Origin: Bradyrhizobium zhanjiangense
Lineage (GTDB): Bacteria; Pseudomonadota; Alphaproteobacteria; Rhizobiales; Xanthobacteraceae
Assembly: GCF_004114935.1 (NCBI RefSeq)
Contig: NZ_CP022221.1
Coordinates: 4,981,001 to 5,045,000, forward strand
DNA: 64,000 nucleotides
Reading direction: 5' to 3'
In this document: one piece after another, positions 1 through 64,000 of the stretch
Layout of the letters: each line of letters starts with the position of its first letter
Numbering within the stretch: the first letter of the stretch is position 1
Position numbers and translations under genes: made by a program
The notes under the pieces: generated by a model
The model's input: the letters and a program-made list of their open reading frames with translations, nothing else
What the model was told of the DNA's origin: nothing
The model's database searches: none

Positions 1-2
1 GC

Positions 3-167
3 GTATTCGAGGCAGGCGATGGGATTCTCAAGGTCGCAGAGGGCTGGCACGCGGGCCCGGGTATTGACCCGGTCGAGGATCCCAACGAACTCGGCCCTCA
101 GGTGGCGAAACTGATGCAGGAAGCGCGGCCCAACGCCGATATCTGGGGGCGAGACATCGTCTCGTGA
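3..167 (+). CDS. C-terminal fragment of an unidentified protein
   Basis: An open frame enters from the left edge and ends at TGA 165-167, giving the last 54 residues of a protein whose start is outside the window. The fragment is soluble-looking, with an acidic stretch followed by a short Gln/Met/Ala-rich helix, and ends in GRDIVS. I do not recognise the family from so little sequence. It converges on the minus-strand MarR gene with a gap of about 46 bases. The frame choice rests on one frame being open over the whole stretch while another closes early, so it is reasonable but not certain. Confidence 0.5.
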   Translation, partial: VFEAGDGILKVAEGWHAGPGIDPVEDPNELGPQVAKLMQEARPNADIWGRDIVS

Positions 168-213
168 GCTTCCCAAGAACTCCTCCCGGAGCACCTCGGG
201 CGGGTGGCTGGCC

Positions 214-738
214 TCAGGCCGCCGCCCGCCGTTTTTTCCGGGTTTTGGACCGCGGCGCGTCTTCCTCCTCGTCCTCTCCGCTCTGGGTCTCCGTGCCATC
301 AGACATGGCCAGAAGGTTGTGCTTCATCGCAAGGAGGGCTTCCGAAGCGGCTTCCAGTTGCTTGCGGTCGATGCCGTTGACGATTCTTGCATTGAACTTG
401 TCGGTTTCCTTCCGGAGCTTTTCGAGGAATCCGCGGGCCTGCTTGGTGACATAGACGCGCTTGATCCGCCGGTCGACCGGATCGGCCTGCCGTATCACGA
501 ACCCCGATGTCTCCAGCCGATCGATCAGGGCCCCGACGGCGACCTTGCCGACGTCGAGCTCGTTGGCGAGTTGCACCTGGGGAAGGCCATCCTTGCGCGA
601 AATGAACGCCAGGACCCACCATTGCGAGCGGGTGATCCCGAGCGGCGCAAGCGCCCGATCGAACATCATCCTCCTGAGCCGAGACACGTCATGGATGAGA
701 TATCCAAGCCGAAGATCCCAATCGGGTTGATCAACCAT
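214..738 (-). CDS. MarR-family transcriptional regulator, candidate master regulator of the 0.8-29 kb block
   Basis: The 174-residue protein has the MarR winged-helix plan: an N-terminal dimerisation helix, a recognition-helix region around residues 45-75 and a wing at about 85-97 containing DPVDRR, typical of the family. The last 30 residues are unusual, acidic and then Lys/Arg-rich. I chose the ATG at 738 because AAGGGAA lies just upstream; an in-frame start at 777 would add 13 residues. An imperfect operator palindrome (787-798) lies 49 bases upstream, suggesting autoregulation, and similar palindromes recur before the catabolic genes. In Rhodopseudomonas palustris the MarR protein BadR represses the cyclohexanecarboxylate operon and responds to a ring CoA thioester. 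A similar role here is inference. Confidence 0.85.
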   Translation of the reverse strand: MVDQPDWDLRLGYLIHDVSRLRRMMFDRALAPLGITRSQWWVLAFISRKDGLPQVQLANELDVGKVAVGALIDRLETSGFVIRQADPVDRRIKRVYVTKQARGFLEKLRKETDKFNARIVNGIDRKQLEAASEALLAMKHNLLAMSDGTETQSGEDEEEDAPRSKTRKKRRAAA

Positions 739-786
739 CGATGTTTCCCTTGAGGCGAGTCGGAGGTAGAGGTTCAACTAATACCA

Positions 787-798
787 TACACCAGCGTA
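787..798. promoter_or_regulatory. Candidate MarR operator upstream of the regulator
   Basis: TACACCAGCGTA, one base from the inferred consensus TACRCTAGYGTA. It lies in the divergent gap between the MarR gene and the SDR gene at 966, nearer the MarR start. Confidence 0.6.
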
Positions 799-871
799 TT
801 TTAAAGGAAAGGTCGTGGGATCGGCTGAAAATTCCCCAATTAACTGCCGAGCCGCGGATTTACAAAAGAAG

Positions 872-883
872 TACGCTAGTGTA
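872..883. promoter_or_regulatory. Candidate MarR operator before the SDR/enoyl-CoA isomerase unit
   Basis: TACGCTAGTGTA, an essentially perfect copy of the palindrome inside a longer AGTAC...GTATTAG context. It lies 83 bases before the start at 966 and may overlap that promoter. Confidence 0.7.
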
Positions 884-965
884 TTAGTTCATAAAGAGGC
901 GCCCACTCGTTGGATCGCGAAAGCGCCCGCTTCATAGGAATTCAATCGCAGGAAGGAAGTCGCCC

Positions 966-1847
966 ATGTTCGACGCCGCCGTGCTCAAGGGAAAGCGCAT
1001 CTTGGTCACGGGCGGAGGGACGGGACTCGGCAAGGAGATGTCAGTCGGTTTCGCCGCCCACGGCGCTCACGTCTACATCTGCGGGCGGAGGAAAGAGGTC
1101 CTCGATCAGGCCGTGCGCGACATCGCCGAGCGGTCCGGGGGAACGGTTTCCGCGCTGCTTGCCAACGTACGCGATCCCGACAGCATCGAGGCTATGATGA
1201 CGGGCATCTGGGCCGAGGGTCCCCTTACGGGGCTCGTCAACAATGCCGCGGCCAACTTCCTTGCGCCTACCGAAAGCCTCTCGCCGCGGGGCTACGAGGC
1301 GGTTCGGTCGACGGTGATGGACGGCTCGTTCTATGCCTCGCTTGCCTGCGGCAAGCGTTGGATTGCCGCGGGCCTGCCAGGCAGCATCATCAGCAACCTC
1401 GTGACCTGGGTGTGGACCGGGTCCGCCTATGTGGTGCCGTCGGCGATGGCAAAGGCCGCCGTACACGCCATGACCATGTCGCTCGCGGTCGAGTGGGGAC
1501 CCAAGGGTATCCGCGTCAATGCCATCGCGCCTGGCCCATTTCCGACGGAGGGAGCGTGGGACAAGCTCAATCCGCTTGCCGAGACAGGTGTCGGTGCGAC
1601 CCAAGCGGAGGAGGTGCCGCTGCGCCGTTTCGGCAAGATGGACGAGCTGCGCAATCTCCTGATCTTCCTGATGTCGGATGGCTCGAGCTACATCACCGGT
1701 GACACGATCAGTATCGATGGCGGGCATCATCTGGCTGCGCCGAGCACTTTCGCCGGGCTTTCCAAGCTATCGCCTGCCGACTGGCAGCGTGCGCGCGAAG
1801 CCATTCAGGCCTCGGTCCAAAAAGAGAAGCAAGCGCGCTCAATCTGA
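966..1847 (+). CDS. SDR related to 2,4-dienoyl-CoA reductase
   Basis: The 293-residue SDR has the NADP(H)-type glycine motif TGGGTGLG at 15-22 and NNAAANF in place of the NNAG motif near 92-98. The usual YxxxK is altered: Lys163 is present but the Tyr position is Ser159. This, together with the LAVEWGPKGIRVN and PTEGAW segments, matches the peroxisomal 2,4-dienoyl-CoA reductase branch of the family, which also lacks the classical Tyr. It probably reduces a dienoyl-CoA during beta-oxidation of an unsaturated or ring substrate. GGAAGGAAG supports the ATG at 966. It begins a two-gene unit with the isomerase/hydratase at 1893, 45 bases downstream, and is preceded by MarR-type operators. Confidence 0.75.
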   Translation: MFDAAVLKGKRILVTGGGTGLGKEMSVGFAAHGAHVYICGRRKEVLDQAVRDIAERSGGTVSALLANVRDPDSIEAMMTGIWAEGPLTGLVNNAAANFLAPTESLSPRGYEAVRSTVMDGSFYASLACGKRWIAAGLPGSIISNLVTWVWTGSAYVVPSAMAKAAVHAMTMSLAVEWGPKGIRVNAIAPGPFPTEGAWDKLNPLAETGVGATQAEEVPLRRFGKMDELRNLLIFLMSDGSSYITGDTISIDGGHHLAAPSTFAGLSKLSPADWQRAREAIQASVQKEKQARSI

Positions 1848-1892
1848 ACTTCTGACGCGCGGGCCGCGAAGAAGCATCGAAGGGAAGAGCCG

Positions 1893-2693
1893 ATGGGACT
1901 GGCCATATCGACCAAGAGCTTTGAATGCACCATCGACGATGGTCTTGCTCATATCGTTCTGGATCAGTCCGCCCGCGGCAACCCGATTGACGGAGATTTT
2001 TGCCGTGAATTCGGACTGGCGATCGCCGAGCTGAGCGAGCGCGCCGACGTACGGGCCGTGCTTCTGTCCGCACGGGGGCGGCTGTTCAGCGTGGGCGGCG
2101 ACCTCATGGCGCTGGTGAAGCAGGGCGAAGCGCTGCCCGGAACGATAAAGGCCTGGACCGCCGATCTTCACGTCGCGCTCGCTAGGATGGTGCGCATGCG
2201 GGCGCCCGTCGTCGCCGCCGTCCATGGCAACGTCGCCGGCGGCAGCGTGTCGCTGATGGCGGCGGCAGACCTCGTCGTGATGGCGGAATCGGCGAAGATC
2301 TCGGCCGCATTCTCCAGAATCGGCTTCAGCCCGGACAGTGGGTCGACGACGACCGTCACGCGGCGTATCGGCATCGCGCGGGCAAAGCGCTTTTTCCTGC
2401 TCGGCGAGACGCTCGATGCGGCGACGGCACTGTCGCTCGGATTGGTTGATTTTGTCGTTCCGGCGGATGCCGTGCAGTCCGAGGCTACACGGCTTGCGAA
2501 GGAGTTCGCCGCCGGCCCGACCGAGGCATTTGGCGCAATCAAGCGTCTGTTTTCGCAAACGGCTGATCGATCGTTCGAGAGCCAGCTCGAGGAGGAGGCG
2601 CAGACGCTCGCCGCGATGTCGCGAACGGCCGACGCGCAGGAGGGCGTCAGGGCATTCGTCGAGAAGCGAAAGCCGGTGTTTGCTGGAAAATGA
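1893..2693 (+). CDS. Enoyl-CoA hydratase/isomerase, PaaG-like
   Basis: A 266-residue crotonase-fold protein. The oxyanion-hole elements are FSVGGD (65-70) and HGNVAGG (111-117). The active-site loop reads PDSG with Asp148, as in PaaG-type enoyl-CoA isomerases, instead of the paired glutamates of classical hydratases. Double-bond isomerisation is therefore more likely than hydration. It follows the dienoyl-CoA reductase-like SDR and precedes a CoA ligase, which suits processing of unsaturated acyl-CoA intermediates. The ATG at 1893 has a GAAGGGAAG ribosome site upstream. The exact substrate is unknown. Confidence 0.8.
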   Translation: MGLAISTKSFECTIDDGLAHIVLDQSARGNPIDGDFCREFGLAIAELSERADVRAVLLSARGRLFSVGGDLMALVKQGEALPGTIKAWTADLHVALARMVRMRAPVVAAVHGNVAGGSVSLMAAADLVVMAESAKISAAFSRIGFSPDSGSTTTVTRRIGIARAKRFFLLGETLDAATALSLGLVDFVVPADAVQSEATRLAKEFAAGPTEAFGAIKRLFSQTADRSFESQLEEEAQTLAAMSRTADAQEGVRAFVEKRKPVFAGK

Positions 2694-2735
2694 TCTACCG
2701 CCGGAAGCGACAAATTGGACCTTTGGTAGCAAATC

Positions 2736-2753
2736 GTACGCTGCCGCAACGTA
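2736..2753. promoter_or_regulatory. Degenerate operator-like half-sites before the CoA ligase
   Basis: GTACGCT at 2736-2742 matches one arm of the MarR palindrome, and CGTA at 2750-2753 could be a poorly spaced second arm. This is the weakest member of the set and lies about 60-77 bases before the ligase start. Confidence 0.3.
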
Positions 2754-2812
2754 TATCAATAAACGAAATAATCCGACCGCCGAAGCCGGAATAGGACACG
2801 ACAGAGGGAGAA

Positions 2813-4438
2813 ATGACCGTGGCCGCCGTCATACGAGACACGTCTCATGCGAACTTTCGGCAAGCCGGCTATTGGCTGGACAAGACCGTCGACCAGCTTC
2901 TGACCGAAGCCGTCGCAAAAACACCCGACAAGATCGCAATCGTCGCCGACCGCGCGGATCGCGAACACGCGCCGCGCTTGACCTACCGGGAGCTGAACGA
3001 TCTCGCCGATCGGGCCGCGAGCTCGCTGCTGCGGCTCGGTGTGGGGCGCGGCGACGTCGTCACCGTGCAACTGCCCAACTGGTGGGAGTTTGTCGTCACG
3101 GCGTTCGCCTGCAGCAGGATCGGCGCGGTCATGAATCCGGTGATGCCGATCCTGCGGGAGCGCGAGCTGGTCTACATCCTGAATTTCTGCCAGGCCAAGG
3201 TCTTCATCGTGCCGAAGACATATCGTGGCCTTGACTACGCCGCGATGGCGCAGGGCATGCGCGCCGAGCTGCCGCACCTGAAGCACGTGATCGTTGCCGA
3301 CGGCGAGGGCGACACGGGTTTTGAGAGGATGCTGCTATCGTCCGAGGCGGACGAGCTCCAGCCCGGCTTGCGTCCGGATGACATGGCTGTGCTGATGTTC
3401 ACGTCAGGCACGACCGGCGAGCCAAAAGGCGTCATGCACACGTCGAATTCGCTGATTGCATGCTGCAAGGCGTTGTCAGGTCGGTTCGGGCTCGATTCAA
3501 GCGACGTGCTGCTGGTGGCCTCTCCGGTGGGCCACATGACCGGCTATGCCGCGATCGTCCTGCTGTCCGTCTATCTCGGCGGCACGATGATCCTTCAGGA
3601 CATCTGGGAAGCCAAACGTGGTGTCAGCCTGATGGCTCATGAAGGTGTCACCTATACCGCGGCCTCGACGCCGTTCCTGAGCGACATCTGCGATGCCGTG
3701 AAGGGTGGCTCGCCGCAGCCGAAGTGTCTGCGGTCCTTCCTGTGTGGCGGGGCGCCGATTCCGTCGGTTCTCATCGAGCGTGCGGCCGGTGAGCTCGGTC
3801 TCAAGGTCTGCTCGCTTTGGGGCATGACCGAAGTCCTGTCGGGTACGTTGACGGAGCCGTCGCGCGCCGCCGAGAAGTCGGCGAGCACGGACGGCCGATC
3901 GCTGGAGGGGATGGAAGTCAGGATCGTCGACACCGAGGGCAATCCGGTGCCGGCGGGCGAGCCGGGCCGATTGTTGGTCCGAGGCGCCCAGATGTTCAAG
4001 GGTTACTACAAGCGGCCGGAGCTGCCGACCTTCGACAGCGATGGCTGGTTCGACTCCGGCGATCTCGCTTACATGGACGAGGATGGGTACATCCGGATTT
4101 CCGGCCGAGTGAAGGACATCCTGATCCGCGGCGGCGAGAATGTCCCCGTCGTCGAGATCGAGAACCTGCTCTACAAGCATCCCGCAGTGTCCGCAGTCGC
4201 GGTCGTTGGATTTCCGGATGCCCGACTGGGCGAGCGCGGCTGCGCTTTCATCGTTCCTCGCAGCGGCTGCACGATCGACCTGACGGCGGTGCAGGCCTAT
4301 CTGGGCGAGGCGAGGATGGCGAAGCAGTTCTGGCCGGAACGTATTGAACTTGTGGCCGAGCTTCCGCGCACAGCCAGCGGCAAGATCCAGAAATTCAAGC
4401 TGCGCGAGCTTGCCGCGGCAATTGCCGAAGCAAAGTAG
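2813..4438 (+). CDS. AMP-forming acyl-CoA synthetase, cyclohexanecarboxylate/fatty-acid ligase type
   Basis: The 541-residue ANL-superfamily ligase has the phosphate-binding loop TSGTTGEPKGV at about 197-207, the GWFDSGD and GRVKDILIRGGENV hinge motifs, and a C-terminal ASGKIQK with the catalytic Lys. It forms an acyl-adenylate and then the acyl-CoA in the cytoplasm. It is closely similar along its length to the second ligase at 28926; both share LPNWWEF and the NPVMPI/NPLMPI segments, so they are paralogs. The set of neighbours, including BadH and BadI, makes an alicyclic or branched carboxylic acid a plausible substrate, as for AliA of R. palustris, but specificity cannot be read directly. 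The gene converges on the enoyl-CoA hydratase at 4440 with a one-base gap. Confidence 0.85.
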   Translation: MTVAAVIRDTSHANFRQAGYWLDKTVDQLLTEAVAKTPDKIAIVADRADREHAPRLTYRELNDLADRAASSLLRLGVGRGDVVTVQLPNWWEFVVTAFACSRIGAVMNPVMPILRERELVYILNFCQAKVFIVPKTYRGLDYAAMAQGMRAELPHLKHVIVADGEGDTGFERMLLSSEADELQPGLRPDDMAVLMFTSGTTGEPKGVMHTSNSLIACCKALSGRFGLDSSDVLLVASPVGHMTGYAAIVLLSVYLGGTMILQDIWEAKRGVSLMAHEGVTYTAASTPFLSDICDAVKGGSPQPKCLRSFLCGGAPIPSVLIERAAGELGLKVCSLWGMTEVLSGTLTEPSRAAEKSASTDGRSLEGMEVRIVDTEGNPVPAGEPGRLLVRGAQMFKGYYKRPELPTFDSDGWFDSGDLAYMDEDGYIRISGRVKDILIRGGENVPVVEIENLLYKHPAVSAVAVVGFPDARLGERGCAFIVPRSGCTIDLTAVQAYLGEARMAKQFWPERIELVAELPRTASGKIQKFKLRELAAAIAEAK

Positions 4439-4439
4439 A

Positions 4440-5243
4440 TCATTGATCGGAGTAGGTCGGACTTCGTCGCTCGCGAAACGCGGCGACGGCTTCCGCGTGA
4501 TCATTAGTTTCCAGGAGGATGACCTGTTGCCGGTCTTCCATCATCAGCGCCGCGTCGAGGCTCGGCGCGTCGATTAGTGTGTTGAGCGCCTGCTTCGTCA
4601 TGCGCAGACCCATCGGAGACACGCGCAACATGTCTTCGGCGAGTTCGATGCCCTTTGTGAGAAGATCTTCAGCAGGCACGATGTCGCTGACCAGTCCAAT
4701 TGCCTTCGCCCGTTCAGCCTTGAGGAAGTGACCCGTGAGGAGAAACTCGGAGGCCACGGAGAGGCCGACGAGACGTGGCAGCAGATAGCCCGAGCCCATA
4801 TCACAGCCGCCGACACCGATGCGGATATAAGCCGCGTTCATACGAGCATCAGGCGCCGCGAAGCGAACGTCGCAGGCGAGCAGAAAGGAGAACCCGGCTC
4901 CACATGCCGCGCCATGAACGAGGCCGATGATCGGCTGCGGACATGACCGCATCAGGCGGATCACGCCGGAGTAGTTCTGCTGCATCTTGAGCTGGCGTTG
5001 AGGGCGACCCTTGCCGGGCGCGGCAAACGCATCCGATCCGAGTTCGGCGCCGGCGGAGAATTGAGGCCCGTTGCCGCGCAACAGCACGACGCGTGTCGTC
5101 GGCCGGTCGTGCAGGCCGGAAAAATAGGCGGTCAGTTCCACGATCATGTCGGGGGAGACCGAGTTGAGCTGTGCCGGACGGTTCAACGTCAGGATATCGA
5201 TCGCGCCGCGGCTCTCGACGGTGATGGTGCTCAGCTGCGCCAT
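4440..5243 (-). CDS. Enoyl-CoA hydratase/isomerase family protein
   Basis: A 267-residue crotonase-fold enzyme with oxyanion-hole segments SAGAEL (63-68) and HGAACGAGFSF (110-120). At the second acid/base position it has Asp148 in GGCDMGSG, the arrangement seen in dienoyl-CoA isomerase-like crotonases, so either hydration or isomerisation is possible. It could be the counterpart of BadK, which hydrates cyclohexene-carboxyl-CoA, but nothing proves that. It is transcribed divergently from the SDR at 5372, and the shared gap holds a degenerate copy of the operator palindrome. Confidence 0.75.
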   Translation of the reverse strand: MAQLSTITVESRGAIDILTLNRPAQLNSVSPDMIVELTAYFSGLHDRPTTRVVLLRGNGPQFSAGAELGSDAFAAPGKGRPQRQLKMQQNYSGVIRLMRSCPQPIIGLVHGAACGAGFSFLLACDVRFAAPDARMNAAYIRIGVGGCDMGSGYLLPRLVGLSVASEFLLTGHFLKAERAKAIGLVSDIVPAEDLLTKGIELAEDMLRVSPMGLRMTKQALNTLIDAPSLDAALMMEDRQQVILLETNDHAEAVAAFRERRSPTYSDQ

Positions 5244-5282
5244 GCTCGCTCTCCATCGTTCATTGTCTTTGATGTCATATAG

Positions 5283-5294
5283 TAATAAAGTGTA
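5283..5294. promoter_or_regulatory. Degenerate MarR operator between divergent ECH and SDR genes
   Basis: TAATAAAGTGTA has one good half (AGTGTA). The flanks TAGTA and GTGTACGAT also match the site at 7292-7303, which supports it as a real but weak site. Confidence 0.4.
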
Positions 5295-5371
5295 CGATCA
5301 TGGAGCGCAATGCCGTCGTTGCTTGCCGAAGAGAGAACGGCCGACGATACGACCTTCAAGGGAGACAGGAG

Positions 5372-6247
5372 ATGCCATACCAGTCCGTGTTCAGGCCGGA
5401 CCTGTTCAAGGGGCAGACCATCATCGTGACTGGTGGCGGGAGCGGGATTGGGCGCTGCACCGCTCACGAGCTCGCGGCCCTTGGTGCGAACGTCGCAATT
5501 CTCGGCCGGACGATGGAAAAGCTCGTCGAGGTACAGCGTGAGATCGAGGAAGATGGCGGAAGGGTGATGAGCCATGCCTGCGACATCCGCGATGAGGCCA
5601 TGGTGGTTGGCGCGATTGATGCCGTGCTCGCGCGTTATGGCCGTATCGACGGCCTGGTCAACAATGCCGGGGGGCAATTTCGAGCGCCGTTGAAGACGAT
5701 CTCGACCAAGGGCTTTGAAGCTGTCGTGCGCAACAATCTGACCGGCGGCTTCATTTTCATGCGTGAGGTCTATAATCGCTGGATGGAGGCCAATGGCGGT
5801 TCCATCGTGAACATCATCGCCGACATCTGGCATGGCTGGCCGGAGTTCGGCCACTCGGCGGCGGCTCGCGGCGGCATGCTCACCTTGACCGAGACGGCTG
5901 CATGCGAATGGTCGTCCTCAGGCGTCCGCGTCAATGCGGTCGCCCCCGGCGGCATCGTCTCCAGCGGCTTTGACACCTACACGCCGGAGATGCAGAAGAA
6001 GCTCCATGACTTCACCGCAGGCGTGCCGCTTCAGCGCTTCGGCACGGAAGCCGAGATATCGGCTGCAATCACCTACCTGCTGTCGCCGGCGGCCGCCTAT
6101 ATCACCGGATCCTGCGTCCGCGTCGATGGCGGGACGCCGAACGCCCGCACGACGTGGAAGCTCGAGCCGCACAACCGCAGTCTGCCATTCGAGGGCTTCC
6201 ATCGGGCGAAATTGCCCGAGGTGATGAAGCGGAAGGCCAGCGCCTAG
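5372..6247 (+). CDS. SDR related to trans-2-enoyl-CoA reductase
   Basis: The 291-residue SDR has TGGGSGIG at 20-27 and NNAG at 97-100. The catalytic region reads GHSAAARGG: Ser162 and Arg166 occupy the YxxxK positions. Loss of Tyr and Lys here matches the peroxisomal trans-2-enoyl-CoA reductase branch, whose equivalent segment also ends in an Ala-Ala-Arg-Ala type sequence. It probably acts on an enoyl-CoA or dienoyl-CoA. GGGAGACAGGAG precedes the ATG at 5372; a longer frame from 5300 lacks such a site. The C-terminal extension after the GG-T segment is longer than in typical SDRs. Confidence 0.7.
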   Translation: MPYQSVFRPDLFKGQTIIVTGGGSGIGRCTAHELAALGANVAILGRTMEKLVEVQREIEEDGGRVMSHACDIRDEAMVVGAIDAVLARYGRIDGLVNNAGGQFRAPLKTISTKGFEAVVRNNLTGGFIFMREVYNRWMEANGGSIVNIIADIWHGWPEFGHSAAARGGMLTLTETAACEWSSSGVRVNAVAPGGIVSSGFDTYTPEMQKKLHDFTAGVPLQRFGTEAEISAAITYLLSPAAAYITGSCVRVDGGTPNARTTWKLEPHNRSLPFEGFHRAKLPEVMKRKASA

Positions 6248-6258
6248 GGAAGGACAGC

Positions 6259-7272
6259 CTAGTCAACGGCGATGATCAGCTTGCCGTGGTTTTCACCGCG
6301 GTAAAGTCGTGCGATTGCGCCGGGGGCATGCTCCAGCCCCGGGAGGACCTCCTCGTCGTGGACGATCTGGCCGGCAAGCGCGAGGTCGGCGAGGCGCTTG
6401 GCGGCCGCGTCGAATTCGGCGAGATGATCGAAGATGATGAAGCCCGACCATCGCAGGCGGCGCGTGAGAACCTCGCGCTCGGGGCGCGGGCCGCTCGGTA
6501 CGGGGGTCCAGGACGCGTTCGCGGCCGTGCCGCACTGGATGATGCGTCCGCGTAACCGCATGGTCCGGATGGCGGCATCGGCGATCGCGCCACCGGTGTT
6601 GTCGAAGAAGATGTCATTTCCTTCCGGACACGCCGCGCGAAGGGCCGCGCCGAGGTCGGCGGCCTCGCGGTAGTTGATCATGTCCTGATAGCCATACCGG
6701 GCTTTGGCCTGCGTAATCTTGTCGGCGGAACTGGTGAGCCCAACGGCACGGCATCCCGCAATCCTCGCGAGCTGACCGACAAAGCTGCCGACGCTGCCGG
6801 CAGCCGTCGATACCAGGACATGCTCGCCTGGCTTGGGATCACCGAGGCCGTGAAAGGCAAGATAGGCGGTCAGGCCGTTCATGCCGAGCACGCTCAGGTT
6901 GGCGCTGAGCGGGAGGGCGGACGGAACAACGCGCCGCAGAACGGCGTCGGGTGCGGCGACGCAATAGCGCTGCCAGCCAAACCACCCGTAAACGAACTCG
7001 CCTGCTCGAAATGCCGGCACATTGCTTTCGACGATCTTGCCGACAGCAAGGGCGCGCATCGGCGTGTTCAGCGGCACCGTCGCGCTGTAGTTCCCCTCGT
7101 CATTGGCCCATCCGCGCTGCGCCGGATCGACCGAGAGATAGCGGTTTTCGATCAGGATCTCGCCGTTGCCGGGCCCGGCCACGGGCTCCGTCACGAGTGA
7201 AAAATGCTCGGCTTGCGGTATCCCACTGGGCCGGGCCGTCAGCCGAACCTGTCGATTTTCGCGCGGGGACAT
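6259..7272 (-). CDS. Zinc-free medium-chain NADP-dependent oxidoreductase (LTB4 dehydrogenase/CurA-like)
   Basis: The 337-residue protein has a GroES-like N-terminal half without zinc ligands and a nucleotide-binding AAGSVG motif at 157-162 inside VLVSTAAGSVGSFVGQLA. The N-terminal RQVRLTARPSG and the RGW segment are typical of the prostaglandin/leukotriene reductase branch, which reduces alpha,beta-unsaturated ketones or enoyl groups with NADPH. It may saturate a double bond of a ring or side-chain intermediate. It is divergent from the MaoC-CitE-dehydrogenase operon, and a clear operator palindrome lies just upstream of its start. Confidence 0.8.
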   Translation of the reverse strand: MSPRENRQVRLTARPSGIPQAEHFSLVTEPVAGPGNGEILIENRYLSVDPAQRGWANDEGNYSATVPLNTPMRALAVGKIVESNVPAFRAGEFVYGWFGWQRYCVAAPDAVLRRVVPSALPLSANLSVLGMNGLTAYLAFHGLGDPKPGEHVLVSTAAGSVGSFVGQLARIAGCRAVGLTSSADKITQAKARYGYQDMINYREAADLGAALRAACPEGNDIFFDNTGGAIADAAIRTMRLRGRIIQCGTAANASWTPVPSGPRPEREVLTRRLRWSGFIIFDHLAEFDAAAKRLADLALAGQIVHDEEVLPGLEHAPGAIARLYRGENHGKLIIAVD

Positions 7273-7291
7273 GAGCGATCCTCATAATTAG

Positions 7292-7303
7292 TACGCTTGT
7301 GTA
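7292..7303. promoter_or_regulatory. Candidate MarR operator in the divergent oxidoreductase/MaoC promoter
   Basis: TACGCTTGTGTA, one base off the consensus, flanked by TTAG and CGATATG. It lies 20 bases before the oxidoreductase start and 96 before the MaoC start. Confidence 0.65.
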
Positions 7304-7398
7304 CGATATGAGTATACGGTAGAAGTTGGTCGGGAGACAAGGACATCGCGGCGGCTGCGGCCGCCTCACCCTGCAAGATACAGTAAGAGGCAAGCAAC

Positions 7399-7851
7399 AT
7401 GGCGGGGCTCTATTTCGAGCAGTTCTCGGTCGGACAGACGTTCGTCCACGAGATCCGGCGCACAGTGACGGACATGGACAACATCCTGTTCTCGTCGCTG
7501 ACCTACAATCCGGCCGCGGTCCATATCGACCACGAATATGCCAAGGGCACCGAGTTCGGGAAGCCCCTGATGAATTCGATCTTCACGCTCGGTCTGATCA
7601 TCGGCTTGTCGGTTCAGGACACGACGCTGGGGACCACCGTCGGCAATCTCGGCATGGAGGACACAAAATTCCCGCGACCGGTATTTGCCGGTGACACGCT
7701 ACGGGCCGAGACCAAGGTGATTGCCGTCAGGGAAAGCAAGTCGCGTCCGACGCAGGGCATCGTGACGTTCGAGCATCGCGGCTTCAATCAACGCGACGAG
7801 GAAGTGGTCTATTGCCGCAGGAGCGGGTTGATGATGCGGAGGCCGACATGA
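7399..7851 (+). CDS. MaoC-family (R)-specific hydratase-like protein
   Basis: A 150-residue single hot-dog-domain protein of the MaoC group. The segment YNPAAVHIDHEYA near residues 36-48 is a variant of the hydratase-2 motif, followed by the substrate-loop FGKPLMNS. It resembles mesaconyl-CoA hydratase-like proteins found beside CitE-type lyases and probably hydrates an enoyl-CoA. Its stop overlaps the ATG of the lyase gene by four bases (ATGA at 7848-7851), so the two are translationally coupled. This supports a hydratase-then-lyase sequence. Confidence 0.8.
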   Translation: MAGLYFEQFSVGQTFVHEIRRTVTDMDNILFSSLTYNPAAVHIDHEYAKGTEFGKPLMNSIFTLGLIIGLSVQDTTLGTTVGNLGMEDTKFPRPVFAGDTLRAETKVIAVRESKSRPTQGIVTFEHRGFNQRDEEVVYCRRSGLMMRRPT

Positions 7852-8729
7852 AGCTCCGCTCGCTGCTCTTTGTTCCGGCCGACAGCGAACGGAAGTTCGC
7901 CAAGGCAGACGGAATCGGCGCCGATGCACTGATCCTCGATCTCGAGGATTCCGTGGCACCGGGGCGTAAGGCTTTTGCGCGAGGTGCTGTGAAGGATCTG
8001 TTGGGCGGCGGGCCGCGCAACTGGTCGTTCCTGGTCCGTATCAATCCGTTCGGTACGGGGCTCACGCTGGAAGATCTGGCGGCGGTGGTTCGTCCGGGCC
8101 TCGACGGTATCCTCATCCCGAAGGTCAACGGCATCGAGGACGTCGATCTCGTATCGCACTATGTCGATGTGCTGGAGGTCGCAACTGGCGTTCGGCCCGG
8201 GCACGTCAAGCTGCTGGTTGTCGCGACCGAAACACCGGCCGCCATGATCGGGTTCAACGGCTACGCTCGCAAGAACGAGCGGCTGGTTGCGATGACCTGG
8301 GGGGCGGAAGACCTGAGCGCGGCCTTGGGCGCGCTCACGAACAAGGAGGCGGACGGCAACTGGACCTTCCCCTACCAGGTGGCTCGCGCGCAATGCCTGT
8401 TCGCCGCGGGTGCGGCCGGTGTCGCTGCGCTGGATACGCTCTATGCGGATTTCAAGGATCAGGACGGGCTCGCCGAGAGCTGCCGCCTCGCACGCCGCGA
8501 CGGCTTCGTCGGTCGGGTCGCGATCCACCCGGATCAAGTCGCGACCATCAATACCTGTTTCACGCCCTCGGATGCCGATCTTGCGCATGCACGCCGCGTC
8601 GTCGCGGCGTTCGCCGCGGCGCCGGATGTCGGCACGGTTGGGATCGACGGGAAGATGTACGACATTCCGCATCTGGTCGCAGCGCGGCGAACCCTAGCAT
8701 CGGTCGGGGAGGGACATTCGAATGGATAA
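7848..8729 (+). CDS. HpcH/HpaI (CitE-like) CoA-thioester lyase
   Basis: The 293-residue TIM-barrel protein has the family's N-terminal RSLLFVPADSERK, the acidic metal/substrate motif LDLEDSVAPGRK, and later GAEDLSAALG and RVAIHPDQV segments typical of malyl-CoA/citryl-CoA lyase relatives. Such enzymes make or break C-C bonds beta to a CoA thioester using Mg2+. The start at 7848 is chosen because it overlaps the MaoC stop (ATGA) and restores the conserved N-terminus; an upstream in-frame ATG at 7812 would add 12 poorly conserved residues. It overlaps the acyl-CoA dehydrogenase start by eight bases. Which acid it cleaves cannot be told. Confidence 0.8.
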   Translation: MKLRSLLFVPADSERKFAKADGIGADALILDLEDSVAPGRKAFARGAVKDLLGGGPRNWSFLVRINPFGTGLTLEDLAAVVRPGLDGILIPKVNGIEDVDLVSHYVDVLEVATGVRPGHVKLLVVATETPAAMIGFNGYARKNERLVAMTWGAEDLSAALGALTNKEADGNWTFPYQVARAQCLFAAGAAGVAALDTLYADFKDQDGLAESCRLARRDGFVGRVAIHPDQVATINTCFTPSDADLAHARRVVAAFAAAPDVGTVGIDGKMYDIPHLVAARRTLASVGEGHSNG

Positions 8730-9909
8730 CAGGTCATTCTCCAATCAGCTCGACGTGCCCGAAGATCACGCCGCGATCCGTGAAGGCGTGCGTGCTGTCG
8801 TCACGCGGTTTGATGATGAGTACTGGCTGGCGCGTGACGACGACGGCGAGTTCCCGCGCGAATTCCATCGTGCCATGGCGGACGCCGGTTGGCTCGGTAT
8901 TACCATGCCCGAAGAGTATGGCGGCGCCGGGCTTGGCGTCACCGAGGCAGCAATCATGATGCATGAGGTCGCGAGCCATGGTGGTGGCATGACGTCGGCG
9001 TCGGCCGTGCATATCAATCTCTTCGGGCCGCACCCGATCGTGGTGAAGGGGACCGACGACCAGAAGCGCCGCTGGGTGCCGCGCCTGGTTTCTGGTGAAG
9101 ACCAATGCTGTTTCGGCTTCACCGAGCCGGATGCCGGGCTGAACACCACGCGCATCAAGACCTTTGCCGAGAAAGTTCCCGGCGGTTATCGCGTGCACGG
9201 GCAGAAGGTCTGGACGTCGACCGCGCAGGTCGCCAACAAGATCATGCTGCTGACGCGGACGACGAAATACGAGGACTGCAAGCGGCCGACCGACGGCATC
9301 ACCATCTTCTATACCGATCTCGATCGTTCCAAGATCGAGGTGCGTCGCATCCCGAAGATGGGGCGCAAGGCTGTCGATTCCAACGCCATCTTCATCGATG
9401 GCCTCTTCATTCCCGAGGCGGATCGAATTGGCGAAGAAGGCAAGGGCTTCTCCTATATCCTGCACAGCCTCAATCCCGAGCGCATCCTGATCGCGGTCGA
9501 GGCGATCGGAATCGGGCAGGACGCGCTGCGCCGCGCAACCCGCTATGCTAGGGAGCGGGTCGTGTTCGACCGTCCGATCGGTCAGAACCAGGGCATCCAA
9601 CACCCGCTCGCCGAGAAATGGATGTACCTCGAGTCAGCGTGGCTGATGGCGATGCGCGCCGCTTGGCTCTACGATGCCGGAAAGCCGTGTGGCGCCGAGG
9701 CCAACAGTGCCAAATTCCTCGGTGCGCGCGCTGGGCATGATGCCGCCTGGCAAGCTATCATGACGCATGGCGGCTTCGGGTATGCCAAGGAGTATCACGT
9801 CGAGCGGCTGTTCCGCGAAGTCTCGATCACCCGGCTCGCACCGATCACCGAACAGCTCATGCTGAGCTTCATCGCGGAGAAGGTGCTCGATCTGCCGAAG
9901 AGCTACTGA
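8722..9909 (+). CDS. Acyl-CoA dehydrogenase
   Basis: A 395-residue FAD-dependent acyl-CoA dehydrogenase with the FAD/substrate signatures FGFTEPDAG near 131-139 and the C-terminal GGFGYAKEYHVERLFR. The catalytic base appears to be Glu253 in NPERILIA, the position used by long-chain and isovaleryl-CoA dehydrogenases; the C-terminal position of medium-chain enzymes is LAPITEQ here. It is the third gene of the MaoC-CitE-dehydrogenase operon. A perfect inverted repeat downstream of its stop separates it from the converging dehydrogenase at 9927. Confidence 0.85.
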   Translation: MDNRSFSNQLDVPEDHAAIREGVRAVVTRFDDEYWLARDDDGEFPREFHRAMADAGWLGITMPEEYGGAGLGVTEAAIMMHEVASHGGGMTSASAVHINLFGPHPIVVKGTDDQKRRWVPRLVSGEDQCCFGFTEPDAGLNTTRIKTFAEKVPGGYRVHGQKVWTSTAQVANKIMLLTRTTKYEDCKRPTDGITIFYTDLDRSKIEVRRIPKMGRKAVDSNAIFIDGLFIPEADRIGEEGKGFSYILHSLNPERILIAVEAIGIGQDALRRATRYARERVVFDRPIGQNQGIQHPLAEKWMYLESAWLMAMRAAWLYDAGKPCGAEANSAKFLGARAGHDAAWQAIMTHGGFGYAKEYHVERLFREVSITRLAPITEQLMLSFIAEKVLDLPKSY

Positions 9910-9930
9910 CGCGCTTGAGAAGCGCGTCAG
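9906..9930. terminator. Bidirectional hairpin between converging acyl-CoA dehydrogenase genes
   Basis: A perfect 11-bp stem (9906-9916 with 9920-9930) with a GAG loop overlaps the 3' ends of both convergent genes. There is no long T tract, so it may act as a weak or bidirectional terminator. Confidence 0.65.
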
Positions 9931-11072
9931 AGGTTGCGCGAGATCAACTCCCGCATGATCTCTGACGTGCCGCCATAGATCCGCAGCACACGTGCGTCCG
10001 CGAACAGACGGCAAATTTCGTATTCGCGCATGAAGCCATAGCCGCCGAAGAATTGCAGGCACTGATCGACCAGCCGTCCATGCATCTCGGTGATCCAGAG
10101 CTTTGCGGTCGATGCGGCGTAGGTCGTCAACTCTCCACGAACATGCTGGCTGAGGCACTGATCGACGTAAGCCCAGCCAACCTGAAGGTCGGATTTGAGG
10201 TCCGCGAGCTTGAAGCGCGTGTTCTGATAGGAGCCGATCGCCTGTCCGAACGCCTTGCGCTCGAGGACGTAGGCCTTGGTGATGTCGAACGCCTTCTGCG
10301 CCGACGCAATCGAGTGGAGCGCGATCGTCAAGCGTTCCTGCGGCAGCTCGCTCATCAGCGCAGCCATCGCGCCGCCTTCCGAGCCCAGGAGGTTGCTGGC
10401 GGGAACGCGGACCTGATCGAAGAACAGTTCCGACGTATCGGAGGAGAGATGGCCGAGCTTGTCGAGGTTACGACCGTGGCGAAACCCGGGCCGATCGGTT
10501 TCGACGAGGATCAGGCTCATGCCGCGCGATCCTCCGTCCGGATTGGTGCGGGTTACCGCGATGACGAGGTCGCACATCTGGCCGTTCGAAATAAAGGTCT
10601 TCTGACCGGAGATGACGTACTCATCGCCTTCGCGCACGGCGCGCGTGCGAATGCCTTGAAGATCGCTGCCGGTCCCTGGCTCGGTCATGGCGATGGCACA
10701 GACGGCCTCGCCGGAGACCATGCGCGGTAGCCATTTCTTCTTCTGCTCCGCGGTGCCGTAACTCAGGAGATAGCCGCAGCAGACGTCGTTGTGAACCGAG
10801 AAGTCGGTCGCGGGACCCGCAAATCCCGAATAGGCGAGTTCTTCGATGACGACGGCATTGTGGCGGAAATCGCCGCCGATGCCGCCGTACTGCTCAGGCA
10901 CTTGGGGACAGAGCAGGCCGGCTTCGCCCGCCGCCGGCCACAAGGCGCGATCAATGATTCCGGCCTTCTCCCATTCCTGGAAGTGCGGCGCAATTTTCGA
11001 CGTAGCGAAGCGGCGGACGCTTTCGCGCAGGAGGGCGTGCTCTTCGTCGAATATAGGGCGATTGGGTAGCAT
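9927..11072 (-). CDS. Acyl-CoA dehydrogenase (long-chain-like active-site arrangement)
   Basis: The 381-residue protein has AMTEPGTGSDL (129-139), the FGGYGFMREYEI motif and a C-terminal RIYGGTSEIM. The medium-chain catalytic Glu is Gly there, and the base is instead Glu246 in LPQERL, as in long-chain acyl-CoA dehydrogenases. It is the last gene of a minus-strand operon: dehydrogenase, BadH, BadI, beta-keto acid cleavage enzyme, dehydrogenase. It may form the ring double bond (AliB-like) or act on the opened chain. It resembles the first gene of the same operon (13668) and is probably a paralog. Confidence 0.85.
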   Translation of the reverse strand: MLPNRPIFDEEHALLRESVRRFATSKIAPHFQEWEKAGIIDRALWPAAGEAGLLCPQVPEQYGGIGGDFRHNAVVIEELAYSGFAGPATDFSVHNDVCCGYLLSYGTAEQKKKWLPRMVSGEAVCAIAMTEPGTGSDLQGIRTRAVREGDEYVISGQKTFISNGQMCDLVIAVTRTNPDGGSRGMSLILVETDRPGFRHGRNLDKLGHLSSDTSELFFDQVRVPASNLLGSEGGAMAALMSELPQERLTIALHSIASAQKAFDITKAYVLERKAFGQAIGSYQNTRFKLADLKSDLQVGWAYVDQCLSQHVRGELTTYAASTAKLWITEMHGRLVDQCLQFFGGYGFMREYEICRLFADARVLRIYGGTSEIMRELISRNL

Positions 11073-11095
11073 GTTTGTCGGCCACGAGTTGAGAG

Positions 11096-12025
11096 TTAGA
11101 AGGCGACTTTGTCGCCGCCCTTGAGATGCAGGATTTCACGTGCCTCGTCAGGACTTGCGATCTCGAGCCCGAGGCCTTCGATGATCTTGCGCACTTGCGT
11201 CACCTGTGTCGCATTGGTTTCAGCGAGGCGGCTTGCGCCGATCCAGAGGCTATCCTCGAGCCCGACGCGGACGTTGCCGCCCATCGCTGCCGCCATGGCT
11301 GCTACCGGCATCTGTGCGCGCCCGGCACCGAGCACCGACCAGCGATAGTTGTCGCCGAACAGCCGGTCGGCGGTTCGCTTCATGTGCATGACGTCGTCCG
11401 GATGCGAGCCGATGCCGCCGAGCAGTCCGAAGCACGTCTGGATGAAGAGGGGCGCCTTCACCAGCCCCTCCGTCCAGAAGTAGTGCAGGTTATAGAGATG
11501 GCTCGTATCGTAACATTCGAACTCGTACCGCGCGCCGGAGCCGTTCAGCGTCTCCAGCGCATAGCGGATATCCTTGAACGAGTTGCGGAAGACGAGATCG
11601 TGTGAGCCCTCCAGCATTTGCGGCTCCCAGTCGTGCTTGAACGACTTGTACCGCTTCAGCATCGGGAACAGGCCGAAGTTCATCGACCCCATGTTGAGGC
11701 TGGCAACTTCCGGCTTCCAGGTCGCCGCGGGGCGAACGCGCTCCTCGACCGTCATGTAGGGGGAGCCGCCCGTCGTCAGGTTTACGACGACGTTGGAGCT
11801 CTGCTTGATCACGCGCAGGAAGGGCTCGAAAGCCTCCGGCGACTGATCCGGTCGTCCATCGACCGGATTTCGCGCGTGCAGGTGCACGATTGCAGCCCCC
11901 GCCTCCGCGGCGCCGAGCGCGGACTGGGCGATCTCCGCCGGTGTCACCGGCAGGTGCGGCGACATCGACGGCGTGTGGATCGATCCTGTGACCGCGCAGG
12001 AGATGATGACCTTGTGAGGAGCCAT
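11096..12025 (-). CDS. Beta-keto acid cleavage enzyme (BKACE, DUF849)
   Basis: The 309-residue TIM-barrel protein has the BKACE zinc-binding HLHAR motif, the NLTTGGS loop, the FECYDTSHL segment with its conserved Glu, and GGNVRVGLEDSLW near the C-terminus. Family members convert a beta-keto acid plus acetyl-CoA into acetoacetate and a new CoA ester. The start at 12025 follows the BadI stop by seven bases; a longer frame would overlap BadI and lacks conservation. The acetoacetate could be activated by the acetoacetyl-CoA synthetase at 59410, though that gene lies in a different unit. The physiological keto acid is unknown. Confidence 0.85.
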   Translation of the reverse strand: MAPHKVIISCAVTGSIHTPSMSPHLPVTPAEIAQSALGAAEAGAAIVHLHARNPVDGRPDQSPEAFEPFLRVIKQSSNVVVNLTTGGSPYMTVEERVRPAATWKPEVASLNMGSMNFGLFPMLKRYKSFKHDWEPQMLEGSHDLVFRNSFKDIRYALETLNGSGARYEFECYDTSHLYNLHYFWTEGLVKAPLFIQTCFGLLGGIGSHPDDVMHMKRTADRLFGDNYRWSVLGAGRAQMPVAAMAAAMGGNVRVGLEDSLWIGASRLAETNATQVTQVRKIIEGLGLEIASPDEAREILHLKGGDKVAF

Positions 12026-12032
12026 GGGGCCG

Positions 12033-12827
12033 CTAGCGCGCAAACTTGTGGAAGTCCGGATCGCGCTTTTCGTTGAAGGCCGCGACACCTTCCTTCGATT
12101 CCGCCGTGTCGTAAAACAGCTTTACGGCGTGGAGCGCGAAGTTGCTGATGCCGCGGATATTGTCGGAATCTGCGTTGAAGGATCGCTTCGCGAGCGCGAG
12201 CGCGGTCGGCGAGCGCTGCGCGAGCTTGTCGGTCCAATCCTTTACGGCAGCGTCGAGCTGCGCCATGGGGACGACCTTGTTGACGAGACCCATCTCGCGC
12301 GCCTGTTCGGCGGTATAGCGCTCGTTCAGATACCAGATCTCCCGCGCCTTCTTGTCGCCGACATGACGGGCGAGGAAGGCCGTTCCCCAGCCGGCGTCCA
12401 CCGAGCCGACCTTGGGGCCGACCTGGCCGAATTGGGCGTGGTCGGCGGCGATGGTCAAATCGCAGAGCGTTGCGAGCACGTTGCCGCCGCCGATGGCAAA
12501 GCCGTTGACCCGGGCGATCACGGGTTTCGGCACGTCGCGGATCAGACCCTGGATCTCGTCGATCGGCAAGCCGACCACGCCGCGGCCGTCATATTGGCCT
12601 TCATGGGCCGATTGATCGCCGCCAGTGCAGAACGCCTTCTCGCCAGCGCCGGTGAGCACGATGCTGGCGACATTGCGGTCGTTGCCGGCGAGCTGGAAGG
12701 CCTGGATGAGCTCGTCCAGCGTCCGCGCGCGGAAGGCGTTGTAGACCTTCGGACGGTTGATGATGATCCACGCGGCGCGGTCGCGGATTTCGTAGATGAC
12801 GTCGGTGAATTGCTTGGGATCAGTCAT
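12033..12827 (-). CDS. badI: 2-Ketocyclohexanecarboxyl-CoA hydrolase-like ring-cleaving enzyme (BadI)
   Basis: The 264-residue crotonase-fold protein matches BadI of R. palustris closely from memory: YEIR near the N-terminus, AWIIINRP (19-26), FCTGGDQSAHEGQYDGRG (66-83), VPKPVIARVNG, AIGGGNVLAT (111-120) and FGQVGPKVGSVDAGWGTAFLAR. The GGDQ motif (69-72) is shared with MenB, its closest functional relative. BadI hydrolyses the beta-keto CoA ring to pimeloyl-CoA. BadH lies just upstream in the same operon, as expected for consecutive steps. The natural substrate may be a substituted ring, since the neighbourhood is richer than the R. palustris bad operon. Confidence 0.85.
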   Translation of the reverse strand: MTDPKQFTDVIYEIRDRAAWIIINRPKVYNAFRARTLDELIQAFQLAGNDRNVASIVLTGAGEKAFCTGGDQSAHEGQYDGRGVVGLPIDEIQGLIRDVPKPVIARVNGFAIGGGNVLATLCDLTIAADHAQFGQVGPKVGSVDAGWGTAFLARHVGDKKAREIWYLNERYTAEQAREMGLVNKVVPMAQLDAAVKDWTDKLAQRSPTALALAKRSFNADSDNIRGISNFALHAVKLFYDTAESKEGVAAFNEKRDPDFHKFAR

Positions 12828-12845
12828 GGCGTGTCCTCGCGCAAG

Positions 12846-13604
12846 TTAGATCATGTTCATTCCGCCGGAGACGGAGATGGTTTGTCCGGTGATGAATTTG
12901 CCGTCGTCGGACGCAAGCATCGCGACGATCCCGCCGTAATCGTCAGGCTCGCCCATGCGGCGGAGCGGGATGCCTCTGAGCATTGCATCCTTCCATTTCA
13001 CGGCGTGCTCGCCTTCGCCCAGCACCGCCGCCATCATCGGCGTATTGGTGGGGCCGGGGCAGACGGCATTGAGCAGGACGTTCTTGCGCGCAAGTTCGCG
13101 CGCCAGCGACTTGGTGAAGGAAATGAGTCCGCCCTTGCAGGCGGAGTAGACGGCCTCGTCGCTGGTGCCAACGCGCGCCGCATCGGATGCGATATTGACG
13201 ATCCGGCCCCCGCCGCGCTCCGCCATCAACGGTGCAATCGCCTTGTGGGTATTGAGCGGCCCATAGAGGTTGATGCGGATGATCCTGTCCCACAGCTCCC
13301 GGTCGGTCTTCAGGAACGGCATCGGCCGATCCCAGCCGGCATTGTTGACCAGGAGCCAGATCGGCCCGAGCTCGGCCTCGACCCTGGCGACCGCGGCGTT
13401 GACGGAATCCGCATCGCCCACATCGACGGCATAGGTCTTGATGATGGCCTGCGGTGCGAGCTGTGCGGTCTCTTCGCCGCCTTGCGGATTGATGTCGAAG
13501 ATCGCGATCTTACAGCCCTCTTCGGCCAACCGCAGCGTCAATCCTCGTCCGATGCCCTGTCCGCCGCCGGTCACGACGGCAACTTTTCCCGATAGGCCCT
13601 TCAA
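12846..13604 (-). CDS. badH: 2-Hydroxycyclohexanecarboxyl-CoA dehydrogenase-like SDR (BadH)
   Basis: The 252-residue classical SDR has TGGGQGIG (12-19), NNAG (87-90), Ser140 and Tyr153-x-x-x-Lys157 in VYSACKGG, so it is catalytically complete. The NIASDAARVG and FITGQTISVSGGMNM segments are those of BadH, which oxidises 2-hydroxycyclohexanecarboxyl-CoA to the 2-keto compound with NAD+. Its position just before badI in the operon fits that order of steps. FabG-type reductases share the motifs, so the assignment rests on the BadI neighbour as well as similarity. Confidence 0.75.
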   Translation of the reverse strand: MKGLSGKVAVVTGGGQGIGRGLTLRLAEEGCKIAIFDINPQGGEETAQLAPQAIIKTYAVDVGDADSVNAAVARVEAELGPIWLLVNNAGWDRPMPFLKTDRELWDRIIRINLYGPLNTHKAIAPLMAERGGGRIVNIASDAARVGTSDEAVYSACKGGLISFTKSLARELARKNVLLNAVCPGPTNTPMMAAVLGEGEHAVKWKDAMLRGIPLRRMGEPDDYGGIVAMLASDDGKFITGQTISVSGGMNMI

Positions 13605-13640
13605 CGTCGATCTCCCTTGTGTTTTGTCGTTTCTTTGGCG

Positions 13641-13660
13641 GCCTTCGATTGGTCGAAGGC
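13641..13660 (-). terminator. Intercistronic hairpin between acyl-CoA dehydrogenase and badH
   Basis: An 8-bp perfect stem (13641-13648 with 13653-13660) with a 4-base loop lies in the 63-base gap between two co-directional genes. No T tract follows, so it may adjust RNA processing or partial termination within the operon. Confidence 0.4.
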
Positions 13661-13667
13661 GAGGGGG

Positions 13668-14849
13668 CTATGCGGCCGACCCGTTCTTCTGGATGTCGTA
13701 TCCGCGCTGCGAGTACATTTGGCGCGCGATGATCGTCTTCATGATCTCGATCGAGCCGCCGGCGATCTTCACCACGCGCGCGTCGGCATAAGCCCTGGCG
13801 ATCGGATATTCCCACATATAGCCCCAGCCGCCGAAGAGTTGCAGGCACTCGTCAACGGTCTCGCAGTGCAGCTCGGACGTGAACATCTTGGCCATGGCGG
13901 CGTCGACGGGATCGAGCTTCCCTTCCATGAACAGGGCTATGCACTTGTCGGTGAAGACACGCGCGACGGCGGCCTTGGTCCTGAGCTCGGCCAGCTTGAA
14001 CTGCGTGTTCTGGAAGTCGGCGAGCTTCTGGCCGAAGGCGCTTCGTTCGGAGGTATATTGCAGGGTCCAGTCGATCACGGTCTCGGCAACGGTCGCCGAC
14101 CGGATGGCCTGAGCCAGACGCTCCTGCGATAGTTTTGTCATCATCTGCGCAAAGCCCCGGCCTTCCGCGCCGAGCATGTTGCTGGCGGGAATGCGGACAT
14201 TGTCGAAGAACAGCTCGGAGGTATCTTGCGCCCTCATGCCGAGCTTTTCCAGATTTCGGCCGCGCTTGAAACCGGGCCGGTTGCTCTCGACGATGAACAG
14301 GGTCACGCCCTTCGCGCCGGCCTGGCCGTCGGTCTTGGTCGCGAGCACGATGAAGTCACAAAGCTGGCCGTTGGAGATGAAGACCTTCTGGCCGTTGATG
14401 ACGAAGTCGTCGCCGTCGCGCGCAGCGCGGGTGCGGATCGCCTTGAGGTCACTGCCGGCGTGAGGTTCCGTCATGCCCAGCGAGCCGATGGCTTCGCCGG
14501 ATACCATCTTGGGCAGCCATTTGCGCTTCTGAGCCTCGCTTCCGAAGGACAGAAGGTAGGTGGCGACCAGGTCGGTGTGGATGAGAAAGCCGGGACCGCT
14601 GGCGCCGGCCCGCCAGAGCTCTTCGAACACGACGACATCGAAAAGGTAGTCGAGGCCCATGCCGCCATATTCCTCGGGCACGGTGCAGCAGAGAAGGCCG
14701 GCCGCGCCGGCTTTCAACCATAAATCTCGCGGGACGATGCCGTCCTCTTCCCACTGGGCGTGAAAGGGCACGATTTCGCGCTCGACGAAGCGGCGGACCG
14801 TCTGCCGGAAAATCTCGTGTTCCTCGCGGAAGATCGTGCGCTCGATCAT
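13668..14849 (-). CDS. Acyl-CoA dehydrogenase, first gene of the badHI operon
   Basis: The 393-residue enzyme has GMTEPHAGSDL (125-135), the ISNGQLCDF segment, and catalytic Glu243 in SQERLAQ; the C-terminal site reads IAGGSIEIM without Glu, as in long-chain-type enzymes. I take the ATG at 14849, preceded by AGGAAG; a much longer in-frame extension to 15413 runs antisense to the next gene and is not credible. It probably introduces the double bond into the activated ring or branched acyl chain before hydration and BadH/BadI action. An operator copy lies 28 bases upstream. Confidence 0.85.
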   Translation of the reverse strand: MIERTIFREEHEIFRQTVRRFVEREIVPFHAQWEEDGIVPRDLWLKAGAAGLLCCTVPEEYGGMGLDYLFDVVVFEELWRAGASGPGFLIHTDLVATYLLSFGSEAQKRKWLPKMVSGEAIGSLGMTEPHAGSDLKAIRTRAARDGDDFVINGQKVFISNGQLCDFIVLATKTDGQAGAKGVTLFIVESNRPGFKRGRNLEKLGMRAQDTSELFFDNVRIPASNMLGAEGRGFAQMMTKLSQERLAQAIRSATVAETVIDWTLQYTSERSAFGQKLADFQNTQFKLAELRTKAAVARVFTDKCIALFMEGKLDPVDAAMAKMFTSELHCETVDECLQLFGGWGYMWEYPIARAYADARVVKIAGGSIEIMKTIIARQMYSQRGYDIQKNGSAA

Positions 14850-14876
14850 TGTCAAAGTGCTTCCTGTCTGATTTAG

Positions 14877-14888
14877 TTTGCTAGTGTA
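14877..14888. promoter_or_regulatory. Candidate MarR operator between the badHI operon and the FadB-like gene
   Basis: TTTGCTAGTGTA keeps the central CTAG and right arm of the palindrome and lies in the divergent gap, 28 bases from one start and 91 from the other. Confidence 0.55.
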
Positions 14889-14978
14889 CAGTATTTGGTT
14901 TGGGCAGACAACCCGAAAAGACAGACATGCAAGTGCGATCGTACACCAATGAACGGTAACCGAAAGAGAGAGGGAACG

Positions 14979-16277
14979 ATGACCGTCGGGCCGGAGCTGA
15001 AGCAGTTTCGCATCGAAGTGTCGGAGCAGCGCGTCCTGCACCTCATCTTTGACATGCCGGGACGATCGATGAACGTGTTCTCGAATGCGGCAATCGAGGA
15101 GCTTGGCCGGTTTGCGGACTGGCTCAGGCAAAGCGATGTGGCGGGCGTCGTCATCCGTTCCGGCAAATCGTCCGCCTTCTGCGCAGGCGCGGATCTGGCC
15201 GAGCTGGAAACGGCCTACGACATGATCATGGCGGCGCCGTCCGGCGAGCGCGATCGTCTTGCGTTCGATCATTTCTTTCGATTGAGCCATGGTCTGCGCA
15301 AGCTCGAGACGGCCGGCAAGCCGGTCGCGGTGGCAATCGCCGGCCTCGCCCTGGGCGGCGGCTGCGAATTTGCACTGGCGGCGCATCGCCGGGTGATTGT
15401 CGACCACCCGCAAGCAACGTTCGGCTTGCCGGAATCACTCGTTGGATTGCTGCCAGGGGGCGGCGGAACCCAGCGATTGCCGCGGCTGATCGGGATGGAG
15501 GCGGCGCTACCCGTGTTGCTCGAAGGTGCGCGGCTCGCCGGGCAGGCGGCCATCGCAGCCGGACTTGCGCATGAATTGGTAGCGCCAGGCGAGGAAGTCG
15601 CTGCCGCCGAGCGCTGGGTGCTGTCGCGACCGCAGGCCACGCAGCCCTGGGATCGGCCGAATTGGCGGGCCCCGGATGCGGAGCGCGTGAGCGCGACCAT
15701 CGGAGAGAAACGAAGCAAGATGCTGGCCGAGACGCTCGGTCACTATCCGGCTCTCTCCGCCATTCTCGACTGCGTCGAGCACGGGCTCCCGCAGGACTTC
15801 GATACGGCCATCCGGACGGAGATGCAGATCTTCGCAAAGCTGATCCAGCGGCGGGAACCGCGCAACATGATTAGGACATTGTTCCTTGGCCGGCTCGATC
15901 ATGAGCGGCTGAAGAAGAAGGGAATGAACCCCAAGATCACCGAAGCCGTGGCTTCCGTCTCGAACGTGCTCGGCGTCCAGTCGGAGCGTGGCAAGGAGCT
16001 GTCGGAGGCATTTGCGCGAGCGGGCTTCCGGGTCGAGCAGACGCGCAAGGTCGAGTTCGATGGACGTGTCGCGGGCGCCGTCTATTGGCATGACGACGAG
16101 CCGAGGACCTGGGGCAAGGAGCTGCTACGCGCGCGGCTGGCGGATGCCGAGGTCGCTGCCGCGGGCTGGCGATCCCAACTTGATGAGTCCGAGCGGCGCG
16201 CTGCGGACTATGTCCTGGTCACGCAGGCGGGCTTTCCCGCCTATCTCGGTGGCCTCTTTGCCGCGAAGCTGAAGTAG
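14979..16277 (+). CDS. FadB/FadJ-like enoyl-CoA hydratase lacking the dehydrogenase domain
   Basis: The 432-residue protein starts like the hydratase half of multifunctional FadB/FadJ. Both catalytic glutamates are present, Glu130 in GGGCEFALA and Glu152 in LPESLVGLLPGGGGTQRLP, so hydratase activity is likely. After about residue 200 it continues with a helical region as in FadJ but stops before any NAD-binding GxGxxG domain, about 300 residues short of a full enzyme. The ATG at 14979 follows GAGAGAGGG. PimF, in pimeloyl-CoA degradation, is a full-length relative. The missing step could be supplied by one of the nearby SDRs. Confidence 0.8.
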   Translation: MTVGPELKQFRIEVSEQRVLHLIFDMPGRSMNVFSNAAIEELGRFADWLRQSDVAGVVIRSGKSSAFCAGADLAELETAYDMIMAAPSGERDRLAFDHFFRLSHGLRKLETAGKPVAVAIAGLALGGGCEFALAAHRRVIVDHPQATFGLPESLVGLLPGGGGTQRLPRLIGMEAALPVLLEGARLAGQAAIAAGLAHELVAPGEEVAAAERWVLSRPQATQPWDRPNWRAPDAERVSATIGEKRSKMLAETLGHYPALSAILDCVEHGLPQDFDTAIRTEMQIFAKLIQRREPRNMIRTLFLGRLDHERLKKKGMNPKITEAVASVSNVLGVQSERGKELSEAFARAGFRVEQTRKVEFDGRVAGAVYWHDDEPRTWGKELLRARLADAEVAAAGWRSQLDESERRAADYVLVTQAGFPAYLGGLFAAKLK

Positions 16278-16304
16278 TCGGCGCCTCAGGAAGGAGAAAT
16301 AGTC

Positions 16305-17495
16305 GTGTCCAGACCTCTTGAAGGTATCAAGGTTCTCGATCTGTCGAAGGTGCTCGCAGGCCCGCTGTGCGCGCAATATCTCGGTGATCTCGGCGCCGAG
16401 GTGATCAAGGTCGAAGCTGTAGGGCAGGGGGATGAGACGCGGGGGTGGCCGCCATTTCCTGCGCCCGGGCTAGGCACGGTGTTTCTGAGTGCCAATCGCA
16501 ACAAGCGCAGCATTGCGATCAACATGAAGTCCGACAAGGGGCGCAAGCTCGTGCACGAGCTCGCCAAGTCCGCCGATGTCGCGATCGAAAGCTTCGGTAC
16601 GGGCGTTGCCGAGCGGTTGGGAATCGATGCCGCGAGCCTGTGCGCGCTGAACGATCGATTGGTCCATTGCAGCATCTCCGGCTTTGGCCGGACGGGTCCT
16701 CTCAGGAATTCGCCCGGCTATGATGTGATCTTGCAGGCGTTCAGCGGCATCATGTCCATGACTGGCGACGAGGGCGGCGGCCATATCCGCAGCCCGATTT
16801 CACCGATCGACCAGATGACCGGCGTTCATGCTTTCAGCGGCATACTTGCGAGCCTGTTTGCGCGAGAGAAGTCGGGCAGGGGAGCGGCGATCCAGGTGTC
16901 GCTGTTCGACACGGCTCTGGGGCTTCTCGGCTACAATCTCCAGACGTTCTGGGAGCGGGGAACGCAGCCGGCCAAGTGTGGCTCGAGCCATGAGTCCCTA
17001 TGCCCGTATCAAGCCTTCGAGGCCGCGGACGGACCGATCATGATCGGCGTGGCCAACGACAACCTTTGGCGCAAGTTCTGCGCAGTCGCGGGCCTGAACG
17101 GGATCGTGGATGACCCGAAATTCAGAACCAACGCCGATCGGGTCAAGCACCGTGGCGAAACATTGCGCCACGTCCAGGCGGTGATCGCGACCAAGACCGT
17201 CGAGCATTGGAACGCAGCGCTGAACGAGGTCGGCATTCCCTGCTCGCCGATCAACACGCTGGCGCAACTTCTCGACCATCCGCATACAAAGGCCGACAAG
17301 CTCATCATGCAATATGATCATCCTGCAGCGGGGCGGTTGAATTGCGTCGGCCATCCCGTGACGTTTGTCGGAGAAGAGCGCAGCCCCGGCCTGCCGCCGC
17401 CGACTCTCGGGCAGCACACAGACGACGTGCTGAAGGACATGGGTCTTTGCGCCGCGAGCATCGCCGAGCTGCGCCGCGAGGAGATCGTGAGCTGA
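16305..17495 (+). CDS. Class III (CaiB/BaiF) CoA-transferase
   Basis: The 396-residue family III CoA-transferase has LAGPLCAQYLGDLGAEVIKVE near the N-terminus and a catalytic Asp169 in SPISPIDQMTG, the same position as in formyl-CoA:oxalate CoA-transferase. It would move CoA from one acid to another, a way to activate substrate without ATP. It starts at GTG 16305, eight bases after AAGGAG, and lies 27 bases downstream of the FadB-like gene. The acid pair is unknown. Confidence 0.85.
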   Translation: MSRPLEGIKVLDLSKVLAGPLCAQYLGDLGAEVIKVEAVGQGDETRGWPPFPAPGLGTVFLSANRNKRSIAINMKSDKGRKLVHELAKSADVAIESFGTGVAERLGIDAASLCALNDRLVHCSISGFGRTGPLRNSPGYDVILQAFSGIMSMTGDEGGGHIRSPISPIDQMTGVHAFSGILASLFAREKSGRGAAIQVSLFDTALGLLGYNLQTFWERGTQPAKCGSSHESLCPYQAFEAADGPIMIGVANDNLWRKFCAVAGLNGIVDDPKFRTNADRVKHRGETLRHVQAVIATKTVEHWNAALNEVGIPCSPINTLAQLLDHPHTKADKLIMQYDHPAAGRLNCVGHPVTFVGEERSPGLPPPTLGQHTDDVLKDMGLCAASIAELRREEIVS

Positions 17496-17540
17496 CAACG
17501 GCGCGTGCCGGAAGCTACATCCGCGAGCGAAGATACGGTC

Positions 17541-17692
17541 GTTGTGCCCTCTCCCCTTGTGGGAGAGGGCAGCGAGAGCTGCGCAACAAGCTCCTTGGGT
17601 GAGGGGTTGGCTCCGCATCGAAAATCCCTACGCGGAGACAGACCCCTCATCCGGCGCTTCGCGCCACCTTCTCCCACAAAGGGAGAAGGGAA
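17541..17692. repeat. Dispersed palindromic intergenic repeat (CTCTCCC/GGGAGAAGG type)
   Basis: The element is bounded by two hairpins: a 10-bp stem GCCCTCTCCC/GGGAGAGGGC (17546-17555 with 17561-17570) and CCTTCTCCC/GGGAGAAGG (17667-17675 with 17681-17689). The interior contains the GGGTGAGGGGTTGGCT and CCCTCATCCGGCGCTTCGCG segments often seen in such repeats. It sits between converging genes and probably acts as a transcription barrier. Only one copy is present in the window; its dispersed nature is known from related genomes, not seen here. Confidence 0.75.
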
Positions 17693-17696
17693 GAAG

Positions 17697-18086
17697 TCAG
17701 GCCGGCGTGAAGAACGGCAGCGGCGCGCCATCCGTGGGCTTAAACACCACCTTCACCTTCTGGCCGATCTTCAGCGTCGTGAGATCGCAATCGACGAAAT
17801 TGGTCTGGAGCGACGGGCCCTCCTTCAGCGTGACGTAGCCGATCGCATAAGGCCCGGTCGGCGACTTCCGCATCAGGCTGTAGGTGTAGATCGCGCCCTC
17901 GCCCGAAGACTCCTCCCACACCGTCTTGTCGGAGAAGCAGAACGGACAGATCGCGCGCGGGAAGTAGTGCGCTTCGCCACAGGCGGTGCAGCGCTTGATC
18001 AGGAACTTGCCCGCCTTCGCGGCCTCCCAGAACGGCGTGGTCTCGGGATTGGTCGTCGGGGCCGGATATTTTTTCGCTTCACTCAT
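17697..18086 (-). CDS. DUF35 OB-fold protein with rubredoxin-like zinc ribbon, thiolase partner
   Basis: The 129-residue protein has an N-terminal zinc ribbon with two CxxC pairs (CTAC...CPFC, about residues 33-48) and a C-terminal OB-fold. Its ATG overlaps the thiolase stop (ATGA at 18083-18086 on the opposite strand), so it is translationally coupled to the thiolase. DUF35 proteins form complexes with SCP-x-like thiolases; in actinobacterial sterol side-chain degradation such a pair is a retro-aldolase. An in-frame extension to 18269 is antisense-like and rejected. Confidence 0.85.
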   Translation of the reverse strand: MSEAKKYPAPTTNPETTPFWEAAKAGKFLIKRCTACGEAHYFPRAICPFCFSDKTVWEESSGEGAIYTYSLMRKSPTGPYAIGYVTLKEGPSLQTNFVDCDLTTLKIGQKVKVVFKPTDGAPLPFFTPA

Positions 18087-19234
18087 CACACGCGCTCCAG
18101 AATGGCCGTCGAGGCGGCGTGGCGGACGCCAAGCAGGCCGCCGGTGCCGTGGGCGATGGCGAGATCGCAGTTCTTGACCTGCACCTTCGGATGCGCCTCG
18201 CCGCGCAACTGCCTGACGGCCTCGATGATCTTGGTCATGCCGCCGCGGTTGACGGGATGGTTGCTGCACAGGCCACCACCGTCGGTGTTGAACGGCAGCC
18301 TGCCGACACCGGAGATCAGGTTGCCATCGGCGACGAACTTGCCGCCCTCGCCCTTCTTGCAGAAGCCGAGGTCCTCGAGCTGCATCAACACCGTGATGGT
18401 GAAGCTGTCATAGATCGAGGCGTATTTGATGTCCTTCGGCGTGATGCCGGCCTCCTCGAAGGCGCGCGGGCCGGACCAGACGCCGGCGGAGCAAGTGAGA
18501 TCGAGATCCTTACCGCCACGGGGACCCTTCATTGCCTCACCATGGCCGATCAGGCGCACTAAAGGCTTCTTCAGGCTCTTGGCGATCTCTGGCGTGGTCA
18601 CGATAAGCGCGCCGCCGCCGTCCGTGACGACGCAGCAGTCGAGCCTGTGCAGCGGATCGGAAATCATTGGCGAGTTAACGACATCCTCGACGGTGACGAC
18701 GTCTTTCAGCATCGCATGCGGATTGTATTGCGCGTGATGGGAGGCAGCGACCTTGATCCAGGCGAGCTGCTCGCTTGTGGTGCCATAGTCGTGCATGTGG
18801 CGCATGGCGCACATGCCGTAGGCGTTGTGGGTGGTTGCGCCATAGGCGGTCTCGAAATCGGCCTCGGCGCCCGGGGCACGCACCTGCGCGGGACCGGTGC
18901 GCGGCTTGCCCGCAAGCGTGATGAGCGCAATCGAACATTTTCCGGCCGCGATCGCCTCGGCCGCGTGCCCGAGATGGATGATGTAGGAGCAGCCGCCGGT
19001 ATCCGTGCCGTCGACGTGACGTACCTTCAACCCGAGATAATCGACCATCGGCCAGGCGCCGCCCGGCGCATCGCCGGAGAAGAAGTAGCCGTCGATGTCG
19101 TCCTTGGTAAGCCCGGCATCCTCGATCGTGCCCTTGGCGACCTCGGCATGGAGTTGTGCGGTGGATTTGTCCGGCGCGTGCCGAGTTGGGTGCTCATAGA
19201 TCCCGGCTATGTATGCCTTACCTTTGATGGTCAA
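18086..19234 (-). CDS. Thiolase-fold protein of the SCP-x/Ltp type (possible aldolase)
   Basis: The 382-residue protein has the thiolase fold with the C-terminal NTDGGGLCSNHPVNRGGM histidine motif. By hand alignment the usual nucleophilic Cys position is Asp78, with a Cys four residues later in GTDTGGCSY (Cys82), and the second catalytic Cys region reads AHGTGG without Cys. Those changes and the coupled DUF35 gene resemble Ltp2-type retro-aldolases rather than condensing thiolases. It may remove a short acyl unit from a branched beta-hydroxyacyl-CoA. It is preceded by a strong hairpin and the binding-protein gene, with no clear operator of its own, so it may be read from the promoter at 20.5 kb. 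Confidence 0.75.
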   Translation of the reverse strand: MTIKGKAYIAGIYEHPTRHAPDKSTAQLHAEVAKGTIEDAGLTKDDIDGYFFSGDAPGGAWPMVDYLGLKVRHVDGTDTGGCSYIIHLGHAAEAIAAGKCSIALITLAGKPRTGPAQVRAPGAEADFETAYGATTHNAYGMCAMRHMHDYGTTSEQLAWIKVAASHHAQYNPHAMLKDVVTVEDVVNSPMISDPLHRLDCCVVTDGGGALIVTTPEIAKSLKKPLVRLIGHGEAMKGPRGGKDLDLTCSAGVWSGPRAFEEAGITPKDIKYASIYDSFTITVLMQLEDLGFCKKGEGGKFVADGNLISGVGRLPFNTDGGGLCSNHPVNRGGMTKIIEAVRQLRGEAHPKVQVKNCDLAIAHGTGGLLGVRHAASTAILERV

Positions 19235-19269
19235 CGAAGGTCTCCGTTCGCTTTGTTCTGCCGTTTACG

Positions 19270-19291
19270 CCTGCCGGGCGTACCCGGCAGG
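19270..19291 (-). terminator. Hairpin between binding-protein gene and thiolase gene
   Basis: A perfect 9-bp GC-rich stem (19270-19278 with 19283-19291) and 4-base loop follows the binding-protein stop. It could terminate or attenuate, leaving more binding protein than thiolase transcript. Confidence 0.5.
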
Positions 19292-19302
19292 CCATCGCCA
19301 CC

Positions 19303-20499
19303 CTACTCGTCGAGCAGCTTCCAGGACGTCTTGTCGAAGATTGCCATGCGCAAGGAGCGGTAGGGGGCATAGTTCTCCTTGGAATTGGTGAGCTCGATTC
19401 CCGGAAGGAGCATGCCGACACGCTCCTTGTTGAAGCTTGTCGCCTGCGCGAGCAGGTTCTCGCGGGTCAGATTGTCACCGCATCGCTGCAGGCCTTTTGC
19501 GATGGCCTGCGCATTGATGTAGCCGGACAGCGCAATGAAGTCGTTCGGGCTGTCGTTCGGGGCCCATTTCTTCATGAAGGCGACGTAGTCCTTCACCTCT
19601 GCATCCTCGGCCCAGGCGGGATCGTTGGCCTGCTTGGCGAATTGGGTCGTATAGGCGCCCTGGACGTTGTCGAGCCCGGCAGGCGTCAGCACGCCCTGGA
19701 TCGAGTTGACGGGGCTGGCCAGGAACTGCACCGGCTTCCAGTTTATCTCGTTCGCCTTCTTGATCCCCTGGGCCGCAAATTTCGGCGTCGTGAAATAGAC
19801 CAGCGTATCGGCGCCCGCGGCCTTGAGCTTGAGGATCTCGGAATCGATCGTCGGATAGCTGAGCTCGTAGGAGGCTTCCGCCACGATCTTCGCCTGACCA
19901 TCAGAGCCCAGGCCGGCCTTGAGGCCGGTAAGGTAGTCCTTGCCGTAGTCGTCGTTCTGGTAGAGCACGGCGATCCTGGCGTTCGGCATCTTCTTGAGAA
20001 TGAACTTGCCGAAGGTGGCGCCCTCCATCTCGAACGGCGGGTAGAACGGCACAGTCCATGGGAAGCTCCGGGGGTCGTTGAAGCGGCGGCCGCCGGCCGA
20101 GATGAAGACCTGGGGCACCTTGTTCTGGTTGAGATATTTTTGAACGGCTACGTTGGGCACGGTGCCCACGGTCCCGACCTCGGCCAGAACGCCGTCGTCA
20201 TCGATCAGCTTGCGGGTCTGTTCGATGGCCTTGGGCGGGCTGAACGCGTTGTCGAGGGAGAACAGGTTGACTTTCCTGCCGTTGATTCCACCCGCCTCAT
20301 TCAGCATCTGGAAATAGCCGGTCATCACGCGGCCATAGCTCGAGAAGGCCGATGCCGGCCCGCTATAGGGGACGGTCTGGCCGATCTTGATCTCGGTGTC
20401 GGTAACACCTGGGCCATATTGCTCTTCGGCGGCGCCGGCCTCGAATGCCGCGCCGGATAGGAACAGGATCGAAGCGCTGACCAAAATCGAAGTTCTCAT
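19303..20499 (-). CDS. Periplasmic branched-chain-amino-acid-type substrate-binding protein
   Basis: A 398-residue type I periplasmic binding protein with a signal peptide (MRTSILVSASILFLSG...AGAA, cleavage near residue 24) followed by EIKIGQTVPYSGPASAF. I chose the ATG at 20499 with GGGAG six bases upstream; one at 20511 would add four residues. It belongs to the family that binds aromatic acids, branched amino acids and other carboxylates for liv-type ABC importers. The permeases and ATPases are at 23147-26427. It is close to the partial protein at 63699. An operator copy lies 43 bases upstream. Confidence 0.85.
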   Translation of the reverse strand: MRTSILVSASILFLSGAAFEAGAAEEQYGPGVTDTEIKIGQTVPYSGPASAFSSYGRVMTGYFQMLNEAGGINGRKVNLFSLDNAFSPPKAIEQTRKLIDDDGVLAEVGTVGTVPNVAVQKYLNQNKVPQVFISAGGRRFNDPRSFPWTVPFYPPFEMEGATFGKFILKKMPNARIAVLYQNDDYGKDYLTGLKAGLGSDGQAKIVAEASYELSYPTIDSEILKLKAAGADTLVYFTTPKFAAQGIKKANEINWKPVQFLASPVNSIQGVLTPAGLDNVQGAYTTQFAKQANDPAWAEDAEVKDYVAFMKKWAPNDSPNDFIALSGYINAQAIAKGLQRCGDNLTRENLLAQATSFNKERVGMLLPGIELTNSKENYAPYRSLRMAIFDKTSWKLLDE

Positions 20500-20541
20500 G
20501 CCGGCTCCCATATCGCTTCTTGTTTTACATGCGAAAATCAG

Positions 20542-20553
20542 TACACTATAGTA
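20542..20553. promoter_or_regulatory. Candidate MarR operator before the binding-protein gene
   Basis: TACACTATAGTA, within a near-perfect GTAC...GTAC palindrome, differs from the consensus in the second half-site. It lies in a 268-base divergent gap that also contains the site at 20700. Confidence 0.5.
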
Positions 20554-20699
20554 CGATATCTTGGAAGTCGAAAATGCGGATTGTGCCAGTCGCTGCGCCC
20601 CTCGGAATGTATCGCGCTGCAACTAGGAGACCGCCGGCTGGTGATCCGCATTTCGGCGCGACCTTCGCCTTGACGCCACCGCGATTGTGGTTCAGATAG

Positions 20700-20711
20700 T
20701 ACGTAAGCGTA
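20700..20711. promoter_or_regulatory. Candidate MarR operator before the phosphotransferase gene
   Basis: TACGTAAGCGTA has both outer half-sites (TACG and CGTA) with an altered centre. It lies 57 bases before the ATG at 20768. Confidence 0.5.
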
Positions 20712-20767
20712 CGAAATGTCGGGCGCGTCGCAAGCTGTGCGACCGCTCGCCGGCGAAGGGAGGGAAC

Positions 20768-21940
20768 ATGGCTGCCTCGGGCGCAATGGCACTGGCCGCG
20801 CTGAAGATTGGCGGGCGCGTCGCCTTCGAACGTCTGATGCGGCCGAAGGCCCGCCGCGCGGAGGATGTTCCGTGCTCGCCCGGGGCCGTCACGCCGGAGT
20901 GGCTGACCGCCGTGCTCTGTCAAAGAAGTCCCGGCGCTGTCGTCACCGACGTCGTGGTGAAGCCTGCGAGCGCCGGGACGCACGAACGCCACCAGTTGAT
21001 CGTCAGGTACAACGACGCGGGCCAGCGCGCAGGCTTGCCGCGGTCGATGTTCACGAAGTCGCTGCCGAGCGTCGTCACACGCATGATCGGCGGCTTCAAT
21101 GGCACCGCGCGGGTCGAGGGCCGCTTCTACATGCAGCTGCGGCCGCAGCTTGAGATCGAGGCGCCGATCGGCTATCACGCGGCGTTCGATCGCCAGACCT
21201 ACGCCTCGATTCTTCTCCTGGAGGACATGGTCGCAACCAAATCGGCGACCTTTTGCAACTACAAGACCTACGTTGACCGCGAGATGGCTGAGGACATGGT
21301 CGATGTTCTTGCCGCGCTGCATGCGCGCTTCTACGGCGATAGCGAGCTTTCGGCACGGTATCCGTGGGTTGCCAGCTATCCGCGCTGGTTCACCATCGGC
21401 GCGGAAAAGATGAGCCTCGAGCACTACACCCGAAAGGCGTTCGATGCTGCCGCGCATGTCATCCCGAAGAGCGTGCTCGCGCAGCGTGACGCGGTCTGGC
21501 CGGCGGCTGTGCAAGCGCTTGCTGTCCACGACAACGAGCCGCAGGGACTGATCCATTCCGACGTGCATATCGGCAATTGGTACCGCACGGGGGCGGGGAA
21601 GATGGGCCTATGCGATTGGCAGTGCCTTGCCCGCGGTCACTGGTCGCGGGACTTTTCCTATGCCGTGACGGCGGCGCTGACACCGGACGACCGCCGCAAC
21701 TGGGAGAAGGACCTGCTCCGTCGCTATCTCGACCGGTTCGCCGCATTGACGGGGACCAGGCCAGACTTCGACCGAAGTTTCCTCAACTATCGGCAGCAGA
21801 TGGTGCATGCGCTCCTGATGTGGACGATTACGTTGTGCCATTCGCCTTTGTTGCCGGCCATGCAGTCGGAGGCGACGACGCTCGCGATGATTGAGCGAAT
21901 CTCGACGGCGATGGCCGATCTGGATTCGTTGCGCAGCTGA
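20768..21940 (+). CDS. Phosphotransferase (aminoglycoside/choline kinase-like fold)
   Basis: The 390-residue protein has the kinase catalytic loop HSDVHIGN (263-270) and the metal-binding LCDW (281-284, Asp283). It therefore looks like an active small-molecule kinase of the APH/CHK type. AAGGGAGGG precedes the ATG at 20768. Its place under a regulon operator suggests it phosphorylates a pathway metabolite, possibly a hydroxyacyl-CoA or hydroxylated acid, rather than an antibiotic. The substrate is inference. It is only distantly like the second kinase-fold protein at 33431. Confidence 0.75.
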   Translation: MAASGAMALAALKIGGRVAFERLMRPKARRAEDVPCSPGAVTPEWLTAVLCQRSPGAVVTDVVVKPASAGTHERHQLIVRYNDAGQRAGLPRSMFTKSLPSVVTRMIGGFNGTARVEGRFYMQLRPQLEIEAPIGYHAAFDRQTYASILLLEDMVATKSATFCNYKTYVDREMAEDMVDVLAALHARFYGDSELSARYPWVASYPRWFTIGAEKMSLEHYTRKAFDAAAHVIPKSVLAQRDAVWPAAVQALAVHDNEPQGLIHSDVHIGNWYRTGAGKMGLCDWQCLARGHWSRDFSYAVTAALTPDDRRNWEKDLLRRYLDRFAALTGTRPDFDRSFLNYRQQMVHALLMWTITLCHSPLLPAMQSEATTLAMIERISTAMADLDSLRS

Positions 21941-21971
21941 TCGGCGTCGACGAAAGGGGACCGGCGGCCTA

Positions 21972-22838
21972 TCAGGCCGCCGTTAGCCGGCATTCGCCGG
22001 GATCGATCACCATAGTGTGCCGCTCCGCCGCCCACGCCCTGAACCTGATGACATCGCCTTCCTCGAACATGTCGATCCGGATCGTGTCGCCGGGAAATGC
22101 GGGCGCGACAAATCGTGCTGCCATCGCGTCGATCAGCTCGGGACGACCCGAAGCGTAACGCTTCAAGATGGCGCGGCAGGCGAGGCCCAGCGTGTTAAGG
22201 CCGTGCGAGATCGGGCGGTCCAAGCCGGCCTCGCGAGCCACCGCCGGGTCGGCGTGGATTGGCATGTAGTCGCGGCTGACAAGGCGATACAGCAAGGCGG
22301 CCTGGTACGGCGTTCGATAGGCGATGCTGGCGCTGGGTCTTCCGTCGCTACCAATCGGCGCAATCGCGGCGGGCGGCAAACCGTAGTTGCCGCAGCCGCC
22401 GTCGCCGCGCAGGAATTCCGTCGCCCGAAGGGTTGCCAGTCGCTCGCCGCTGGCGGCGTCGAACAGCTCGGTATCGAAATAGAGGAGGGCGCCGCGCGTC
22501 CGTCCCTTGTCTTCGACCGCGCTGACACGGTGCTCGGCGCGGATGGATGCGCTGACCGGAAGCGGGCGATGCAGCGTGAGGCGCTGCTCGCCATGCAGGG
22601 CCTTGGTCCAGGCAATCCCCGTTTTGGGCTCGGCGATCCACAGCGGCGGCCAGCCGAGCGTCACGCTCATGCTGGGCACGGCGCGTTGATCGCGGCCTTC
22701 GTACACATAGGCCAATTCGTCCTCGTCCAGCGGATCGTCGCCCATGCCAAGGCCGAGCGCGTAAAGGGCGGAATCGCGCCAATCGTAGGTTTGGTGGATC
22801 GGCGCGAAGCGCCGGGCGACGACATGATCAAGGTCCAT
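21972..22838 (-). CDS. Double-hot-dog MaoC-type enoyl-CoA hydratase 2
   Basis: The 288-residue protein has the length and layout of eukaryotic-type hydratase 2: two hot-dog repeats and a C-terminal motif SRDYMPIHADP with Asp190 and His195. The usual Asn before the Pro is Met (M192 in DYMPIH), a mild deviation. The DRPISHGLNTLG segment matches the family. It would hydrate trans-2-enoyl-CoA to the (R)-3-hydroxyacyl-CoA. It is divergent from the liv operon with two operator copies between. Confidence 0.8.
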   Translation of the reverse strand: MDLDHVVARRFAPIHQTYDWRDSALYALGLGMGDDPLDEDELAYVYEGRDQRAVPSMSVTLGWPPLWIAEPKTGIAWTKALHGEQRLTLHRPLPVSASIRAEHRVSAVEDKGRTRGALLYFDTELFDAASGERLATLRATEFLRGDGGCGNYGLPPAAIAPIGSDGRPSASIAYRTPYQAALLYRLVSRDYMPIHADPAVAREAGLDRPISHGLNTLGLACRAILKRYASGRPELIDAMAARFVAPAFPGDTIRIDMFEEGDVIRFRAWAAERHTMVIDPGECRLTAA

Positions 22839-22928
22839 AGGGGGCTCCGGTAGTGGTCGCGCGCCTCTGACGAGACGCCGCTGTGCACGAGATGCCGCAG
22901 CGAAGGGTCCCGATTTGGATTTGCGGCG

Positions 22929-22940
22929 AACACTAGTATA
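22929..22940. promoter_or_regulatory. Candidate MarR operator 1 before hydratase 2 and liv operon
   Basis: AACACTAGTATA, two bases from the consensus. The 308-base gap 22839-23146 holds this site and a second one 15 bases away; nothing else was recognised in it. Confidence 0.55.
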
Positions 22941-22943
22941 TGA

Positions 22944-22955
22944 TAAACCAGTGTA
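22944..22955. promoter_or_regulatory. Candidate MarR operator 2 before hydratase 2 and liv operon
   Basis: TAAACCAGTGTA is followed by CTAAT; the right arm is intact. With the neighbouring copy it forms a tandem pair spaced 15 bases, about one and a half helical turns. Confidence 0.5.
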
Positions 22956-23146
22956 CTAATCGAGCGTCGAACTCGAGGTCGTCCGACAGGACGGGGAAAT
23001 GCTGAAGGCCGGCACGGAGCGCGATTGAAACCCGCTGCGGGGGCCGGGCAATGGCAGGAGGGCCCTTTGCGAGGTCAAGCGCGCAGGCTGGCGCATCGGA
23101 CGGCCGCATGCCGTTGCGGAATGCACCCGGGCAGGAGACCGCTGCC

Positions 23147-24004
23147 ATGATCGCGCTGCTGATCGCGAATTCGCTGGCGCTTGCGTCATTACTGATCATG
23201 CTGTCGAGCGGGCTCGCCTTGATCTACGGCCTGCGCGACGTCATCAATTTCGGCCACGGCGCGATCTACATGCTCGGCGCCTATCTCGGCTACACGATTG
23301 CTCTCGTCGGTGGATTCTGGCTGGCGCTGCTGCTCGTTCCGATCCTGCTGGCGCTTGTCGGAATAGCCTTCGAATATCTGGCGCTACGGCCGCTGCAGCG
23401 ACGCTCGCATATCGAAGTCGCGCTGGTCACCTTGGGCCTGGGCATCATCCTCGGCCAGATCATCATCTACCTCTACGGCGGCGAGGCTCGCAGCGTCGAT
23501 GCGCCGAAAATCCTGTCCGGCTCCGTGACCATCCTGCACCTGTCCTATCCGGTCTATCGTCTCTTCCTGATCGTGATGGGGCTCGGGTCCTGCGCGCTGC
23601 TCGCCTTGTGGCTGCGATGGACGGCGTCGGGGCTGTATGTCCGCGCGGTCAGTCAGGATCCGTCGGTCGCGCGCATGATGGGCATCAACGCCGACCGCCT
23701 GAGCCTGCTGGTGACCAGCCTCAGCACGGCGTTCGCCGGCATCGCGGGCGTGCTGGCCGGACCCTATTTGTCGGTCGATCCTGGAATGGACGTCGTGATG
23801 ATCGTGAACTGCCTGATCATCGTCGTGATCGGCGGCACCGGGAGCATCGGCGGCGCAATCATAGCAGCCTTGCTGTTCGGCTTCGTTCAGGTCGCAGGTT
23901 CGGTGTTTCTGCCAAATCTTGCGGCGCTGGTGCCCTACATCCTGCTGATGGTCGTGCTGCTGATCGCGCCGGGTGGCATCGGACGCGGGAGGGTGCTGAG
24001 TTGA
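23147..24004 (+). CDS. livH: Branched-chain-type ABC transporter permease LivH
   Basis: The 285-residue integral membrane protein has the LivH N-terminus with a hydrophobic helix, GLALIYGLRDVINFGHGAIYMLGAYL (residues about 17-42), and a C-terminal GGTGSIGGAIIAALLFG EAA-like loop. It forms the inner-membrane channel with LivM. AGGAG lies ten bases before the ATG at 23147. The regulon's tandem operators lie about 200 bases upstream. First of four co-directional, mostly overlapping transporter genes. Confidence 0.85.
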   Translation: MIALLIANSLALASLLIMLSSGLALIYGLRDVINFGHGAIYMLGAYLGYTIALVGGFWLALLLVPILLALVGIAFEYLALRPLQRRSHIEVALVTLGLGIILGQIIIYLYGGEARSVDAPKILSGSVTILHLSYPVYRLFLIVMGLGSCALLALWLRWTASGLYVRAVSQDPSVARMMGINADRLSLLVTSLSTAFAGIAGVLAGPYLSVDPGMDVVMIVNCLIIVVIGGTGSIGGAIIAALLFGFVQVAGSVFLPNLAALVPYILLMVVLLIAPGGIGRGRVLS

Positions 24005-25035
24005 GCAACGGCACGATGACCGACGACCTGCATGCATCTGCGACGGCGACGGTCGGCGGCCCGTTGCCGCGGCTTTCGCTCGCCATTGTGGTCGGCCTGA
24101 TCGGGCTTGGCGCCGGTGCCGTCGTCCCGACCTATTTCGCCAGCGATTTCGTGCTTCGACTTGGCAGCGAAGGCCTCCTGCTGGGCTTGCTCGCGCTCAG
24201 CGTCGCCTTCCTGATGAACCAGGCCGGCCTCGTTGCGCTCGGCGCGGCCAGTATCTACGGCGGCGCCGGATATCTGTTTGCGATCGGCATGAGCGATTGG
24301 GGCTTGACGCCGACTGCGGCGCTATGCGTCGCGTTCCTGATCCTTCTTGCCTATTCCGCCGTGCTCGGCGCATTGATCGTCAGGACCAATCCGCTCGCCT
24401 TCATGATGCTGACGCTCGCCGCCGGCGAAATGATCAGTCATGCCGTTCTGCTCGAGGGATTGCGCGACTATACCGGAGGGGCAGACGGGCTGGTTGTTCG
24501 GACCACCGGAACGGTCCTCGGCATCGACGCGGTTCGCTTTGCCGATCCCGCGCAATTCTGGTCGCTGGCCTGGGTCGTCACCGTCCTGGTCGGACTGACA
24601 TTCTGGGCCATCGCACGTTCCCGTCTCGGCGCGGTACTCCGCGCCATCAGGGAGAACGAGGAACGCATGCGCTTCTCGGGCTTCAATACCTTCCTGCCAA
24701 GGCTGATCGGGTATGTGCTCGTGAATATCGTGGCTGCGATCGCTGGATTCCTGCATGTGCTCAATGCCGGTTTCGTCTCGCCGGAGAGTCTGGGGCTGTT
24801 CGTCAGCACCAATACGCTGGTCGCCGCGCTGATCGGTGGCATCTCCGGTTCGCTCGGCCCGATTCTCGGCGGGCTGATCTTCTCCTTTGCGCAGGACGAG
24901 TTTGGCGCGCGCGGGCTCACGCAGCTTCTGACCGGTGTTGCGATCGTCGTATTCATTGTCGTGTTCCCGCGTGGTGTCGTCGGCGGGCTGTCCGGCCTTT
25001 CGAAGCGGCTCGGCTCGTGGCGGGAGGCGTCCTGA
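24001..25035 (+). CDS. livM: Branched-chain-type ABC transporter permease LivM
   Basis: The 344-residue (or 339) membrane protein has about eight hydrophobic segments, the LivM motif VALGAASIYGGAGYLFAIG, and the cytoplasmic RSRLGAVLRAIRENEERMRFSG loop that contacts the ATPases. I chose TTG 24001, which overlaps the livH stop and has GGGAGGG at a good distance; the ATG at 24016 is the alternative and lacks a good ribosome site. Pairs with LivH. Confidence 0.8.
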   Translation: MSNGTMTDDLHASATATVGGPLPRLSLAIVVGLIGLGAGAVVPTYFASDFVLRLGSEGLLLGLLALSVAFLMNQAGLVALGAASIYGGAGYLFAIGMSDWGLTPTAALCVAFLILLAYSAVLGALIVRTNPLAFMMLTLAAGEMISHAVLLEGLRDYTGGADGLVVRTTGTVLGIDAVRFADPAQFWSLAWVVTVLVGLTFWAIARSRLGAVLRAIRENEERMRFSGFNTFLPRLIGYVLVNIVAAIAGFLHVLNAGFVSPESLGLFVSTNTLVAALIGGISGSLGPILGGLIFSFAQDEFGARGLTQLLTGVAIVVFIVVFPRGVVGGLSGLSKRLGSWREAS

Positions 25036-25036
25036 C

Positions 25037-25735
25037 ATGCTCACGATCGAAAAACTGTCGGTGAGCTATGGCTCGGTGCGGGCGTTGACCGATGTCGATC
25101 TCGAGATCCGCGGTAATGGCCTGCTCCACGGCATCATCGGTCCGAATGGCGCCGGCAAGTCCACGCTGCTTGATGCGATCTGCGGCCGACGGCGTCCGAC
25201 CTCCGGCCGAGTTCGGTATTGCGGCGAGGATATCACGCGGCATTCGGTCGCCTGGCGCCGTCGGCAAGGCATGGCGCGATCATTCCAGCGCACCAGTATC
25301 TTCCAGGATCTGACCGTGCACGAGCAGCTGCAGCTCGTTGCGCAACATCTCGGCGACGACCGGGTCGGCGACGTCATTGAGGTCATGGATCTCGGCGGCT
25401 ATCTCGACCAGAAAGCCGGGCGCATCGCCTATGGCGTGCAGCGGCGGGTCGACGTCGCGCTGGCCCTGATCGGGCGTCCCCGCCTTCTCTTGATGGACGA
25501 GCCGGGCGCCGGTCTCTCGGCCACGGAGACGTTGCGCCTGTTCGAGCATGTGCGCGATCTCGTCCGCGAGCGCAGGATCGCGGCCGTCGTGGTTGAGCAT
25601 GACGTCGACGCGGTGTTCGCCTGCTGCGGCATGGTCACCGTGCTCGATCTCGGACGGCACCTTGCCACGGGGACGCCTGAAACAATCCGCGCTGACCATC
25701 GCGTCATCGCGGCGTATCTGGGGACCGCGGCATGA
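25037..25735 (+). CDS. livG: ABC transporter ATPase LivG
   Basis: The 232-residue ATPase has Walker A GPNGAGKST (35-43) and Walker B LLLMDEP near 161. The signature motif is degenerate, reading YGVQRR instead of LSGGQ, a pattern also seen in other LivG proteins, which often read YGQQR. It starts one base after the livM stop and overlaps livF by four bases. Confidence 0.85.
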   Translation: MLTIEKLSVSYGSVRALTDVDLEIRGNGLLHGIIGPNGAGKSTLLDAICGRRRPTSGRVRYCGEDITRHSVAWRRRQGMARSFQRTSIFQDLTVHEQLQLVAQHLGDDRVGDVIEVMDLGGYLDQKAGRIAYGVQRRVDVALALIGRPRLLLMDEPGAGLSATETLRLFEHVRDLVRERRIAAVVVEHDVDAVFACCGMVTVLDLGRHLATGTPETIRADHRVIAAYLGTAA

Positions 25736-26427
25736 GCGCGCTGCGGATCCACTCGCTGTTCGCCGGCTATGGCGCCTCGACCGTGCTGCGCGGCATCGAC
25801 CTGACGGTCGAAGAGGGCGAGTCGGTGGCGTTGGTCGGCCGCAACGGCGCCGGCAAGTCGACGCTGCTGCTGTCGGTCTTTCGCGAGACGAATATCTCGT
25901 CCGGCGAGATCTGGGTTCGCGACCGCCGGATCGATGCCCTGCCGGGCTATACGGCTGCCAAGCTCGGTATAGCGATCGCGCCGCAAGGACGGCGCGTCCT
26001 GCCGAACCTGACCGTGAAGGAGAACCTGCTGCTGGGTCGATCGACCGGCAGGGCAGGGTACTGGACGCTGAAGACCGTCTATGAGCTGTTCCCGGTGCTC
26101 GAGGAGCGCGCCGATCGGCTGGGCACGATGCTGAGCGGCGGCCAGCAGCAGATGCTGGCGATCGGCCGCGCCCTGATGGCCAACCCGAGCCTCATTCTGC
26201 TCGATGAGCCATCGGAAGGCCTTTCTCCCGTTCTGATCGATGGGTTGGTGGACACGCTCAACAGGATTCGCGGTGCCGGGACCGGCGTACTCGTGGTCGA
26301 GCAGCATCTCAATCTCGTCAAGCGCGCGACTGACCGGTTCGTCATTCTTGCAAAGGGCGAGGTTGTCGGTTCGGGGGCGATCGGCGCCATTGGCAGGCCG
26401 GAGAACCAGACGCTCATGGCACTCTAG
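25732..26427 (+). CDS. livF: ABC transporter ATPase LivF
   Basis: The 231-residue ATPase has Walker A GRNGAGKST (36-44), an intact LSGGQQQM signature near 134-141, and Walker B LILLDEPSEGLSP. It powers the importer together with LivG. The ATGA overlap with livG indicates coupled translation. The binding-protein gene begins 33 bases downstream. Confidence 0.88.
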   Translation: MSALRIHSLFAGYGASTVLRGIDLTVEEGESVALVGRNGAGKSTLLLSVFRETNISSGEIWVRDRRIDALPGYTAAKLGIAIAPQGRRVLPNLTVKENLLLGRSTGRAGYWTLKTVYELFPVLEERADRLGTMLSGGQQQMLAIGRALMANPSLILLDEPSEGLSPVLIDGLVDTLNRIRGAGTGVLVVEQHLNLVKRATDRFVILAKGEVVGSGAIGAIGRPENQTLMAL

Positions 26428-26460
26428 CTCAAAAGCGGGATCAACGAAGGAGGGAGGAAC

Positions 26461-27678
26461 ATGAAAAAATCATCCATGCGGCTGGCTTTCGGCATGCTGC
26501 GCGCGGCGACCATCGGCGCAACGATGGCCGTCGCCGCCGCGACCGCAGCCTCGGCCGAGGACACGGTGAAGATCGGCGTTCTCCTGATCGATAGCGGACC
26601 GCTCGCCGGCCTGAAGGACACCCAGGTCAAGGCCGTCAACCTCGCGATCGAGCAGATCAACGCCGCAGGTGGCGCGGCGGGCAAGAAGCTGGAGGCGACC
26701 TTCATTTCCTATCCCGGCACGCCTGATACGGCGGTGGACGGCGCCACCCGCGCCGTCCAGAAGGAGGGGGCAATGTTCATCACCGGCATGGACACGTCCG
26801 CTGTCACGCCTGCGCTTCAGGCCAAGCTTCCGGCGCTGAAGGCTTTGATGCTGGAGGTGATGGCCAATGCCGACGGACTGACCGGAAAGAACTGCTCGCC
26901 GAACTACTTTCGGGTCAATGCCAACGACTCCATGATCATGGGGACGTTCAGGGAATTCCTGAAAGATCAGGGCATCAAGAAATGGGACATCATCGCGGTC
27001 GACTACGCCGCCGGACGCGACTCCGCGGACAAGTTCAAGGCGCTGGTGACCTCGCAGGGCGGAACGATCGGAAAAACCCTGTTCTCGCCAAACGGGACGC
27101 CGGATTTCGGGGCCAAGATTTCGGAGTTGGGTGCGGACCCGGCCGACGGCCTGTTCGTGACGATCTTCGGCAGCGACGCGATCAACCTCGCCAAGCAGCA
27201 GCAGCAGTTCGGGCTGTTCAAGAAGTACAAGATGGTGCTGGGCAACTCCTTCGTGATCCCGCAGACCCTGGCGGCGCAGGGCGAGACCGTGCTCGGCGTC
27301 TATCAGAATATCGGTTTCGTGGCCGGCTTCCCCGGCGCGCAGGCCGAAGCCTTCGTGAAGGCGTACAAGGAGAAATACAACGGCGAGCTTCCGCCCTACA
27401 CCAGCGCCGATCAATACGCCGCCATTCAGCTGATTGCCGCCGGGCTTCAGAAAGCGAACTCGACCGACATCAACGCGGTTCGCGCCGCGCTGTCCGGCTT
27501 GAAAACCGAAACGGTGCTCGGCGATGTCGAGATCCGTGCAGCTGACCATCAGGTTGCGCGGCGAATGGCGATCAGCCAGATCGTGATGGGTCCGGAGGGC
27601 AAGCCGATGTACCAGATCAAGAAAATCGAGCCGGGACAGGACATCATCCCGCCCGTCGATCCCGCCTGCAAGATGTGA
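26461..27678 (+). CDS. Periplasmic substrate-binding protein of the liv operon
   Basis: A 405-residue type I binding protein with a long signal peptide (cleavage probably after the ASA near residue 32), then DTVKIGVLLIDSGPLAGLKD. It ends the livHMGF operon and is the likely dedicated partner of this transporter. It is only distantly like the binding protein at 19303; two different receptors for one transporter may widen its substrate range. GAAGGAGGGAGG precedes the ATG. Confidence 0.88.
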   Translation: MKKSSMRLAFGMLRAATIGATMAVAAATAASAEDTVKIGVLLIDSGPLAGLKDTQVKAVNLAIEQINAAGGAAGKKLEATFISYPGTPDTAVDGATRAVQKEGAMFITGMDTSAVTPALQAKLPALKALMLEVMANADGLTGKNCSPNYFRVNANDSMIMGTFREFLKDQGIKKWDIIAVDYAAGRDSADKFKALVTSQGGTIGKTLFSPNGTPDFGAKISELGADPADGLFVTIFGSDAINLAKQQQQFGLFKKYKMVLGNSFVIPQTLAAQGETVLGVYQNIGFVAGFPGAQAEAFVKAYKEKYNGELPPYTSADQYAAIQLIAAGLQKANSTDINAVRAALSGLKTETVLGDVEIRAADHQVARRMAISQIVMGPEGKPMYQIKKIEPGQDIIPPVDPACKM

Positions 27679-27700
27679 TGCACCGACGCTATCGATCTCA

Positions 27701-27737
27701 TGTCGCTCGTGAGCCCAAATCTAGGCCACGAGCGACA
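27701..27737. terminator. Bidirectional hairpin between converging binding-protein and alcohol dehydrogenase genes
   Basis: An 11-bp stem TGTCGCTCGTG (27701-27711) pairs with 27727-27737, and partial pairing continues inward. It includes the last codons of the minus-strand dehydrogenase gene. Confidence 0.6.
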
Positions 27738-28740
27738 CCTTGCCAAACTGCGCCCCGGAGGCGAGACGGGCAAGCGCCGCAGGAGCGTCTGCCATCCGGA
27801 ACGACGAGTCGATCACCGGCCGGACCAAACCGCGATTGAACACATCGAGCACCTGGCGGAACTCCGCGATGCTGCCACCCGTCGAGCCATAGATCTCGAG
27901 CTGGCGGATGAATACGCGCTGCAGATCGGCCGGTGGATTCGAGCCAGTCGTGGCACCGCAGGTGACCAGCCGGCCGCCACGACGCAAGGAACGCAGCGAT
28001 TCACCCCAGCTGGCTTCGCCGACGCTGTCGATCACCATGTCGACACCGCCGCCGCTCATCTGCTGGACAGCGGCCGACACCTTGTCGTTCCGATAGTTGA
28101 CGCCGCCATCCGCGCCCATCGCGAGGGCCCTGGCGATCTTGGCGTCGCTCGAAGAGGTGACGAAGACGCGGGCGCCGACGAGCTTTGCAAGTTGCAGGCA
28201 GGCTACCGCGACGCCGCCACCGATGCCGACGATCATGACGCTTTCTCCGGGCTGCAAGGCGCGCTTGCCGAACAGCATCCGCCAGGCCGTGAGATGGCCC
28301 GTCATCAGCGCACCCGCCGCCACCAGATCAGCATCATCAGGCAGGGGAAAGAAGCAGGCGCTGGGCATCGCAATGTAGTCGGCGAAGCCGCCGTTGCGAT
28401 GCTCGCCCATGATCTTGACGTTCTCGCAAAGCGGCTGGTCGCCGGCCAGGCAGTATCGGCACCTGCCGCAAAACGCCTCGGAGAAGAGCACCGCCTTCAT
28501 GCCCGGCTTCAGGCCGCTGCCGGGCGCGGCCTCGACGATCTCCCCGGCAGCCTCGACCCCCATCACCTGCGGCAGTGTGTGGGTGATGCCGCCGCCATTG
28601 TCGCGCATGTAGAGATCGACGCGATTGACCGAGGATGCGGCCACCTTGAGCAGCGACTCGCCCGCAGCCGGTGTCGGATCGGGGAAATCGCGCCAGGACA
28701 CGCCGTCCGGTCCGCGCCGTTCCAGCACTGCCGCCTTCAT
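27721..28740 (-). CDS. Zinc-dependent medium-chain alcohol dehydrogenase family protein
   Basis: The 339-residue protein has a GroES-like domain with structural-zinc cysteines in FCGRCRYCLAGDQPLC (about 90-105) and the nucleotide-binding GIGGGVAVACLQLA. The catalytic-zinc Cys/His pair is not obvious: the position that normally begins CG-H reads SSVNRVD, so it may be a quinone-oxidoreductase-like reductase rather than an alcohol dehydrogenase. I place the start at ATG 28740 after GGGAGGAG. It is divergent from the CoA ligase operon at 28926, and operator-like sites lie between. Confidence 0.75.
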   Translation of the reverse strand: MKAAVLERRGPDGVSWRDFPDPTPAAGESLLKVAASSVNRVDLYMRDNGGGITHTLPQVMGVEAAGEIVEAAPGSGLKPGMKAVLFSEAFCGRCRYCLAGDQPLCENVKIMGEHRNGGFADYIAMPSACFFPLPDDADLVAAGALMTGHLTAWRMLFGKRALQPGESVMIVGIGGGVAVACLQLAKLVGARVFVTSSSDAKIARALAMGADGGVNYRNDKVSAAVQQMSGGGVDMVIDSVGEASWGESLRSLRRGGRLVTCGATTGSNPPADLQRVFIRQLEIYGSTGGSIAEFRQVLDVFNRGLVRPVIDSSFRMADAPAALARLASGAQFGKVSLVA

Positions 28741-28777
28741 GGTCTCCTCCCTGCTTCCGGTCGCACCGCAAAAGTGA

Positions 28778-28789
28778 TGCACTAGCTCA
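28778..28789. promoter_or_regulatory. Degenerate MarR operator near the alcohol dehydrogenase promoter
   Basis: TGCACTAGCTCA retains nine of twelve consensus positions including the central CTAG. It lies 38 bases before the dehydrogenase start. Confidence 0.35.
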
Positions 28790-28866
28790 CGAAGCGTCAA
28801 GCGCAGTGCACCGCTAGAGATAAAATTACCGGCCTGATTTGGTGTTGCAGTTCACTTCAAATATAA

Positions 28867-28878
28867 TACACTAGCGCA
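28867..28878. promoter_or_regulatory. Candidate MarR operator before the second CoA ligase operon
   Basis: TACACTAGCGCA is one base from the consensus and lies 48 bases before the ligase start. It is the rightmost site found. Confidence 0.65.
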
Positions 28879-28925
28879 CTAACATGCCGTCAAGTGCATC
28901 GATCCATCGTCATGGAGGCAACGTC

Positions 28926-30584
28926 ATGAGCGAGAATCGCTTCGATCCCGCGGCGCATGCGCGCGCGATGCGTGCCGGCGGTTTCTGGATCGACAAGAGT
29001 TTTGACGAGTTCCTGCAGCAGGCGATCGCCGCCACGCCCAACAAGCTCGCGTTGTTGGCGGATCGTGCCGATCGTGACGCGCCGAAGCGCCTGACCTACG
29101 CAGAGCTGGGTGACATGATTTCGCGCGCGGCGGCGGCGCTACGCCGTCTCGGCATCGCTCCGGGCGATGTCGTGTCGGTCCAGTTGCCGAACTGGTGGGA
29201 ATTCGCGGTGATTGCGCTGGCGGCATTCCGGGTCGGCGCGGTTGTCAATCCACTGATGCCGATCTTCCGCGAGCACGAGCTCGGCTACATGCTCGGCTTT
29301 GCCGAGACGAAGCTGCTGGTGGTGCCAAAACTCTTCCGCGGGTTCGATCATGAGGCGATGGCGCTCTCGCTGCAGCCGCGCCTGCCGAAGCTTGCACACG
29401 TCATCATCGTCGACGGCAAGGGGCCCAACAGCTTCGAGCAGGCCTTGCTGTCCGGCAGCGAGCGTCTCGGTCCGCCGCCGGTCGGTGAGATCGGCGCGCT
29501 GCCCGCCGACCGGATGGCCGTGCTGATGTTCACGTCGGGAACGACAGGCTCGCCGAAGGGCGTCATGCATTGCCTCAACACGCTGATGGGCTGCTGCATC
29601 GGACTTGCCGGGCGTTTCGGCCTCGACGCCGGCGATACCATGCTGGTCTGCTCGCCGCTCGGCCACATGACCGGCTTTGCCGCCGGCATGCTGCTCGGCT
29701 TGAAGATCGGTGCGACCGTGATCTTCCAGGACGTCTGGGAGCCGAAGCGCGGCGTCTCGATCATGGCCAAGGAGGGTGTCACCTATTCCGCTGGCGCGGC
29801 GACGTTCCTGGCCGACATGTGCGAGGCCGTTGCGGCCGGCGTGGCGAAGCCAGCCGAGCTGCGCAAGTTCCTCTGCGCGGGCGCGCCGATCCCGCCGGCG
29901 CTGATAGATCGCGCCTATCGGGAGCTCGATCTCAAGGTCTGCTCGCTCTGGGGCATGACCGAGTCGCTCGCGAGCACGTTGACCGAGCCGGAGCGTGCGC
30001 TGGAAAAATCCTCTAAGACCGACGGACGTCCGGTCGAGGGCGTCGCGGTGAAGGTCTTGCGCATGGACGGCTCTCCGGCCGCGGTCGGCGAGCGCGGTCT
30101 GCTCAAGGTCCGTGGCGCGCAGATGTTCCTCGGCTACTACAAGCGCGAGGATATGGAGCCGTTCGATGCCGAGGGCTGGTTCGATACCGGCGACATAGCT
30201 TATATGGACGACGAGGGCTACATCCGGATCGACGGCCGGATCAAGGACATCATCATTCGCGGCGGGGAAAACATCCCCGTCCTGGACATCGAAAACCTGA
30301 TGTTCAAGCTTCCCGCCGTGCTGTCCGTGGCGATCGTTGGCTATCCGGATCCACGGCTCGGAGAGCGGGCTTGCGCCTTCGTCGTGCTGCGTCCCGGCAT
30401 GACGCTCGATCTGGCCGGCGTGCAGGCTCACATGGCCGAGCACAAGGTCGCCAAGCAGTATTGGCCCGAGCGTCTTGAAATCGTCGCCGAACTGCCAAAG
30501 ACGCCGGCCGGCAAGGTGCAGAAATATCAACTCCGCGAGATTGCTAGGGCGTTCGCCGAGCCGCCTCGCAAGGCCAGCGCATGA
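28926..30584 (+). CDS. AMP-forming acyl-CoA synthetase (second ligase)
   Basis: A 552-residue ANL ligase with TSGTTGSPKGV near 200-210, GWFDTGD, GRIKDIIIRGGENIP and the C-terminal TPAGKVQK catalytic lysine. It is a close paralog of the ligase at 2813, sharing long identical segments, so the two likely activate related acids. GGAGG precedes the ATG at 28926. It starts an operon of two SDRs, an acyl-CoA dehydrogenase, a kinase-fold protein, a nitroreductase and a racemase. The next gene overlaps by ATGA. Confidence 0.85.
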   Translation: MSENRFDPAAHARAMRAGGFWIDKSFDEFLQQAIAATPNKLALLADRADRDAPKRLTYAELGDMISRAAAALRRLGIAPGDVVSVQLPNWWEFAVIALAAFRVGAVVNPLMPIFREHELGYMLGFAETKLLVVPKLFRGFDHEAMALSLQPRLPKLAHVIIVDGKGPNSFEQALLSGSERLGPPPVGEIGALPADRMAVLMFTSGTTGSPKGVMHCLNTLMGCCIGLAGRFGLDAGDTMLVCSPLGHMTGFAAGMLLGLKIGATVIFQDVWEPKRGVSIMAKEGVTYSAGAATFLADMCEAVAAGVAKPAELRKFLCAGAPIPPALIDRAYRELDLKVCSLWGMTESLASTLTEPERALEKSSKTDGRPVEGVAVKVLRMDGSPAAVGERGLLKVRGAQMFLGYYKREDMEPFDAEGWFDTGDIAYMDDEGYIRIDGRIKDIIIRGGENIPVLDIENLMFKLPAVLSVAIVGYPDPRLGERACAFVVLRPGMTLDLAGVQAHMAEHKVAKQYWPERLEIVAELPKTPAGKVQKYQLREIARAFAEPPRKASA

Positions 30585-31342
30585 GCGCCCGTCTCAAGGA
30601 TCGAGTCTGCGTCGTCACGGGCGCGGCGCGCGGCATCGGTTTTTCCATTGCCGAGCGCTTCGGCCGCGAGGGCGGCCGCGTCGCCTGTGTCGATATCAGC
30701 GCAAAGCGGCTGGAGCCCGCGGTGGGCAGACTGACGGACATGGGATTCGAGGCCAGGGGATACGAGGTCGATGTCGGCCGTCGCGATGACGTTCACGCGC
30801 TGTTTGCCTGCGTCGAGCGCGAATTCGATGCGCCGGTCGCGGTGCTCGTCAACAATGCCGTGTTCGCGCGCTTCGAGCCGCTCGCCGAGATCGCTGTCGA
30901 GACGGTGGAGCGGATGTTTGCCGTCGGCGTGCATGGCCTGATCTGGGCGACGCAGGCGGTGGTGCCGCAGATGGAGCGGCGCGGTGGCGGAGCAATCGTG
31001 AATCTGAGCTCGGTGTCGGCGTTTCATCCGGCCAAGGATTCCATCGCCTATTCCGCGCTAAAAGCCGGCGTCGTCGGCCTCTCGCGCGCCTCGGCGATCG
31101 AGCTCGCCGCCAAGAACATCCGAGTCAACGTGATCGCGCCGGGCATGATCGGAACGCCGGCCTCGATCGCACAGTTCGACGAGGCAACGATTGCGGCGCG
31201 TCAGGCCGAGATGCCCAGCGGGCGCTTCGGCCAGCCCGAGGAGATCGCGTCGCTCGCGGCGTTCCTTGCGAGCGACGATGCCAGCTACATCCAAGGCGCG
31301 GTCATCACTGCCGACGGCGGCTGGACCGTTCCTGCAAAATAG
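30581..31342 (+). CDS. Short-chain dehydrogenase/reductase
   Basis: The 253-residue classical SDR has TGAARGIG near 13-20, NNAV in the NNAG position, and complete Ser-Tyr-Lys with YSALK. It would oxidise or reduce a hydroxyl/keto group with NAD(P), probably a 3-hydroxyacyl-CoA or ring alcohol. It overlaps the CoA ligase stop by four bases and is followed ten bases later by another SDR. Substrate not determinable. Confidence 0.8.
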   Translation: MSARLKDRVCVVTGAARGIGFSIAERFGREGGRVACVDISAKRLEPAVGRLTDMGFEARGYEVDVGRRDDVHALFACVEREFDAPVAVLVNNAVFARFEPLAEIAVETVERMFAVGVHGLIWATQAVVPQMERRGGGAIVNLSSVSAFHPAKDSIAYSALKAGVVGLSRASAIELAAKNIRVNVIAPGMIGTPASIAQFDEATIAARQAEMPSGRFGQPEEIASLAAFLASDDASYIQGAVITADGGWTVPAK

Positions 31343-31352
31343 GAGAAGGCGC

Positions 31353-32138
31353 ATGAAGCGGCTCGAAGGCAAGCGCGCGGTCGTTACCGGCGGCGGAAGC
31401 GGGATCGGTCGCGCCAGCGCCATCCGCTTCGCGCGCGAAGGTGCATCCGTCCTCGTGGTCGGCCGCGCCGGCAATGCTGAAGAGACTGCGTCGGCGATCC
31501 GGGACGAGGGCGGCATCGCATCCGCCATGATCACTGATGCTGCGGTCGAGGAGAATGTGGCCGCGATCGTGTCCCGTTGCGTATTTGAATTCGGTGGGCT
31601 GGAGATCTTCTTCGCCAATATCGGGGTTACCGGGACCAATACGCCGTTGCTGGAGCAAACGGTGGAGGAATGGTCGGAGGTCTACCGCATCAATACGATC
31701 AGCTGCTTCCTCGCCATCAAATATGCGGGACGCCATATGACCGCGCAGGGCTATGGCTCGATTATCCTGACGTCGTCCGCCGCCTCGCTGCGCGCCAATG
31801 CAGGCGCGATCTCCTATAGTGCAAGCAAGGCGGCGGTGAACAATCTGGCACAGACGGCGGCGAACGCCTTTTCCGGCACGGGCGTGCGCGTCAATGCGGT
31901 GCTGCCGGGGCTCGTCGAGACCCAGCTGACCCGCAAGGTTTTTGAGGACGCCCGCGCGCGAGGCATCGAATCCAAGCTCGGCCACGTCACGCCGCTGAAG
32001 CGGCCGGGCCACGCCGAGGAAATCGCGGCCGCCGCGGCGTTCCTGGCAAGTGACGACTCCTCATATGTCGACGGCCAGTTGCTGTCCGTCGACGGCGGTG
32101 TCAGCAGCACCCATCCCTACGGCCGGATCGCGCTCTAG
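31353..32138 (+). CDS. Short-chain dehydrogenase/reductase
   Basis: The 261-residue SDR has TGGGSGIG (12-19) and a complete YSASK catalytic pair; the NNAG motif is replaced by ANIG, as in some family members. AGGAGAAGG supports the ATG at 31353. An upstream extension to 31191 overlaps the previous SDR and is rejected. It belongs to the CoA ligase operon and may act on the next hydroxyacyl intermediate. Confidence 0.8.
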   Translation: MKRLEGKRAVVTGGGSGIGRASAIRFAREGASVLVVGRAGNAEETASAIRDEGGIASAMITDAAVEENVAAIVSRCVFEFGGLEIFFANIGVTGTNTPLLEQTVEEWSEVYRINTISCFLAIKYAGRHMTAQGYGSIILTSSAASLRANAGAISYSASKAAVNNLAQTAANAFSGTGVRVNAVLPGLVETQLTRKVFEDARARGIESKLGHVTPLKRPGHAEEIAAAAAFLASDDSSYVDGQLLSVDGGVSSTHPYGRIAL

Positions 32139-32180
32139 CCGATCGGGCGGCCCAACAAGAACAGAGACAGGAGAGGCGCC

Positions 32181-33425
32181 GTGGATTTCGAACTCCCGAA
32201 GGAGATCACCGACAAGCTGGCCGAGCTTGACGCGTTCATCGAAGCGGAGATCAAGCCGCTCGAACGGGACAATATCAAGTTCTTCGACCACCGCCGCGAG
32301 AACGCGCGGACCGACTGGGACAATGACGGCCGTCCCCGCGATGAATGGCGGGCGCTGATCGGCGAGATGGAGCGCCGCGCCGACAAGGCAGGGCATCTGC
32401 GCTACGGCCTGCCGAAATCATGCGGCGGGCAGGGCGCCTCGAATCTGGCGATCGCCGCGATCCGCGAGCATCTGGCGGCCAAGGGGCTGGGTCTGCACAA
32501 CGACTTGCAGGACGAATCGTCGATCGTCGGCAATTTTCCGATCATTCCGGCGCTGGCCGACTATGGGACCGAAGAGCAGAAGACCTATATCGAAGGCATC
32601 ATCACAGGAAAGAAGCATCTGTCGTTCGGCCTGACCGAGCCGGGACACGGCAGTGACGCGACATGGCTCGAGACCATCGGCGTGCGCGACGGAAACCATT
32701 GGGTCATCAACGGCCGCAAGCGATGGAACAGTCAGGTCGCGCGCGCCCATGCCAATCTGGTGTTCGCCCGCACCTCGGGCAAGCCGGGCGAGGCCAAGGG
32801 CATTACCGCCTTCGTCGTGCCGACCAGCACGCCCGGCCACAACGTGCTCTACAATCACTGGACCTTCAACATGCCGAGCGATCACGCGGAAACGGAGCTC
32901 GTCAATGTGCGCGTGCCGGACAGCGCGATTCTGCACAGAGAGGGCGAAGGGCTCGTCGTCGCGCAGCGCTTTGTGCATGAGAACCGCATCCGTCAGGCCG
33001 CGGCCAGTGCCGGCGCAGCACGCTATTGCATCCAGGAGGCGGTCAAATACGCCAGATCGCGCGTCGCGTTTGGCGAGCCGCTGGCCAAGAAGCAGGCCGT
33101 GCAGTTTCCGCTCGTCGAGCTCTGGGCGGACTATCAGATGCTGCGCAACTTCATCTTCCGCACGGCGTGGCAGATGGATCGCCAGAATCCGCTGACGATC
33201 AGCGATATGGTCTCGATCTGTAACTTCCGTGCCAACCGGTTGTGCTGCGAGGCCGCGGACCGTGCGATGCAGGTGCATGGCGGCATGGGCTACAGCCGCG
33301 CCATGCCTTTCGAGCACATCTATCGGCACCACCGCCGTTACCGCATCACGGAGGGAACGGAGGAGGTGCAGATGCGGCGCGTGGCGCAGTATCTGTTCGG
33401 CTTCAGCGGCAAGGGCGCGAGCTGA
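32181..33425 (+). CDS. Acyl-CoA dehydrogenase (ACAD10/11-like group)
   Basis: The 414-residue dehydrogenase has GLTEPGHGSDA (150-160), FNMPSDHAE, and two candidate catalytic glutamates: Glu267 in HENRIR and one in the C-terminal RITEGTEEVQ. It starts at GTG 32181 with GGAGAGG upstream. The next gene, five bases away, encodes a phosphotransferase-fold protein. In animals these two domains are fused in ACAD10/11, which remove 4-hydroxy groups through a phosphorylated intermediate. Whether this pair does the same is inference; the extra Glu suggests it may be a normal dehydrogenase. Confidence 0.8.
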   Translation: MDFELPKEITDKLAELDAFIEAEIKPLERDNIKFFDHRRENARTDWDNDGRPRDEWRALIGEMERRADKAGHLRYGLPKSCGGQGASNLAIAAIREHLAAKGLGLHNDLQDESSIVGNFPIIPALADYGTEEQKTYIEGIITGKKHLSFGLTEPGHGSDATWLETIGVRDGNHWVINGRKRWNSQVARAHANLVFARTSGKPGEAKGITAFVVPTSTPGHNVLYNHWTFNMPSDHAETELVNVRVPDSAILHREGEGLVVAQRFVHENRIRQAAASAGAARYCIQEAVKYARSRVAFGEPLAKKQAVQFPLVELWADYQMLRNFIFRTAWQMDRQNPLTISDMVSICNFRANRLCCEAADRAMQVHGGMGYSRAMPFEHIYRHHRRYRITEGTEEVQMRRVAQYLFGFSGKGAS

Positions 33426-33430
33426 TTGCG

Positions 33431-34471
33431 ATGACCGGGCCGGCGAGTGACGGCAGCCTGGATTTCGACCTTCACAGGCTCGAAGCCTATTTGAAGGATT
33501 GGCTGGGCGCAAGCGAAGCGACACGCGTGACGCGAACCAGTGGGGGAATGTCGAACCCCACCTATTTCGTGACGCGCGGCGATTGGCGTGCGGTCCTGCG
33601 CAAGCAGCCGAACAATGTGCTGATGCCGTCGGCCCATGCCATTGATCGCGAATATCGCGTGTTGACGGCGCTTCAGGAGAATGCCGCGCCGACGCCGAAA
33701 CCGTATCGCTACTGTGAGGATCGTGACGTCCTCGGGACGCCCTTCTATCTCATGGAATGGCTGGAGGGACGCGTGGTCCACGACTACGCGTTACCCGGTT
33801 TCACGCGCGACGAGCGATTTGCATGCTATCGCTCAATGTGTGCCGCGCTGGCCGCGATCCACAAGCTCGACTTCCGGGCAGTCGGGCTCGCCGACTTCGG
33901 CAAGCCCGGAAACTATTTCGCTCGCCAGCTCAGCCGCTGGTCGAAGCTGTGGATCGAGTACCGCCGCGGCGACGACGATAACCCGGCACTCGACAGGATG
34001 GTGCGCTGGCTCTCCGAGCGTGTGCCGGAAAGCGAAGGCCTGGCGCTGTGCCACGGCGATTTCCGCATGGGAAATCTGGTGTTTCATCCGACCGAGCCAC
34101 ATGTGGTCGGCGTCCTGGATTGGGAATTGTCGACCCTGGGCCATCCGCTTGTCGATCTCGCCTTCAACAGCCAGGCGTGGCGCATGGCGCCGGACGAGAA
34201 CGGCGGACTGCTCGGCCTGCCGCTCGACGACATGGGCATCCCGCGCGAGCGGGATTACCTCGAACTTTATTACCAGCTGTCTGGTGCGACCGAGCGCCTG
34301 ACGGTCTTTCACCAGGTCTTTGCGATGTTCCGCGGTGCGGTCGGAAGTGCCGGCGTGGCGGCACGCGGCGATCTCGGCAACAACGTCCTGCCCGATGCCG
34401 GCAATGTGGGACGACGGCTCGCCCGCGCTTACGCGACGCGGGGGATGGCCCTGATCGAGAGCGAGTCATGA
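33431..34471 (+). CDS. Phosphotransferase-family protein paired with acyl-CoA dehydrogenase
   Basis: The 346-residue APH-fold kinase has the nucleotide-binding GGMSNPTY (38-45), the catalytic loop CHGDFRMGN (207-215) and the metal-binding LDWE (229-232). It is like the N-terminal domain of ACAD10/11 and LvaA, which phosphorylates 4-hydroxyvaleryl-CoA during levulinate breakdown. Five bases separate it from the dehydrogenase upstream and it overlaps the nitroreductase by ATGA. It probably phosphorylates a hydroxyacyl-CoA. It has no obvious LvaB-like partner nearby. Confidence 0.8.
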   Translation: MTGPASDGSLDFDLHRLEAYLKDWLGASEATRVTRTSGGMSNPTYFVTRGDWRAVLRKQPNNVLMPSAHAIDREYRVLTALQENAAPTPKPYRYCEDRDVLGTPFYLMEWLEGRVVHDYALPGFTRDERFACYRSMCAALAAIHKLDFRAVGLADFGKPGNYFARQLSRWSKLWIEYRRGDDDNPALDRMVRWLSERVPESEGLALCHGDFRMGNLVFHPTEPHVVGVLDWELSTLGHPLVDLAFNSQAWRMAPDENGGLLGLPLDDMGIPRERDYLELYYQLSGATERLTVFHQVFAMFRGAVGSAGVAARGDLGNNVLPDAGNVGRRLARAYATRGMALIESES

Positions 34472-35153
34472 GCATGCTGGAACGACCGTCGATGAGCGTC
34501 GATGAAGCGATCCGCCGGCGACGTTCCGTGCGCGGCTTCTTATCCCGCGAGGTGCCCGAGGCGATCCTTCGCGAGGTCTTCGCGCTGGCGCAATGGTCGC
34601 CATCGAACTGCAACGTGCAGCCGTGGGTCCCTCACGTGGTGTCGGGAGACAGGCTCAAACGGCTTCGTGACGCGCTCGTTGCGGCGGGAATGCGCGACGA
34701 GCCGATCAAGCCGGATTGGCCGGCCGACGGCAAGTTCACGGGAGTCTATCGCGAACGGCAGGTCGGTGCCGCGCAGGCGCTTTATGGCGCGATGGGTGTG
34801 GCGCGAAGCGACGCGGTCGGGCGCAAGCTGGCCTATGTCCGCAACCACGCCTTCTTCGATGCGCCCACGCCGTCTTCATCTTCATGCCCGAGCCGTTCGA
34901 TACGCGCGAGGCCACTGATATCGGCATGTACGCGCAAACCCTGATGCTCGCGTTCATCGCCCGCGGCATCGCCTCCTGCGCGCAGGGCGCGCTCGGATTG
35001 TTTCCGGACATTGTTCGCGCGCAGCTTGGAATTCCCGGTCATCAAAAACTGCTGTTCGGTATCTCGTTTGGCTATGAGGATATCGACGTCAAGGCCAATG
35101 CGGCGCGCGCCGACCGGGCCCCGATGGATGACGTCGTGCGCTTCCACCGCTGA
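34468..35153 (+). pseudogene. Nitroreductase-family protein, frameshifted
   Basis: The N-terminal half (RRRRSVRGFL...SPSNCNVQPW, the FMN-binding start of nitroreductases) runs in one frame to about 34866, where the FFDAP segment meets HAVFIFMPEPF in another frame. The second half then continues through SCAQGALGLFPDI and FGISFGYED to a stop at 35153. Adding one base at the CCC run 34864-34866 restores a 228-residue protein, and the 686-base span is one short of a multiple of three. Nitroreductases use FMN and NAD(P)H to reduce nitro groups, quinones or enones. It may be a real mutation or a sequence error. The start overlaps the kinase stop. Confidence 0.85.
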
Positions 35154-35179
35154 GAGTTCCCATCAGAGGAGATGTCGTC

Positions 35180-36328
35180 TTGACCGGACCGTTGCATGGC
35201 TTTCGCATCGTCGAGATGGGCGGGATCGGCCCGGCTCCCTTTGCCGGCGCGCTGCTTGGCGATCTCGGTGCGGACGTGCTGCGGATCGATCGCGTTCCTC
35301 GGCCGGGCGTCGAACCGGACCTGCCGGCGCGGTTCGACTTTTACAACCGCAATAAGCGTTCGGTCGCGCTGGATCTCAAGCAGCCGCAAGCCGTCGCAAC
35401 GGTGCTGCAACTCGTCGCGCAGGCCGATGCGCTGACCGAGGGCTTCAGGCCCTCGGTGATGGAACGGCTTGGCCTTGGGCCCGACGCCTGCCATGCCGTG
35501 AACCCGCGTCTGGTCTATGCACGCATGACCGGCTGGGGGCAGCAAGGGCCGATGTCGCAGGAGGCGGGGCATGACATCAATTATCTTGCACTGACCGGCG
35601 CACTGCATTGCCTCGGAGACGCGGACCGCCCGCCGCCGCCCCCGCTCAATCTCGTTGCGGACCTCGGAGGCGGCGCGCTCTATCTCACGGTCGGCCTGCT
35701 TGCCGCGACCATGGAGGCGCGGCAATCGGGCAAAGGACAGACCATCGACGTCGCCATGATCGACGGCGTGACGCATCTGATGTCGGCGTTCCAGGCGTTC
35801 CGCCAGCAGGGCAGCTGGACTGAGCGGCGCGCCGACAATATCGTCGACGGCGGCGCACCCTTCTACGGCAGCTACGCGACCAGGGACGGCAAGTTCATTG
35901 CTGTCGGCGCGATCGAGCCGCATTTTTATGCCAATCTGTTGAACGTGATGGGACTCAGGGCAGGGGAACTGCCCGACCAGAACGACCGCGCATCCTGGCC
36001 GCAGATGCGCCAGCGCTTCGCAGAGATCTTCGCCCGGCGAACGCGCGACGAATGGGTCGCCGCTGCGATGGGGCGCGACGCCTGTCTCGCGCCGGTCTTA
36101 ACCATCGACGAGGCGCCCGCGCATCCGCAGATGCAGGCGCGAAGCGCCTACGCCATGTTCGATGGGGTTCGGCACCCGAGCCCGGCGCCGCGATTCTCGC
36201 GCACACCGTCTGCGCTTCACACACCGCCGCCGCCGCCGGGTCGCGATACCCGGCAGGCGCTCGCGGACTGGGGCGTTTCGCCGGAGCAGATCGCGGTGCT
36301 GGAATCGGCCCGCGCCATCGCGGGATGA
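35180..36328 (+). CDS. Alpha-methylacyl-CoA racemase
   Basis: The 382-residue family III CoA-transferase-fold protein has the racemase residues in place: His131 in GHDINYLALTG, Asp161 in ADLGGGA, and the GAIEPHFY segment carrying the third acidic residue. It starts at TTG 35180 with GAGGAG upstream. It would switch (2R) and (2S) methylacyl-CoA so that dehydrogenases can act, which points to an alpha-methyl-branched substrate. It is the last gene of the operon that begins at 28926. Confidence 0.85.
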   Translation: MTGPLHGFRIVEMGGIGPAPFAGALLGDLGADVLRIDRVPRPGVEPDLPARFDFYNRNKRSVALDLKQPQAVATVLQLVAQADALTEGFRPSVMERLGLGPDACHAVNPRLVYARMTGWGQQGPMSQEAGHDINYLALTGALHCLGDADRPPPPPLNLVADLGGGALYLTVGLLAATMEARQSGKGQTIDVAMIDGVTHLMSAFQAFRQQGSWTERRADNIVDGGAPFYGSYATRDGKFIAVGAIEPHFYANLLNVMGLRAGELPDQNDRASWPQMRQRFAEIFARRTRDEWVAAAMGRDACLAPVLTIDEAPAHPQMQARSAYAMFDGVRHPSPAPRFSRTPSALHTPPPPPGRDTRQALADWGVSPEQIAVLESARAIAG

Positions 36329-37515
36329 CGCGGTGATACAAACGTTTGTCTAGTCCGCCGAGACCGGATCACCCGAGAGTGTCCAGCTGAGGTGGTGGAG
36401 CGGTCTGATGGAATACTCCAGGTGGGGACAAGTCCGAGATCCGGGGAAGTGGAGATAGTGTCGGCGGTTGTGGTTGAGCTTCAGCAGCTCTTGGATACTC
36501 GGAGGAGGTGAGGAAGACGTCAGAGCATACACCGATCGTTGGGAACGATCCCGAAATTATCGGGCGGGGGATTGCATTCGGCTGAGATCAGGGAGGCGGG
36601 CGTCTGGCTGAGAATTCGTCCGGGCTGCTAGGTCAGCTTTGGGTGAGACTGCGACTTGGCGGAGAGGGCCGGGGCCGCTTGTGGCGCAAACCGGACCATC
36701 AATGGCCCGTCCGACTGGCCATTGACGGTATCGGGTGGAAATCGGCGAGAGGCCAAAAGGGCGCCGCTCCGACTTGGTATACGTCTACTGTGTCGATTGA
36801 TCCCGATACTTGCTGAAGGTGCCAATCCTCAGAGCCTTGCAAATTTTCCTGTGAACTCAAGACCGAAAAATTTGGGCGGGTGTACCGTCGGGATTTGACC
36901 GTCAGCTTTGAGAATTTGTGTTTGGAAATCAACGCGGAAACATCTTCATAAATGATTGAGTGGGAGTAGTGCGGCCTGCTGGCATCGCGTAATTTAGCGT
37001 GGGTCTGGTCGAGTTGTTCTCGCTTCGTTGATAGTTCTGACCGAAGTAGTGAGCTTGGCTTATCCCGGTAGCAATCCAGAATCCATTGCGTCTTCACTAA
37101 TGGAGTGTCGTAGCGTGTTCGATCGTACAGAATGGCCGGGGCCACAGCTTAGCTTCGACACCGGCAGGTTTTGGCGCAAAGCGGCTCAAATTTGATTGCC
37201 CAAGCTGTTTGTGGCCGTTGTAGCTGAAATTGGCCCATGATGGATTGGACCGAGACCTTAGGGATTTCACAACCAACGTGAGCAGGTCGGTGGTGCATGT
37301 GCAGGATCGGCATCTTCGAGTGTAGGGGCTCGGCGGTGCTGACGAGCAGTCTCCATCGCTCGAAGTTGAATGATCGAAAGCTGCGGGCTTGGCTACCACT
37401 CTCCCCGCCATTTGCTCGATCTTGTGCGCCAAGCCGCGATTTCATGCGCCTCGGTCCGTTAGTCGTGTCGAATCTCGACGCGAGATCGCGTTGTCAGATT
37501 CCTGGCTGCGGGGCT
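36329..37515. other. 1.2-kb region without a convincing gene
   Basis: Between the racemase stop and the frameshifted pobA, all frames give only short, low-quality peptides, the longest about 148 residues on the minus strand (36699-37145), with no family I recognise. Composition is visibly less GC-rich than the flanks. A perfect 12-bp palindrome lies at its left edge. It is probably decayed coding or inserted DNA at the junction of two gene clusters. Confidence 0.6.
36338..36349. promoter_or_regulatory. Perfect palindrome of unknown role
   Basis: ACAAACGTTTGT, a style of site bound by TetR-family regulators, lies ten bases after the racemase stop. No promoter or regulator gene sits next to it, so its role is unclear. 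Confidence 0.3.
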
Positions 37516-40176
<2,661 letters not shown>

Positions 40177-40324
40177 AACTTCCCTCCTTGTTTGCTTTGC
40201 GTAGATGTGTCGGATCAGGGTGGCGCCCGATCGGCTTTCGAGGACGAGCTTCGCCGTGCCTCCCGAGCAATGCTGAGGGAGGCGACGTCACTTCACTGGA
40301 GATTGAGATCGGGCTCGGGCCTGA

Positions 40325-41776
40325 TCAGAACGGATAGTGTCGTTCGCTTGTCTGAATGGTCATCCAGCGAGTGTCTGTGAACTCCGCGATTCCAGACTTG
40401 CCGCCAAATCGTCCGTACCCGCTGTCCTTGACCCCTCCGAACGGCATCTGAGCCTCGTCATGCACGGTGGGGCCATTGATGTGGCAGATCCCGGATTGAA
40501 TGCGCGAGGCGACGCGCATGCCTCTCGATGTATCCCTGGTGAACACGGCGGACGACAAGCCGTAGGCATTGTCGTTTGCGCAGGCGATCGCTGCGTCCTC
40601 GCCCTTGACCCGAACGATCGGCTTGATCGGTCCGAAGGACTCCTCGCTGTAAATGCGCATAGCGGATGTGACGTGGTCGATCAGCGTGGCCGGCATCAGC
40701 GTGGAATCAGCTTTCCCGCCGCAGAGCAGTTTCGCACCTTTCGCGAGTGCGTCATCGATGAGGTCGTTGCAACGCTTGACGGTGGTCATGTCGACGACGG
40801 AGCCGAGAACGACGGGGCCCTTTCGCGGATCGCCAAGCGGCAGCCTGGACGCCTTGTCGGCGAGACGGCGCACAAACTCGTCTGCGATAGCCTCATCAAC
40901 GATGATCCGCTCGGTCGACATGCAGATCTGTCCCGAATTCGCAAAGGCACCAAACGCCGCTGCGTTCACGGCGGCGTCGATGTCGGCATCATCAAGAACA
41001 ACGAGCGGCGCCTTGCCTCCGAGTTCGAGGACCGCTGGCTTGAGGTACTTCGCGCACGTCGCGGCGATGATCTTTCCGACGCGGGTCGATCCCGTGAAAT
41101 TGACCCGGCGCACGGCGGGATGCGCGATCATCGCTTCGACGACAGGTCCTGCGTCCGACGGAGCGTTGGTGACGTAGTTGACGACGCTCTTGGGAAAGCC
41201 GGCTTCCTTGAACGCCTCGACGATCAGCCCGTGGGTTGCGGGGCACAGCTCGGACCCCCTCAGAACGACGGCGTTTCCGCAAGCCAGCGGAAGCGCGATC
41301 GCTCGCACGCCGAGGATCACAGGCGCATTCCAGGGCGCCATGCCCAGGACCACCCCGGCGGGTTGCCGCACCGCCATCGCGAAGCTGCCGGGCACATCGG
41401 AGGGAATGATCTCGCCGCTGATCTGCGTCGTCATCGCCGCGGCTTCGAGCAGCATGCCGGCCGCGAGATGGACGTTGAACCCAGCCCAGATCCCCGAGCC
41501 GCCAGTCTCTGCAGCGATGGACGCGGCAAATGCTGGGGCCTTGGCTTCCAGCGCGTGCGCTGCCTTGATCAGAAGGGCACGGCGCTCCGAGGGACCTGTG
41601 GCAGACCAGCTCGGGAAGGCTGCTGCGGCGGCTTCCACGGCTGCAACCGCATCGGGCGCTGTGGCTGCCGGTGCTCGCGTTGCAATCTGGCCATCGAGCG
41701 GATTGAGCCGCTCGAAGGTGGCGTTACCGGTGGCCGGTCGTTGCTCGCCGCCGATCAACATCGAAATCGTGTTCAT
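40325..41776 (-). CDS. NAD(P)-dependent benzaldehyde-type aldehyde dehydrogenase
   Basis: The 483-residue aldehyde dehydrogenase has catalytic Glu251 in LELGGKAPL, catalytic Cys285 in NSGQICMS and the nucleotide-binding FTGSTRVGK (227-235). The PWNAPVILGVRAIALPLACGN and GPTVHDEAQMPFGG segments are like vanillin and salicylaldehyde dehydrogenases. Next to benzoylformate decarboxylase, oxidation of benzaldehyde or 4-hydroxybenzaldehyde to the acid is the likely role. The gene lies 20 bases downstream of the decarboxylase. Confidence 0.85.
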   Translation of the reverse strand: MNTISMLIGGEQRPATGNATFERLNPLDGQIATRAPAATAPDAVAAVEAAAAAFPSWSATGPSERRALLIKAAHALEAKAPAFAASIAAETGGSGIWAGFNVHLAAGMLLEAAAMTTQISGEIIPSDVPGSFAMAVRQPAGVVLGMAPWNAPVILGVRAIALPLACGNAVVLRGSELCPATHGLIVEAFKEAGFPKSVVNYVTNAPSDAGPVVEAMIAHPAVRRVNFTGSTRVGKIIAATCAKYLKPAVLELGGKAPLVVLDDADIDAAVNAAAFGAFANSGQICMSTERIIVDEAIADEFVRRLADKASRLPLGDPRKGPVVLGSVVDMTTVKRCNDLIDDALAKGAKLLCGGKADSTLMPATLIDHVTSAMRIYSEESFGPIKPIVRVKGEDAAIACANDNAYGLSSAVFTRDTSRGMRVASRIQSGICHINGPTVHDEAQMPFGGVKDSGYGRFGGKSGIAEFTDTRWMTIQTSERHYPF

Positions 41777-41796
41777 ATCTGCTCCCTCGTTCTGTT

Positions 41797-43425
41797 CTAT
41801 TTCTGCAGGTCTCTGTCCTCGACCTCGACTTCGATCAGTGTTGGTCGCTCGGACGAAAATGCCTTGGCCAAAGCGTCGTGGAGGCCCTTGGCGTTCCCGA
41901 CATGGACTGCAGAGCAGCCCAGGCCTCTCGCAATCGAGACGAAGTCGAGTCCGGGAAGGTCGGTGCCCTGGACGTGCTCTTGCGAACTGAAGCCGAACAC
42001 GGGTGCGAAGTCCTGTAGCGCGGCGTAGCGCCCGTTCTTGAGAATAACGAAGGTTACGGGCAGACTAAGTTGTGCGGCGCTCCAGATTGCCTGGATCGAG
42101 TAGAGGCTTGAGCCATCACCCACCAGGGCAATCACACGGCGGCCGGGCTTTCCGAGGGCCACGCCGACGGCCGCCGGCATGCCGTAACCGAGGCCGCCGC
42201 TGTCCATCGTGTAGAAGGCTTCGCTCTGCGTGATGGGCAAGTGCGCCTGCATCACAGGCCTGGCGCCCGGCGCTTCCTCGACGATGATCCCAGCGGTGGG
42301 CTTCACGTCCGCAATGGTTTGCATCACGAAGGCCGTTGAGAGCGGCTCCGTCGGCTCCACTCGCCGCGCGATGGCGCGAGCAGGAGGAGTGGCGCGCGTC
42401 GGTGGCCCGGCACGTGCAAGAAGATCCAGGACGCCGAGCCGCACGCTGCCGATCGCAGCCATTCCCTCCGGAGTCCATGCGGCGGTCTGGGGATCGTCGG
42501 TCAACTGGAAGAGCTCGGCTCCATCTGGCAGATGTGGACCGAACCCCTCGACATGATACGAGAACGCCGGCGCGCCGATCGCGAAGACGAGATCGTGCCC
42601 CTGAAGAAGGTGGACGATCTTCTCACGGATCGCCGGCAGAAACCCGGCGAATAGTCGGTGGTCCTCGGCGAAGCTGCAGCGGCCGGACATCGGCGCAGTG
42701 AAGACTCGCGCATTGTGCGCTTCGGCGAGCCGCCGAACTTCGTTGAAGGCTCCGTCGCGATCAACGGCCGCTCCGACGACGAAGGCCGGCCGCTTCGAAC
42801 GATCGAGGGCGCTTCCGATCTGGTCGAGAATGGCTGGATCGGGGCGGACCTGCTGGCTGACCATGCGTGTTGGCAAATACTCGGCGGGCCGATCCCAATC
42901 GTCCACGGGCACCGAGACCAGGACGGGACCGCAAGGTTGCGTCATCGCGATGTAGTAGGCGCGCGCGATGGCATGCGGCACGTCCTCGGCACGTGCCGGT
43001 TCGATGCTCCATTTCACATAGGGCTTCGGAAGCTCGGTGGCCTCGCGGGAGGCGAGAAACGGATCGAAAGGCAGGATGGAACGCGCCTGCTGGCCGGCCG
43101 TGATGACGAGAGGCGTCCGGTTCTTGAACGCGGTGAAGATGTTTCCCATGGCGTTGCCGACGCCGGCCGCCGAATGCAGGTTGACGAAGGCGGCGTTGCG
43201 TGTCGCCTGCGCAAATCCGTCGGCCATGCCGACGACGACGGCCTCCTGGAGTCCGAGAACGTAGCGGAAATCGTCGGGGAAGTGCCGGAACAACGGCAAT
43301 TCCGTCGATCCTGGGTTGGCGAAGACAGACGTCATGTTGAGACGACGCAGCAGATCGACGACGGCATCGCGCACCGTCGGCGCAGTCACGCATCGTTGCT
43401 CGAACGTATCCGTCCCAGTGGCCAT
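41797..43425 (-). CDS. mdlC: Benzoylformate decarboxylase
   Basis: The 542-residue ThDP enzyme matches Pseudomonas putida MdlC: Ser40 in NPGSTELP, Glu61, His84 in NLHSAAGVGNAMG, and the GAPAFSYH histidine (about 295) correspond to its active-site Ser26, Glu47, His70 and His281 with a constant offset of 14. The ThDP motif GDGSSLYSIQAIW is intact. It converts benzoylformate to benzaldehyde and CO2. Starts at 43437 (ATG) and 43461 (GTG) are alternatives; 43425 has GGGA close upstream. With pobA downstream, the 4-hydroxy form is a likely substrate. Confidence 0.87.
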   Translation of the reverse strand: MATGTDTFEQRCVTAPTVRDAVVDLLRRLNMTSVFANPGSTELPLFRHFPDDFRYVLGLQEAVVVGMADGFAQATRNAAFVNLHSAAGVGNAMGNIFTAFKNRTPLVITAGQQARSILPFDPFLASREATELPKPYVKWSIEPARAEDVPHAIARAYYIAMTQPCGPVLVSVPVDDWDRPAEYLPTRMVSQQVRPDPAILDQIGSALDRSKRPAFVVGAAVDRDGAFNEVRRLAEAHNARVFTAPMSGRCSFAEDHRLFAGFLPAIREKIVHLLQGHDLVFAIGAPAFSYHVEGFGPHLPDGAELFQLTDDPQTAAWTPEGMAAIGSVRLGVLDLLARAGPPTRATPPARAIARRVEPTEPLSTAFVMQTIADVKPTAGIIVEEAPGARPVMQAHLPITQSEAFYTMDSGGLGYGMPAAVGVALGKPGRRVIALVGDGSSLYSIQAIWSAAQLSLPVTFVILKNGRYAALQDFAPVFGFSSQEHVQGTDLPGLDFVSIARGLGCSAVHVGNAKGLHDALAKAFSSERPTLIEVEVEDRDLQK

Positions 43426-43521
43426 GTCTGTTCCCATCCCGGTTTTTTGTCGTTCGGACACTAGGGGAGGGCGGCCGTTGCAAAGAATTGAAAAAAAGGG
43501 AAAAAGCCATTACGTTTGGTT

Positions 43522-44439
43522 ATGGCCCTGAGCATCGAACAGCTGACGACCTTCACCACGATCGTCAAGGCGGGGAGCCTTGGCAGGGCGGCTGCCCTGT
43601 TGAACATGACACAGCCCGCGCTGAGCCGGGCGATCAAGCGCCTGGAGCAGCAACTCGGCGCCGAACTGTTCGAGCGCCACTCCAAGGGCATGCAATTGAC
43701 CGATATTGGAAGGGCATTCTTGCCGCATGCGACTTCGCTGCATGTCGAGGCCACGCAGGCGCTCGAGGAAATTCAGGCGTTACGTGGCGCGGCGAAGGGG
43801 ACCGTGCGGGTCGGCGCGGTGGCGAGCATCGCGAGTTCGATCCTGCCGCCCGCGATCGAGCGTACCTTGACCAAATGGCCCGGTCTTCATTTCGAAGTCT
43901 TTGAAGGTGTCTGGGACTTGTTGGCGGCGAGTTTGTCGAAGCACGAGATCGATCTGGCCCTGGGCGCGGAAGCGCCGGACACGGACGAAATCGTGGCAAT
44001 TCGTGATTGCTGCTGGGAGGACACGAGCCACGTGATCGTTTCGTCCGCGCACCCTCTCAGGCGTCGTCGAAAGTTGACGCTCGCCGATACCCTTCACGAG
44101 AAATGGACGATCCCGCCGCCCGGCACCGGACCGCATCAGCACCTCGAGAGTGTGTTCGCCGAGCAAGGCCTCGGCATGCCCGACGTGATCGTCAGAACGC
44201 GTTCGATCACGGTGCTCAAGAGCCTTGTCGTCGATTCCGGGTTTCTGAGCTGGATGGCCGAGCCGATGTTCGAGCCGGAGCGGCGTGCCGGTCTCATTGC
44301 TCCGCTTTCGATCGCCGGGGTCGATGGGAGGCGAAGGCTGGTGGCGTTTCGGCGCCGGCGGGGTCTTCTGGCCGTTCCGGCCGTGAAGCTGCTGGACGAG
44401 TTGAGGCGGCTGACGTCGGCGGGAAGTCGCAAGCGCTGA
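43522..44439 (+). CDS. LysR-family transcriptional regulator
   Basis: The 305-residue LysR protein has an N-terminal helix-turn-helix (LTTFTTIVKAGSLGRAAALL, then TQPALSRAIKRLEQQLGAELFERH, residues 8-57) and a periplasmic-binding-like effector domain. The ATG at 43522 is preferred over a TTG at 43516, although no strong ribosome site is visible. It is divergent from mdlC with 96 bases between, the usual layout for a LysR activator and its target, so it probably activates the mdlC-aldH-transporter-pobA operon in response to an aromatic acid. Confidence 0.85.
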   Translation: MALSIEQLTTFTTIVKAGSLGRAAALLNMTQPALSRAIKRLEQQLGAELFERHSKGMQLTDIGRAFLPHATSLHVEATQALEEIQALRGAAKGTVRVGAVASIASSILPPAIERTLTKWPGLHFEVFEGVWDLLAASLSKHEIDLALGAEAPDTDEIVAIRDCCWEDTSHVIVSSAHPLRRRRKLTLADTLHEKWTIPPPGTGPHQHLESVFAEQGLGMPDVIVRTRSITVLKSLVVDSGFLSWMAEPMFEPERRAGLIAPLSIAGVDGRRRLVAFRRRRGLLAVPAVKLLDELRRLTSAGSRKR

Positions 44440-44476
44440 TCGGAAATCCCGCCACTCTCGTCCGGTCACCAATTGC

Positions 44477-44716
44477 TTAACATGGCGCCGATTTGACACG
44501 CGCGATCGCTGGTAGCGTGAAGCAAAACCGCGCGCCGCCCAAAGACGAATTGTGTTCGGCGCAGATGCGGTCTCCATGTGCCTCAACGATGGATCTGGAG
44601 ATGATCAAACCCATGCCCATTCCAGTCTTCTTCGTCGTAAGCATACGTTCAAAGCGATAGCCGGGCGCGCCATTTGGCAATTCGGAGGCGAGGGCTCCCG
44701 TGGACAGCCGCACCAT
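44477..44716 (-). pseudogene. C-terminal remnant of a sensor histidine kinase
   Basis: About 55 residues match the end of a HATPase domain: TTKKTGMGMGLIISRSIVEAHG resembles the F/G2 boxes of FixL-like kinases, followed by GGARFCFTLP. No ATP-binding N box or histidine region precedes it, so it is a relic. It lies in the 342-base gap between the LysR and GntR genes; nothing else was recognised in that gap. Confidence 0.7.
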
Positions 44717-44781
44717 TTTGCCTCGCCGGGGTCTCTTGCTAAGATGAGCATTCGGCAGATCGGCGAAGAGGGGCGGTTCGG

Positions 44782-45483
44782 TTGATATCCAAGAGGGGCG
44801 ATAAGACCAATTTCGAGAACTCGATACGCGCGGTCGAGCGGGAGACGCTGAATGACCGGGTCTACCGCGAGCTACGGACGATGATCATGTCGGGCGGCTT
44901 CGTTCCTGGAGCCGAGATGAAGCTTCGGACCTTGGCGCAAAGCCTGCACGTCAGCCTCATGCCGGTTCGCGATGCCATCGGCCGCTTGGTGGTCGAGCGC
45001 GCGCTGAAGATGCTGCCCAATCACAGGGTGATCGTGCCCGAAATAACGATCGACGAATTCCTGGAGATCCGCCGCGTGCGCATTCTCTTGGAAGGCGAGG
45101 CAGCCGCGCTCGCCTGCGCGCACATCGGCACCGGTGGCATTGCCGAGCTCAGGCGACTCCATGAGAAGATCAAGTCGCTGGGCACGAACAAGCAGCGGCA
45201 GTTTTGGGCGCTTAATCAGGAATTCCACTTCACCATCTATGAAGCGGCCAAGAGCCCGTTGTTGCTCTCGATGATCGAGTCGCTCTGGCTTCAAATCGGT
45301 CCTGTATTCAACCAAATCCCGATCAATCTCACATCGGAAGGTGCCCGAGGGCATCACCGCATCATCACGGCCCTGAGCTCCGGCGATCCCAAAGCGGCGC
45401 GGGCCGCGCTCACCGAGGATCTCATGAAGGGTGGAGATCGCGTCATCGCTACCCTCATTCGGGACAAGCAGCCCGCGGGCTGA
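44782..45483 (+). CDS. GntR-family (FCD) transcriptional regulator
   Basis: The 233-residue regulator has a GntR winged helix (LNDRVYRELRTMIMSGGFVPG, LRTLAQSLHVSLMPVRDAIGRL, residues about 23-72) and an all-helical FCD effector domain with the metal-binding style of FHFTIYEAA. It starts at TTG 44782 with GAGGGG upstream. FCD regulators usually repress nearby catabolic genes until a carboxylic acid binds. A palindrome of the expected TTGT-N-ACAA type lies before the next gene. A strong hairpin follows its stop. Confidence 0.85.
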   Translation: MISKRGDKTNFENSIRAVERETLNDRVYRELRTMIMSGGFVPGAEMKLRTLAQSLHVSLMPVRDAIGRLVVERALKMLPNHRVIVPEITIDEFLEIRRVRILLEGEAAALACAHIGTGGIAELRRLHEKIKSLGTNKQRQFWALNQEFHFTIYEAAKSPLLLSMIESLWLQIGPVFNQIPINLTSEGARGHHRIITALSSGDPKAARAALTEDLMKGGDRVIATLIRDKQPAG

Positions 45484-45508
45484 AAGCTCTGATCTCACTT
45501 TGCAGCGA

Positions 45509-45535
45509 GTTCCGGCGTTCATTGAACGCCGGAAC
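45509..45535 (+). terminator. Perfect inverted repeat after the GntR gene
   Basis: A 13-bp perfect stem (45509-45521 with 45523-45535) around one central base lies 25 bases after the regulator stop. There is no T tract. It may be a terminator or a regulator binding site. Confidence 0.5.
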
Positions 45536-45600
45536 GGATGCGCGCGGCCGAGCGGCAGAAGCCAATAAATCTTGGCCGACGGCTTGTAATGAGATTTTTG

Positions 45601-45616
45601 ATTTGTTATCACAAAT
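45601..45616. promoter_or_regulatory. Candidate GntR/FCD operator
   Basis: ATTTGTTATCACAAAT has 6-bp arms around TATC and a TTGT...ACAA core typical of FCD-regulator sites. It lies 55 bases before the binding-protein ATG. Confidence 0.5.
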
Positions 45617-45670
45617 TACAAAAAGAGCAAAGTCATACTTGGCCGCTGCCGTTTGAGGGAACGAAAGTAC

Positions 45671-46882
45671 ATGAGGGTTGCACGTGGTTTGTTGCTGGGC
45701 TCGGCGCTATTTTGCGCGAACGCCGCGTATGCGGACGAGGCCCCCATAAAGATCGGCGTCATGAACGACATGTCCTCGGTCTACGCCGTTGCCGGCGGGC
45801 GCGAGACCGTCGAGGCGGTGCGGATGGCCATCGAAGACACGGGCCCGGTGCTCGGCAAGAAGGTCGAGCTTGTCTTCGCCGACCATCAGAACAAGCCTGA
45901 CGTGGGATCGACCATCGCGCGGCGGTGGTACGACGTGGACGGAGTGGACGCGATAGTCGACGTGCCGAATTCGGCGGTGGCCTTCGCGGTGCAATCCTTG
46001 GCCAAGGACAAGAAGAAGATCTCGCTCTTCGTCGGTGCGCTGAGCTCGGACGTCACTGGCCCGAAGTGCGACGCCTATACGACGCAATGGGCCGTCGACA
46101 CTTATTCGCTCGCGAATGTGATGGGTACGGCAGTGCTCAAGCGAGGCGGCAATCGCTGGTTCTTTCTTGGCGCCGACTACGTCTTCGGTCGAGCGCTCGT
46201 CCGCGATACCAGCGCAGTGATCGAGGCGAATGGCGGCAAAGTGCTGGGCGCGGTCTATGCGCCGCTGAACACGGCGGACTTCTCGTCGTTCTTGCTGCAG
46301 GCGCAGCCGACCAATCCGAATGTGATCGGGCTTGCGAATTCATCCGACGACACGGTGAATTCGATCAAGCAGGCCGTTGAGTTCGGTCTCACGTCCAATG
46401 GCGCCACCTTCGCGGCCTATGTGCTGTTTCTCGAGCATGTCCAAAGCATCACGTTGAAGGCGGCGCAGGGCCTGCTCCTGGCAAATCCGTTCTACTGGGA
46501 TCTCAATGACGAAACGCGCGCTTGGTCGAAGCGGTTCGAGGAGAAGATCGGCCACCCGCCGGACTGGGATCCGGCCATGGCATACAGCGCCGTCTTCCAT
46601 TACCTCAAGGCGGTGAAGGCTGCCGGCACGCGCGACGCCGACGCGGTTGCGGCGAAGATGCGCGAGATTCCCGTCAACGACTTCGCGACCAAGGATGGCA
46701 AGGTGCGCCTCGATGGACGGGTGATGCGCAACCTCTACCTGTTACAGGTTAAGAAGCCCGCTGAATCCAAGAGCAAATGGGACATTTACAACGTGGTCAC
46801 CACGGTGCCGGGAGAGCAGGCGTTTCGTCCGCTTGATCAAGGAGGCTGTCCTTTGGTGAACGCGGCCTCAGGCAAGCAATAA
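45671..46882 (+). CDS. Orphan periplasmic substrate-binding protein
   Basis: The 403-residue type I binding protein begins with a signal peptide (MRVARGLLLGSALFCANAAYA, cleavage near residue 21) and then IKIGVMNDMSSVYAVAGG. I use the ATG at 45671 with GAGGGA upstream; a TTG at 45653 would break the signal peptide. No permease or ATPase is next to it, so it must use another liv-type transporter, possibly that at 23-26 kb. It heads the GntR-linked gene set and probably binds that pathway's acid. Confidence 0.85.
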   Translation: MRVARGLLLGSALFCANAAYADEAPIKIGVMNDMSSVYAVAGGRETVEAVRMAIEDTGPVLGKKVELVFADHQNKPDVGSTIARRWYDVDGVDAIVDVPNSAVAFAVQSLAKDKKKISLFVGALSSDVTGPKCDAYTTQWAVDTYSLANVMGTAVLKRGGNRWFFLGADYVFGRALVRDTSAVIEANGGKVLGAVYAPLNTADFSSFLLQAQPTNPNVIGLANSSDDTVNSIKQAVEFGLTSNGATFAAYVLFLEHVQSITLKAAQGLLLANPFYWDLNDETRAWSKRFEEKIGHPPDWDPAMAYSAVFHYLKAVKAAGTRDADAVAAKMREIPVNDFATKDGKVRLDGRVMRNLYLLQVKKPAESKSKWDIYNVVTTVPGEQAFRPLDQGGCPLVNAASGKQ

Positions 46883-46943
46883 AACGGTCGACGCGTCTCG
46901 AAGCCTCGCGACGTGTCACGGGTGAGGGGACCAAGAACTTGGA

Positions 46944-48647
46944 ATGAATGCAATGACGATGATGAGTGCCGGCCAGGCGGTCGTGGATGTCCTCAAGGCC
47001 GAGGGAGTCAAGTTCGTGTTCGGCATGCCCGGTGGTCATACCATCGGCATCTATGACGCGCTCTACGGCCAGCAGCAGATATCCCATATCCTCGTGCGCC
47101 ACGAGCAGCATGCCGCGAGCATGGCTGCCGGATACGCGCAGCTCACGGGCGAGCCGGGGGTGTGCTGCGTCACCGCCGGGCCGGGTGCGACGAACCTTGT
47201 GACAAGCGTGGCCGAGGCGTTCGTCGGTGCGCTGCCAATGGTCATCATCGCCGGTCGTGGCGCGACCCGCAACGCGCACCGGGGCGCGAGCCAGGAGATT
47301 GATCAGGTCAGGATCTTCGCCGCTATCACGAAGTGGGGCATTCGGGTCGATCGGCCGGATCTCATCGTCGAAAGCCTCCGTCAGGCATTCACGATCGCGC
47401 GTTCCGGAAAGCCGGGGCCGGTGCTGGTCGATATCCCGCAGGACGTTCTCGCCGCGCAGATCGATCTTGCTGAGTATCGCCCCGTCGGCAAGCCTGCCGC
47501 CGTCAGAGGCGACAACGAGCGCATCAAGGCCGCGGCCGCCGCCCTGCTTGCCGCGCAGAGGCCGCTGATCGTTGCCGGAGGCGGCGCGATCGCGGCTGGT
47601 GCCTGGGCGGAAGTTCGACAGCTTGCCGAAGCGCTCGGAAGCCCCGTGATCACCACGCTGGCCGGTCGTGGCATTCTTCCGGACGACCATCCGTTAGCCG
47701 CCGGCGGCATCGGCCATCACCGTCAGGATGTGACCAAATACCTGCTTCCGAACGCGGACGTCGTCATCGGCGTTGGCGCGCGCTTTGAGCAGCAGGAGAC
47801 CAACTGGAAGCCGGACTATCTGCCGGCGCCATCCGCCACATACATCCAGATCGACATCGACCCGAATGAGATCGGCCGCTCGGTGGTCGCCGCAATCGGC
47901 ATCACGGGCGACGCCCGGCTGGTGCTGCAGGACCTGATCGCTGAGATCGAGCCCGCCAAGTCCAACCCGGAAGTGAAGACGAAAGGTTGGCTCGATGAGT
48001 TGTCGCGACGTCGCGTGCAACTTGAGACTGAAATCGAAGTAATGGCCGGCTCCGATATGCAGCCGATCCATCCGATCCGGATTTTCAACAGGATCCGGCG
48101 GGCGTTCCCGCGCGACGCCACGGTTGCGATCGACGTCGGCGTCCTCGCGCAGGGCATGGGCGGAGCCTATCCCTATTTCAAGATCTACGAACCGCGAGCA
48201 ACAATCGTGCCCTCGAGCTTCTACGGCATGGGTTTCTCGGCCTCGGCGTTCCCTGTAGCGCGCTTGGTCTATCCGGACCGGCCGGCGGTTTGCTTCGTTG
48301 GCGACGGTTCGTTCCAGATGGTGATGAACATCCTGCCGGTCGCCGCCGAGCTGAAGCTCGGCGTCACCTGGTGCATCTTCAACGATCGCGCACTGGGCTC
48401 GATCCGCGACATCCAAGTTCAGGCTTTCAACCAGCGCTTCATCGCCACCGATTTCATGCTCGATCTCGACTATGCCGGCCTCGCCAGGGCGTCGGGCTGT
48501 CATGGCGAGCGCATCACCGATCCGAACGGCATCGAAGGGGCCTTGCAGCGCGCAATGACGGCCAACGCTGAGGGCACGCCGGCCGTTCTCGATTTCGTCG
48601 TCGCCAAGGAGCGGCTCAAGGGCAGTACGGAGTTCTTTGCACGATGA
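46944..48647 (+). CDS. ThDP-dependent enzyme, acetolactate synthase-like
   Basis: The 567-residue enzyme has the FGMPGGHTIGIYDAL N-terminus, catalytic Glu54 in VRHEQHAA, the ThDP motif GDGSFQMVMN and the downstream IFNDRALGSIRD. It groups with acetolactate synthase and similar decarboxylases/lyases, not with BFD. FAD-binding residues of true acetolactate synthases are not clear. It may decarboxylate or carboligate an alpha-keto acid. The start at 46944 lacks a strong ribosome site; ATG 46953 is an alternative. It overlaps the VOC gene by four bases. Confidence 0.8.
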   Translation: MNAMTMMSAGQAVVDVLKAEGVKFVFGMPGGHTIGIYDALYGQQQISHILVRHEQHAASMAAGYAQLTGEPGVCCVTAGPGATNLVTSVAEAFVGALPMVIIAGRGATRNAHRGASQEIDQVRIFAAITKWGIRVDRPDLIVESLRQAFTIARSGKPGPVLVDIPQDVLAAQIDLAEYRPVGKPAAVRGDNERIKAAAAALLAAQRPLIVAGGGAIAAGAWAEVRQLAEALGSPVITTLAGRGILPDDHPLAAGGIGHHRQDVTKYLLPNADVVIGVGARFEQQETNWKPDYLPAPSATYIQIDIDPNEIGRSVVAAIGITGDARLVLQDLIAEIEPAKSNPEVKTKGWLDELSRRRVQLETEIEVMAGSDMQPIHPIRIFNRIRRAFPRDATVAIDVGVLAQGMGGAYPYFKIYEPRATIVPSSFYGMGFSASAFPVARLVYPDRPAVCFVGDGSFQMVMNILPVAAELKLGVTWCIFNDRALGSIRDIQVQAFNQRFIATDFMLDLDYAGLARASGCHGERITDPNGIEGALQRAMTANAEGTPAVLDFVVAKERLKGSTEFFAR

Positions 48648-49204
48648 AACTACTTTCCTTCGGTCAACCCGTCGGCGGGATTGTTCAGGCCGCGTACACG
48701 GTCGAGAACATCGACGCCGCGATGCAGCACTACGTCGAGGCGCTCAATATCGGACCGTGGTTCGTGAGCGGGCCTTTTGTCCCCGCCAAGGGCTTTTACC
48801 GCGGCGAACCAACCGACATGAGCCTCACACTCGCCGTCGCGTTCACCGGCCACATGATGGTTGAGCTGATCGAGCAGCACGACACCAAGCCGTCCGTCTA
48901 TCAGGAGACCATCAAGGTCAAAGGACACGGCTTTCATCACTGGGCAATTTGCTCCAAGGACTTCGATTCTGACGTCGCGCGCTATGAAGCGGCCGGCTAT
49001 CCCGTCATCTTCTCCGACATTTCCCCGCGTGGCGTGCGGATCGTTTATGTCGATACGCGACGAGACCTGCCGGGGATGTTGGAGATTATTGAGACCACGG
49101 AGGCGCTTGAAGGAATCTATCACGGCTACTTCGCCGCGGCACAGGATTGGGACGGCAAGGATCCGATCCGGCGTTGGTCGTTGAAGACGGGAACTTCGAA
49201 ATGA
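48644..49204 (+). CDS. VOC (glyoxalase-like) superfamily protein
   Basis: The 186-residue protein has two beta-alpha-beta-beta-beta modules with likely metal ligands in QAAYTVENIDAAMQHY, MMVELIEQ and GFHHWAIC. It resembles methylmalonyl-CoA epimerase and glyoxalase-4 proteins, which act on metal-bound enolates as epimerases, isomerases or dioxygenases. It is coupled by ATGA overlaps to the ThDP gene upstream and the SDR downstream, so the three products probably act in sequence. The activity is unknown. Confidence 0.75.
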   Translation: MKLLSFGQPVGGIVQAAYTVENIDAAMQHYVEALNIGPWFVSGPFVPAKGFYRGEPTDMSLTLAVAFTGHMMVELIEQHDTKPSVYQETIKVKGHGFHHWAICSKDFDSDVARYEAAGYPVIFSDISPRGVRIVYVDTRRDLPGMLEIIETTEALEGIYHGYFAAAQDWDGKDPIRRWSLKTGTSK

Positions 49205-50001
49205 AGTCGCAGGAGCTCTTCGACGTTGCGGGGCTGTCCGTGGCGATCACCGGTGGGGCCAAGGGCCTTGGCCGCGCGTTCGCCGAAGCCATGGTGGACA
49301 ACGGTGCGCGCGTCACGCTGTTCGATCGTGATCGGGAAACGCTGAGCCGAACGGTTTTCGAGTTGAGCACGCGGGGCGATGTCGACGGCAGCGCGGTCGA
49401 CGTCACCGATCGCGCCGAGATCGCATCGGCCGTCAACCAAATGGTCGAGAAGCGCGGCCGGCTGGATGTGGTCTTCGCCAATGCCGGTATCGATGCGGGC
49501 CCTGGCTTCCTTTCGATGTCCGGCGAACGCGACCCGAAGGGCGCGATCGAAGCGATTCCCGACGCTCTCTGGGACAGGGTCATCGACACCAATCTGACGT
49601 CGATGTTCGCCACGATCAAGGCGGCTGTGCCTCACATGAAGCGGCAGAATGGCGGGCGCATCATTCTGACGGCCTCGATCGCGGGCGTTCGGCCGGGAGC
49701 CATCGTCGGCATGCCCTATCAAATCTCGAAGGCGGGCGTCGCGCACCTCGCCAAGCAATCGGCGCTCGAGCTGGCGCGATACAACATTCTCGTCAATGCG
49801 ATCCTGCCGGGCCCGTTCCTGACCGAGCTCACGACGCCGGAGCTGCAGAAACGTTTCGAGGCGGGAAGCCCCATGCATCGCGTGGGCCGACCCGAGGAGA
49901 TCCAGGGACTTGCGCTGTTCCTGGCGTCTGCGGCATCGAGCTACATCACCGGCACGCACATCGTGATCGACGGCGGCTCGCTGCTCGGCCGCGCCGATTG
50001 A
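49201..50001 (+). CDS. Short-chain dehydrogenase/reductase
   Basis: The 266-residue SDR has TGGAKGLG (17-24), FANAG in the NNAG position and a complete YQISK catalytic pair. It shares a distinctive FANAGID-GPGF insertion with the SDRs at 50027 and 61736, so all three are paralogs. It overlaps the VOC stop by ATGA and is followed 25 bases later by its sister SDR. Probably oxidises or reduces intermediates made by the ThDP/VOC steps. Confidence 0.8.
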   Translation: MKSQELFDVAGLSVAITGGAKGLGRAFAEAMVDNGARVTLFDRDRETLSRTVFELSTRGDVDGSAVDVTDRAEIASAVNQMVEKRGRLDVVFANAGIDAGPGFLSMSGERDPKGAIEAIPDALWDRVIDTNLTSMFATIKAAVPHMKRQNGGRIILTASIAGVRPGAIVGMPYQISKAGVAHLAKQSALELARYNILVNAILPGPFLTELTTPELQKRFEAGSPMHRVGRPEEIQGLALFLASAASSYITGTHIVIDGGSLLGRAD

Positions 50002-50026
50002 CGGCCCCCGTGGAGACGCAAGAGCA

Positions 50027-50815
50027 ATGAAGGCAAATGCACTGTTCGATCTGACCGGCCATGTGGTTGTGGTCACGGGGGCTGCGTCGGGGATCGGTCT
50101 GGCGACGTCCCAGGTTGTCGCGGCCAACGGGGCCCGCGTCGTCATGATCGACGTCGACGGAGATCGGCTTGTCGGGGCCGCAAACAGCGTGCGGCCTGCG
50201 GGCGCGGGCGTCGACACGGTTGAGGTCGATGTGCGCCAGGGCGGGCAGGTCGCAGCCGCCATCGACGATTGTGTCGCGAAGTACGGCAGGCTGGACTGTG
50301 TGTTCGCGAACGCCGGCATCAGCGGCGGACCCGGCTTCGGCAAGCCGGACGGCGTGCTCGAAACGGCTTCCCTTGAGCTCTGGAACAACTCCCTGCGCGT
50401 CAATCTCGATGGCGCATTTCACACCATGCAAGCCGCGGCGAAGCACATGAAGCCGCGGCGAAGCGGATCGATCGTGGTGACGTCGTCCGTCGCCGCGCTT
50501 CGCGCCTCCGCAGCGCCGAGCTACGGCTACCACGCCGCTAAGGCCGGCATTGCGCAGGTCGTGCGTGTGGCGGCGCTCGAACTTGGACCACACAATGTGC
50601 GAGTGAATGCGATCGCGCCGGGACCGTTCAAGACCAACATCGGCAACGGCCGGATGCACACGGCGGAAGGGGCGGGCTTGTTCGCGAGCACGGTGCCGCT
50701 CGGGCGGCTCGCTGAGCTCGACGAAATCAAGGGTCTCGCGCTGCTCCTCGCTTCGCCGGCCTCGAGTTACATGACGGGGGCAATCATCCCGGTCGATGGC
50801 GGAACTCAGGCCTGA
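50027..50815 (+). CDS. Short-chain dehydrogenase/reductase (paralog of 49201)
   Basis: The 262-residue SDR has TGAASGIG (17-24), FANAGISGGPGFG and complete YHAAK. It is similar to the preceding SDR along its length, indicating a local duplication. It ends the ThDP-VOC-SDR-SDR cassette; a 123-base gap with no recognised signal precedes the monooxygenase. Confidence 0.8.
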   Translation: MKANALFDLTGHVVVVTGAASGIGLATSQVVAANGARVVMIDVDGDRLVGAANSVRPAGAGVDTVEVDVRQGGQVAAAIDDCVAKYGRLDCVFANAGISGGPGFGKPDGVLETASLELWNNSLRVNLDGAFHTMQAAAKHMKPRRSGSIVVTSSVAALRASAAPSYGYHAAKAGIAQVVRVAALELGPHNVRVNAIAPGPFKTNIGNGRMHTAEGAGLFASTVPLGRLAELDEIKGLALLLASPASSYMTGAIIPVDGGTQA

Positions 50816-50938
50816 TCGAAACAAATCATAACCAAGTGCCGTTCACGTGCAGAAAGAGTTCCTTGCCTTGCGCGCATTTTTCCGGTGAGCGGCTCACGGC
50901 TAAATTCGTTTCGCGACTAGGAAATAGAAGAGGGATTT

Positions 50939-52141
50939 ATGTCCGTTGAAGAAAGAGTCGCCATCGTGGGGGCCGGCCCGGTTGGCTTGCTAAGCGCTCT
51001 CGGGCTTGCCCAGGCGGGTATCCCGGTTATCGTCATCGAGCGCGAATCGGAAATCGTCGCCTCCCCGCGCGCGATAGTTTATCACTGGTCTGTACTTGAC
51101 GGCCTCGACCGACTTGGCTTGCTTGAAGAGGCGCTAGACGTCGGGTTCGCCAAACAGGACTATACCTACTTGGATTTCGCGACCGGCGAGAAAATCAACT
51201 ACAGCCTGGACGTTCTCGAAGGACGGACACCTTTCCCTTTCAATCTCCATCTCGGCCAAAACCGACTTGCCGAAATTGCGTTGCGCCGACTCCAGCAGTT
51301 TCCGCATGCCGAGGTTCGCTGGGGTGTGACGATGCGCGATTTGATGCAAGATGGCAGCGGGGTCACTCTCTCAGTTGACGGTCCTGAGGGCCCTTCCGAA
51401 CTCCGCGCCGGATGGGTTATCGGCGCCGACGGCGCGACGAGCAACGTTCGAAGGGCCTTGCAACTGGAGTTCGAGGGTATCACATGGCCCAAACGGTTCA
51501 TCGCGGCCAACGTCCGGCACGATTTTTCGAAGCACGGCTACGCGCGCACCACCTTTCTGATTCACCCGACCCATGGCGCAATCATCGTAAAGCTGGATAC
51601 AGACGATCTGTGGCGCTGCACCTACAGCGAGCCGCTCGATCTACCCGAGGAAAGCATCGCCGAGCGTATGACCGCCTACTTCGACGTCATCCTTCCGGGA
51701 GCGCGCGACATCGAAGTCGTTGCCTTTTCGCCTTATCGCATGCATCAGCGGGCAGCCGAGCGGTTCCGTGTTGGCAGAGTGCTGCTGGCCGGCGACGCAG
51801 CGCATGCAACGAATCCCAGCGGCGCCTACGGGCTCACATCGGGATTGTTCGACGTATTTGCGCTCTACGAGGCGCTGGCTGCTGTCGTTCGCGGCGATGT
51901 CGATGGCGCGATCCTCGATCGCTACGCCGAGGAGCGCCGCCGCATCTTCCTCGAGGTCGTCTCGCCTGCGGCGGTCGACAACAAGCGGATCATCTTCGAC
52001 ACGATAGACCCGGAGCAGCACGAGGCCAATCTCATCCGTTTGCGCCGTCTGACAGATAAGGAGGTGCTGCTCGACCGGCTCATGCTGACGGTGCGAATGC
52101 GCAGCGAGGAGCCTGCGCTGCGAGAGCTCAGAAGCGTCTGA
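50939..52141 (+). CDS. FAD-dependent aromatic hydroxylase (class A flavoprotein monooxygenase)
   Basis: The 400-residue protein has the FAD motif GAGPVG (11-16), the DG segment VIGADGATSNVR and the second FAD motif LLAGDAAHATNPSGAYGLTSG. It is of the PobA/MhpA type but lacks the C-terminal thioredoxin-like domain of MhpA, so it is nearer PobA length. It would hydroxylate a phenolic acid using NAD(P)H and O2. AGAAGAGGG precedes the ATG. The AraC pair starts 231 bases downstream after a gap with only an AT-rich stretch near 52290. Confidence 0.8.
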   Translation: MSVEERVAIVGAGPVGLLSALGLAQAGIPVIVIERESEIVASPRAIVYHWSVLDGLDRLGLLEEALDVGFAKQDYTYLDFATGEKINYSLDVLEGRTPFPFNLHLGQNRLAEIALRRLQQFPHAEVRWGVTMRDLMQDGSGVTLSVDGPEGPSELRAGWVIGADGATSNVRRALQLEFEGITWPKRFIAANVRHDFSKHGYARTTFLIHPTHGAIIVKLDTDDLWRCTYSEPLDLPEESIAERMTAYFDVILPGARDIEVVAFSPYRMHQRAAERFRVGRVLLAGDAAHATNPSGAYGLTSGLFDVFALYEALAAVVRGDVDGAILDRYAEERRRIFLEVVSPAAVDNKRIIFDTIDPEQHEANLIRLRRLTDKEVLLDRLMLTVRMRSEEPALRELRSV

Positions 52142-52372
52142 AGGTCAAGTCTCTGTTCGACCCATTGAAGTGTAGATGACGCGGCCTCTTCAACGGGATC
52201 GGCTTCGAGGCAGGCCGTTCCGGCTCGTTGGCGAGCAGATCGACGGCAGCGGTGGCCAAACGAAGACATAGCGTGCTAAGAGCATTGTTGTTATAAGGAA
52301 TTATTCTTCATCATCACGCCGCGCATATTGCGCTGCAGCGGGCCCGTCAGCTGATTACACGCCGAGCACGAG

Positions 52373-53233
52373 ATGGAAGCCAAGCGCGAGTTTAGAGGCT
52401 CTGATACCCACGGCGTTCTGCAACGGTTTGGGGCCGACATTCATGCCTCAAGTGAGGGATATGGGTGGTCTTCGATTTACGCATCGATCCAAAGGGAAAA
52501 TCCCTTCGAGGGCCGGTTCGAAGCGATCGCTGACGACCTCATTGTGTTGCACCGCAGCGGCCCCGTGCAGACGACCTTTGCATCCGGCGGGCACGTCGCT
52601 TCACGTTGCATTCCAAAAGGAAGCATCTTTTTTTTACCGGCAGGTCATGCGTGCGAGGTGAGATTGCACGGGGCGCTGGATACTCTCCATATTTATCTCC
52701 GCGCAAACTTAATTCCTGTCCACGCTGTTACACCGCTGCTGGTTGAACGGGACGTGGTTCTACAGCATTTGGCGCGCGCGGTTGAGCAGGCGCTTTGCGA
52801 GAACGTCTCGAATTCACATCTCTTCATCGATCCGATAGCGCGGGCACTTGCGAACAGGATCTCCACGATCAGCAGAAGTAGCGAACCGTGGCTAGTTCAG
52901 ACCGCTGGGCTGCCTGAATACCAATTTCGGCGCCTTCAGGATTTCATAGAAGCCAATCTCGAGGGTGAGATCTCCCTTGCTGCGATGGCCAGCGCGTGCG
53001 GCATCGGCACAAAGTCTTTCGTTCGGGCTTTTGCAGCAACGACGGGCAAGTCACCATACCAATATGTGATCGCGGCACGTGTCGAACGGGCCAAGCGCTT
53101 GATCGAGCAAAACCAGGAAGGCCTCGCTGAGATAGCGCTACGGTGTGGCTTCTCCCATCAGGAACACTTGACGCGTGCCTTCCGCAGGCTGACGGGTCAA
53201 ACGCCCGGTCGCTACCGCCGCAGCGTCAACTGA
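52373..53233 (+). CDS. AraC-family transcriptional regulator
   Basis: The 286-residue regulator has an N-terminal cupin-like effector domain and a C-terminal double helix-turn-helix (about residues 185-282) ending in GFSHQEHLTRAFRRLTGQTPGRYRR. It is clearly a paralog of the next gene: GVLQRFGADIHASSEGYGWSS matches SVLQQFAVKREASSAGLGWS. The pair probably controls the downstream promoters at 54.25 and 61.52 kb. Confidence 0.85.
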   Translation: MEAKREFRGSDTHGVLQRFGADIHASSEGYGWSSIYASIQRENPFEGRFEAIADDLIVLHRSGPVQTTFASGGHVASRCIPKGSIFFLPAGHACEVRLHGALDTLHIYLRANLIPVHAVTPLLVERDVVLQHLARAVEQALCENVSNSHLFIDPIARALANRISTISRSSEPWLVQTAGLPEYQFRRLQDFIEANLEGEISLAAMASACGIGTKSFVRAFAATTGKSPYQYVIAARVERAKRLIEQNQEGLAEIALRCGFSHQEHLTRAFRRLTGQTPGRYRRSVN

Positions 53234-53249
53234 CAAGCAGCCAGGGCCA

Positions 53250-54185
53250 ATGCAGAAACGCTCCGATCCACCATCGCCAGCCGCAGCGCAAAATGAGCAT
53301 ACCGTGCGGTCTTTCGACGGAGGCGAGGTCCATTCCGTGCTGCAACAGTTCGCCGTGAAACGCGAGGCATCCAGTGCGGGGCTCGGCTGGTCGACTATGT
53401 TCGCATCGATTCAGCGGGAAGAGCCGTTCAGGGGCCGCTTCGAGGCCAATGCCAACGCCCTGCTGGTGACTGCAGCTACTGGACCAGTCGATGTGACCTA
53501 TCGGATCGATGGGCGTGTTGTGTCCAGGCACTTGCAGGAGAAGGGGATCTTTTTCCTACCGCCCCTCCGCGACTGCGAGGTGACGCTCAATACGCCGCTG
53601 GATTCGATCCATGTGTACCTGCGTCCTGAACTGTTTTCTGGCTCTGAGGGTCAAGCGCAGAACTCCGATTTTGGCCTCTCGCCTTTGTTGGGTGAGCCGG
53701 AGCCCCTAACCAGCAATCTCCTGGCAGTAGTGGAAGAAATGGTGCGTGAGGGTGATACCTCGTGTTCCCTCCTGGCCGATTCAATTGCGCATGCGATAGC
53801 CAATCGATTTGTCGTGCTCAATGGACGGGAGCGGGAAGCGCCGTGTGCTGTTGAGCGCGGACTGAGTACGCGTAGCGTGCGCTCAATTCGTGATTTCGTC
53901 GAAGCCAATATCGCGGATTGCATCAAGTTGAGCGATTTAGCTGCGATCTGCGGCGTAAGCCCCGAATATTTCATACGCCTGTTCAAGTCTTCACTGGGCG
54001 TGTCTCCCCACCGCTACGTTGTGGGAGTGCGAATTCATCATGCGAAATTGCTCCTGACCGATCCAGACATTGGACTCGCGGATGTCGCGAGGCAATGCGG
54101 GTTTGCGCACCAGCAGCATTTCACGAACACGTTCCGTCGGATGACGGGCTTGTCGCCAGGTGCCTATCGACGGGCAATGAACTAA
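53250..54185 (+). CDS. AraC-family transcriptional regulator (tandem paralog)
   Basis: The 311-residue regulator has the same domain plan, ending in GFAHQQHFTNTFRRMTGLSPGAYRR. It starts 17 bases after the first AraC gene, so they are co-transcribed. Two similar regulators side by side suggest either a heterodimer or two effectors for one regulon. The duplicated operator-like element lies immediately downstream. Confidence 0.85.
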   Translation: MQKRSDPPSPAAAQNEHTVRSFDGGEVHSVLQQFAVKREASSAGLGWSTMFASIQREEPFRGRFEANANALLVTAATGPVDVTYRIDGRVVSRHLQEKGIFFLPPLRDCEVTLNTPLDSIHVYLRPELFSGSEGQAQNSDFGLSPLLGEPEPLTSNLLAVVEEMVREGDTSCSLLADSIAHAIANRFVVLNGREREAPCAVERGLSTRSVRSIRDFVEANIADCIKLSDLAAICGVSPEYFIRLFKSSLGVSPHRYVVGVRIHHAKLLLTDPDIGLADVARQCGFAHQQHFTNTFRRMTGLSPGAYRRAMN

Positions 54186-54250
54186 GAACTCCACGGTCTG
54201 CCTTTCCGACTTGAACGCTGGCTCGTTTCCCGTCAACGAAGCGGACAGTT

Positions 54251-54290
54251 TTGTGTCAGTTTCCTGCAAACCGGTCCGGTTTGTGCAGGC
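54251..54290. promoter_or_regulatory. Duplicated promoter/operator element, copy 1
   Basis: Forty bases match 61521-61560 at about 32 positions without gaps. The element includes a perfect inverted repeat CAAACCGG-T-CCGGTTTG and two TTTGTG direct half-sites. It lies about 120 bases before the leader ORF start; copy 2 lies about 115 before its own. Confidence 0.7.
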
Positions 54291-54372
54291 TTAGCCGTCA
54301 GGCACGTCCTACTTTCACGCTACGAAGAGGCGCCAGACGCAATCACGGCGCCGATGATAGGGAGAGACGCGC

Positions 54373-54489
54373 ATGGCATTGTTCGATGCCGGGCGAGGGT
54401 GCTCGCATATCCGAATTGGCCAGCATTCGCTTGAGGTGCCTTGCACCTCGGGTGATCGTGCTGTGCAGGAAAGTGGGCCGCTGCGATGA
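54373..54489 (+). CDS. Short leader ORF 1 coupled to the FMN reductase gene
   Basis: A 38-codon frame begins MALFDAG and ends in TGA overlapping the ATG of the reductase gene (ATGA at 54486-54489). GGAGAG lies six bases upstream. The first residues and the ribosome-site block nearly match the leader ORF at 61638. It may be a real small protein, or a leader that couples translation to the enzyme gene. No similarity to a known family is recognised. Confidence 0.55.
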   Translation: MALFDAGRGCSHIRIGQHSLEVPCTSGDRAVQESGPLR

Positions 54490-55115
54490 AGGACTGGTCT
54501 CCGCTCGTCGTCGGGATCGGCGGCACGTTGCGCGACGGATCAACCTCGGAGAGGGCGCTCCGCCTGGCGTTGACGGAAGCCGCGCGGCTCGGTGCAAGAA
54601 CACAGATCTTCGCGGGCCAATCGTTGAACCTGCCTCACTACGACGCCATTGAACGTACGGAGCGTGCGACGTCGTTGGTCGAAGCACTGCGCACCGCAGA
54701 CGGCGTCATCATAGCCACCCCAAGCTATCATGGCTCGATCTCCGGGCTGATCAAGAACGCACTAGACTACACCGAGGATCTCCGCGCCGATGCGCGCAGC
54801 TATCTCGCCGGACGCGCTGTCGGCGCCATCGTATGCGCGGGCGGAGCCCAAGCCATGGGAGCGACGCTGGGAACTCTGCGGACCATCGTTCACGCGCTGC
54901 GCGGTTGGCCGACTCCATTTTCAGCGGTGATCAACACCGCGCAGAGGCCATTTTCCGCAGATGGTGCGTGCAGTGATCCGATTATAGCGCAACAGCTTGC
55001 ATTCGTGGCCGAGCAGGTCGTCGAGTTCGCGAAAATGCGGCGGCTGTACGAGAGCCGGCGCAATGGGCTGGCGCGTCAAGAAATATCAGAAGCCGCGCCG
55101 GCGCAGTGCGCATAG
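54486..55115 (+). CDS. NADPH-dependent FMN reductase family protein
   Basis: The 209-residue flavodoxin-fold protein has GIGGTLRDGSTSERAL (10-25) for FMN phosphate binding and ATPSYHGSISGLIKNALDY (76-94) typical of NADPH:FMN reductases. It could supply reduced flavin to the oxygenase at 56464, forming a two-component monooxygenase with its gene two places downstream. Its start overlaps the leader ORF. Confidence 0.82.
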   Translation: MKDWSPLVVGIGGTLRDGSTSERALRLALTEAARLGARTQIFAGQSLNLPHYDAIERTERATSLVEALRTADGVIIATPSYHGSISGLIKNALDYTEDLRADARSYLAGRAVGAIVCAGGAQAMGATLGTLRTIVHALRGWPTPFSAVINTAQRPFSADGACSDPIIAQQLAFVAEQVVEFAKMRRLYESRRNGLARQEISEAAPAQCA

Positions 55116-55160
55116 AACGCGGCCGCAAACAATCAGAACGGGAAACACTAGGGAGGGCTC

Positions 55161-56408
55161 ATGAGCAAGAATCGCATCTTTAGTTATGAGAATCTCGTTG
55201 TCGTCTTGATGGGTACCGCGTTTGGCTTCGTTTTTTTCGACCGCCTGGCGCTGAATTTTCTATCGCCATTTCTGGTGCCTGAGCTCCATCTGAACAACAC
55301 CCAGCTGGGTGCCCTCGCGGCTGGCCTGGCGCTGACCTGGGCAATCGCCGGCTACGCCGTCGGCACCCTTTCGGACTATTTTCAAAATCGTAAAAAGCTC
55401 CTGGTCTGCGCGATCGTGATCTTCTCGATCTGCTCGGTAGGATCCGGTCTCGCCAATTCGTTTCTGACGTTGCTTGCCGCGCGCCTCGTTATGGGATTTG
55501 CGGAGGGACCTGTCCTTCCGATCGCGCAATCGATCATGGCTGCGGAATCGTCGGAGCACCGTCGCGGCTTCAACATGGGCGTTCTGCAGAATTTCTTCAG
55601 CGCGCTCCTAAGTAATTTTGCCGCCCCTCTCGTGCTCGTCGCAATTGGGCAGATCTACGGCTGGAGAAGTGCTTTTTACATTGCGGCGGTGCCTGGCTTC
55701 GTGGTGGCGGCCCTGATTGTCGCATTTATCCGTGAACCTTCGTCGAGTGCCGCTCCGATATCGACTGCGTCTGCGCGCAACACGATACCGCTTTCAGCGA
55801 TGCTGAAACATCGCAACATCTGGGTTTGCGCGGTCGTGAGCTGCCTGATGGTGTCTTGGCTCCTGATTCAGATAACGTTCCTTCCGATCTACCTGGTGCA
55901 GGTCCGCGGTCTGTCGCCCAGTGCGATGAGCGTTGCCGTGGCCGCGACCGGTATCGCAACGGCCGCGTCTTCGATCCTCGTACCGGCGCTTTCGGATCGA
56001 TTTGGCCGCCGTCCGATTCTGGTCTTGTCAGGCTTGGTTGGCGTGATTGCCCCGGTGACAACCGTAATGTTCGACGGACCTTTGCCCTTGATGGTGTTGT
56101 TCATGGGCATCGGCTATCTCGCCATTGGCAGTTTCTCGTTGTTCATGGCCACTGTGCCGTCCGAAACAATCCCGCCGACCCATGTTGCTACTGCGCTTGG
56201 CTTCATCATGGGGGTTGGCGAGCTCGCGGGCGGCTTCGCGGGCCCGGCCCTCGCCGGGATCGCTTCCGACGTGTTCGGTCCGTCCAGCTCGATGTGGATC
56301 GCCGCGACGCTGTGCATCTGTGCAGGCTTGCTTTGCCTGATGCTGGACGAAACTGCGCCGCGGGTGCGCGAGCGCCACAAAAGAATGATTGTGAGTTCGC
56401 CGGCATGA
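55161..56408 (+). CDS. MFS transporter (anion/aromatic-acid type)
   Basis: The 415-residue protein has about 12 hydrophobic helices and an MFS signature in DYFQNRKKLLV between helices 2 and 3, plus LSDRFGRRPIL in the central loop. AGGGAGG precedes the ATG. It lies 45 bases after the FMN reductase gene in the same unit and probably imports the substrate of the flavin oxygenase. Substrate class uncertain. Confidence 0.82.
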   Translation: MSKNRIFSYENLVVVLMGTAFGFVFFDRLALNFLSPFLVPELHLNNTQLGALAAGLALTWAIAGYAVGTLSDYFQNRKKLLVCAIVIFSICSVGSGLANSFLTLLAARLVMGFAEGPVLPIAQSIMAAESSEHRRGFNMGVLQNFFSALLSNFAAPLVLVAIGQIYGWRSAFYIAAVPGFVVAALIVAFIREPSSSAAPISTASARNTIPLSAMLKHRNIWVCAVVSCLMVSWLLIQITFLPIYLVQVRGLSPSAMSVAVAATGIATAASSILVPALSDRFGRRPILVLSGLVGVIAPVTTVMFDGPLPLMVLFMGIGYLAIGSFSLFMATVPSETIPPTHVATALGFIMGVGELAGGFAGPALAGIASDVFGPSSSMWIAATLCICAGLLCLMLDETAPRVRERHKRMIVSSPA

Positions 56409-56463
56409 ATCCCTATCGCCGGTTAGCCGCAACCGCAGTCAACGGAAATATCAGGAGATCGAA

Positions 56464-57714
56464 ATGAACGTTCAGGCCATGCGCAAGAGCCTGCCGGTAC
56501 CGGAACCTCACCTCACTCCGCAGGATCTGGTCGATCGCGCGGCCTCGATGAGAACGTTGCTGCGGGAATCGCAAGACGAGACTGATGAGCGGGGACATTT
56601 TTCGGACGACATCCAGCAGAAGTTCATCGATGCTGGATTCTATCGGATCTTGCAGCCCAAAATGTTTGGTGGCTACGAGTTCGATTACGAAACATTTTTC
56701 CGCGTCATGGTGGAGATATCGCGCGGTCATCCCTCCGCAGGGTGGTGCTTGACGTTGGCCGCCTCTCACGCGCCCGTCATTGCTTCGCACTGGTCGGAAG
56801 CTGCGCAGATCGAAATCTTCGGTTCATCCGGACATTTCGCGTCACCGCACCGGGCCGCCCCCGGGGGCACGTGCCTGCCGGTCGAGGGCGGCTATATCAT
56901 CAATGGTGTGTGGCCATATTCGTCGGGAATACCGCACAGCACGCACTTCCTGGGCGCAACGTTGCTTCAAACGTCGTTCCCGCCACGAATGCTCCACTTC
57001 GTTGTGCCGCGGGGGCAATACACAATTCTGGGCGATTGGGGTGGAGACCGTACCTTGGGCATGCGCGGCTCCGGCTCGAATAGCGTGAAGCTGGACAATG
57101 TCTTCGTACCCGAGCACATGACCGCGTTCTTCGACGCGCTGGGTGTAAAGCAGGATCTCTCCGATGGCACAGCAGGAACGCGATTGCATGGAAACCCGAT
57201 GTATCTCGGCGTTCTCATGGGTCCTTATCACGCGTCCCTGACATCGCCTATCGTCGGGGCCGCGCGCGCGGCGATCGATGAATATCGCGATATCCTGTTC
57301 TCGCAAAACACATTTGTTCCACCTTTCATTAAGCGTGCCTTCGAGACTGATTTCCAGGTCAATTATGGCCGCGCCATAGCGTTGACCGATGCAGCCGAAG
57401 GCGTGCTGCTCCAGGGTTTGCGCAAGCACATGGAGTACTGCCAGCGCTGGGCGAAGACGGGTTTGCAAGCCTCCGCAGAAGAAAACTTGCGACTCTGGGG
57501 AATGCTGCAGACCGGCGCACGTCTTGCCTGTGAAGCCATCGAACTCTTGTTCCAGACCGCCGGGTCGACTGCGGCGCGGAAGGGCTCAAGGATGCTTCGA
57601 TACTTTGGCGACGCCCAGATGTATCGAGGACACATGTCCTCCCAATACATGACCTTCGCGAAGTACATTGGTCGCAGCAATCTCGGGCTGCCGACCGGTT
57701 TTCTGGATCTCTGA
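56464..57714 (+). CDS. Flavin-dependent oxygenase of the acyl-CoA dehydrogenase fold (group D monooxygenase-like)
   Basis: The 416-residue protein has an acyl-CoA dehydrogenase fold but shows the features of HsaA/HpaH-C2-type oxygenases: an N-terminal helical region with PKMFGGYEFDYETF, GWCLTLAASHA, and a GGTCLPVEGGYIINGVWPYSSG middle domain instead of the T-E-P substrate motif. Such enzymes hydroxylate phenols using FMNH2 from a separate reductase; the FMN reductase at 54486 is the obvious partner. AGGAG precedes the ATG. Confidence 0.78.
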   Translation: MNVQAMRKSLPVPEPHLTPQDLVDRAASMRTLLRESQDETDERGHFSDDIQQKFIDAGFYRILQPKMFGGYEFDYETFFRVMVEISRGHPSAGWCLTLAASHAPVIASHWSEAAQIEIFGSSGHFASPHRAAPGGTCLPVEGGYIINGVWPYSSGIPHSTHFLGATLLQTSFPPRMLHFVVPRGQYTILGDWGGDRTLGMRGSGSNSVKLDNVFVPEHMTAFFDALGVKQDLSDGTAGTRLHGNPMYLGVLMGPYHASLTSPIVGAARAAIDEYRDILFSQNTFVPPFIKRAFETDFQVNYGRAIALTDAAEGVLLQGLRKHMEYCQRWAKTGLQASAEENLRLWGMLQTGARLACEAIELLFQTAGSTAARKGSRMLRYFGDAQMYRGHMSSQYMTFAKYIGRSNLGLPTGFLDL

Positions 57715-57732
57715 AGAAAGTCGGAGGGGGAC

Positions 57733-58809
57733 GTGACCCAAACTAAAGCAAAACCTGCTCCGTTGGTGCTCGCAGATCAGGGAGTTTTCTGGACCGGCGT
57801 GGATCGCCAGCAGACACCGAATGGCACCATCGCTGCGGGCCAGATGTTCGTACAGTATCAGATCCCGGAGCATATCCGGCATCCATATCCCATCGTCATG
57901 GTGCATGGAGGTGGGGGGCAGGGAACGGATTTTCTCGGTACTGCCGATGGACGGCCTGGATGGGCCACTTACTTTCTGAAACAGGGTTACGCGGTCTATG
58001 TCGTCGACCGCCCGGGGCACGGTCGCTCACCCCTGCATCCGGAAGTTCTCGGTCCGATGACACCTCCGCTGACCTACGAATTTGCCATGACGCTGTTTAC
58101 CGCGCCCGGCAAGCAGCCGAACAGCTGGCCGAACGCGCAAAAGCATAATCAGTGGCCTGGTTCCGGCGTCGTCGGCGATCCAGTTCTGGACCAATTCATC
58201 GCGACCCAAGGTCCATTCCTCGTCTTCTCGGCACAGACGCAACAGCTGATGCAGCGAGCCGGAGCCGAATTGCTGGATCGCATCGGTCCAGCGATCCTGC
58301 TCACCCATTCCATGGGAGCGCCCTTCGGCTGGCTCGTGGCAGATAGTCGACCGAACCTGGTGAAAGGAATTGTCGCGGTTGAGCCAATGGGGCCGCCTTT
58401 CGCCCAATTGCCAATGGGGCTGGGCGACCTCTCTTACGGACTCACTGCGATCCCGATGACGTTCGATCCGCCCGTCAAAGGCCCAACTGAACTGCGGCGC
58501 GAAATCCGCAAGGCTCCGAAGCCGGGGCTGGCGGACTGCTTCGTTCAGAATGAGCCGGCGAGGCGTCTTCCCAACCTCACATCGATGCCCGTTGCTGTCG
58601 TGACATCGGAGGCGTCGGCCTGGTCCATGCACGACCACGGCACCGTCGATTATCTCGTCCAGGCAGGCGTGCGAGCCGTCCATCTGCGGCTCGAAGACCA
58701 TGGCCTGCGCGGCAACGGCCACCTGATGATGCAAGAAAGGAACAGCGATGACATCGCTGCTTTCCTGGAAAGATGGATCTCGGAACATGTGGGGTCACGA
58801 CCAAGATAA
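57733..58809 (+). CDS. Alpha/beta hydrolase
   Basis: The 358-residue protein has an oxyanion segment MVHGGGGQGTDFL (56-68), a nucleophile elbow THSMG (Ser near 196, with Thr where Gly is usual) and a probable catalytic His in NGHLMM. It starts at GTG 57733 after GGAGGGGGAC. A role in ester, lactone or meta-cleavage product hydrolysis after the monooxygenase step would fit, but nothing distinguishes these. The N-terminal FWTG segment is not a signal peptide. Confidence 0.75.
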   Translation: MTQTKAKPAPLVLADQGVFWTGVDRQQTPNGTIAAGQMFVQYQIPEHIRHPYPIVMVHGGGGQGTDFLGTADGRPGWATYFLKQGYAVYVVDRPGHGRSPLHPEVLGPMTPPLTYEFAMTLFTAPGKQPNSWPNAQKHNQWPGSGVVGDPVLDQFIATQGPFLVFSAQTQQLMQRAGAELLDRIGPAILLTHSMGAPFGWLVADSRPNLVKGIVAVEPMGPPFAQLPMGLGDLSYGLTAIPMTFDPPVKGPTELRREIRKAPKPGLADCFVQNEPARRLPNLTSMPVAVVTSEASAWSMHDHGTVDYLVQAGVRAVHLRLEDHGLRGNGHLMMQERNSDDIAAFLERWISEHVGSRPR

Positions 58810-58913
58810 TTTCAATTTTTCGCGCCGCCGCACTTGTGGTGAAGCAGCGGCTGGAAGGTGCGAGTGAGGTGGTCAGGTTTGTCAGCAGACCGTTAGCGCA
58901 AGAGGAGTGTGAG

Positions 58914-59213
58914 ATGGCGAAGAAGGGATATTGGGTCGGTCACATCAACGTCACGAACCCGGAGCGCTACAAGGACTACATCGCGGCCAACGCCGGACCA
59001 TTGAAGAAGTACGGGGCGCGGTTCCTTGTCCGAAACGGTGCATGCGAAGTGCACGGCGACGCACTTCAAGGGCGTCGCCACGTCGTCATCGAGTTCGAAA
59101 GCTACGCAATAGCGAAGGCCTGCTACGACTCACCCGAGTATCAGGCTGCGGCCAAGATTCGCGACGAAGCCAGCACCTCCGATTTCGTCATGATCGAGGG
59201 CCACGAGGACTAA
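58914..59213 (+). CDS. DUF1330 family protein
   Basis: The 99-residue protein has the whole DUF1330 (ferredoxin-like dimer) domain: KGYWVGHINVTNPERYKDY near the start, VIEFESYAIAKACYDSPEY and a C-terminal MIEG. The ATG at 58914 follows AGAGGAG; a longer frame from 58773 overlaps the hydrolase gene. Members are often found in catabolic operons without a known activity; related dimers act as isomerases or cyclases. Confidence 0.82.
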   Translation: MAKKGYWVGHINVTNPERYKDYIAANAGPLKKYGARFLVRNGACEVHGDALQGRRHVVIEFESYAIAKACYDSPEYQAAAKIRDEASTSDFVMIEGHED

Positions 59214-59409
59214 CAGCGATCCGCGGCGGGGTCTGGCAACTTACGATTAAGAGCCCAGCCGAAGGTGGAGACGCTAATTCGGTCCACAGTATGCCGGTCA
59301 GTATCCGGAGCCGTAGCGGCGGGGCTTGCACTTCACCTTCTCCGTACTCGCCCTTTTTCCATGGCCTCGGAAGCTCCGGCTGAACGAGATCGAAGTGAAA
59401 GAACTGACG

Positions 59410-61398
59410 ATGAAAGCAACTGCGACTTTGGAGCTGCTGTGGACCCCGTCCGAGGAAAAGATCGTCGGGTCTCGCTTGTGGGATTACATGGGTTGGCTTG
59501 ATGAGCGCCAAGGTTGCAAGTTCGAGGACTACGAGGACCTCTGGCGCTGGTCGACGAGCGACTTGAACTCTTTCTGGAGATCGATCTGGGACTATTTCGA
59601 CGTGCGGGCAGACGGCGACCTGACCCCCGTGCTGCAATCGGACGCGATGCCCGGCGCCGATTGGTTTCCAAATACCCGCCTGAACTATGCCGAGCACATC
59701 TTCCGCGCTGCCAGGCCCGAAACGCCAGCGCTCGTCGCGCTCAGTGAAGCGGGCGAGGCCCGGGAGGTTAGTTGGGAAGCTCTGCGGCAACAGACAGCCG
59801 CGCTGGCGGCAACACTGCGTCGTCTCGGCATCAAGCGCGGTGACCGCGTCGCCTCCTACCTGCCGAATCGTCCGGAGACGGTCGTTGCCCTTCTGGCGTG
59901 CGCCAGCATTGGCGCCATCTGGTCCAGCTGCTCTCCCGAGATGGGGCGAACCATGGTGCTCGATCGTTTCGGCCAGATCGAACCGAAAGTTCTGTTTGCC
60001 GCCGACAGCTACACCTATAACGGCAAGACCCACGATCGCGCGCCTATCGTCGAGGAGTTGCGTGAAGGGCTTCCGAGCGTCGGCCACATCATTCATGTTC
60101 CCGGCCCGCTCGCCGCGGAGCGGCCGATCCGATGGCGCGACGTGATGAGCTGGGGAGATGCTGTCAGCGGCGACGCCGAATTGCAGTTCGATCGAGTGCC
60201 GTTCTCGCACCCGCTCTGGATCGTCTATTCCTCGGGAACGACGGGCTTGCCGAAAGGAATAGTGCACGGCCACGGCGGTATCGTCGTTACCCATCTCAAA
60301 ACCATGTCGCTCCAGCACGACCTGCGTCCCGGCGAACGCCTGATGTTCCTGGCAAGCACTGGATGGATCGTGTGGAACTTGCAGGTCGGCGCGCTGCTGA
60401 CGGGTGCCTCGATCGTACTGTACGACGGCAATCCGGCCTGGCCGGACAATCGGGCGATCTGGAGATTGCTGGATGCACGCGGCGTCACGCATTTCGGCTG
60501 CGGCGCCGCGTTTCTCACCAACTGCATGAAGGACGGCTTGCGCCCTGGGGAATTCGTCGCGCTGGAGAAGCTGCGGTCGATCAGCTCGACCGGCTCGCCG
60601 CTGCCGGCCGAGGCCTATCGGTGGGTATACGACGCGATCAAATCCGATATTTGGCTTGCGTCGATCAGCGGCGGCACCGACATAGCTTCGGGCTTCGTGA
60701 GCTGCAGTCCTGTGCTGCCGGTCCATGCCGGAGAAATCCAATGCCGTGAATTGGGCGTCGCAGCATTCGCCTTCAACGAGGCGGGTGAACCAGTCATCGA
60801 CGAGGTCGGCGAGCTCGTGATCGTCAAGCCGATGCCGTCGATGCCGGTATTCTTCTGGAATGATGAGGGCGGCCGACGCTACCAGGAGAGCTACTTCGAG
60901 CAGTTTCCCGGCCGCTGGCGACAGGGCGACTGGATCCGTTTTTCAGCCGCCGGGACCAGCCAGATCTACGGTCGCTCCGATACCACCATCAACCGGTTTG
61001 GCATCCGTATCGGAACCGCGGAGATCTACCGCGTTGTCGAGGACATCGCAGAAATTCGCGACAGTCTGGTTGTCGATCTCGAGTATCTCGGCCGAGAATC
61101 CTACATGCCGCTCTTCGTCGTGCTGCAGCCGGGACTCATGCTCACCGATGAACTAAAGGCGAGGATCGCCACGCAGATCCGCACCTACGGCTCCGCTCGC
61201 CACGTGCCGAGCGAGATCTTCCAGGTCGAGGAGATCCCACGCACCCTGACCGGCAAGAAGATGGAGCTTCCGGTGCGCAAGCTGCTGCTTGGCACGCCTG
61301 CCGAAAGGGTGGCGAGCCCGGATTCCATGGCGAACCCGGCGAGCTTCGAATACTTCGTCAGGTTCGCGGAGCAGCTGAGCCTGCCGCAGCGGGTGTAG
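59410..61398 (+). CDS. aacS: Acetoacetyl-CoA synthetase
   Basis: The 662-residue ANL ligase has the N-terminal LLWTPSEEKI block and the ATP-binding SSGTTGLPKGIVHGHGG, STGWIVWNLQ, and C-terminal TGKKMELPVRKLL characteristic of acetoacetyl-CoA synthetases. It activates acetoacetate with ATP and CoA. The ATG at 59410 is used; a longer frame from 59326 lacks conservation and overlaps no other gene. It is the last gene of the leader-1 unit and would let acetoacetate from ring or side-chain cleavage, including the BKACE reaction, enter central metabolism. Confidence 0.82.
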   Translation: MKATATLELLWTPSEEKIVGSRLWDYMGWLDERQGCKFEDYEDLWRWSTSDLNSFWRSIWDYFDVRADGDLTPVLQSDAMPGADWFPNTRLNYAEHIFRAARPETPALVALSEAGEAREVSWEALRQQTAALAATLRRLGIKRGDRVASYLPNRPETVVALLACASIGAIWSSCSPEMGRTMVLDRFGQIEPKVLFAADSYTYNGKTHDRAPIVEELREGLPSVGHIIHVPGPLAAERPIRWRDVMSWGDAVSGDAELQFDRVPFSHPLWIVYSSGTTGLPKGIVHGHGGIVVTHLKTMSLQHDLRPGERLMFLASTGWIVWNLQVGALLTGASIVLYDGNPAWPDNRAIWRLLDARGVTHFGCGAAFLTNCMKDGLRPGEFVALEKLRSISSTGSPLPAEAYRWVYDAIKSDIWLASISGGTDIASGFVSCSPVLPVHAGEIQCRELGVAAFAFNEAGEPVIDEVGELVIVKPMPSMPVFFWNDEGGRRYQESYFEQFPGRWRQGDWIRFSAAGTSQIYGRSDTTINRFGIRIGTAEIYRVVEDIAEIRDSLVVDLEYLGRESYMPLFVVLQPGLMLTDELKARIATQIRTYGSARHVPSEIFQVEEIPRTLTGKKMELPVRKLLLGTPAERVASPDSMANPASFEYFVRFAEQLSLPQRV

Positions 61399-61520
61399 GG
61401 CGGGAATGGCACCCGGTGTGCTGCAAGCTGGGTCCACGCCCGGTGCGTATCGAGGCGGATGAACTGAGGAATCCATTCTTTTCAAGTGGCCGACGATGAT
61501 GCTGCATTGCGACATGCAGT

Positions 61521-61560
61521 TTGTGTCAGTTTTTTGCAAGTCGGATCGATTCGTGCAGGC
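61521..61560. promoter_or_regulatory. Duplicated promoter/operator element, copy 2
   Basis: Matches copy 1 (54251-54290) at about 32 of 40 positions. Its central inverted repeat is degenerate but the TTGTGTCAGTT and CGTGCAGGC blocks are kept. It lies about 115 bases before leader ORF 2. Confidence 0.7.
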
Positions 61561-61637
61561 GGCGGTATCCTGCTTCTCCTAAGTTGCTTCAACAAACGCT
61601 TTGCAAGAGCGACGCGGAATTCTTGGGGGAGACGCGC

Positions 61638-61736
61638 ATGGCATTGTCCAATGCTGGCGAGGCGACCTCGCATTGGCTTGCGAACAGCCAGACATCCCGG
61701 GAATGGCCTGGGCTGTTCGATGAGGGTGGTCGCTGA
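61638..61736 (+). CDS. Short leader ORF 2 coupled to the SDR gene
   Basis: A 32-codon frame begins MALSNAG, close to MALFDAG of leader ORF 1, and is preceded by the same GGGGAGACGCGC block. Its stop TGA (61734-61736) overlaps the SDR start by one base. Conservation is strongest in the ribosome site and first seven codons, then fades, which suits a translation leader. It could also be a true small protein. Confidence 0.55.
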   Translation: MALSNAGEATSHWLANSQTSREWPGLFDEGGR

Positions 61737-62557
61737 TGATGTCCGAGAGGTTCTCTGTCGAGGGATATGGCGCGATTGTCACGGGCGGCGCCAGTGGCAT
61801 CGGTCTCGCTTTTGTCGAAGCGCTGGCCGATAGCGGTGCACGGGTGGCGATCCTTGATGTGGACTCGATCTCCCTGGGCAAACAGGTGGACCGGCTCTCC
61901 TCGAGAGGTTTGGACGTTCGAGGTTACAAACTTGATGTGACTGATCGCAAGGCGGTCGATCAGGTCTTCGCAGAAGTCGCAGCAGAATACGGACGCCTCG
62001 ACGTAGTTTTTGCCAATGCGGGCATCGACCCCGGAATTGGCTTTTCCAACCCGGACGGCAGCCCGTCCGAGGCAGGTGCTATCGAAAACTACGAGGACGA
62101 GCGGTGGAACAGAAACATCGAAGTCAATCTCAATGGCATCTTCGCCACCATTCGCGCTGCCGCGCGCCATATGAAACGAGGCAGAGGAGGCGGGAGCATC
62201 GTGGTCACAACGTCGATCGCCGCCTACTTGAATGAGGGGATGATAGGGGCGGCCTACATGGCCGCGAAGGCGGGAGCAGCACATCTGGCGCGCAACGCTG
62301 CTCTCGAACTGGCCCCATACAAAATCCGCGTGAACGCAGTCGCGCCCGGGTTCATCGTCACGAACATAGGAGGTGGGTGGCTAAAGCAGCCCGAGGTCCA
62401 GAATTCAATAGGAGCCACGATCCCGATCGGCCGCATTGGAGACGCTGACGACCTGAAGGGATTAGCTCTTTTCCTGGCGTCCCCCGCGTCGAGCTACATT
62501 ACCGGTGCGCAAATTCCGATTGATGGCGGTGTGAGTCTTGGAAGGAGGCCCGGTTGA
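61736..62557 (+). CDS. Short-chain dehydrogenase/reductase (third FANAGI paralog)
   Basis: The 273-residue SDR has TGGASGIG near 16-23, FANAGIDPGIGF and complete YMAAK. Like the SDRs at 49201 and 50027 it carries the FANAGI-GF insertion, linking this unit to region C. ATG 61736 is coupled to the leader ORF; a second ATG follows immediately at 61739. Confidence 0.82.
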   Translation: MMSERFSVEGYGAIVTGGASGIGLAFVEALADSGARVAILDVDSISLGKQVDRLSSRGLDVRGYKLDVTDRKAVDQVFAEVAAEYGRLDVVFANAGIDPGIGFSNPDGSPSEAGAIENYEDERWNRNIEVNLNGIFATIRAAARHMKRGRGGGSIVVTTSIAAYLNEGMIGAAYMAAKAGAAHLARNAALELAPYKIRVNAVAPGFIVTNIGGGWLKQPEVQNSIGATIPIGRIGDADDLKGLALFLASPASSYITGAQIPIDGGVSLGRRPG

Positions 62558-62653
62558 ATCGGCGGCGACGCATGCGTGAAGCGACGCCAAAAGGCATCGC
62601 TCATGCTCGCGATGACGTCGAGGGGCGCGCGCAAGGATCTGGAGCACCATCAG

Positions 62654-63550
62654 ATGAAAGATATCGAAGATAAGGTCGCGTTCATCACGGGAGGCGCGAG
62701 TGGGATCGGGTTCGGAATGGCCCGTGCGTTCCTGCAACATGGGGTGAAGGTCGTTATCGCGGACGTCCGTCAATCGCATCTCGATGCGGCGGCTTCCGCC
62801 CTCGATCGCTCCAACAAGAACTACCATCTGATCCGTCTGGACGTTACCGACCGCGAGTCAATGGCACGGGCCGCGACGGAGACCGAGAAGTTATTCGGCA
62901 AGGTCCACATACTCTGCAACAATGCAGGCGTATCGAGCATGGTGGCTATGGAAGACGCGAGCTTCGCGGATTGGGATTTTGTGATGAACATCAACGTCGG
63001 GGGCGTCGTCAACGGCGTCGCGACGTTCGTTCCCCGGATTCGGGCGCATGGAGAAGGTGGTCACATCGTCAATACCTCGTCGATGGCCGGCATCCTCGCT
63101 CTTCCAAATCCCGGCGGCATCTACTCGACATCCAAATTCGCGGTGCGCGGCCTGACGGAGTCCTTGCGAATGGCGCTCGGACCGTACAGCATCGGCGTTT
63201 CGCTCCTTTGTCCCGGCCTAGTTCGCAGCAATCTCGTCGACACGACGCTTCACCTCAACACGTTCGGTTCTGCTCAATCGGCGGGCGGCCCGTTCGCGGC
63301 CGGCGGTTCGCCGTTGGAAGCCGGGATGGATCCTCTCGCCGTAGGCGCACGGGTGATCGAAGGAATCGTCGGGAACGAGCCATACATTCTTCCGCACGGC
63401 GAATTCAAAGACGAAGTCGCAGAGTCGTTCGCAGAGATACTTCAGTCGTTCCCCACCGATCGAGACGTCGATCCGAAACGGCAACAGTTCGAAACGATGC
63501 GCCGGCAAGCGACGAGGGAGGCAAAGCGCTTGGCTGCAAGCATTGGTTAG
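62654..63550 (+). CDS. Short-chain dehydrogenase/reductase with C-terminal extension
   Basis: The 298-residue SDR has TGGASGIG near 12-19, NNAG and complete YSTSK. After the catalytic core a Gly/Ala-rich segment (SAQSAGGPFAAGGSP) and a helical tail add about 40 residues, which may form a different substrate lid. GGAG lies about ten bases before the ATG. It lies 96 bases after the previous SDR and ends the unit. Confidence 0.8.
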   Translation: MKDIEDKVAFITGGASGIGFGMARAFLQHGVKVVIADVRQSHLDAAASALDRSNKNYHLIRLDVTDRESMARAATETEKLFGKVHILCNNAGVSSMVAMEDASFADWDFVMNINVGGVVNGVATFVPRIRAHGEGGHIVNTSSMAGILALPNPGGIYSTSKFAVRGLTESLRMALGPYSIGVSLLCPGLVRSNLVDTTLHLNTFGSAQSAGGPFAAGGSPLEAGMDPLAVGARVIEGIVGNEPYILPHGEFKDEVAESFAEILQSFPTDRDVDPKRQQFETMRRQATREAKRLAASIG

Positions 63551-63698
63551 AACTTCGATCTGGCGTGCGAGGACCGCGCCGATCTCCATTGGACGCCCGC
63601 TCGCAACCGAGTAATTCGAAAGACGTCGCAAGAATCGGGGGGAAGCAATCCTCCGGACAAACAGCCGCTCTCAGCGCGGCCTATCAGGGAGGAGCCGA

Positions 63699-64000
63699 AT
63701 GCGAAGCGCCATTGCAGCTGCAGGGCTGTACGTCGTCTGGTCCATTCTCGCGGCGCCGGCTGTCGCCGAAGACGAGCCCGGCATCACCGCCACCGAGATC
63801 CGCATCGGACAGACCATGCCCTACAGCGGGCCGGTGTCCGCCTTCGGCATCCTCGGCAAGGGCGAGGTCGCATATTTCAAGATGGTCAACGACCGTGGCG
63901 GCATCAACGGCCGCAAGGTCAACCTGCTCTCGCTCGACGACAGCTACGTGCCGCCCAAGACCGTGGAGCAGACGCGCCGGCTGGTCGAGAGCGACGATGT
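63699..64000 (+). CDS. Periplasmic substrate-binding protein, N-terminal part
   Basis: The first 100 codons are present: a signal peptide ending near APAVA (residue 25), then EIRIGQTMPYSGPVSAFG and GGINGRKVNLLSLDDSYVPPK. These segments match the binding protein at 19303 closely, so the two are paralogs and may feed similar transporters. GGGAGGAG precedes the ATG at 63699. The 148-base gap before it shows no clear operator. The gene runs off the window. Confidence 0.88.
   Translation, partial: MRSAIAAAGLYVVWSILAAPAVAEDEPGITATEIRIGQTMPYSGPVSAFGILGKGEVAYFKMVNDRGGINGRKVNLLSLDDSYVPPKTVEQTRRLVESDD

Follow-up and report, generated by a model that had tools for sequence, protein, structure and literature searches.

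A local MarR regulator and an 18–20 bp palindrome as the probable control system of a catabolic block in Bradyrhizobium zhanjiangense

The MarR-family regulator encoded at 214–738 of the window (the whole 64,000-nucleotide stretch analysed here) is very probably an autorepressor of the adjoining catabolic block, acting through an 18–20 bp palindrome and released by a CoA-thioester of the pathway, and it most likely controls about 35 genes of the window together with several further left. In the mechanism we propose, MarR would dimerise and occupy ATAGTACRCTAGYGTACTAT both at its own promoter and in all divergent gaps of a block that would extend 5.8 kb or more to the left of the window and as far as about 36.3 kb. 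As long as substrate is absent, MarR would shut the promoters of the block, its own included; once an alicyclic (cyclohexane-ring) acid had been imported and the AliA-like ligases had activated it, a CoA-thioester of the pathway would free MarR from the DNA, and all units would come on together. Four elements of this scheme are inferred: that the protein physically binds, that it represses and does not activate, that a CoA-thioester is the inducer, and what class of substrate is used.

An earlier note had described a 12-bp palindrome in the promoter gaps of a 28-kb block. Its nine strong sites and their placement were confirmed, while the putative MarR operator is really an 18–20 bp palindrome, about ATAGTACRCTAGYGTACTAT. 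At up to two mismatches, TACRCTAGYGTA matches the window 10 times against 1.46 expected (sd 1.25; none of 100 shuffles reaches 10), these being the nine strong sites and a match at 19796, which we read as chance because it is intragenic and reaches just 5.9 bits under the longer matrix. Genome-wide (9.34 Mb) the same 12-mer search gives 155 matches, an average of about 1.06 per 64 kb, which puts its density in the window roughly ninefold above the genome-wide rate. Since reversed patterns match more often genome-wide (1129 matches for the reversed 12-mer, and 13 for the reversed against 7 for the true 18-mer), totals alone say little, and it is the clustering that constitutes the evidence: five of the seven genome copies of the 18-mer WAGTACRCTAGYGTACTW at up to three mismatches lie within 31 kb, at window coordinates −2108 to 28881. 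Beyond the left edge of the window lie the top-scoring copy, TAGTACACAAGCGTACTA (one mismatch), at a distance of 2.1 kb, and one more at −5760, so the earlier note had seen only part of the block; the clustering it described holds, with sites reaching at least 5.8 kb to the left and units running to 36328.

Eleven starting sites gave leave-one-out scores of 10.6 to 27.9 bits, and a final matrix built from 12 sites was scanned across 123 kb around the window, with gene limits taken from a simple in-house predictor. At 13 bits or more there were 14 matches, one of them (−4109) inside a predicted gene, against a null mean of 0.1 (20 shuffles); at 15 bits or more all 13 matches were intergenic and none fell outside −7 to 37 kb, against a null mean of 0.05 (20 shuffles). 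Shuffling the gaps only gave means of 0.14 and 0.07, respectively (100 shuffles). Three control regions held no match of at least 13 bits, so that the proposed comparison of gaps with coding sequence left genes and control regions near zero and did not produce the equal density that the earlier note had named as refuting; the 37–64 kb stretch, where no copies had been noticed, held no match of even 10 bits. Among divergent gaps, a site was found in nine of nine between −5.8 kb and 28.9 kb and in none of four elsewhere. Scores in this genome are partly circular, since its own sites served to train the matrix. None of five spellings of the operator 12-/14-mer was printed in the 5.39 million open-licence full texts searched.

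Table. Predicted genes and candidate operators in the window
Feature	Position	Strand	Remarks
MarR-family regulator, 174 aa, divergent from SDR966; proposed repressor	214..738	-	Pfam MarR_2, MarR
Operator O1, marR promoter (12-mer at 787)	784..801		19.7 bits
Operator O2, SDR966 side of marR gap (12-mer at 872)	869..886		21.0 bits; 1 mismatch to 18-mer
SDR (2,4-dienoyl-CoA reductase-like) and enoyl-CoA hydratase-type protein	966..2693	+
Weak or decayed operator upstream of AliA-like CoA ligase 1 (2736 in the earlier note)	2734..2770		8.2 bits
AliA-like CoA ligase 1	2813..4438	+	706 bits, cut-off 792.3
Enoyl-CoA hydratase-type (-), SDR (+), zinc-binding-dehydrogenase-type oxidoreductase (-)	4440..7272
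Operator between ECH4440 and SDR5372	5280..5297		22.0 bits
Operator between 6259-7272 dehydrogenase and MaoC-CitE-ACAD operon	7289..7306		27.5 bits
MaoC hydratase, HpcH/HpaI (CitE-like) lyase, acyl-CoA dehydrogenase	7399..9909	+
Acyl-CoA dehydrogenase, BKACE, BadI-like, BadH-like, acyl-CoA dehydrogenase	9927..14849	-	BadI 420 bits (cut-off 467.6), BadH 308 (431.2)
Operator, ACAD/BadH-like/BadI-like/BKACE/ACAD and ECH14979 operons	14874..14891		20.4 bits; in orthologous gaps
Second copy in the 14874..14891 operator gap	14942		16.5 bits
Enoyl-CoA hydratase-type protein and CoA-transferase family III	14979..17495	+
OB-fold (ChsH2-type) protein, thiolase, periplasmic binding protein	17697..20499	-
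Operator, SBP19303-thiolase-OB side	20539..20556		22.9 bits
Operator, APH20768 side	20697..20714		23.0 bits; in orthologous gaps
APH-type phosphotransferase	20768..21940	+
MFE2-type hydratase	21972..22838	-
Double operator (12-mers 22929, 22944), gap between MFE2-type hydratase and ABC transporter operon	22926..22958		15.9 and 22.0 bits
Branched-chain-type ABC transporter: two permeases, two ATPases, binding protein	23147..27678	+
Zinc alcohol dehydrogenase-type protein	27721..28740	-
Weaker copy near the 28864..28881 operator	28778		10.9 bits; 13.8 bits in G002
Operator between ADH27721 and AliA-like CoA ligase 2 operon	28864..28881		25.6 bits
AliA-like CoA ligase 2, 2 SDR, ACAD, APH, nitroreductase fragment, CoA-transferase III	28884..36328	+	662 bits (ligase), cut-off 792.3

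Site by site, both copies claimed for the marR promoter are present, and of three sites called weaker the one at 5283 is strong, while those at 28778 and 2736 are indeed weak here. The last of these is the one unit-start operator, before the first CoA ligase, that is weak in this genome, and in genomes G001 and G024 the equivalent site ahead of the CoA ligase reaches 22.2 bits. The double operator also occurs in G002 and G017, and the operator before the second ligase adjoins a TTGGTG-17-TATAAT promoter weakly predicted by promoter search. In alignments, the mean major-base frequency is 0.92 in the operator columns of the 5283 site versus 0.57 and 0.61 in its flanks (25 distinct rows), and 0.94 in the 7292 site versus 0.63 and 0.72 (26 distinct rows), figures that rest on non-duplicate rows in which the site reaches 10 bits and are therefore somewhat overstated, the rows without a site numbering 1 (5283), 8 (7292), 1 (14877), 2 (20542), 2 (20700), 1 (22944), 0 (28867) and 1 (−2105).

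Comparison supports the predicted operator set, its intergenic placement, its conservation and its assignment to the MarR at 214–738. Where MarR relatives are 54–96% identical, all 35 scanned named loci hold matches of at least 13 bits, and 183 of the 184 matches are intergenic although gaps make up only 85 of 695 kb; the scan covered 35 of 37 named loci, leaving out L116 and L117 (34% and 25% identity), and some named loci seem to be the same contigs as some numbered genomes, so the two sets are not independent. In the nine loci whose MarR is 54–66% identical, 48 matches compare with a mean of 0.96 (maximum 7) for 200 column-permuted matrices; gene order differs there, and sites have persisted in most divergent gaps. 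In 28 of the 35 named loci, marR is preceded by a site of 12 bits or more whose start is 41–82 bp upstream; in L107 and L108 the marR gap is without such a site, and other gaps there have sites. Across the genus, 35 of 265 genomes searched have the MarR (E 1e-60) and 33 have a close BadI-like protein (E 1e-140), all 33 being among the 35. Among 29 genomes of the genus that lack the MarR, one has 10 pattern matches, seven of them copies of one different sequence. Genes for paralogous MarRs carry a palindrome of at least 12 bits upstream in 22 of 23 cases, mostly of the ATAAGCTAGCTTAT type, 28–76 bp before the start of the aligned stretch (rather than the start codon). A caveat on this comparison is that the relatives have a common ancestry.

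The protein itself scores as a MarR-family member (PF12802, 55.8 bits, cut-off 27; PF01047, 47.4 bits, cut-off 24.6), and its AlphaFold2 model, of moderate confidence (mean pLDDT 67.4, pTM 0.53), has a MarR-type winged helix with long terminal helices, the modelled recognition helix being residues 65–78 and the wing 81–97. A structure search returned 296 PDB matches at E ≤0.001; the 50 listed include MarR, SlyA, MepR, FabT and others, with a loose overall fit (TMq 0.45–0.58, rmsd 8.7–12.8). The start of the recognition helix, DVGKV, is invariant in nine aligned sequences, and GKV is retained in nine of nine distant relatives (DLGKV in L105, EVGKV in L114). MarR dimers characteristically bind palindromes of 16–20 bp, a size range into which the conserved 18–20 bp element falls.

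As for the block, 35 predicted genes in 214–36328 fall in units that start at operator gaps, which amends the earlier figure of about 30 genes under one repressor, a proposal that otherwise agrees with the way the sites track MarR in the comparison. By Pfam this MarR is the only regulator among these genes, as had been claimed, and a TetR gene stands left of the window. The block probably breaks down ring-shaped acids. Its proteins stay below the bad-ali equivalog cut-offs (Table), as does the best AliB candidate (231.5 versus 575.35 bits). An ibuprofen-type (ipf) pathway was weighed on account of the thiolase and OB-fold pair and a dioxygenase, and steroid ring degradation was weighed too; the main text of the MPO218 (ipf) paper does not name MarR.

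The earlier note had likened the regulator to BadR, the MarR repressor of bad-ali genes in Rhodopseudomonas palustris and Aromatoleum sp. CIB, and since AliA-, BadH- and BadI-like enzymes are likewise its neighbours here, the analogy fits function. It does not extend to identity. The BadR-type MarRs of the genus, compared from L124, L126, L127 and L129 rather than from the named R. palustris sequence, stand beside BadI relatives of 63–70% identity, have CAATNNATTG sites and are 29–33% identical to this MarR (none was predicted in L125). The BadR operator is given as CAATnnATTG and its inducers as pathway CoA-thioesters (PMC9795900); that operator has no match in the window, where 0.77 would be expected by chance. 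BadR is described as controlling one operon (R. palustris) or two (CIB), whereas sites here occupy nine divergent gaps. On these comparisons, this MarR is not BadR. Its closest solved relative by sequence is SlyA, also of the MarR family, whose proposed site, TTAGCAAGCTAA or TTAN6TAA (PMC5797941), is also a 12-bp palindrome of like layout, with the half-site TTAGCA where ours is TACRCT; the SlyA equivalog score is 65.4 against a cut-off of 120 bits. CouR of R. palustris is a MarR repressor inhibited by p-coumaroyl-CoA, with couA and couB as its named targets (PMC10458429), as against a block of about 35 genes here. IadR, which belongs to the auxin (iad) locus and is known from Bradyrhizobium japonicum (PMC9613470, PMC11630574), is likewise a MarR at a catabolic locus in Bradyrhizobium. 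We rejected an iad locus: the IadR structure 7kym is absent from 19 PDB sequence matches at E 1e-6, and indolepyruvate oxidoreductase, an enzyme named for the iad locus, is absent from the block's Pfam results.

It is unlikely, though worth weighing, that MarR binds these sites as an activator or dual regulator and not as a plain repressor. A review table (PMC10458429) classes BadR as R/A, SlyA reportedly exerts both negative and positive control (PMC5797941), and several gaps hold two sites; on the other side, all seven window gaps tested have one or more top-ranked −10 predictions that overlap or abut an operator, as would suit occlusion, a point of little weight because the operator itself is TA-rich. 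Sequence alone cannot tell repression from activation.

Binding of the palindromes by the TetR encoded at −10602 to −9919 (9.9–10.6 kb left of the window) is very improbable. That gene lies in the same chromosomal block, and two pairs of look-alike palindromes elsewhere in the genome adjoin TetR genes, but G003 and G031 have the sites and no TetR relative above 60% identity within the 55 kb examined, and G001 and G024 keep the TetR, yet the site in its operon's promoter gap, before the left-hand dioxygenase operon, has decayed (9.8 bits). For this reason, the dioxygenase operon may answer to its own TetR. We give still less credence to the palindromes as a dispersed repeat or structural element: the genome-wide copies of the 12-mer at two mismatches would allow it, but most 18-mer copies fall in this block, and the sites lie in promoter gaps and follow MarR across genera despite rearranged gene order. 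Autorepression by the MarR at 214–738 remains our preferred reading.

The first descriptions of MarR regulators gave them very small regulons (PMC10458429), unlike this one, which appears to command an entire block; literature searches on the regulon and close topics found no title describing it among those listed. It is possible, at somewhat under even chances, that the case combines a single local MarR with an unusually large regulon (about 35 window genes, or as many as 50 or so once the left flank is counted), a MarR-operator pair conserved across Bradyrhizobium, Mesorhizobium and marine relatives, Marinovum among them, two Bradyrhizobium bad-like modules under two MarRs with unlike operators (CAATATATTG, GTACRCTAGYGTAC) that would form, with the SlyA-like paralogs (ATAAGCTAGCTTAT), a natural series of recognition-helix specificity change, and a ring-acid pathway not yet described. 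Set beside its BadR-type and SlyA-like relatives within the genus, the system would supply matched regulators and operators for work on changes in MarR specificity. For an apparently undescribed ring-acid pathway of Bradyrhizobium, there is now a regulator, a precise putative operator and a list of probably co-controlled genes, with which the substrate should be findable by induction.

Aligning the sites in the promoter gaps of the catabolic block gave a palindrome longer than the 12-mer, approximately ATAGTACRCTAGYGTACTAT. Of the 12-bp palindrome in a 28-kb block described in the earlier note, the recurrence stands and the size does not, and sites also lie left of the window (negative coordinates). 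A symmetric matrix, built first on 11 sites and in the final version on 12, was applied to 123 kb. At 15 bits or above it gave 13 matches, none beyond −7 to 37 kb, and the comparison of gaps with coding sequence that the earlier note had asked for placed all 13 in intergenic DNA and none in predicted genes. At 13 bits or above there were 14, one of which (−4109) falls within a predicted gene, close to its end; the counterpart of this site in genome G002 is intergenic. Twenty shuffles of the sequence averaged 0.05 and 0.1 matches at 15 and 13 bits, respectively. Every divergent gap from −5811 to 28926 (9/9) holds a site scoring 20 bits or more, and the remaining four of the 13 divergent gaps in the 123-kb stretch have none above 11.4 bits. 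The recurrence of the palindrome at block promoters is thereby confirmed and enlarged.

Palindrome totals over the surrounding genome (bacterial, 9.34 Mb, one contig) are not high, and the case rests on the location of the sites. Allowing up to two mismatches, the 12-mer has 10 matches in the window against 1.46 expected; the 18-mer core with up to three mismatches has four against 0.03, and seven genome-wide, five of them inside 31 kb around the block. The reversed patterns are commoner genome-wide (1129 versus 155 for the true 12-mer, 13 versus 7 for the true 18-mer). The top matrix score belongs to an 18-mer copy 2.1 kb left of the window.

Between 214 and 36328, 35 predicted genes belong to units starting at an operator gap, counting the weak site before AliA1, an AliA-like CoA ligase; the earlier note had suggested about 30 genes under one repressor. 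On the left, up to 15 further genes, including a ring-hydroxylating dioxygenase operon, lie next to the sites at −5760, −4109 and −2105. The promoter gap of that operon holds a putative operator here and in G002, and its membership in the regulon is uncertain because G001 and G024 retain the site in decayed form only. The AliA, AliB, BadH and BadI scores of the block proteins all fall under the curated cut-offs, which makes a different alicyclic acid, rather than cyclohexanecarboxylate itself, the probable substrate.

Features of the block, its left flank and related loci (window coordinates unless a genome or locus is named)
Feature	Coordinates	Content or remark	Source
MarR gene	214-738 (-)	two sites in promoter gap	
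AliA1	2813-4438 (+)	AliA-like CoA ligase 1	
AliA-like CoA ligases		two in block	Pfam, NCBIfam
BadH-like and BadI-like		one operon with two acyl-CoA dehydrogenases and BKACE	Pfam, NCBIfam
Other block enzymes		hydratases, dehydrogenases, thiolase with OB-fold partner, CitE-like lyase, two CoA-transferases	Pfam, NCBIfam
ABC transporter		branched-chain type, in block	Pfam, NCBIfam
Nitroreductase gene	34480-35150	split over two reading frames here; single frame in G002 and G017	
Dioxygenase operon with own TetR gene (L002)	-13181 to -5811 (G000:C1:4967819-4975189)	ferredoxin reductase, alpha, beta, ferredoxin, SDRs, two extradiol-type dioxygenases	
Paired look-alike palindromes (L003, L004)	G000:C1:434689 and 434732; 1309413 and 1309448	beside TetR genes in divergent gaps; probably TetR operators of other systems	
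Second MarR gene of G085	L131:8593-9081	45% identity to ours; within an ACAD/BadH/BadI-like gene run	

Within Bradyrhizobium, MarR orthologs of 86–98% identity occurred in six of 35 other genomes of a first set, and all six carry sites in gaps beside conserved genes. The fetched stretches of two genomes with both ortholog and sites (G003, G031) hold no TetR relative above 60% identity. Across 36 genomes, the palindrome pattern matched 4–10 times in each of the seven with MarR and 0–2 times in 28 of the 29 without it. The exception, G010, has 10 matches; seven of these share a single, different sequence, and the near-identical AAGTTTGCTAGTGTCCTT copies stand at seven places over the chromosome and are probably part of a dispersed repeat. 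In 265 genus genomes, MarR was found in 35 (E 1e-60) and a close BadI-like protein in 33 (E 1e-140), all among the 35; the other two are G206, a 980-contig assembly, and G248, whose MarR is only 61% identical. G118 has two marR copies, on C1 and C20 (91% and 90% identity to ours), each contig with a close BadI-like gene and C20 with an additional 59% BadI-like copy.

By the MarR gene, Bradyrhizobium species are the closest named relatives, and the 37 named loci include Mesorhizobium, Reyranella, Marinovum, Mesobacterium, Gemmobacter and Roseicyclus. Scanning 35 of them (MarR identity 54–96%) gave 184 matches at or above 13 bits, of which 183 fall in gaps. In the nine loci most distant from ours there were 48 matches, where matrices with permuted columns gave a mean of 0.96 (max 7, n = 200); the corresponding figures were 13 against 0.80 (max 6, n = 200) for four intermediate loci and 123 against 4.38 (max 21, n = 60) for the other 22. 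Gene order differs in the distant loci, yet where units of the same enzyme families diverge, most of the intervening gaps still hold sites. In L107 and L108 nothing in the marR gap reaches 12 bits; these loci also encode second MarRs (53% and 58% identity).

The BadR-type loci of the genus differ. In five with BadI relatives of 63–70% identity (L124–L127, L129), four have a predicted MarR, 29–33% identical to ours, and all five have a CAATNNATTG site, which stands in the gap preceding the BadH/BadI unit in four and lies elsewhere in L126; the reported BadR operator is CAATnnATTG (PMC9795900). Our matrix found no match of at least 13 bits in these loci or L128 (59% BadI relative), where permuted matrices average 2.44. 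The nearest solved sequence to our MarR is SlyA, whose proposed site, TTAGCAAGCTAA, has a layout like the palindromes here (PMC5797941). Among 23 more distant SlyA-like paralogs (L016–L038, 31–51% identity over the matched part), 22 have a palindrome that scores 12 bits or more, in most cases a ATAAGCTAGCTTAT or TAACCTAGCTTAC type, 28–76 bp before the aligned MarR stretch, although these cases are not independent because many look like mutual orthologs; L022 alone has none. These palindromes are probably autoregulatory operators.

By comparison, then, a conserved set of putative operators tracks one MarR, which supports in substance the proposal that this protein commands the block. The structure model has the expected winged helix at moderate confidence (pLDDT 67.4, pTM 0.53). 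MarR would bind as a dimer, occlude promoters and regulate its own gene; in every one of the seven gaps tested, one or more of the top-ranked −10 predictions lie over or next to an operator, a weak indication from a run without a control. Release may come through a CoA-thioester, by analogy with BadR, whose reported inducers are pathway CoA-thioesters (PMC9795900), and CouR, a repressor inhibited by p-coumaroyl-CoA (PMC10458429). The type of system is already known; what is new here is the regulator–operator pair and its regulon.
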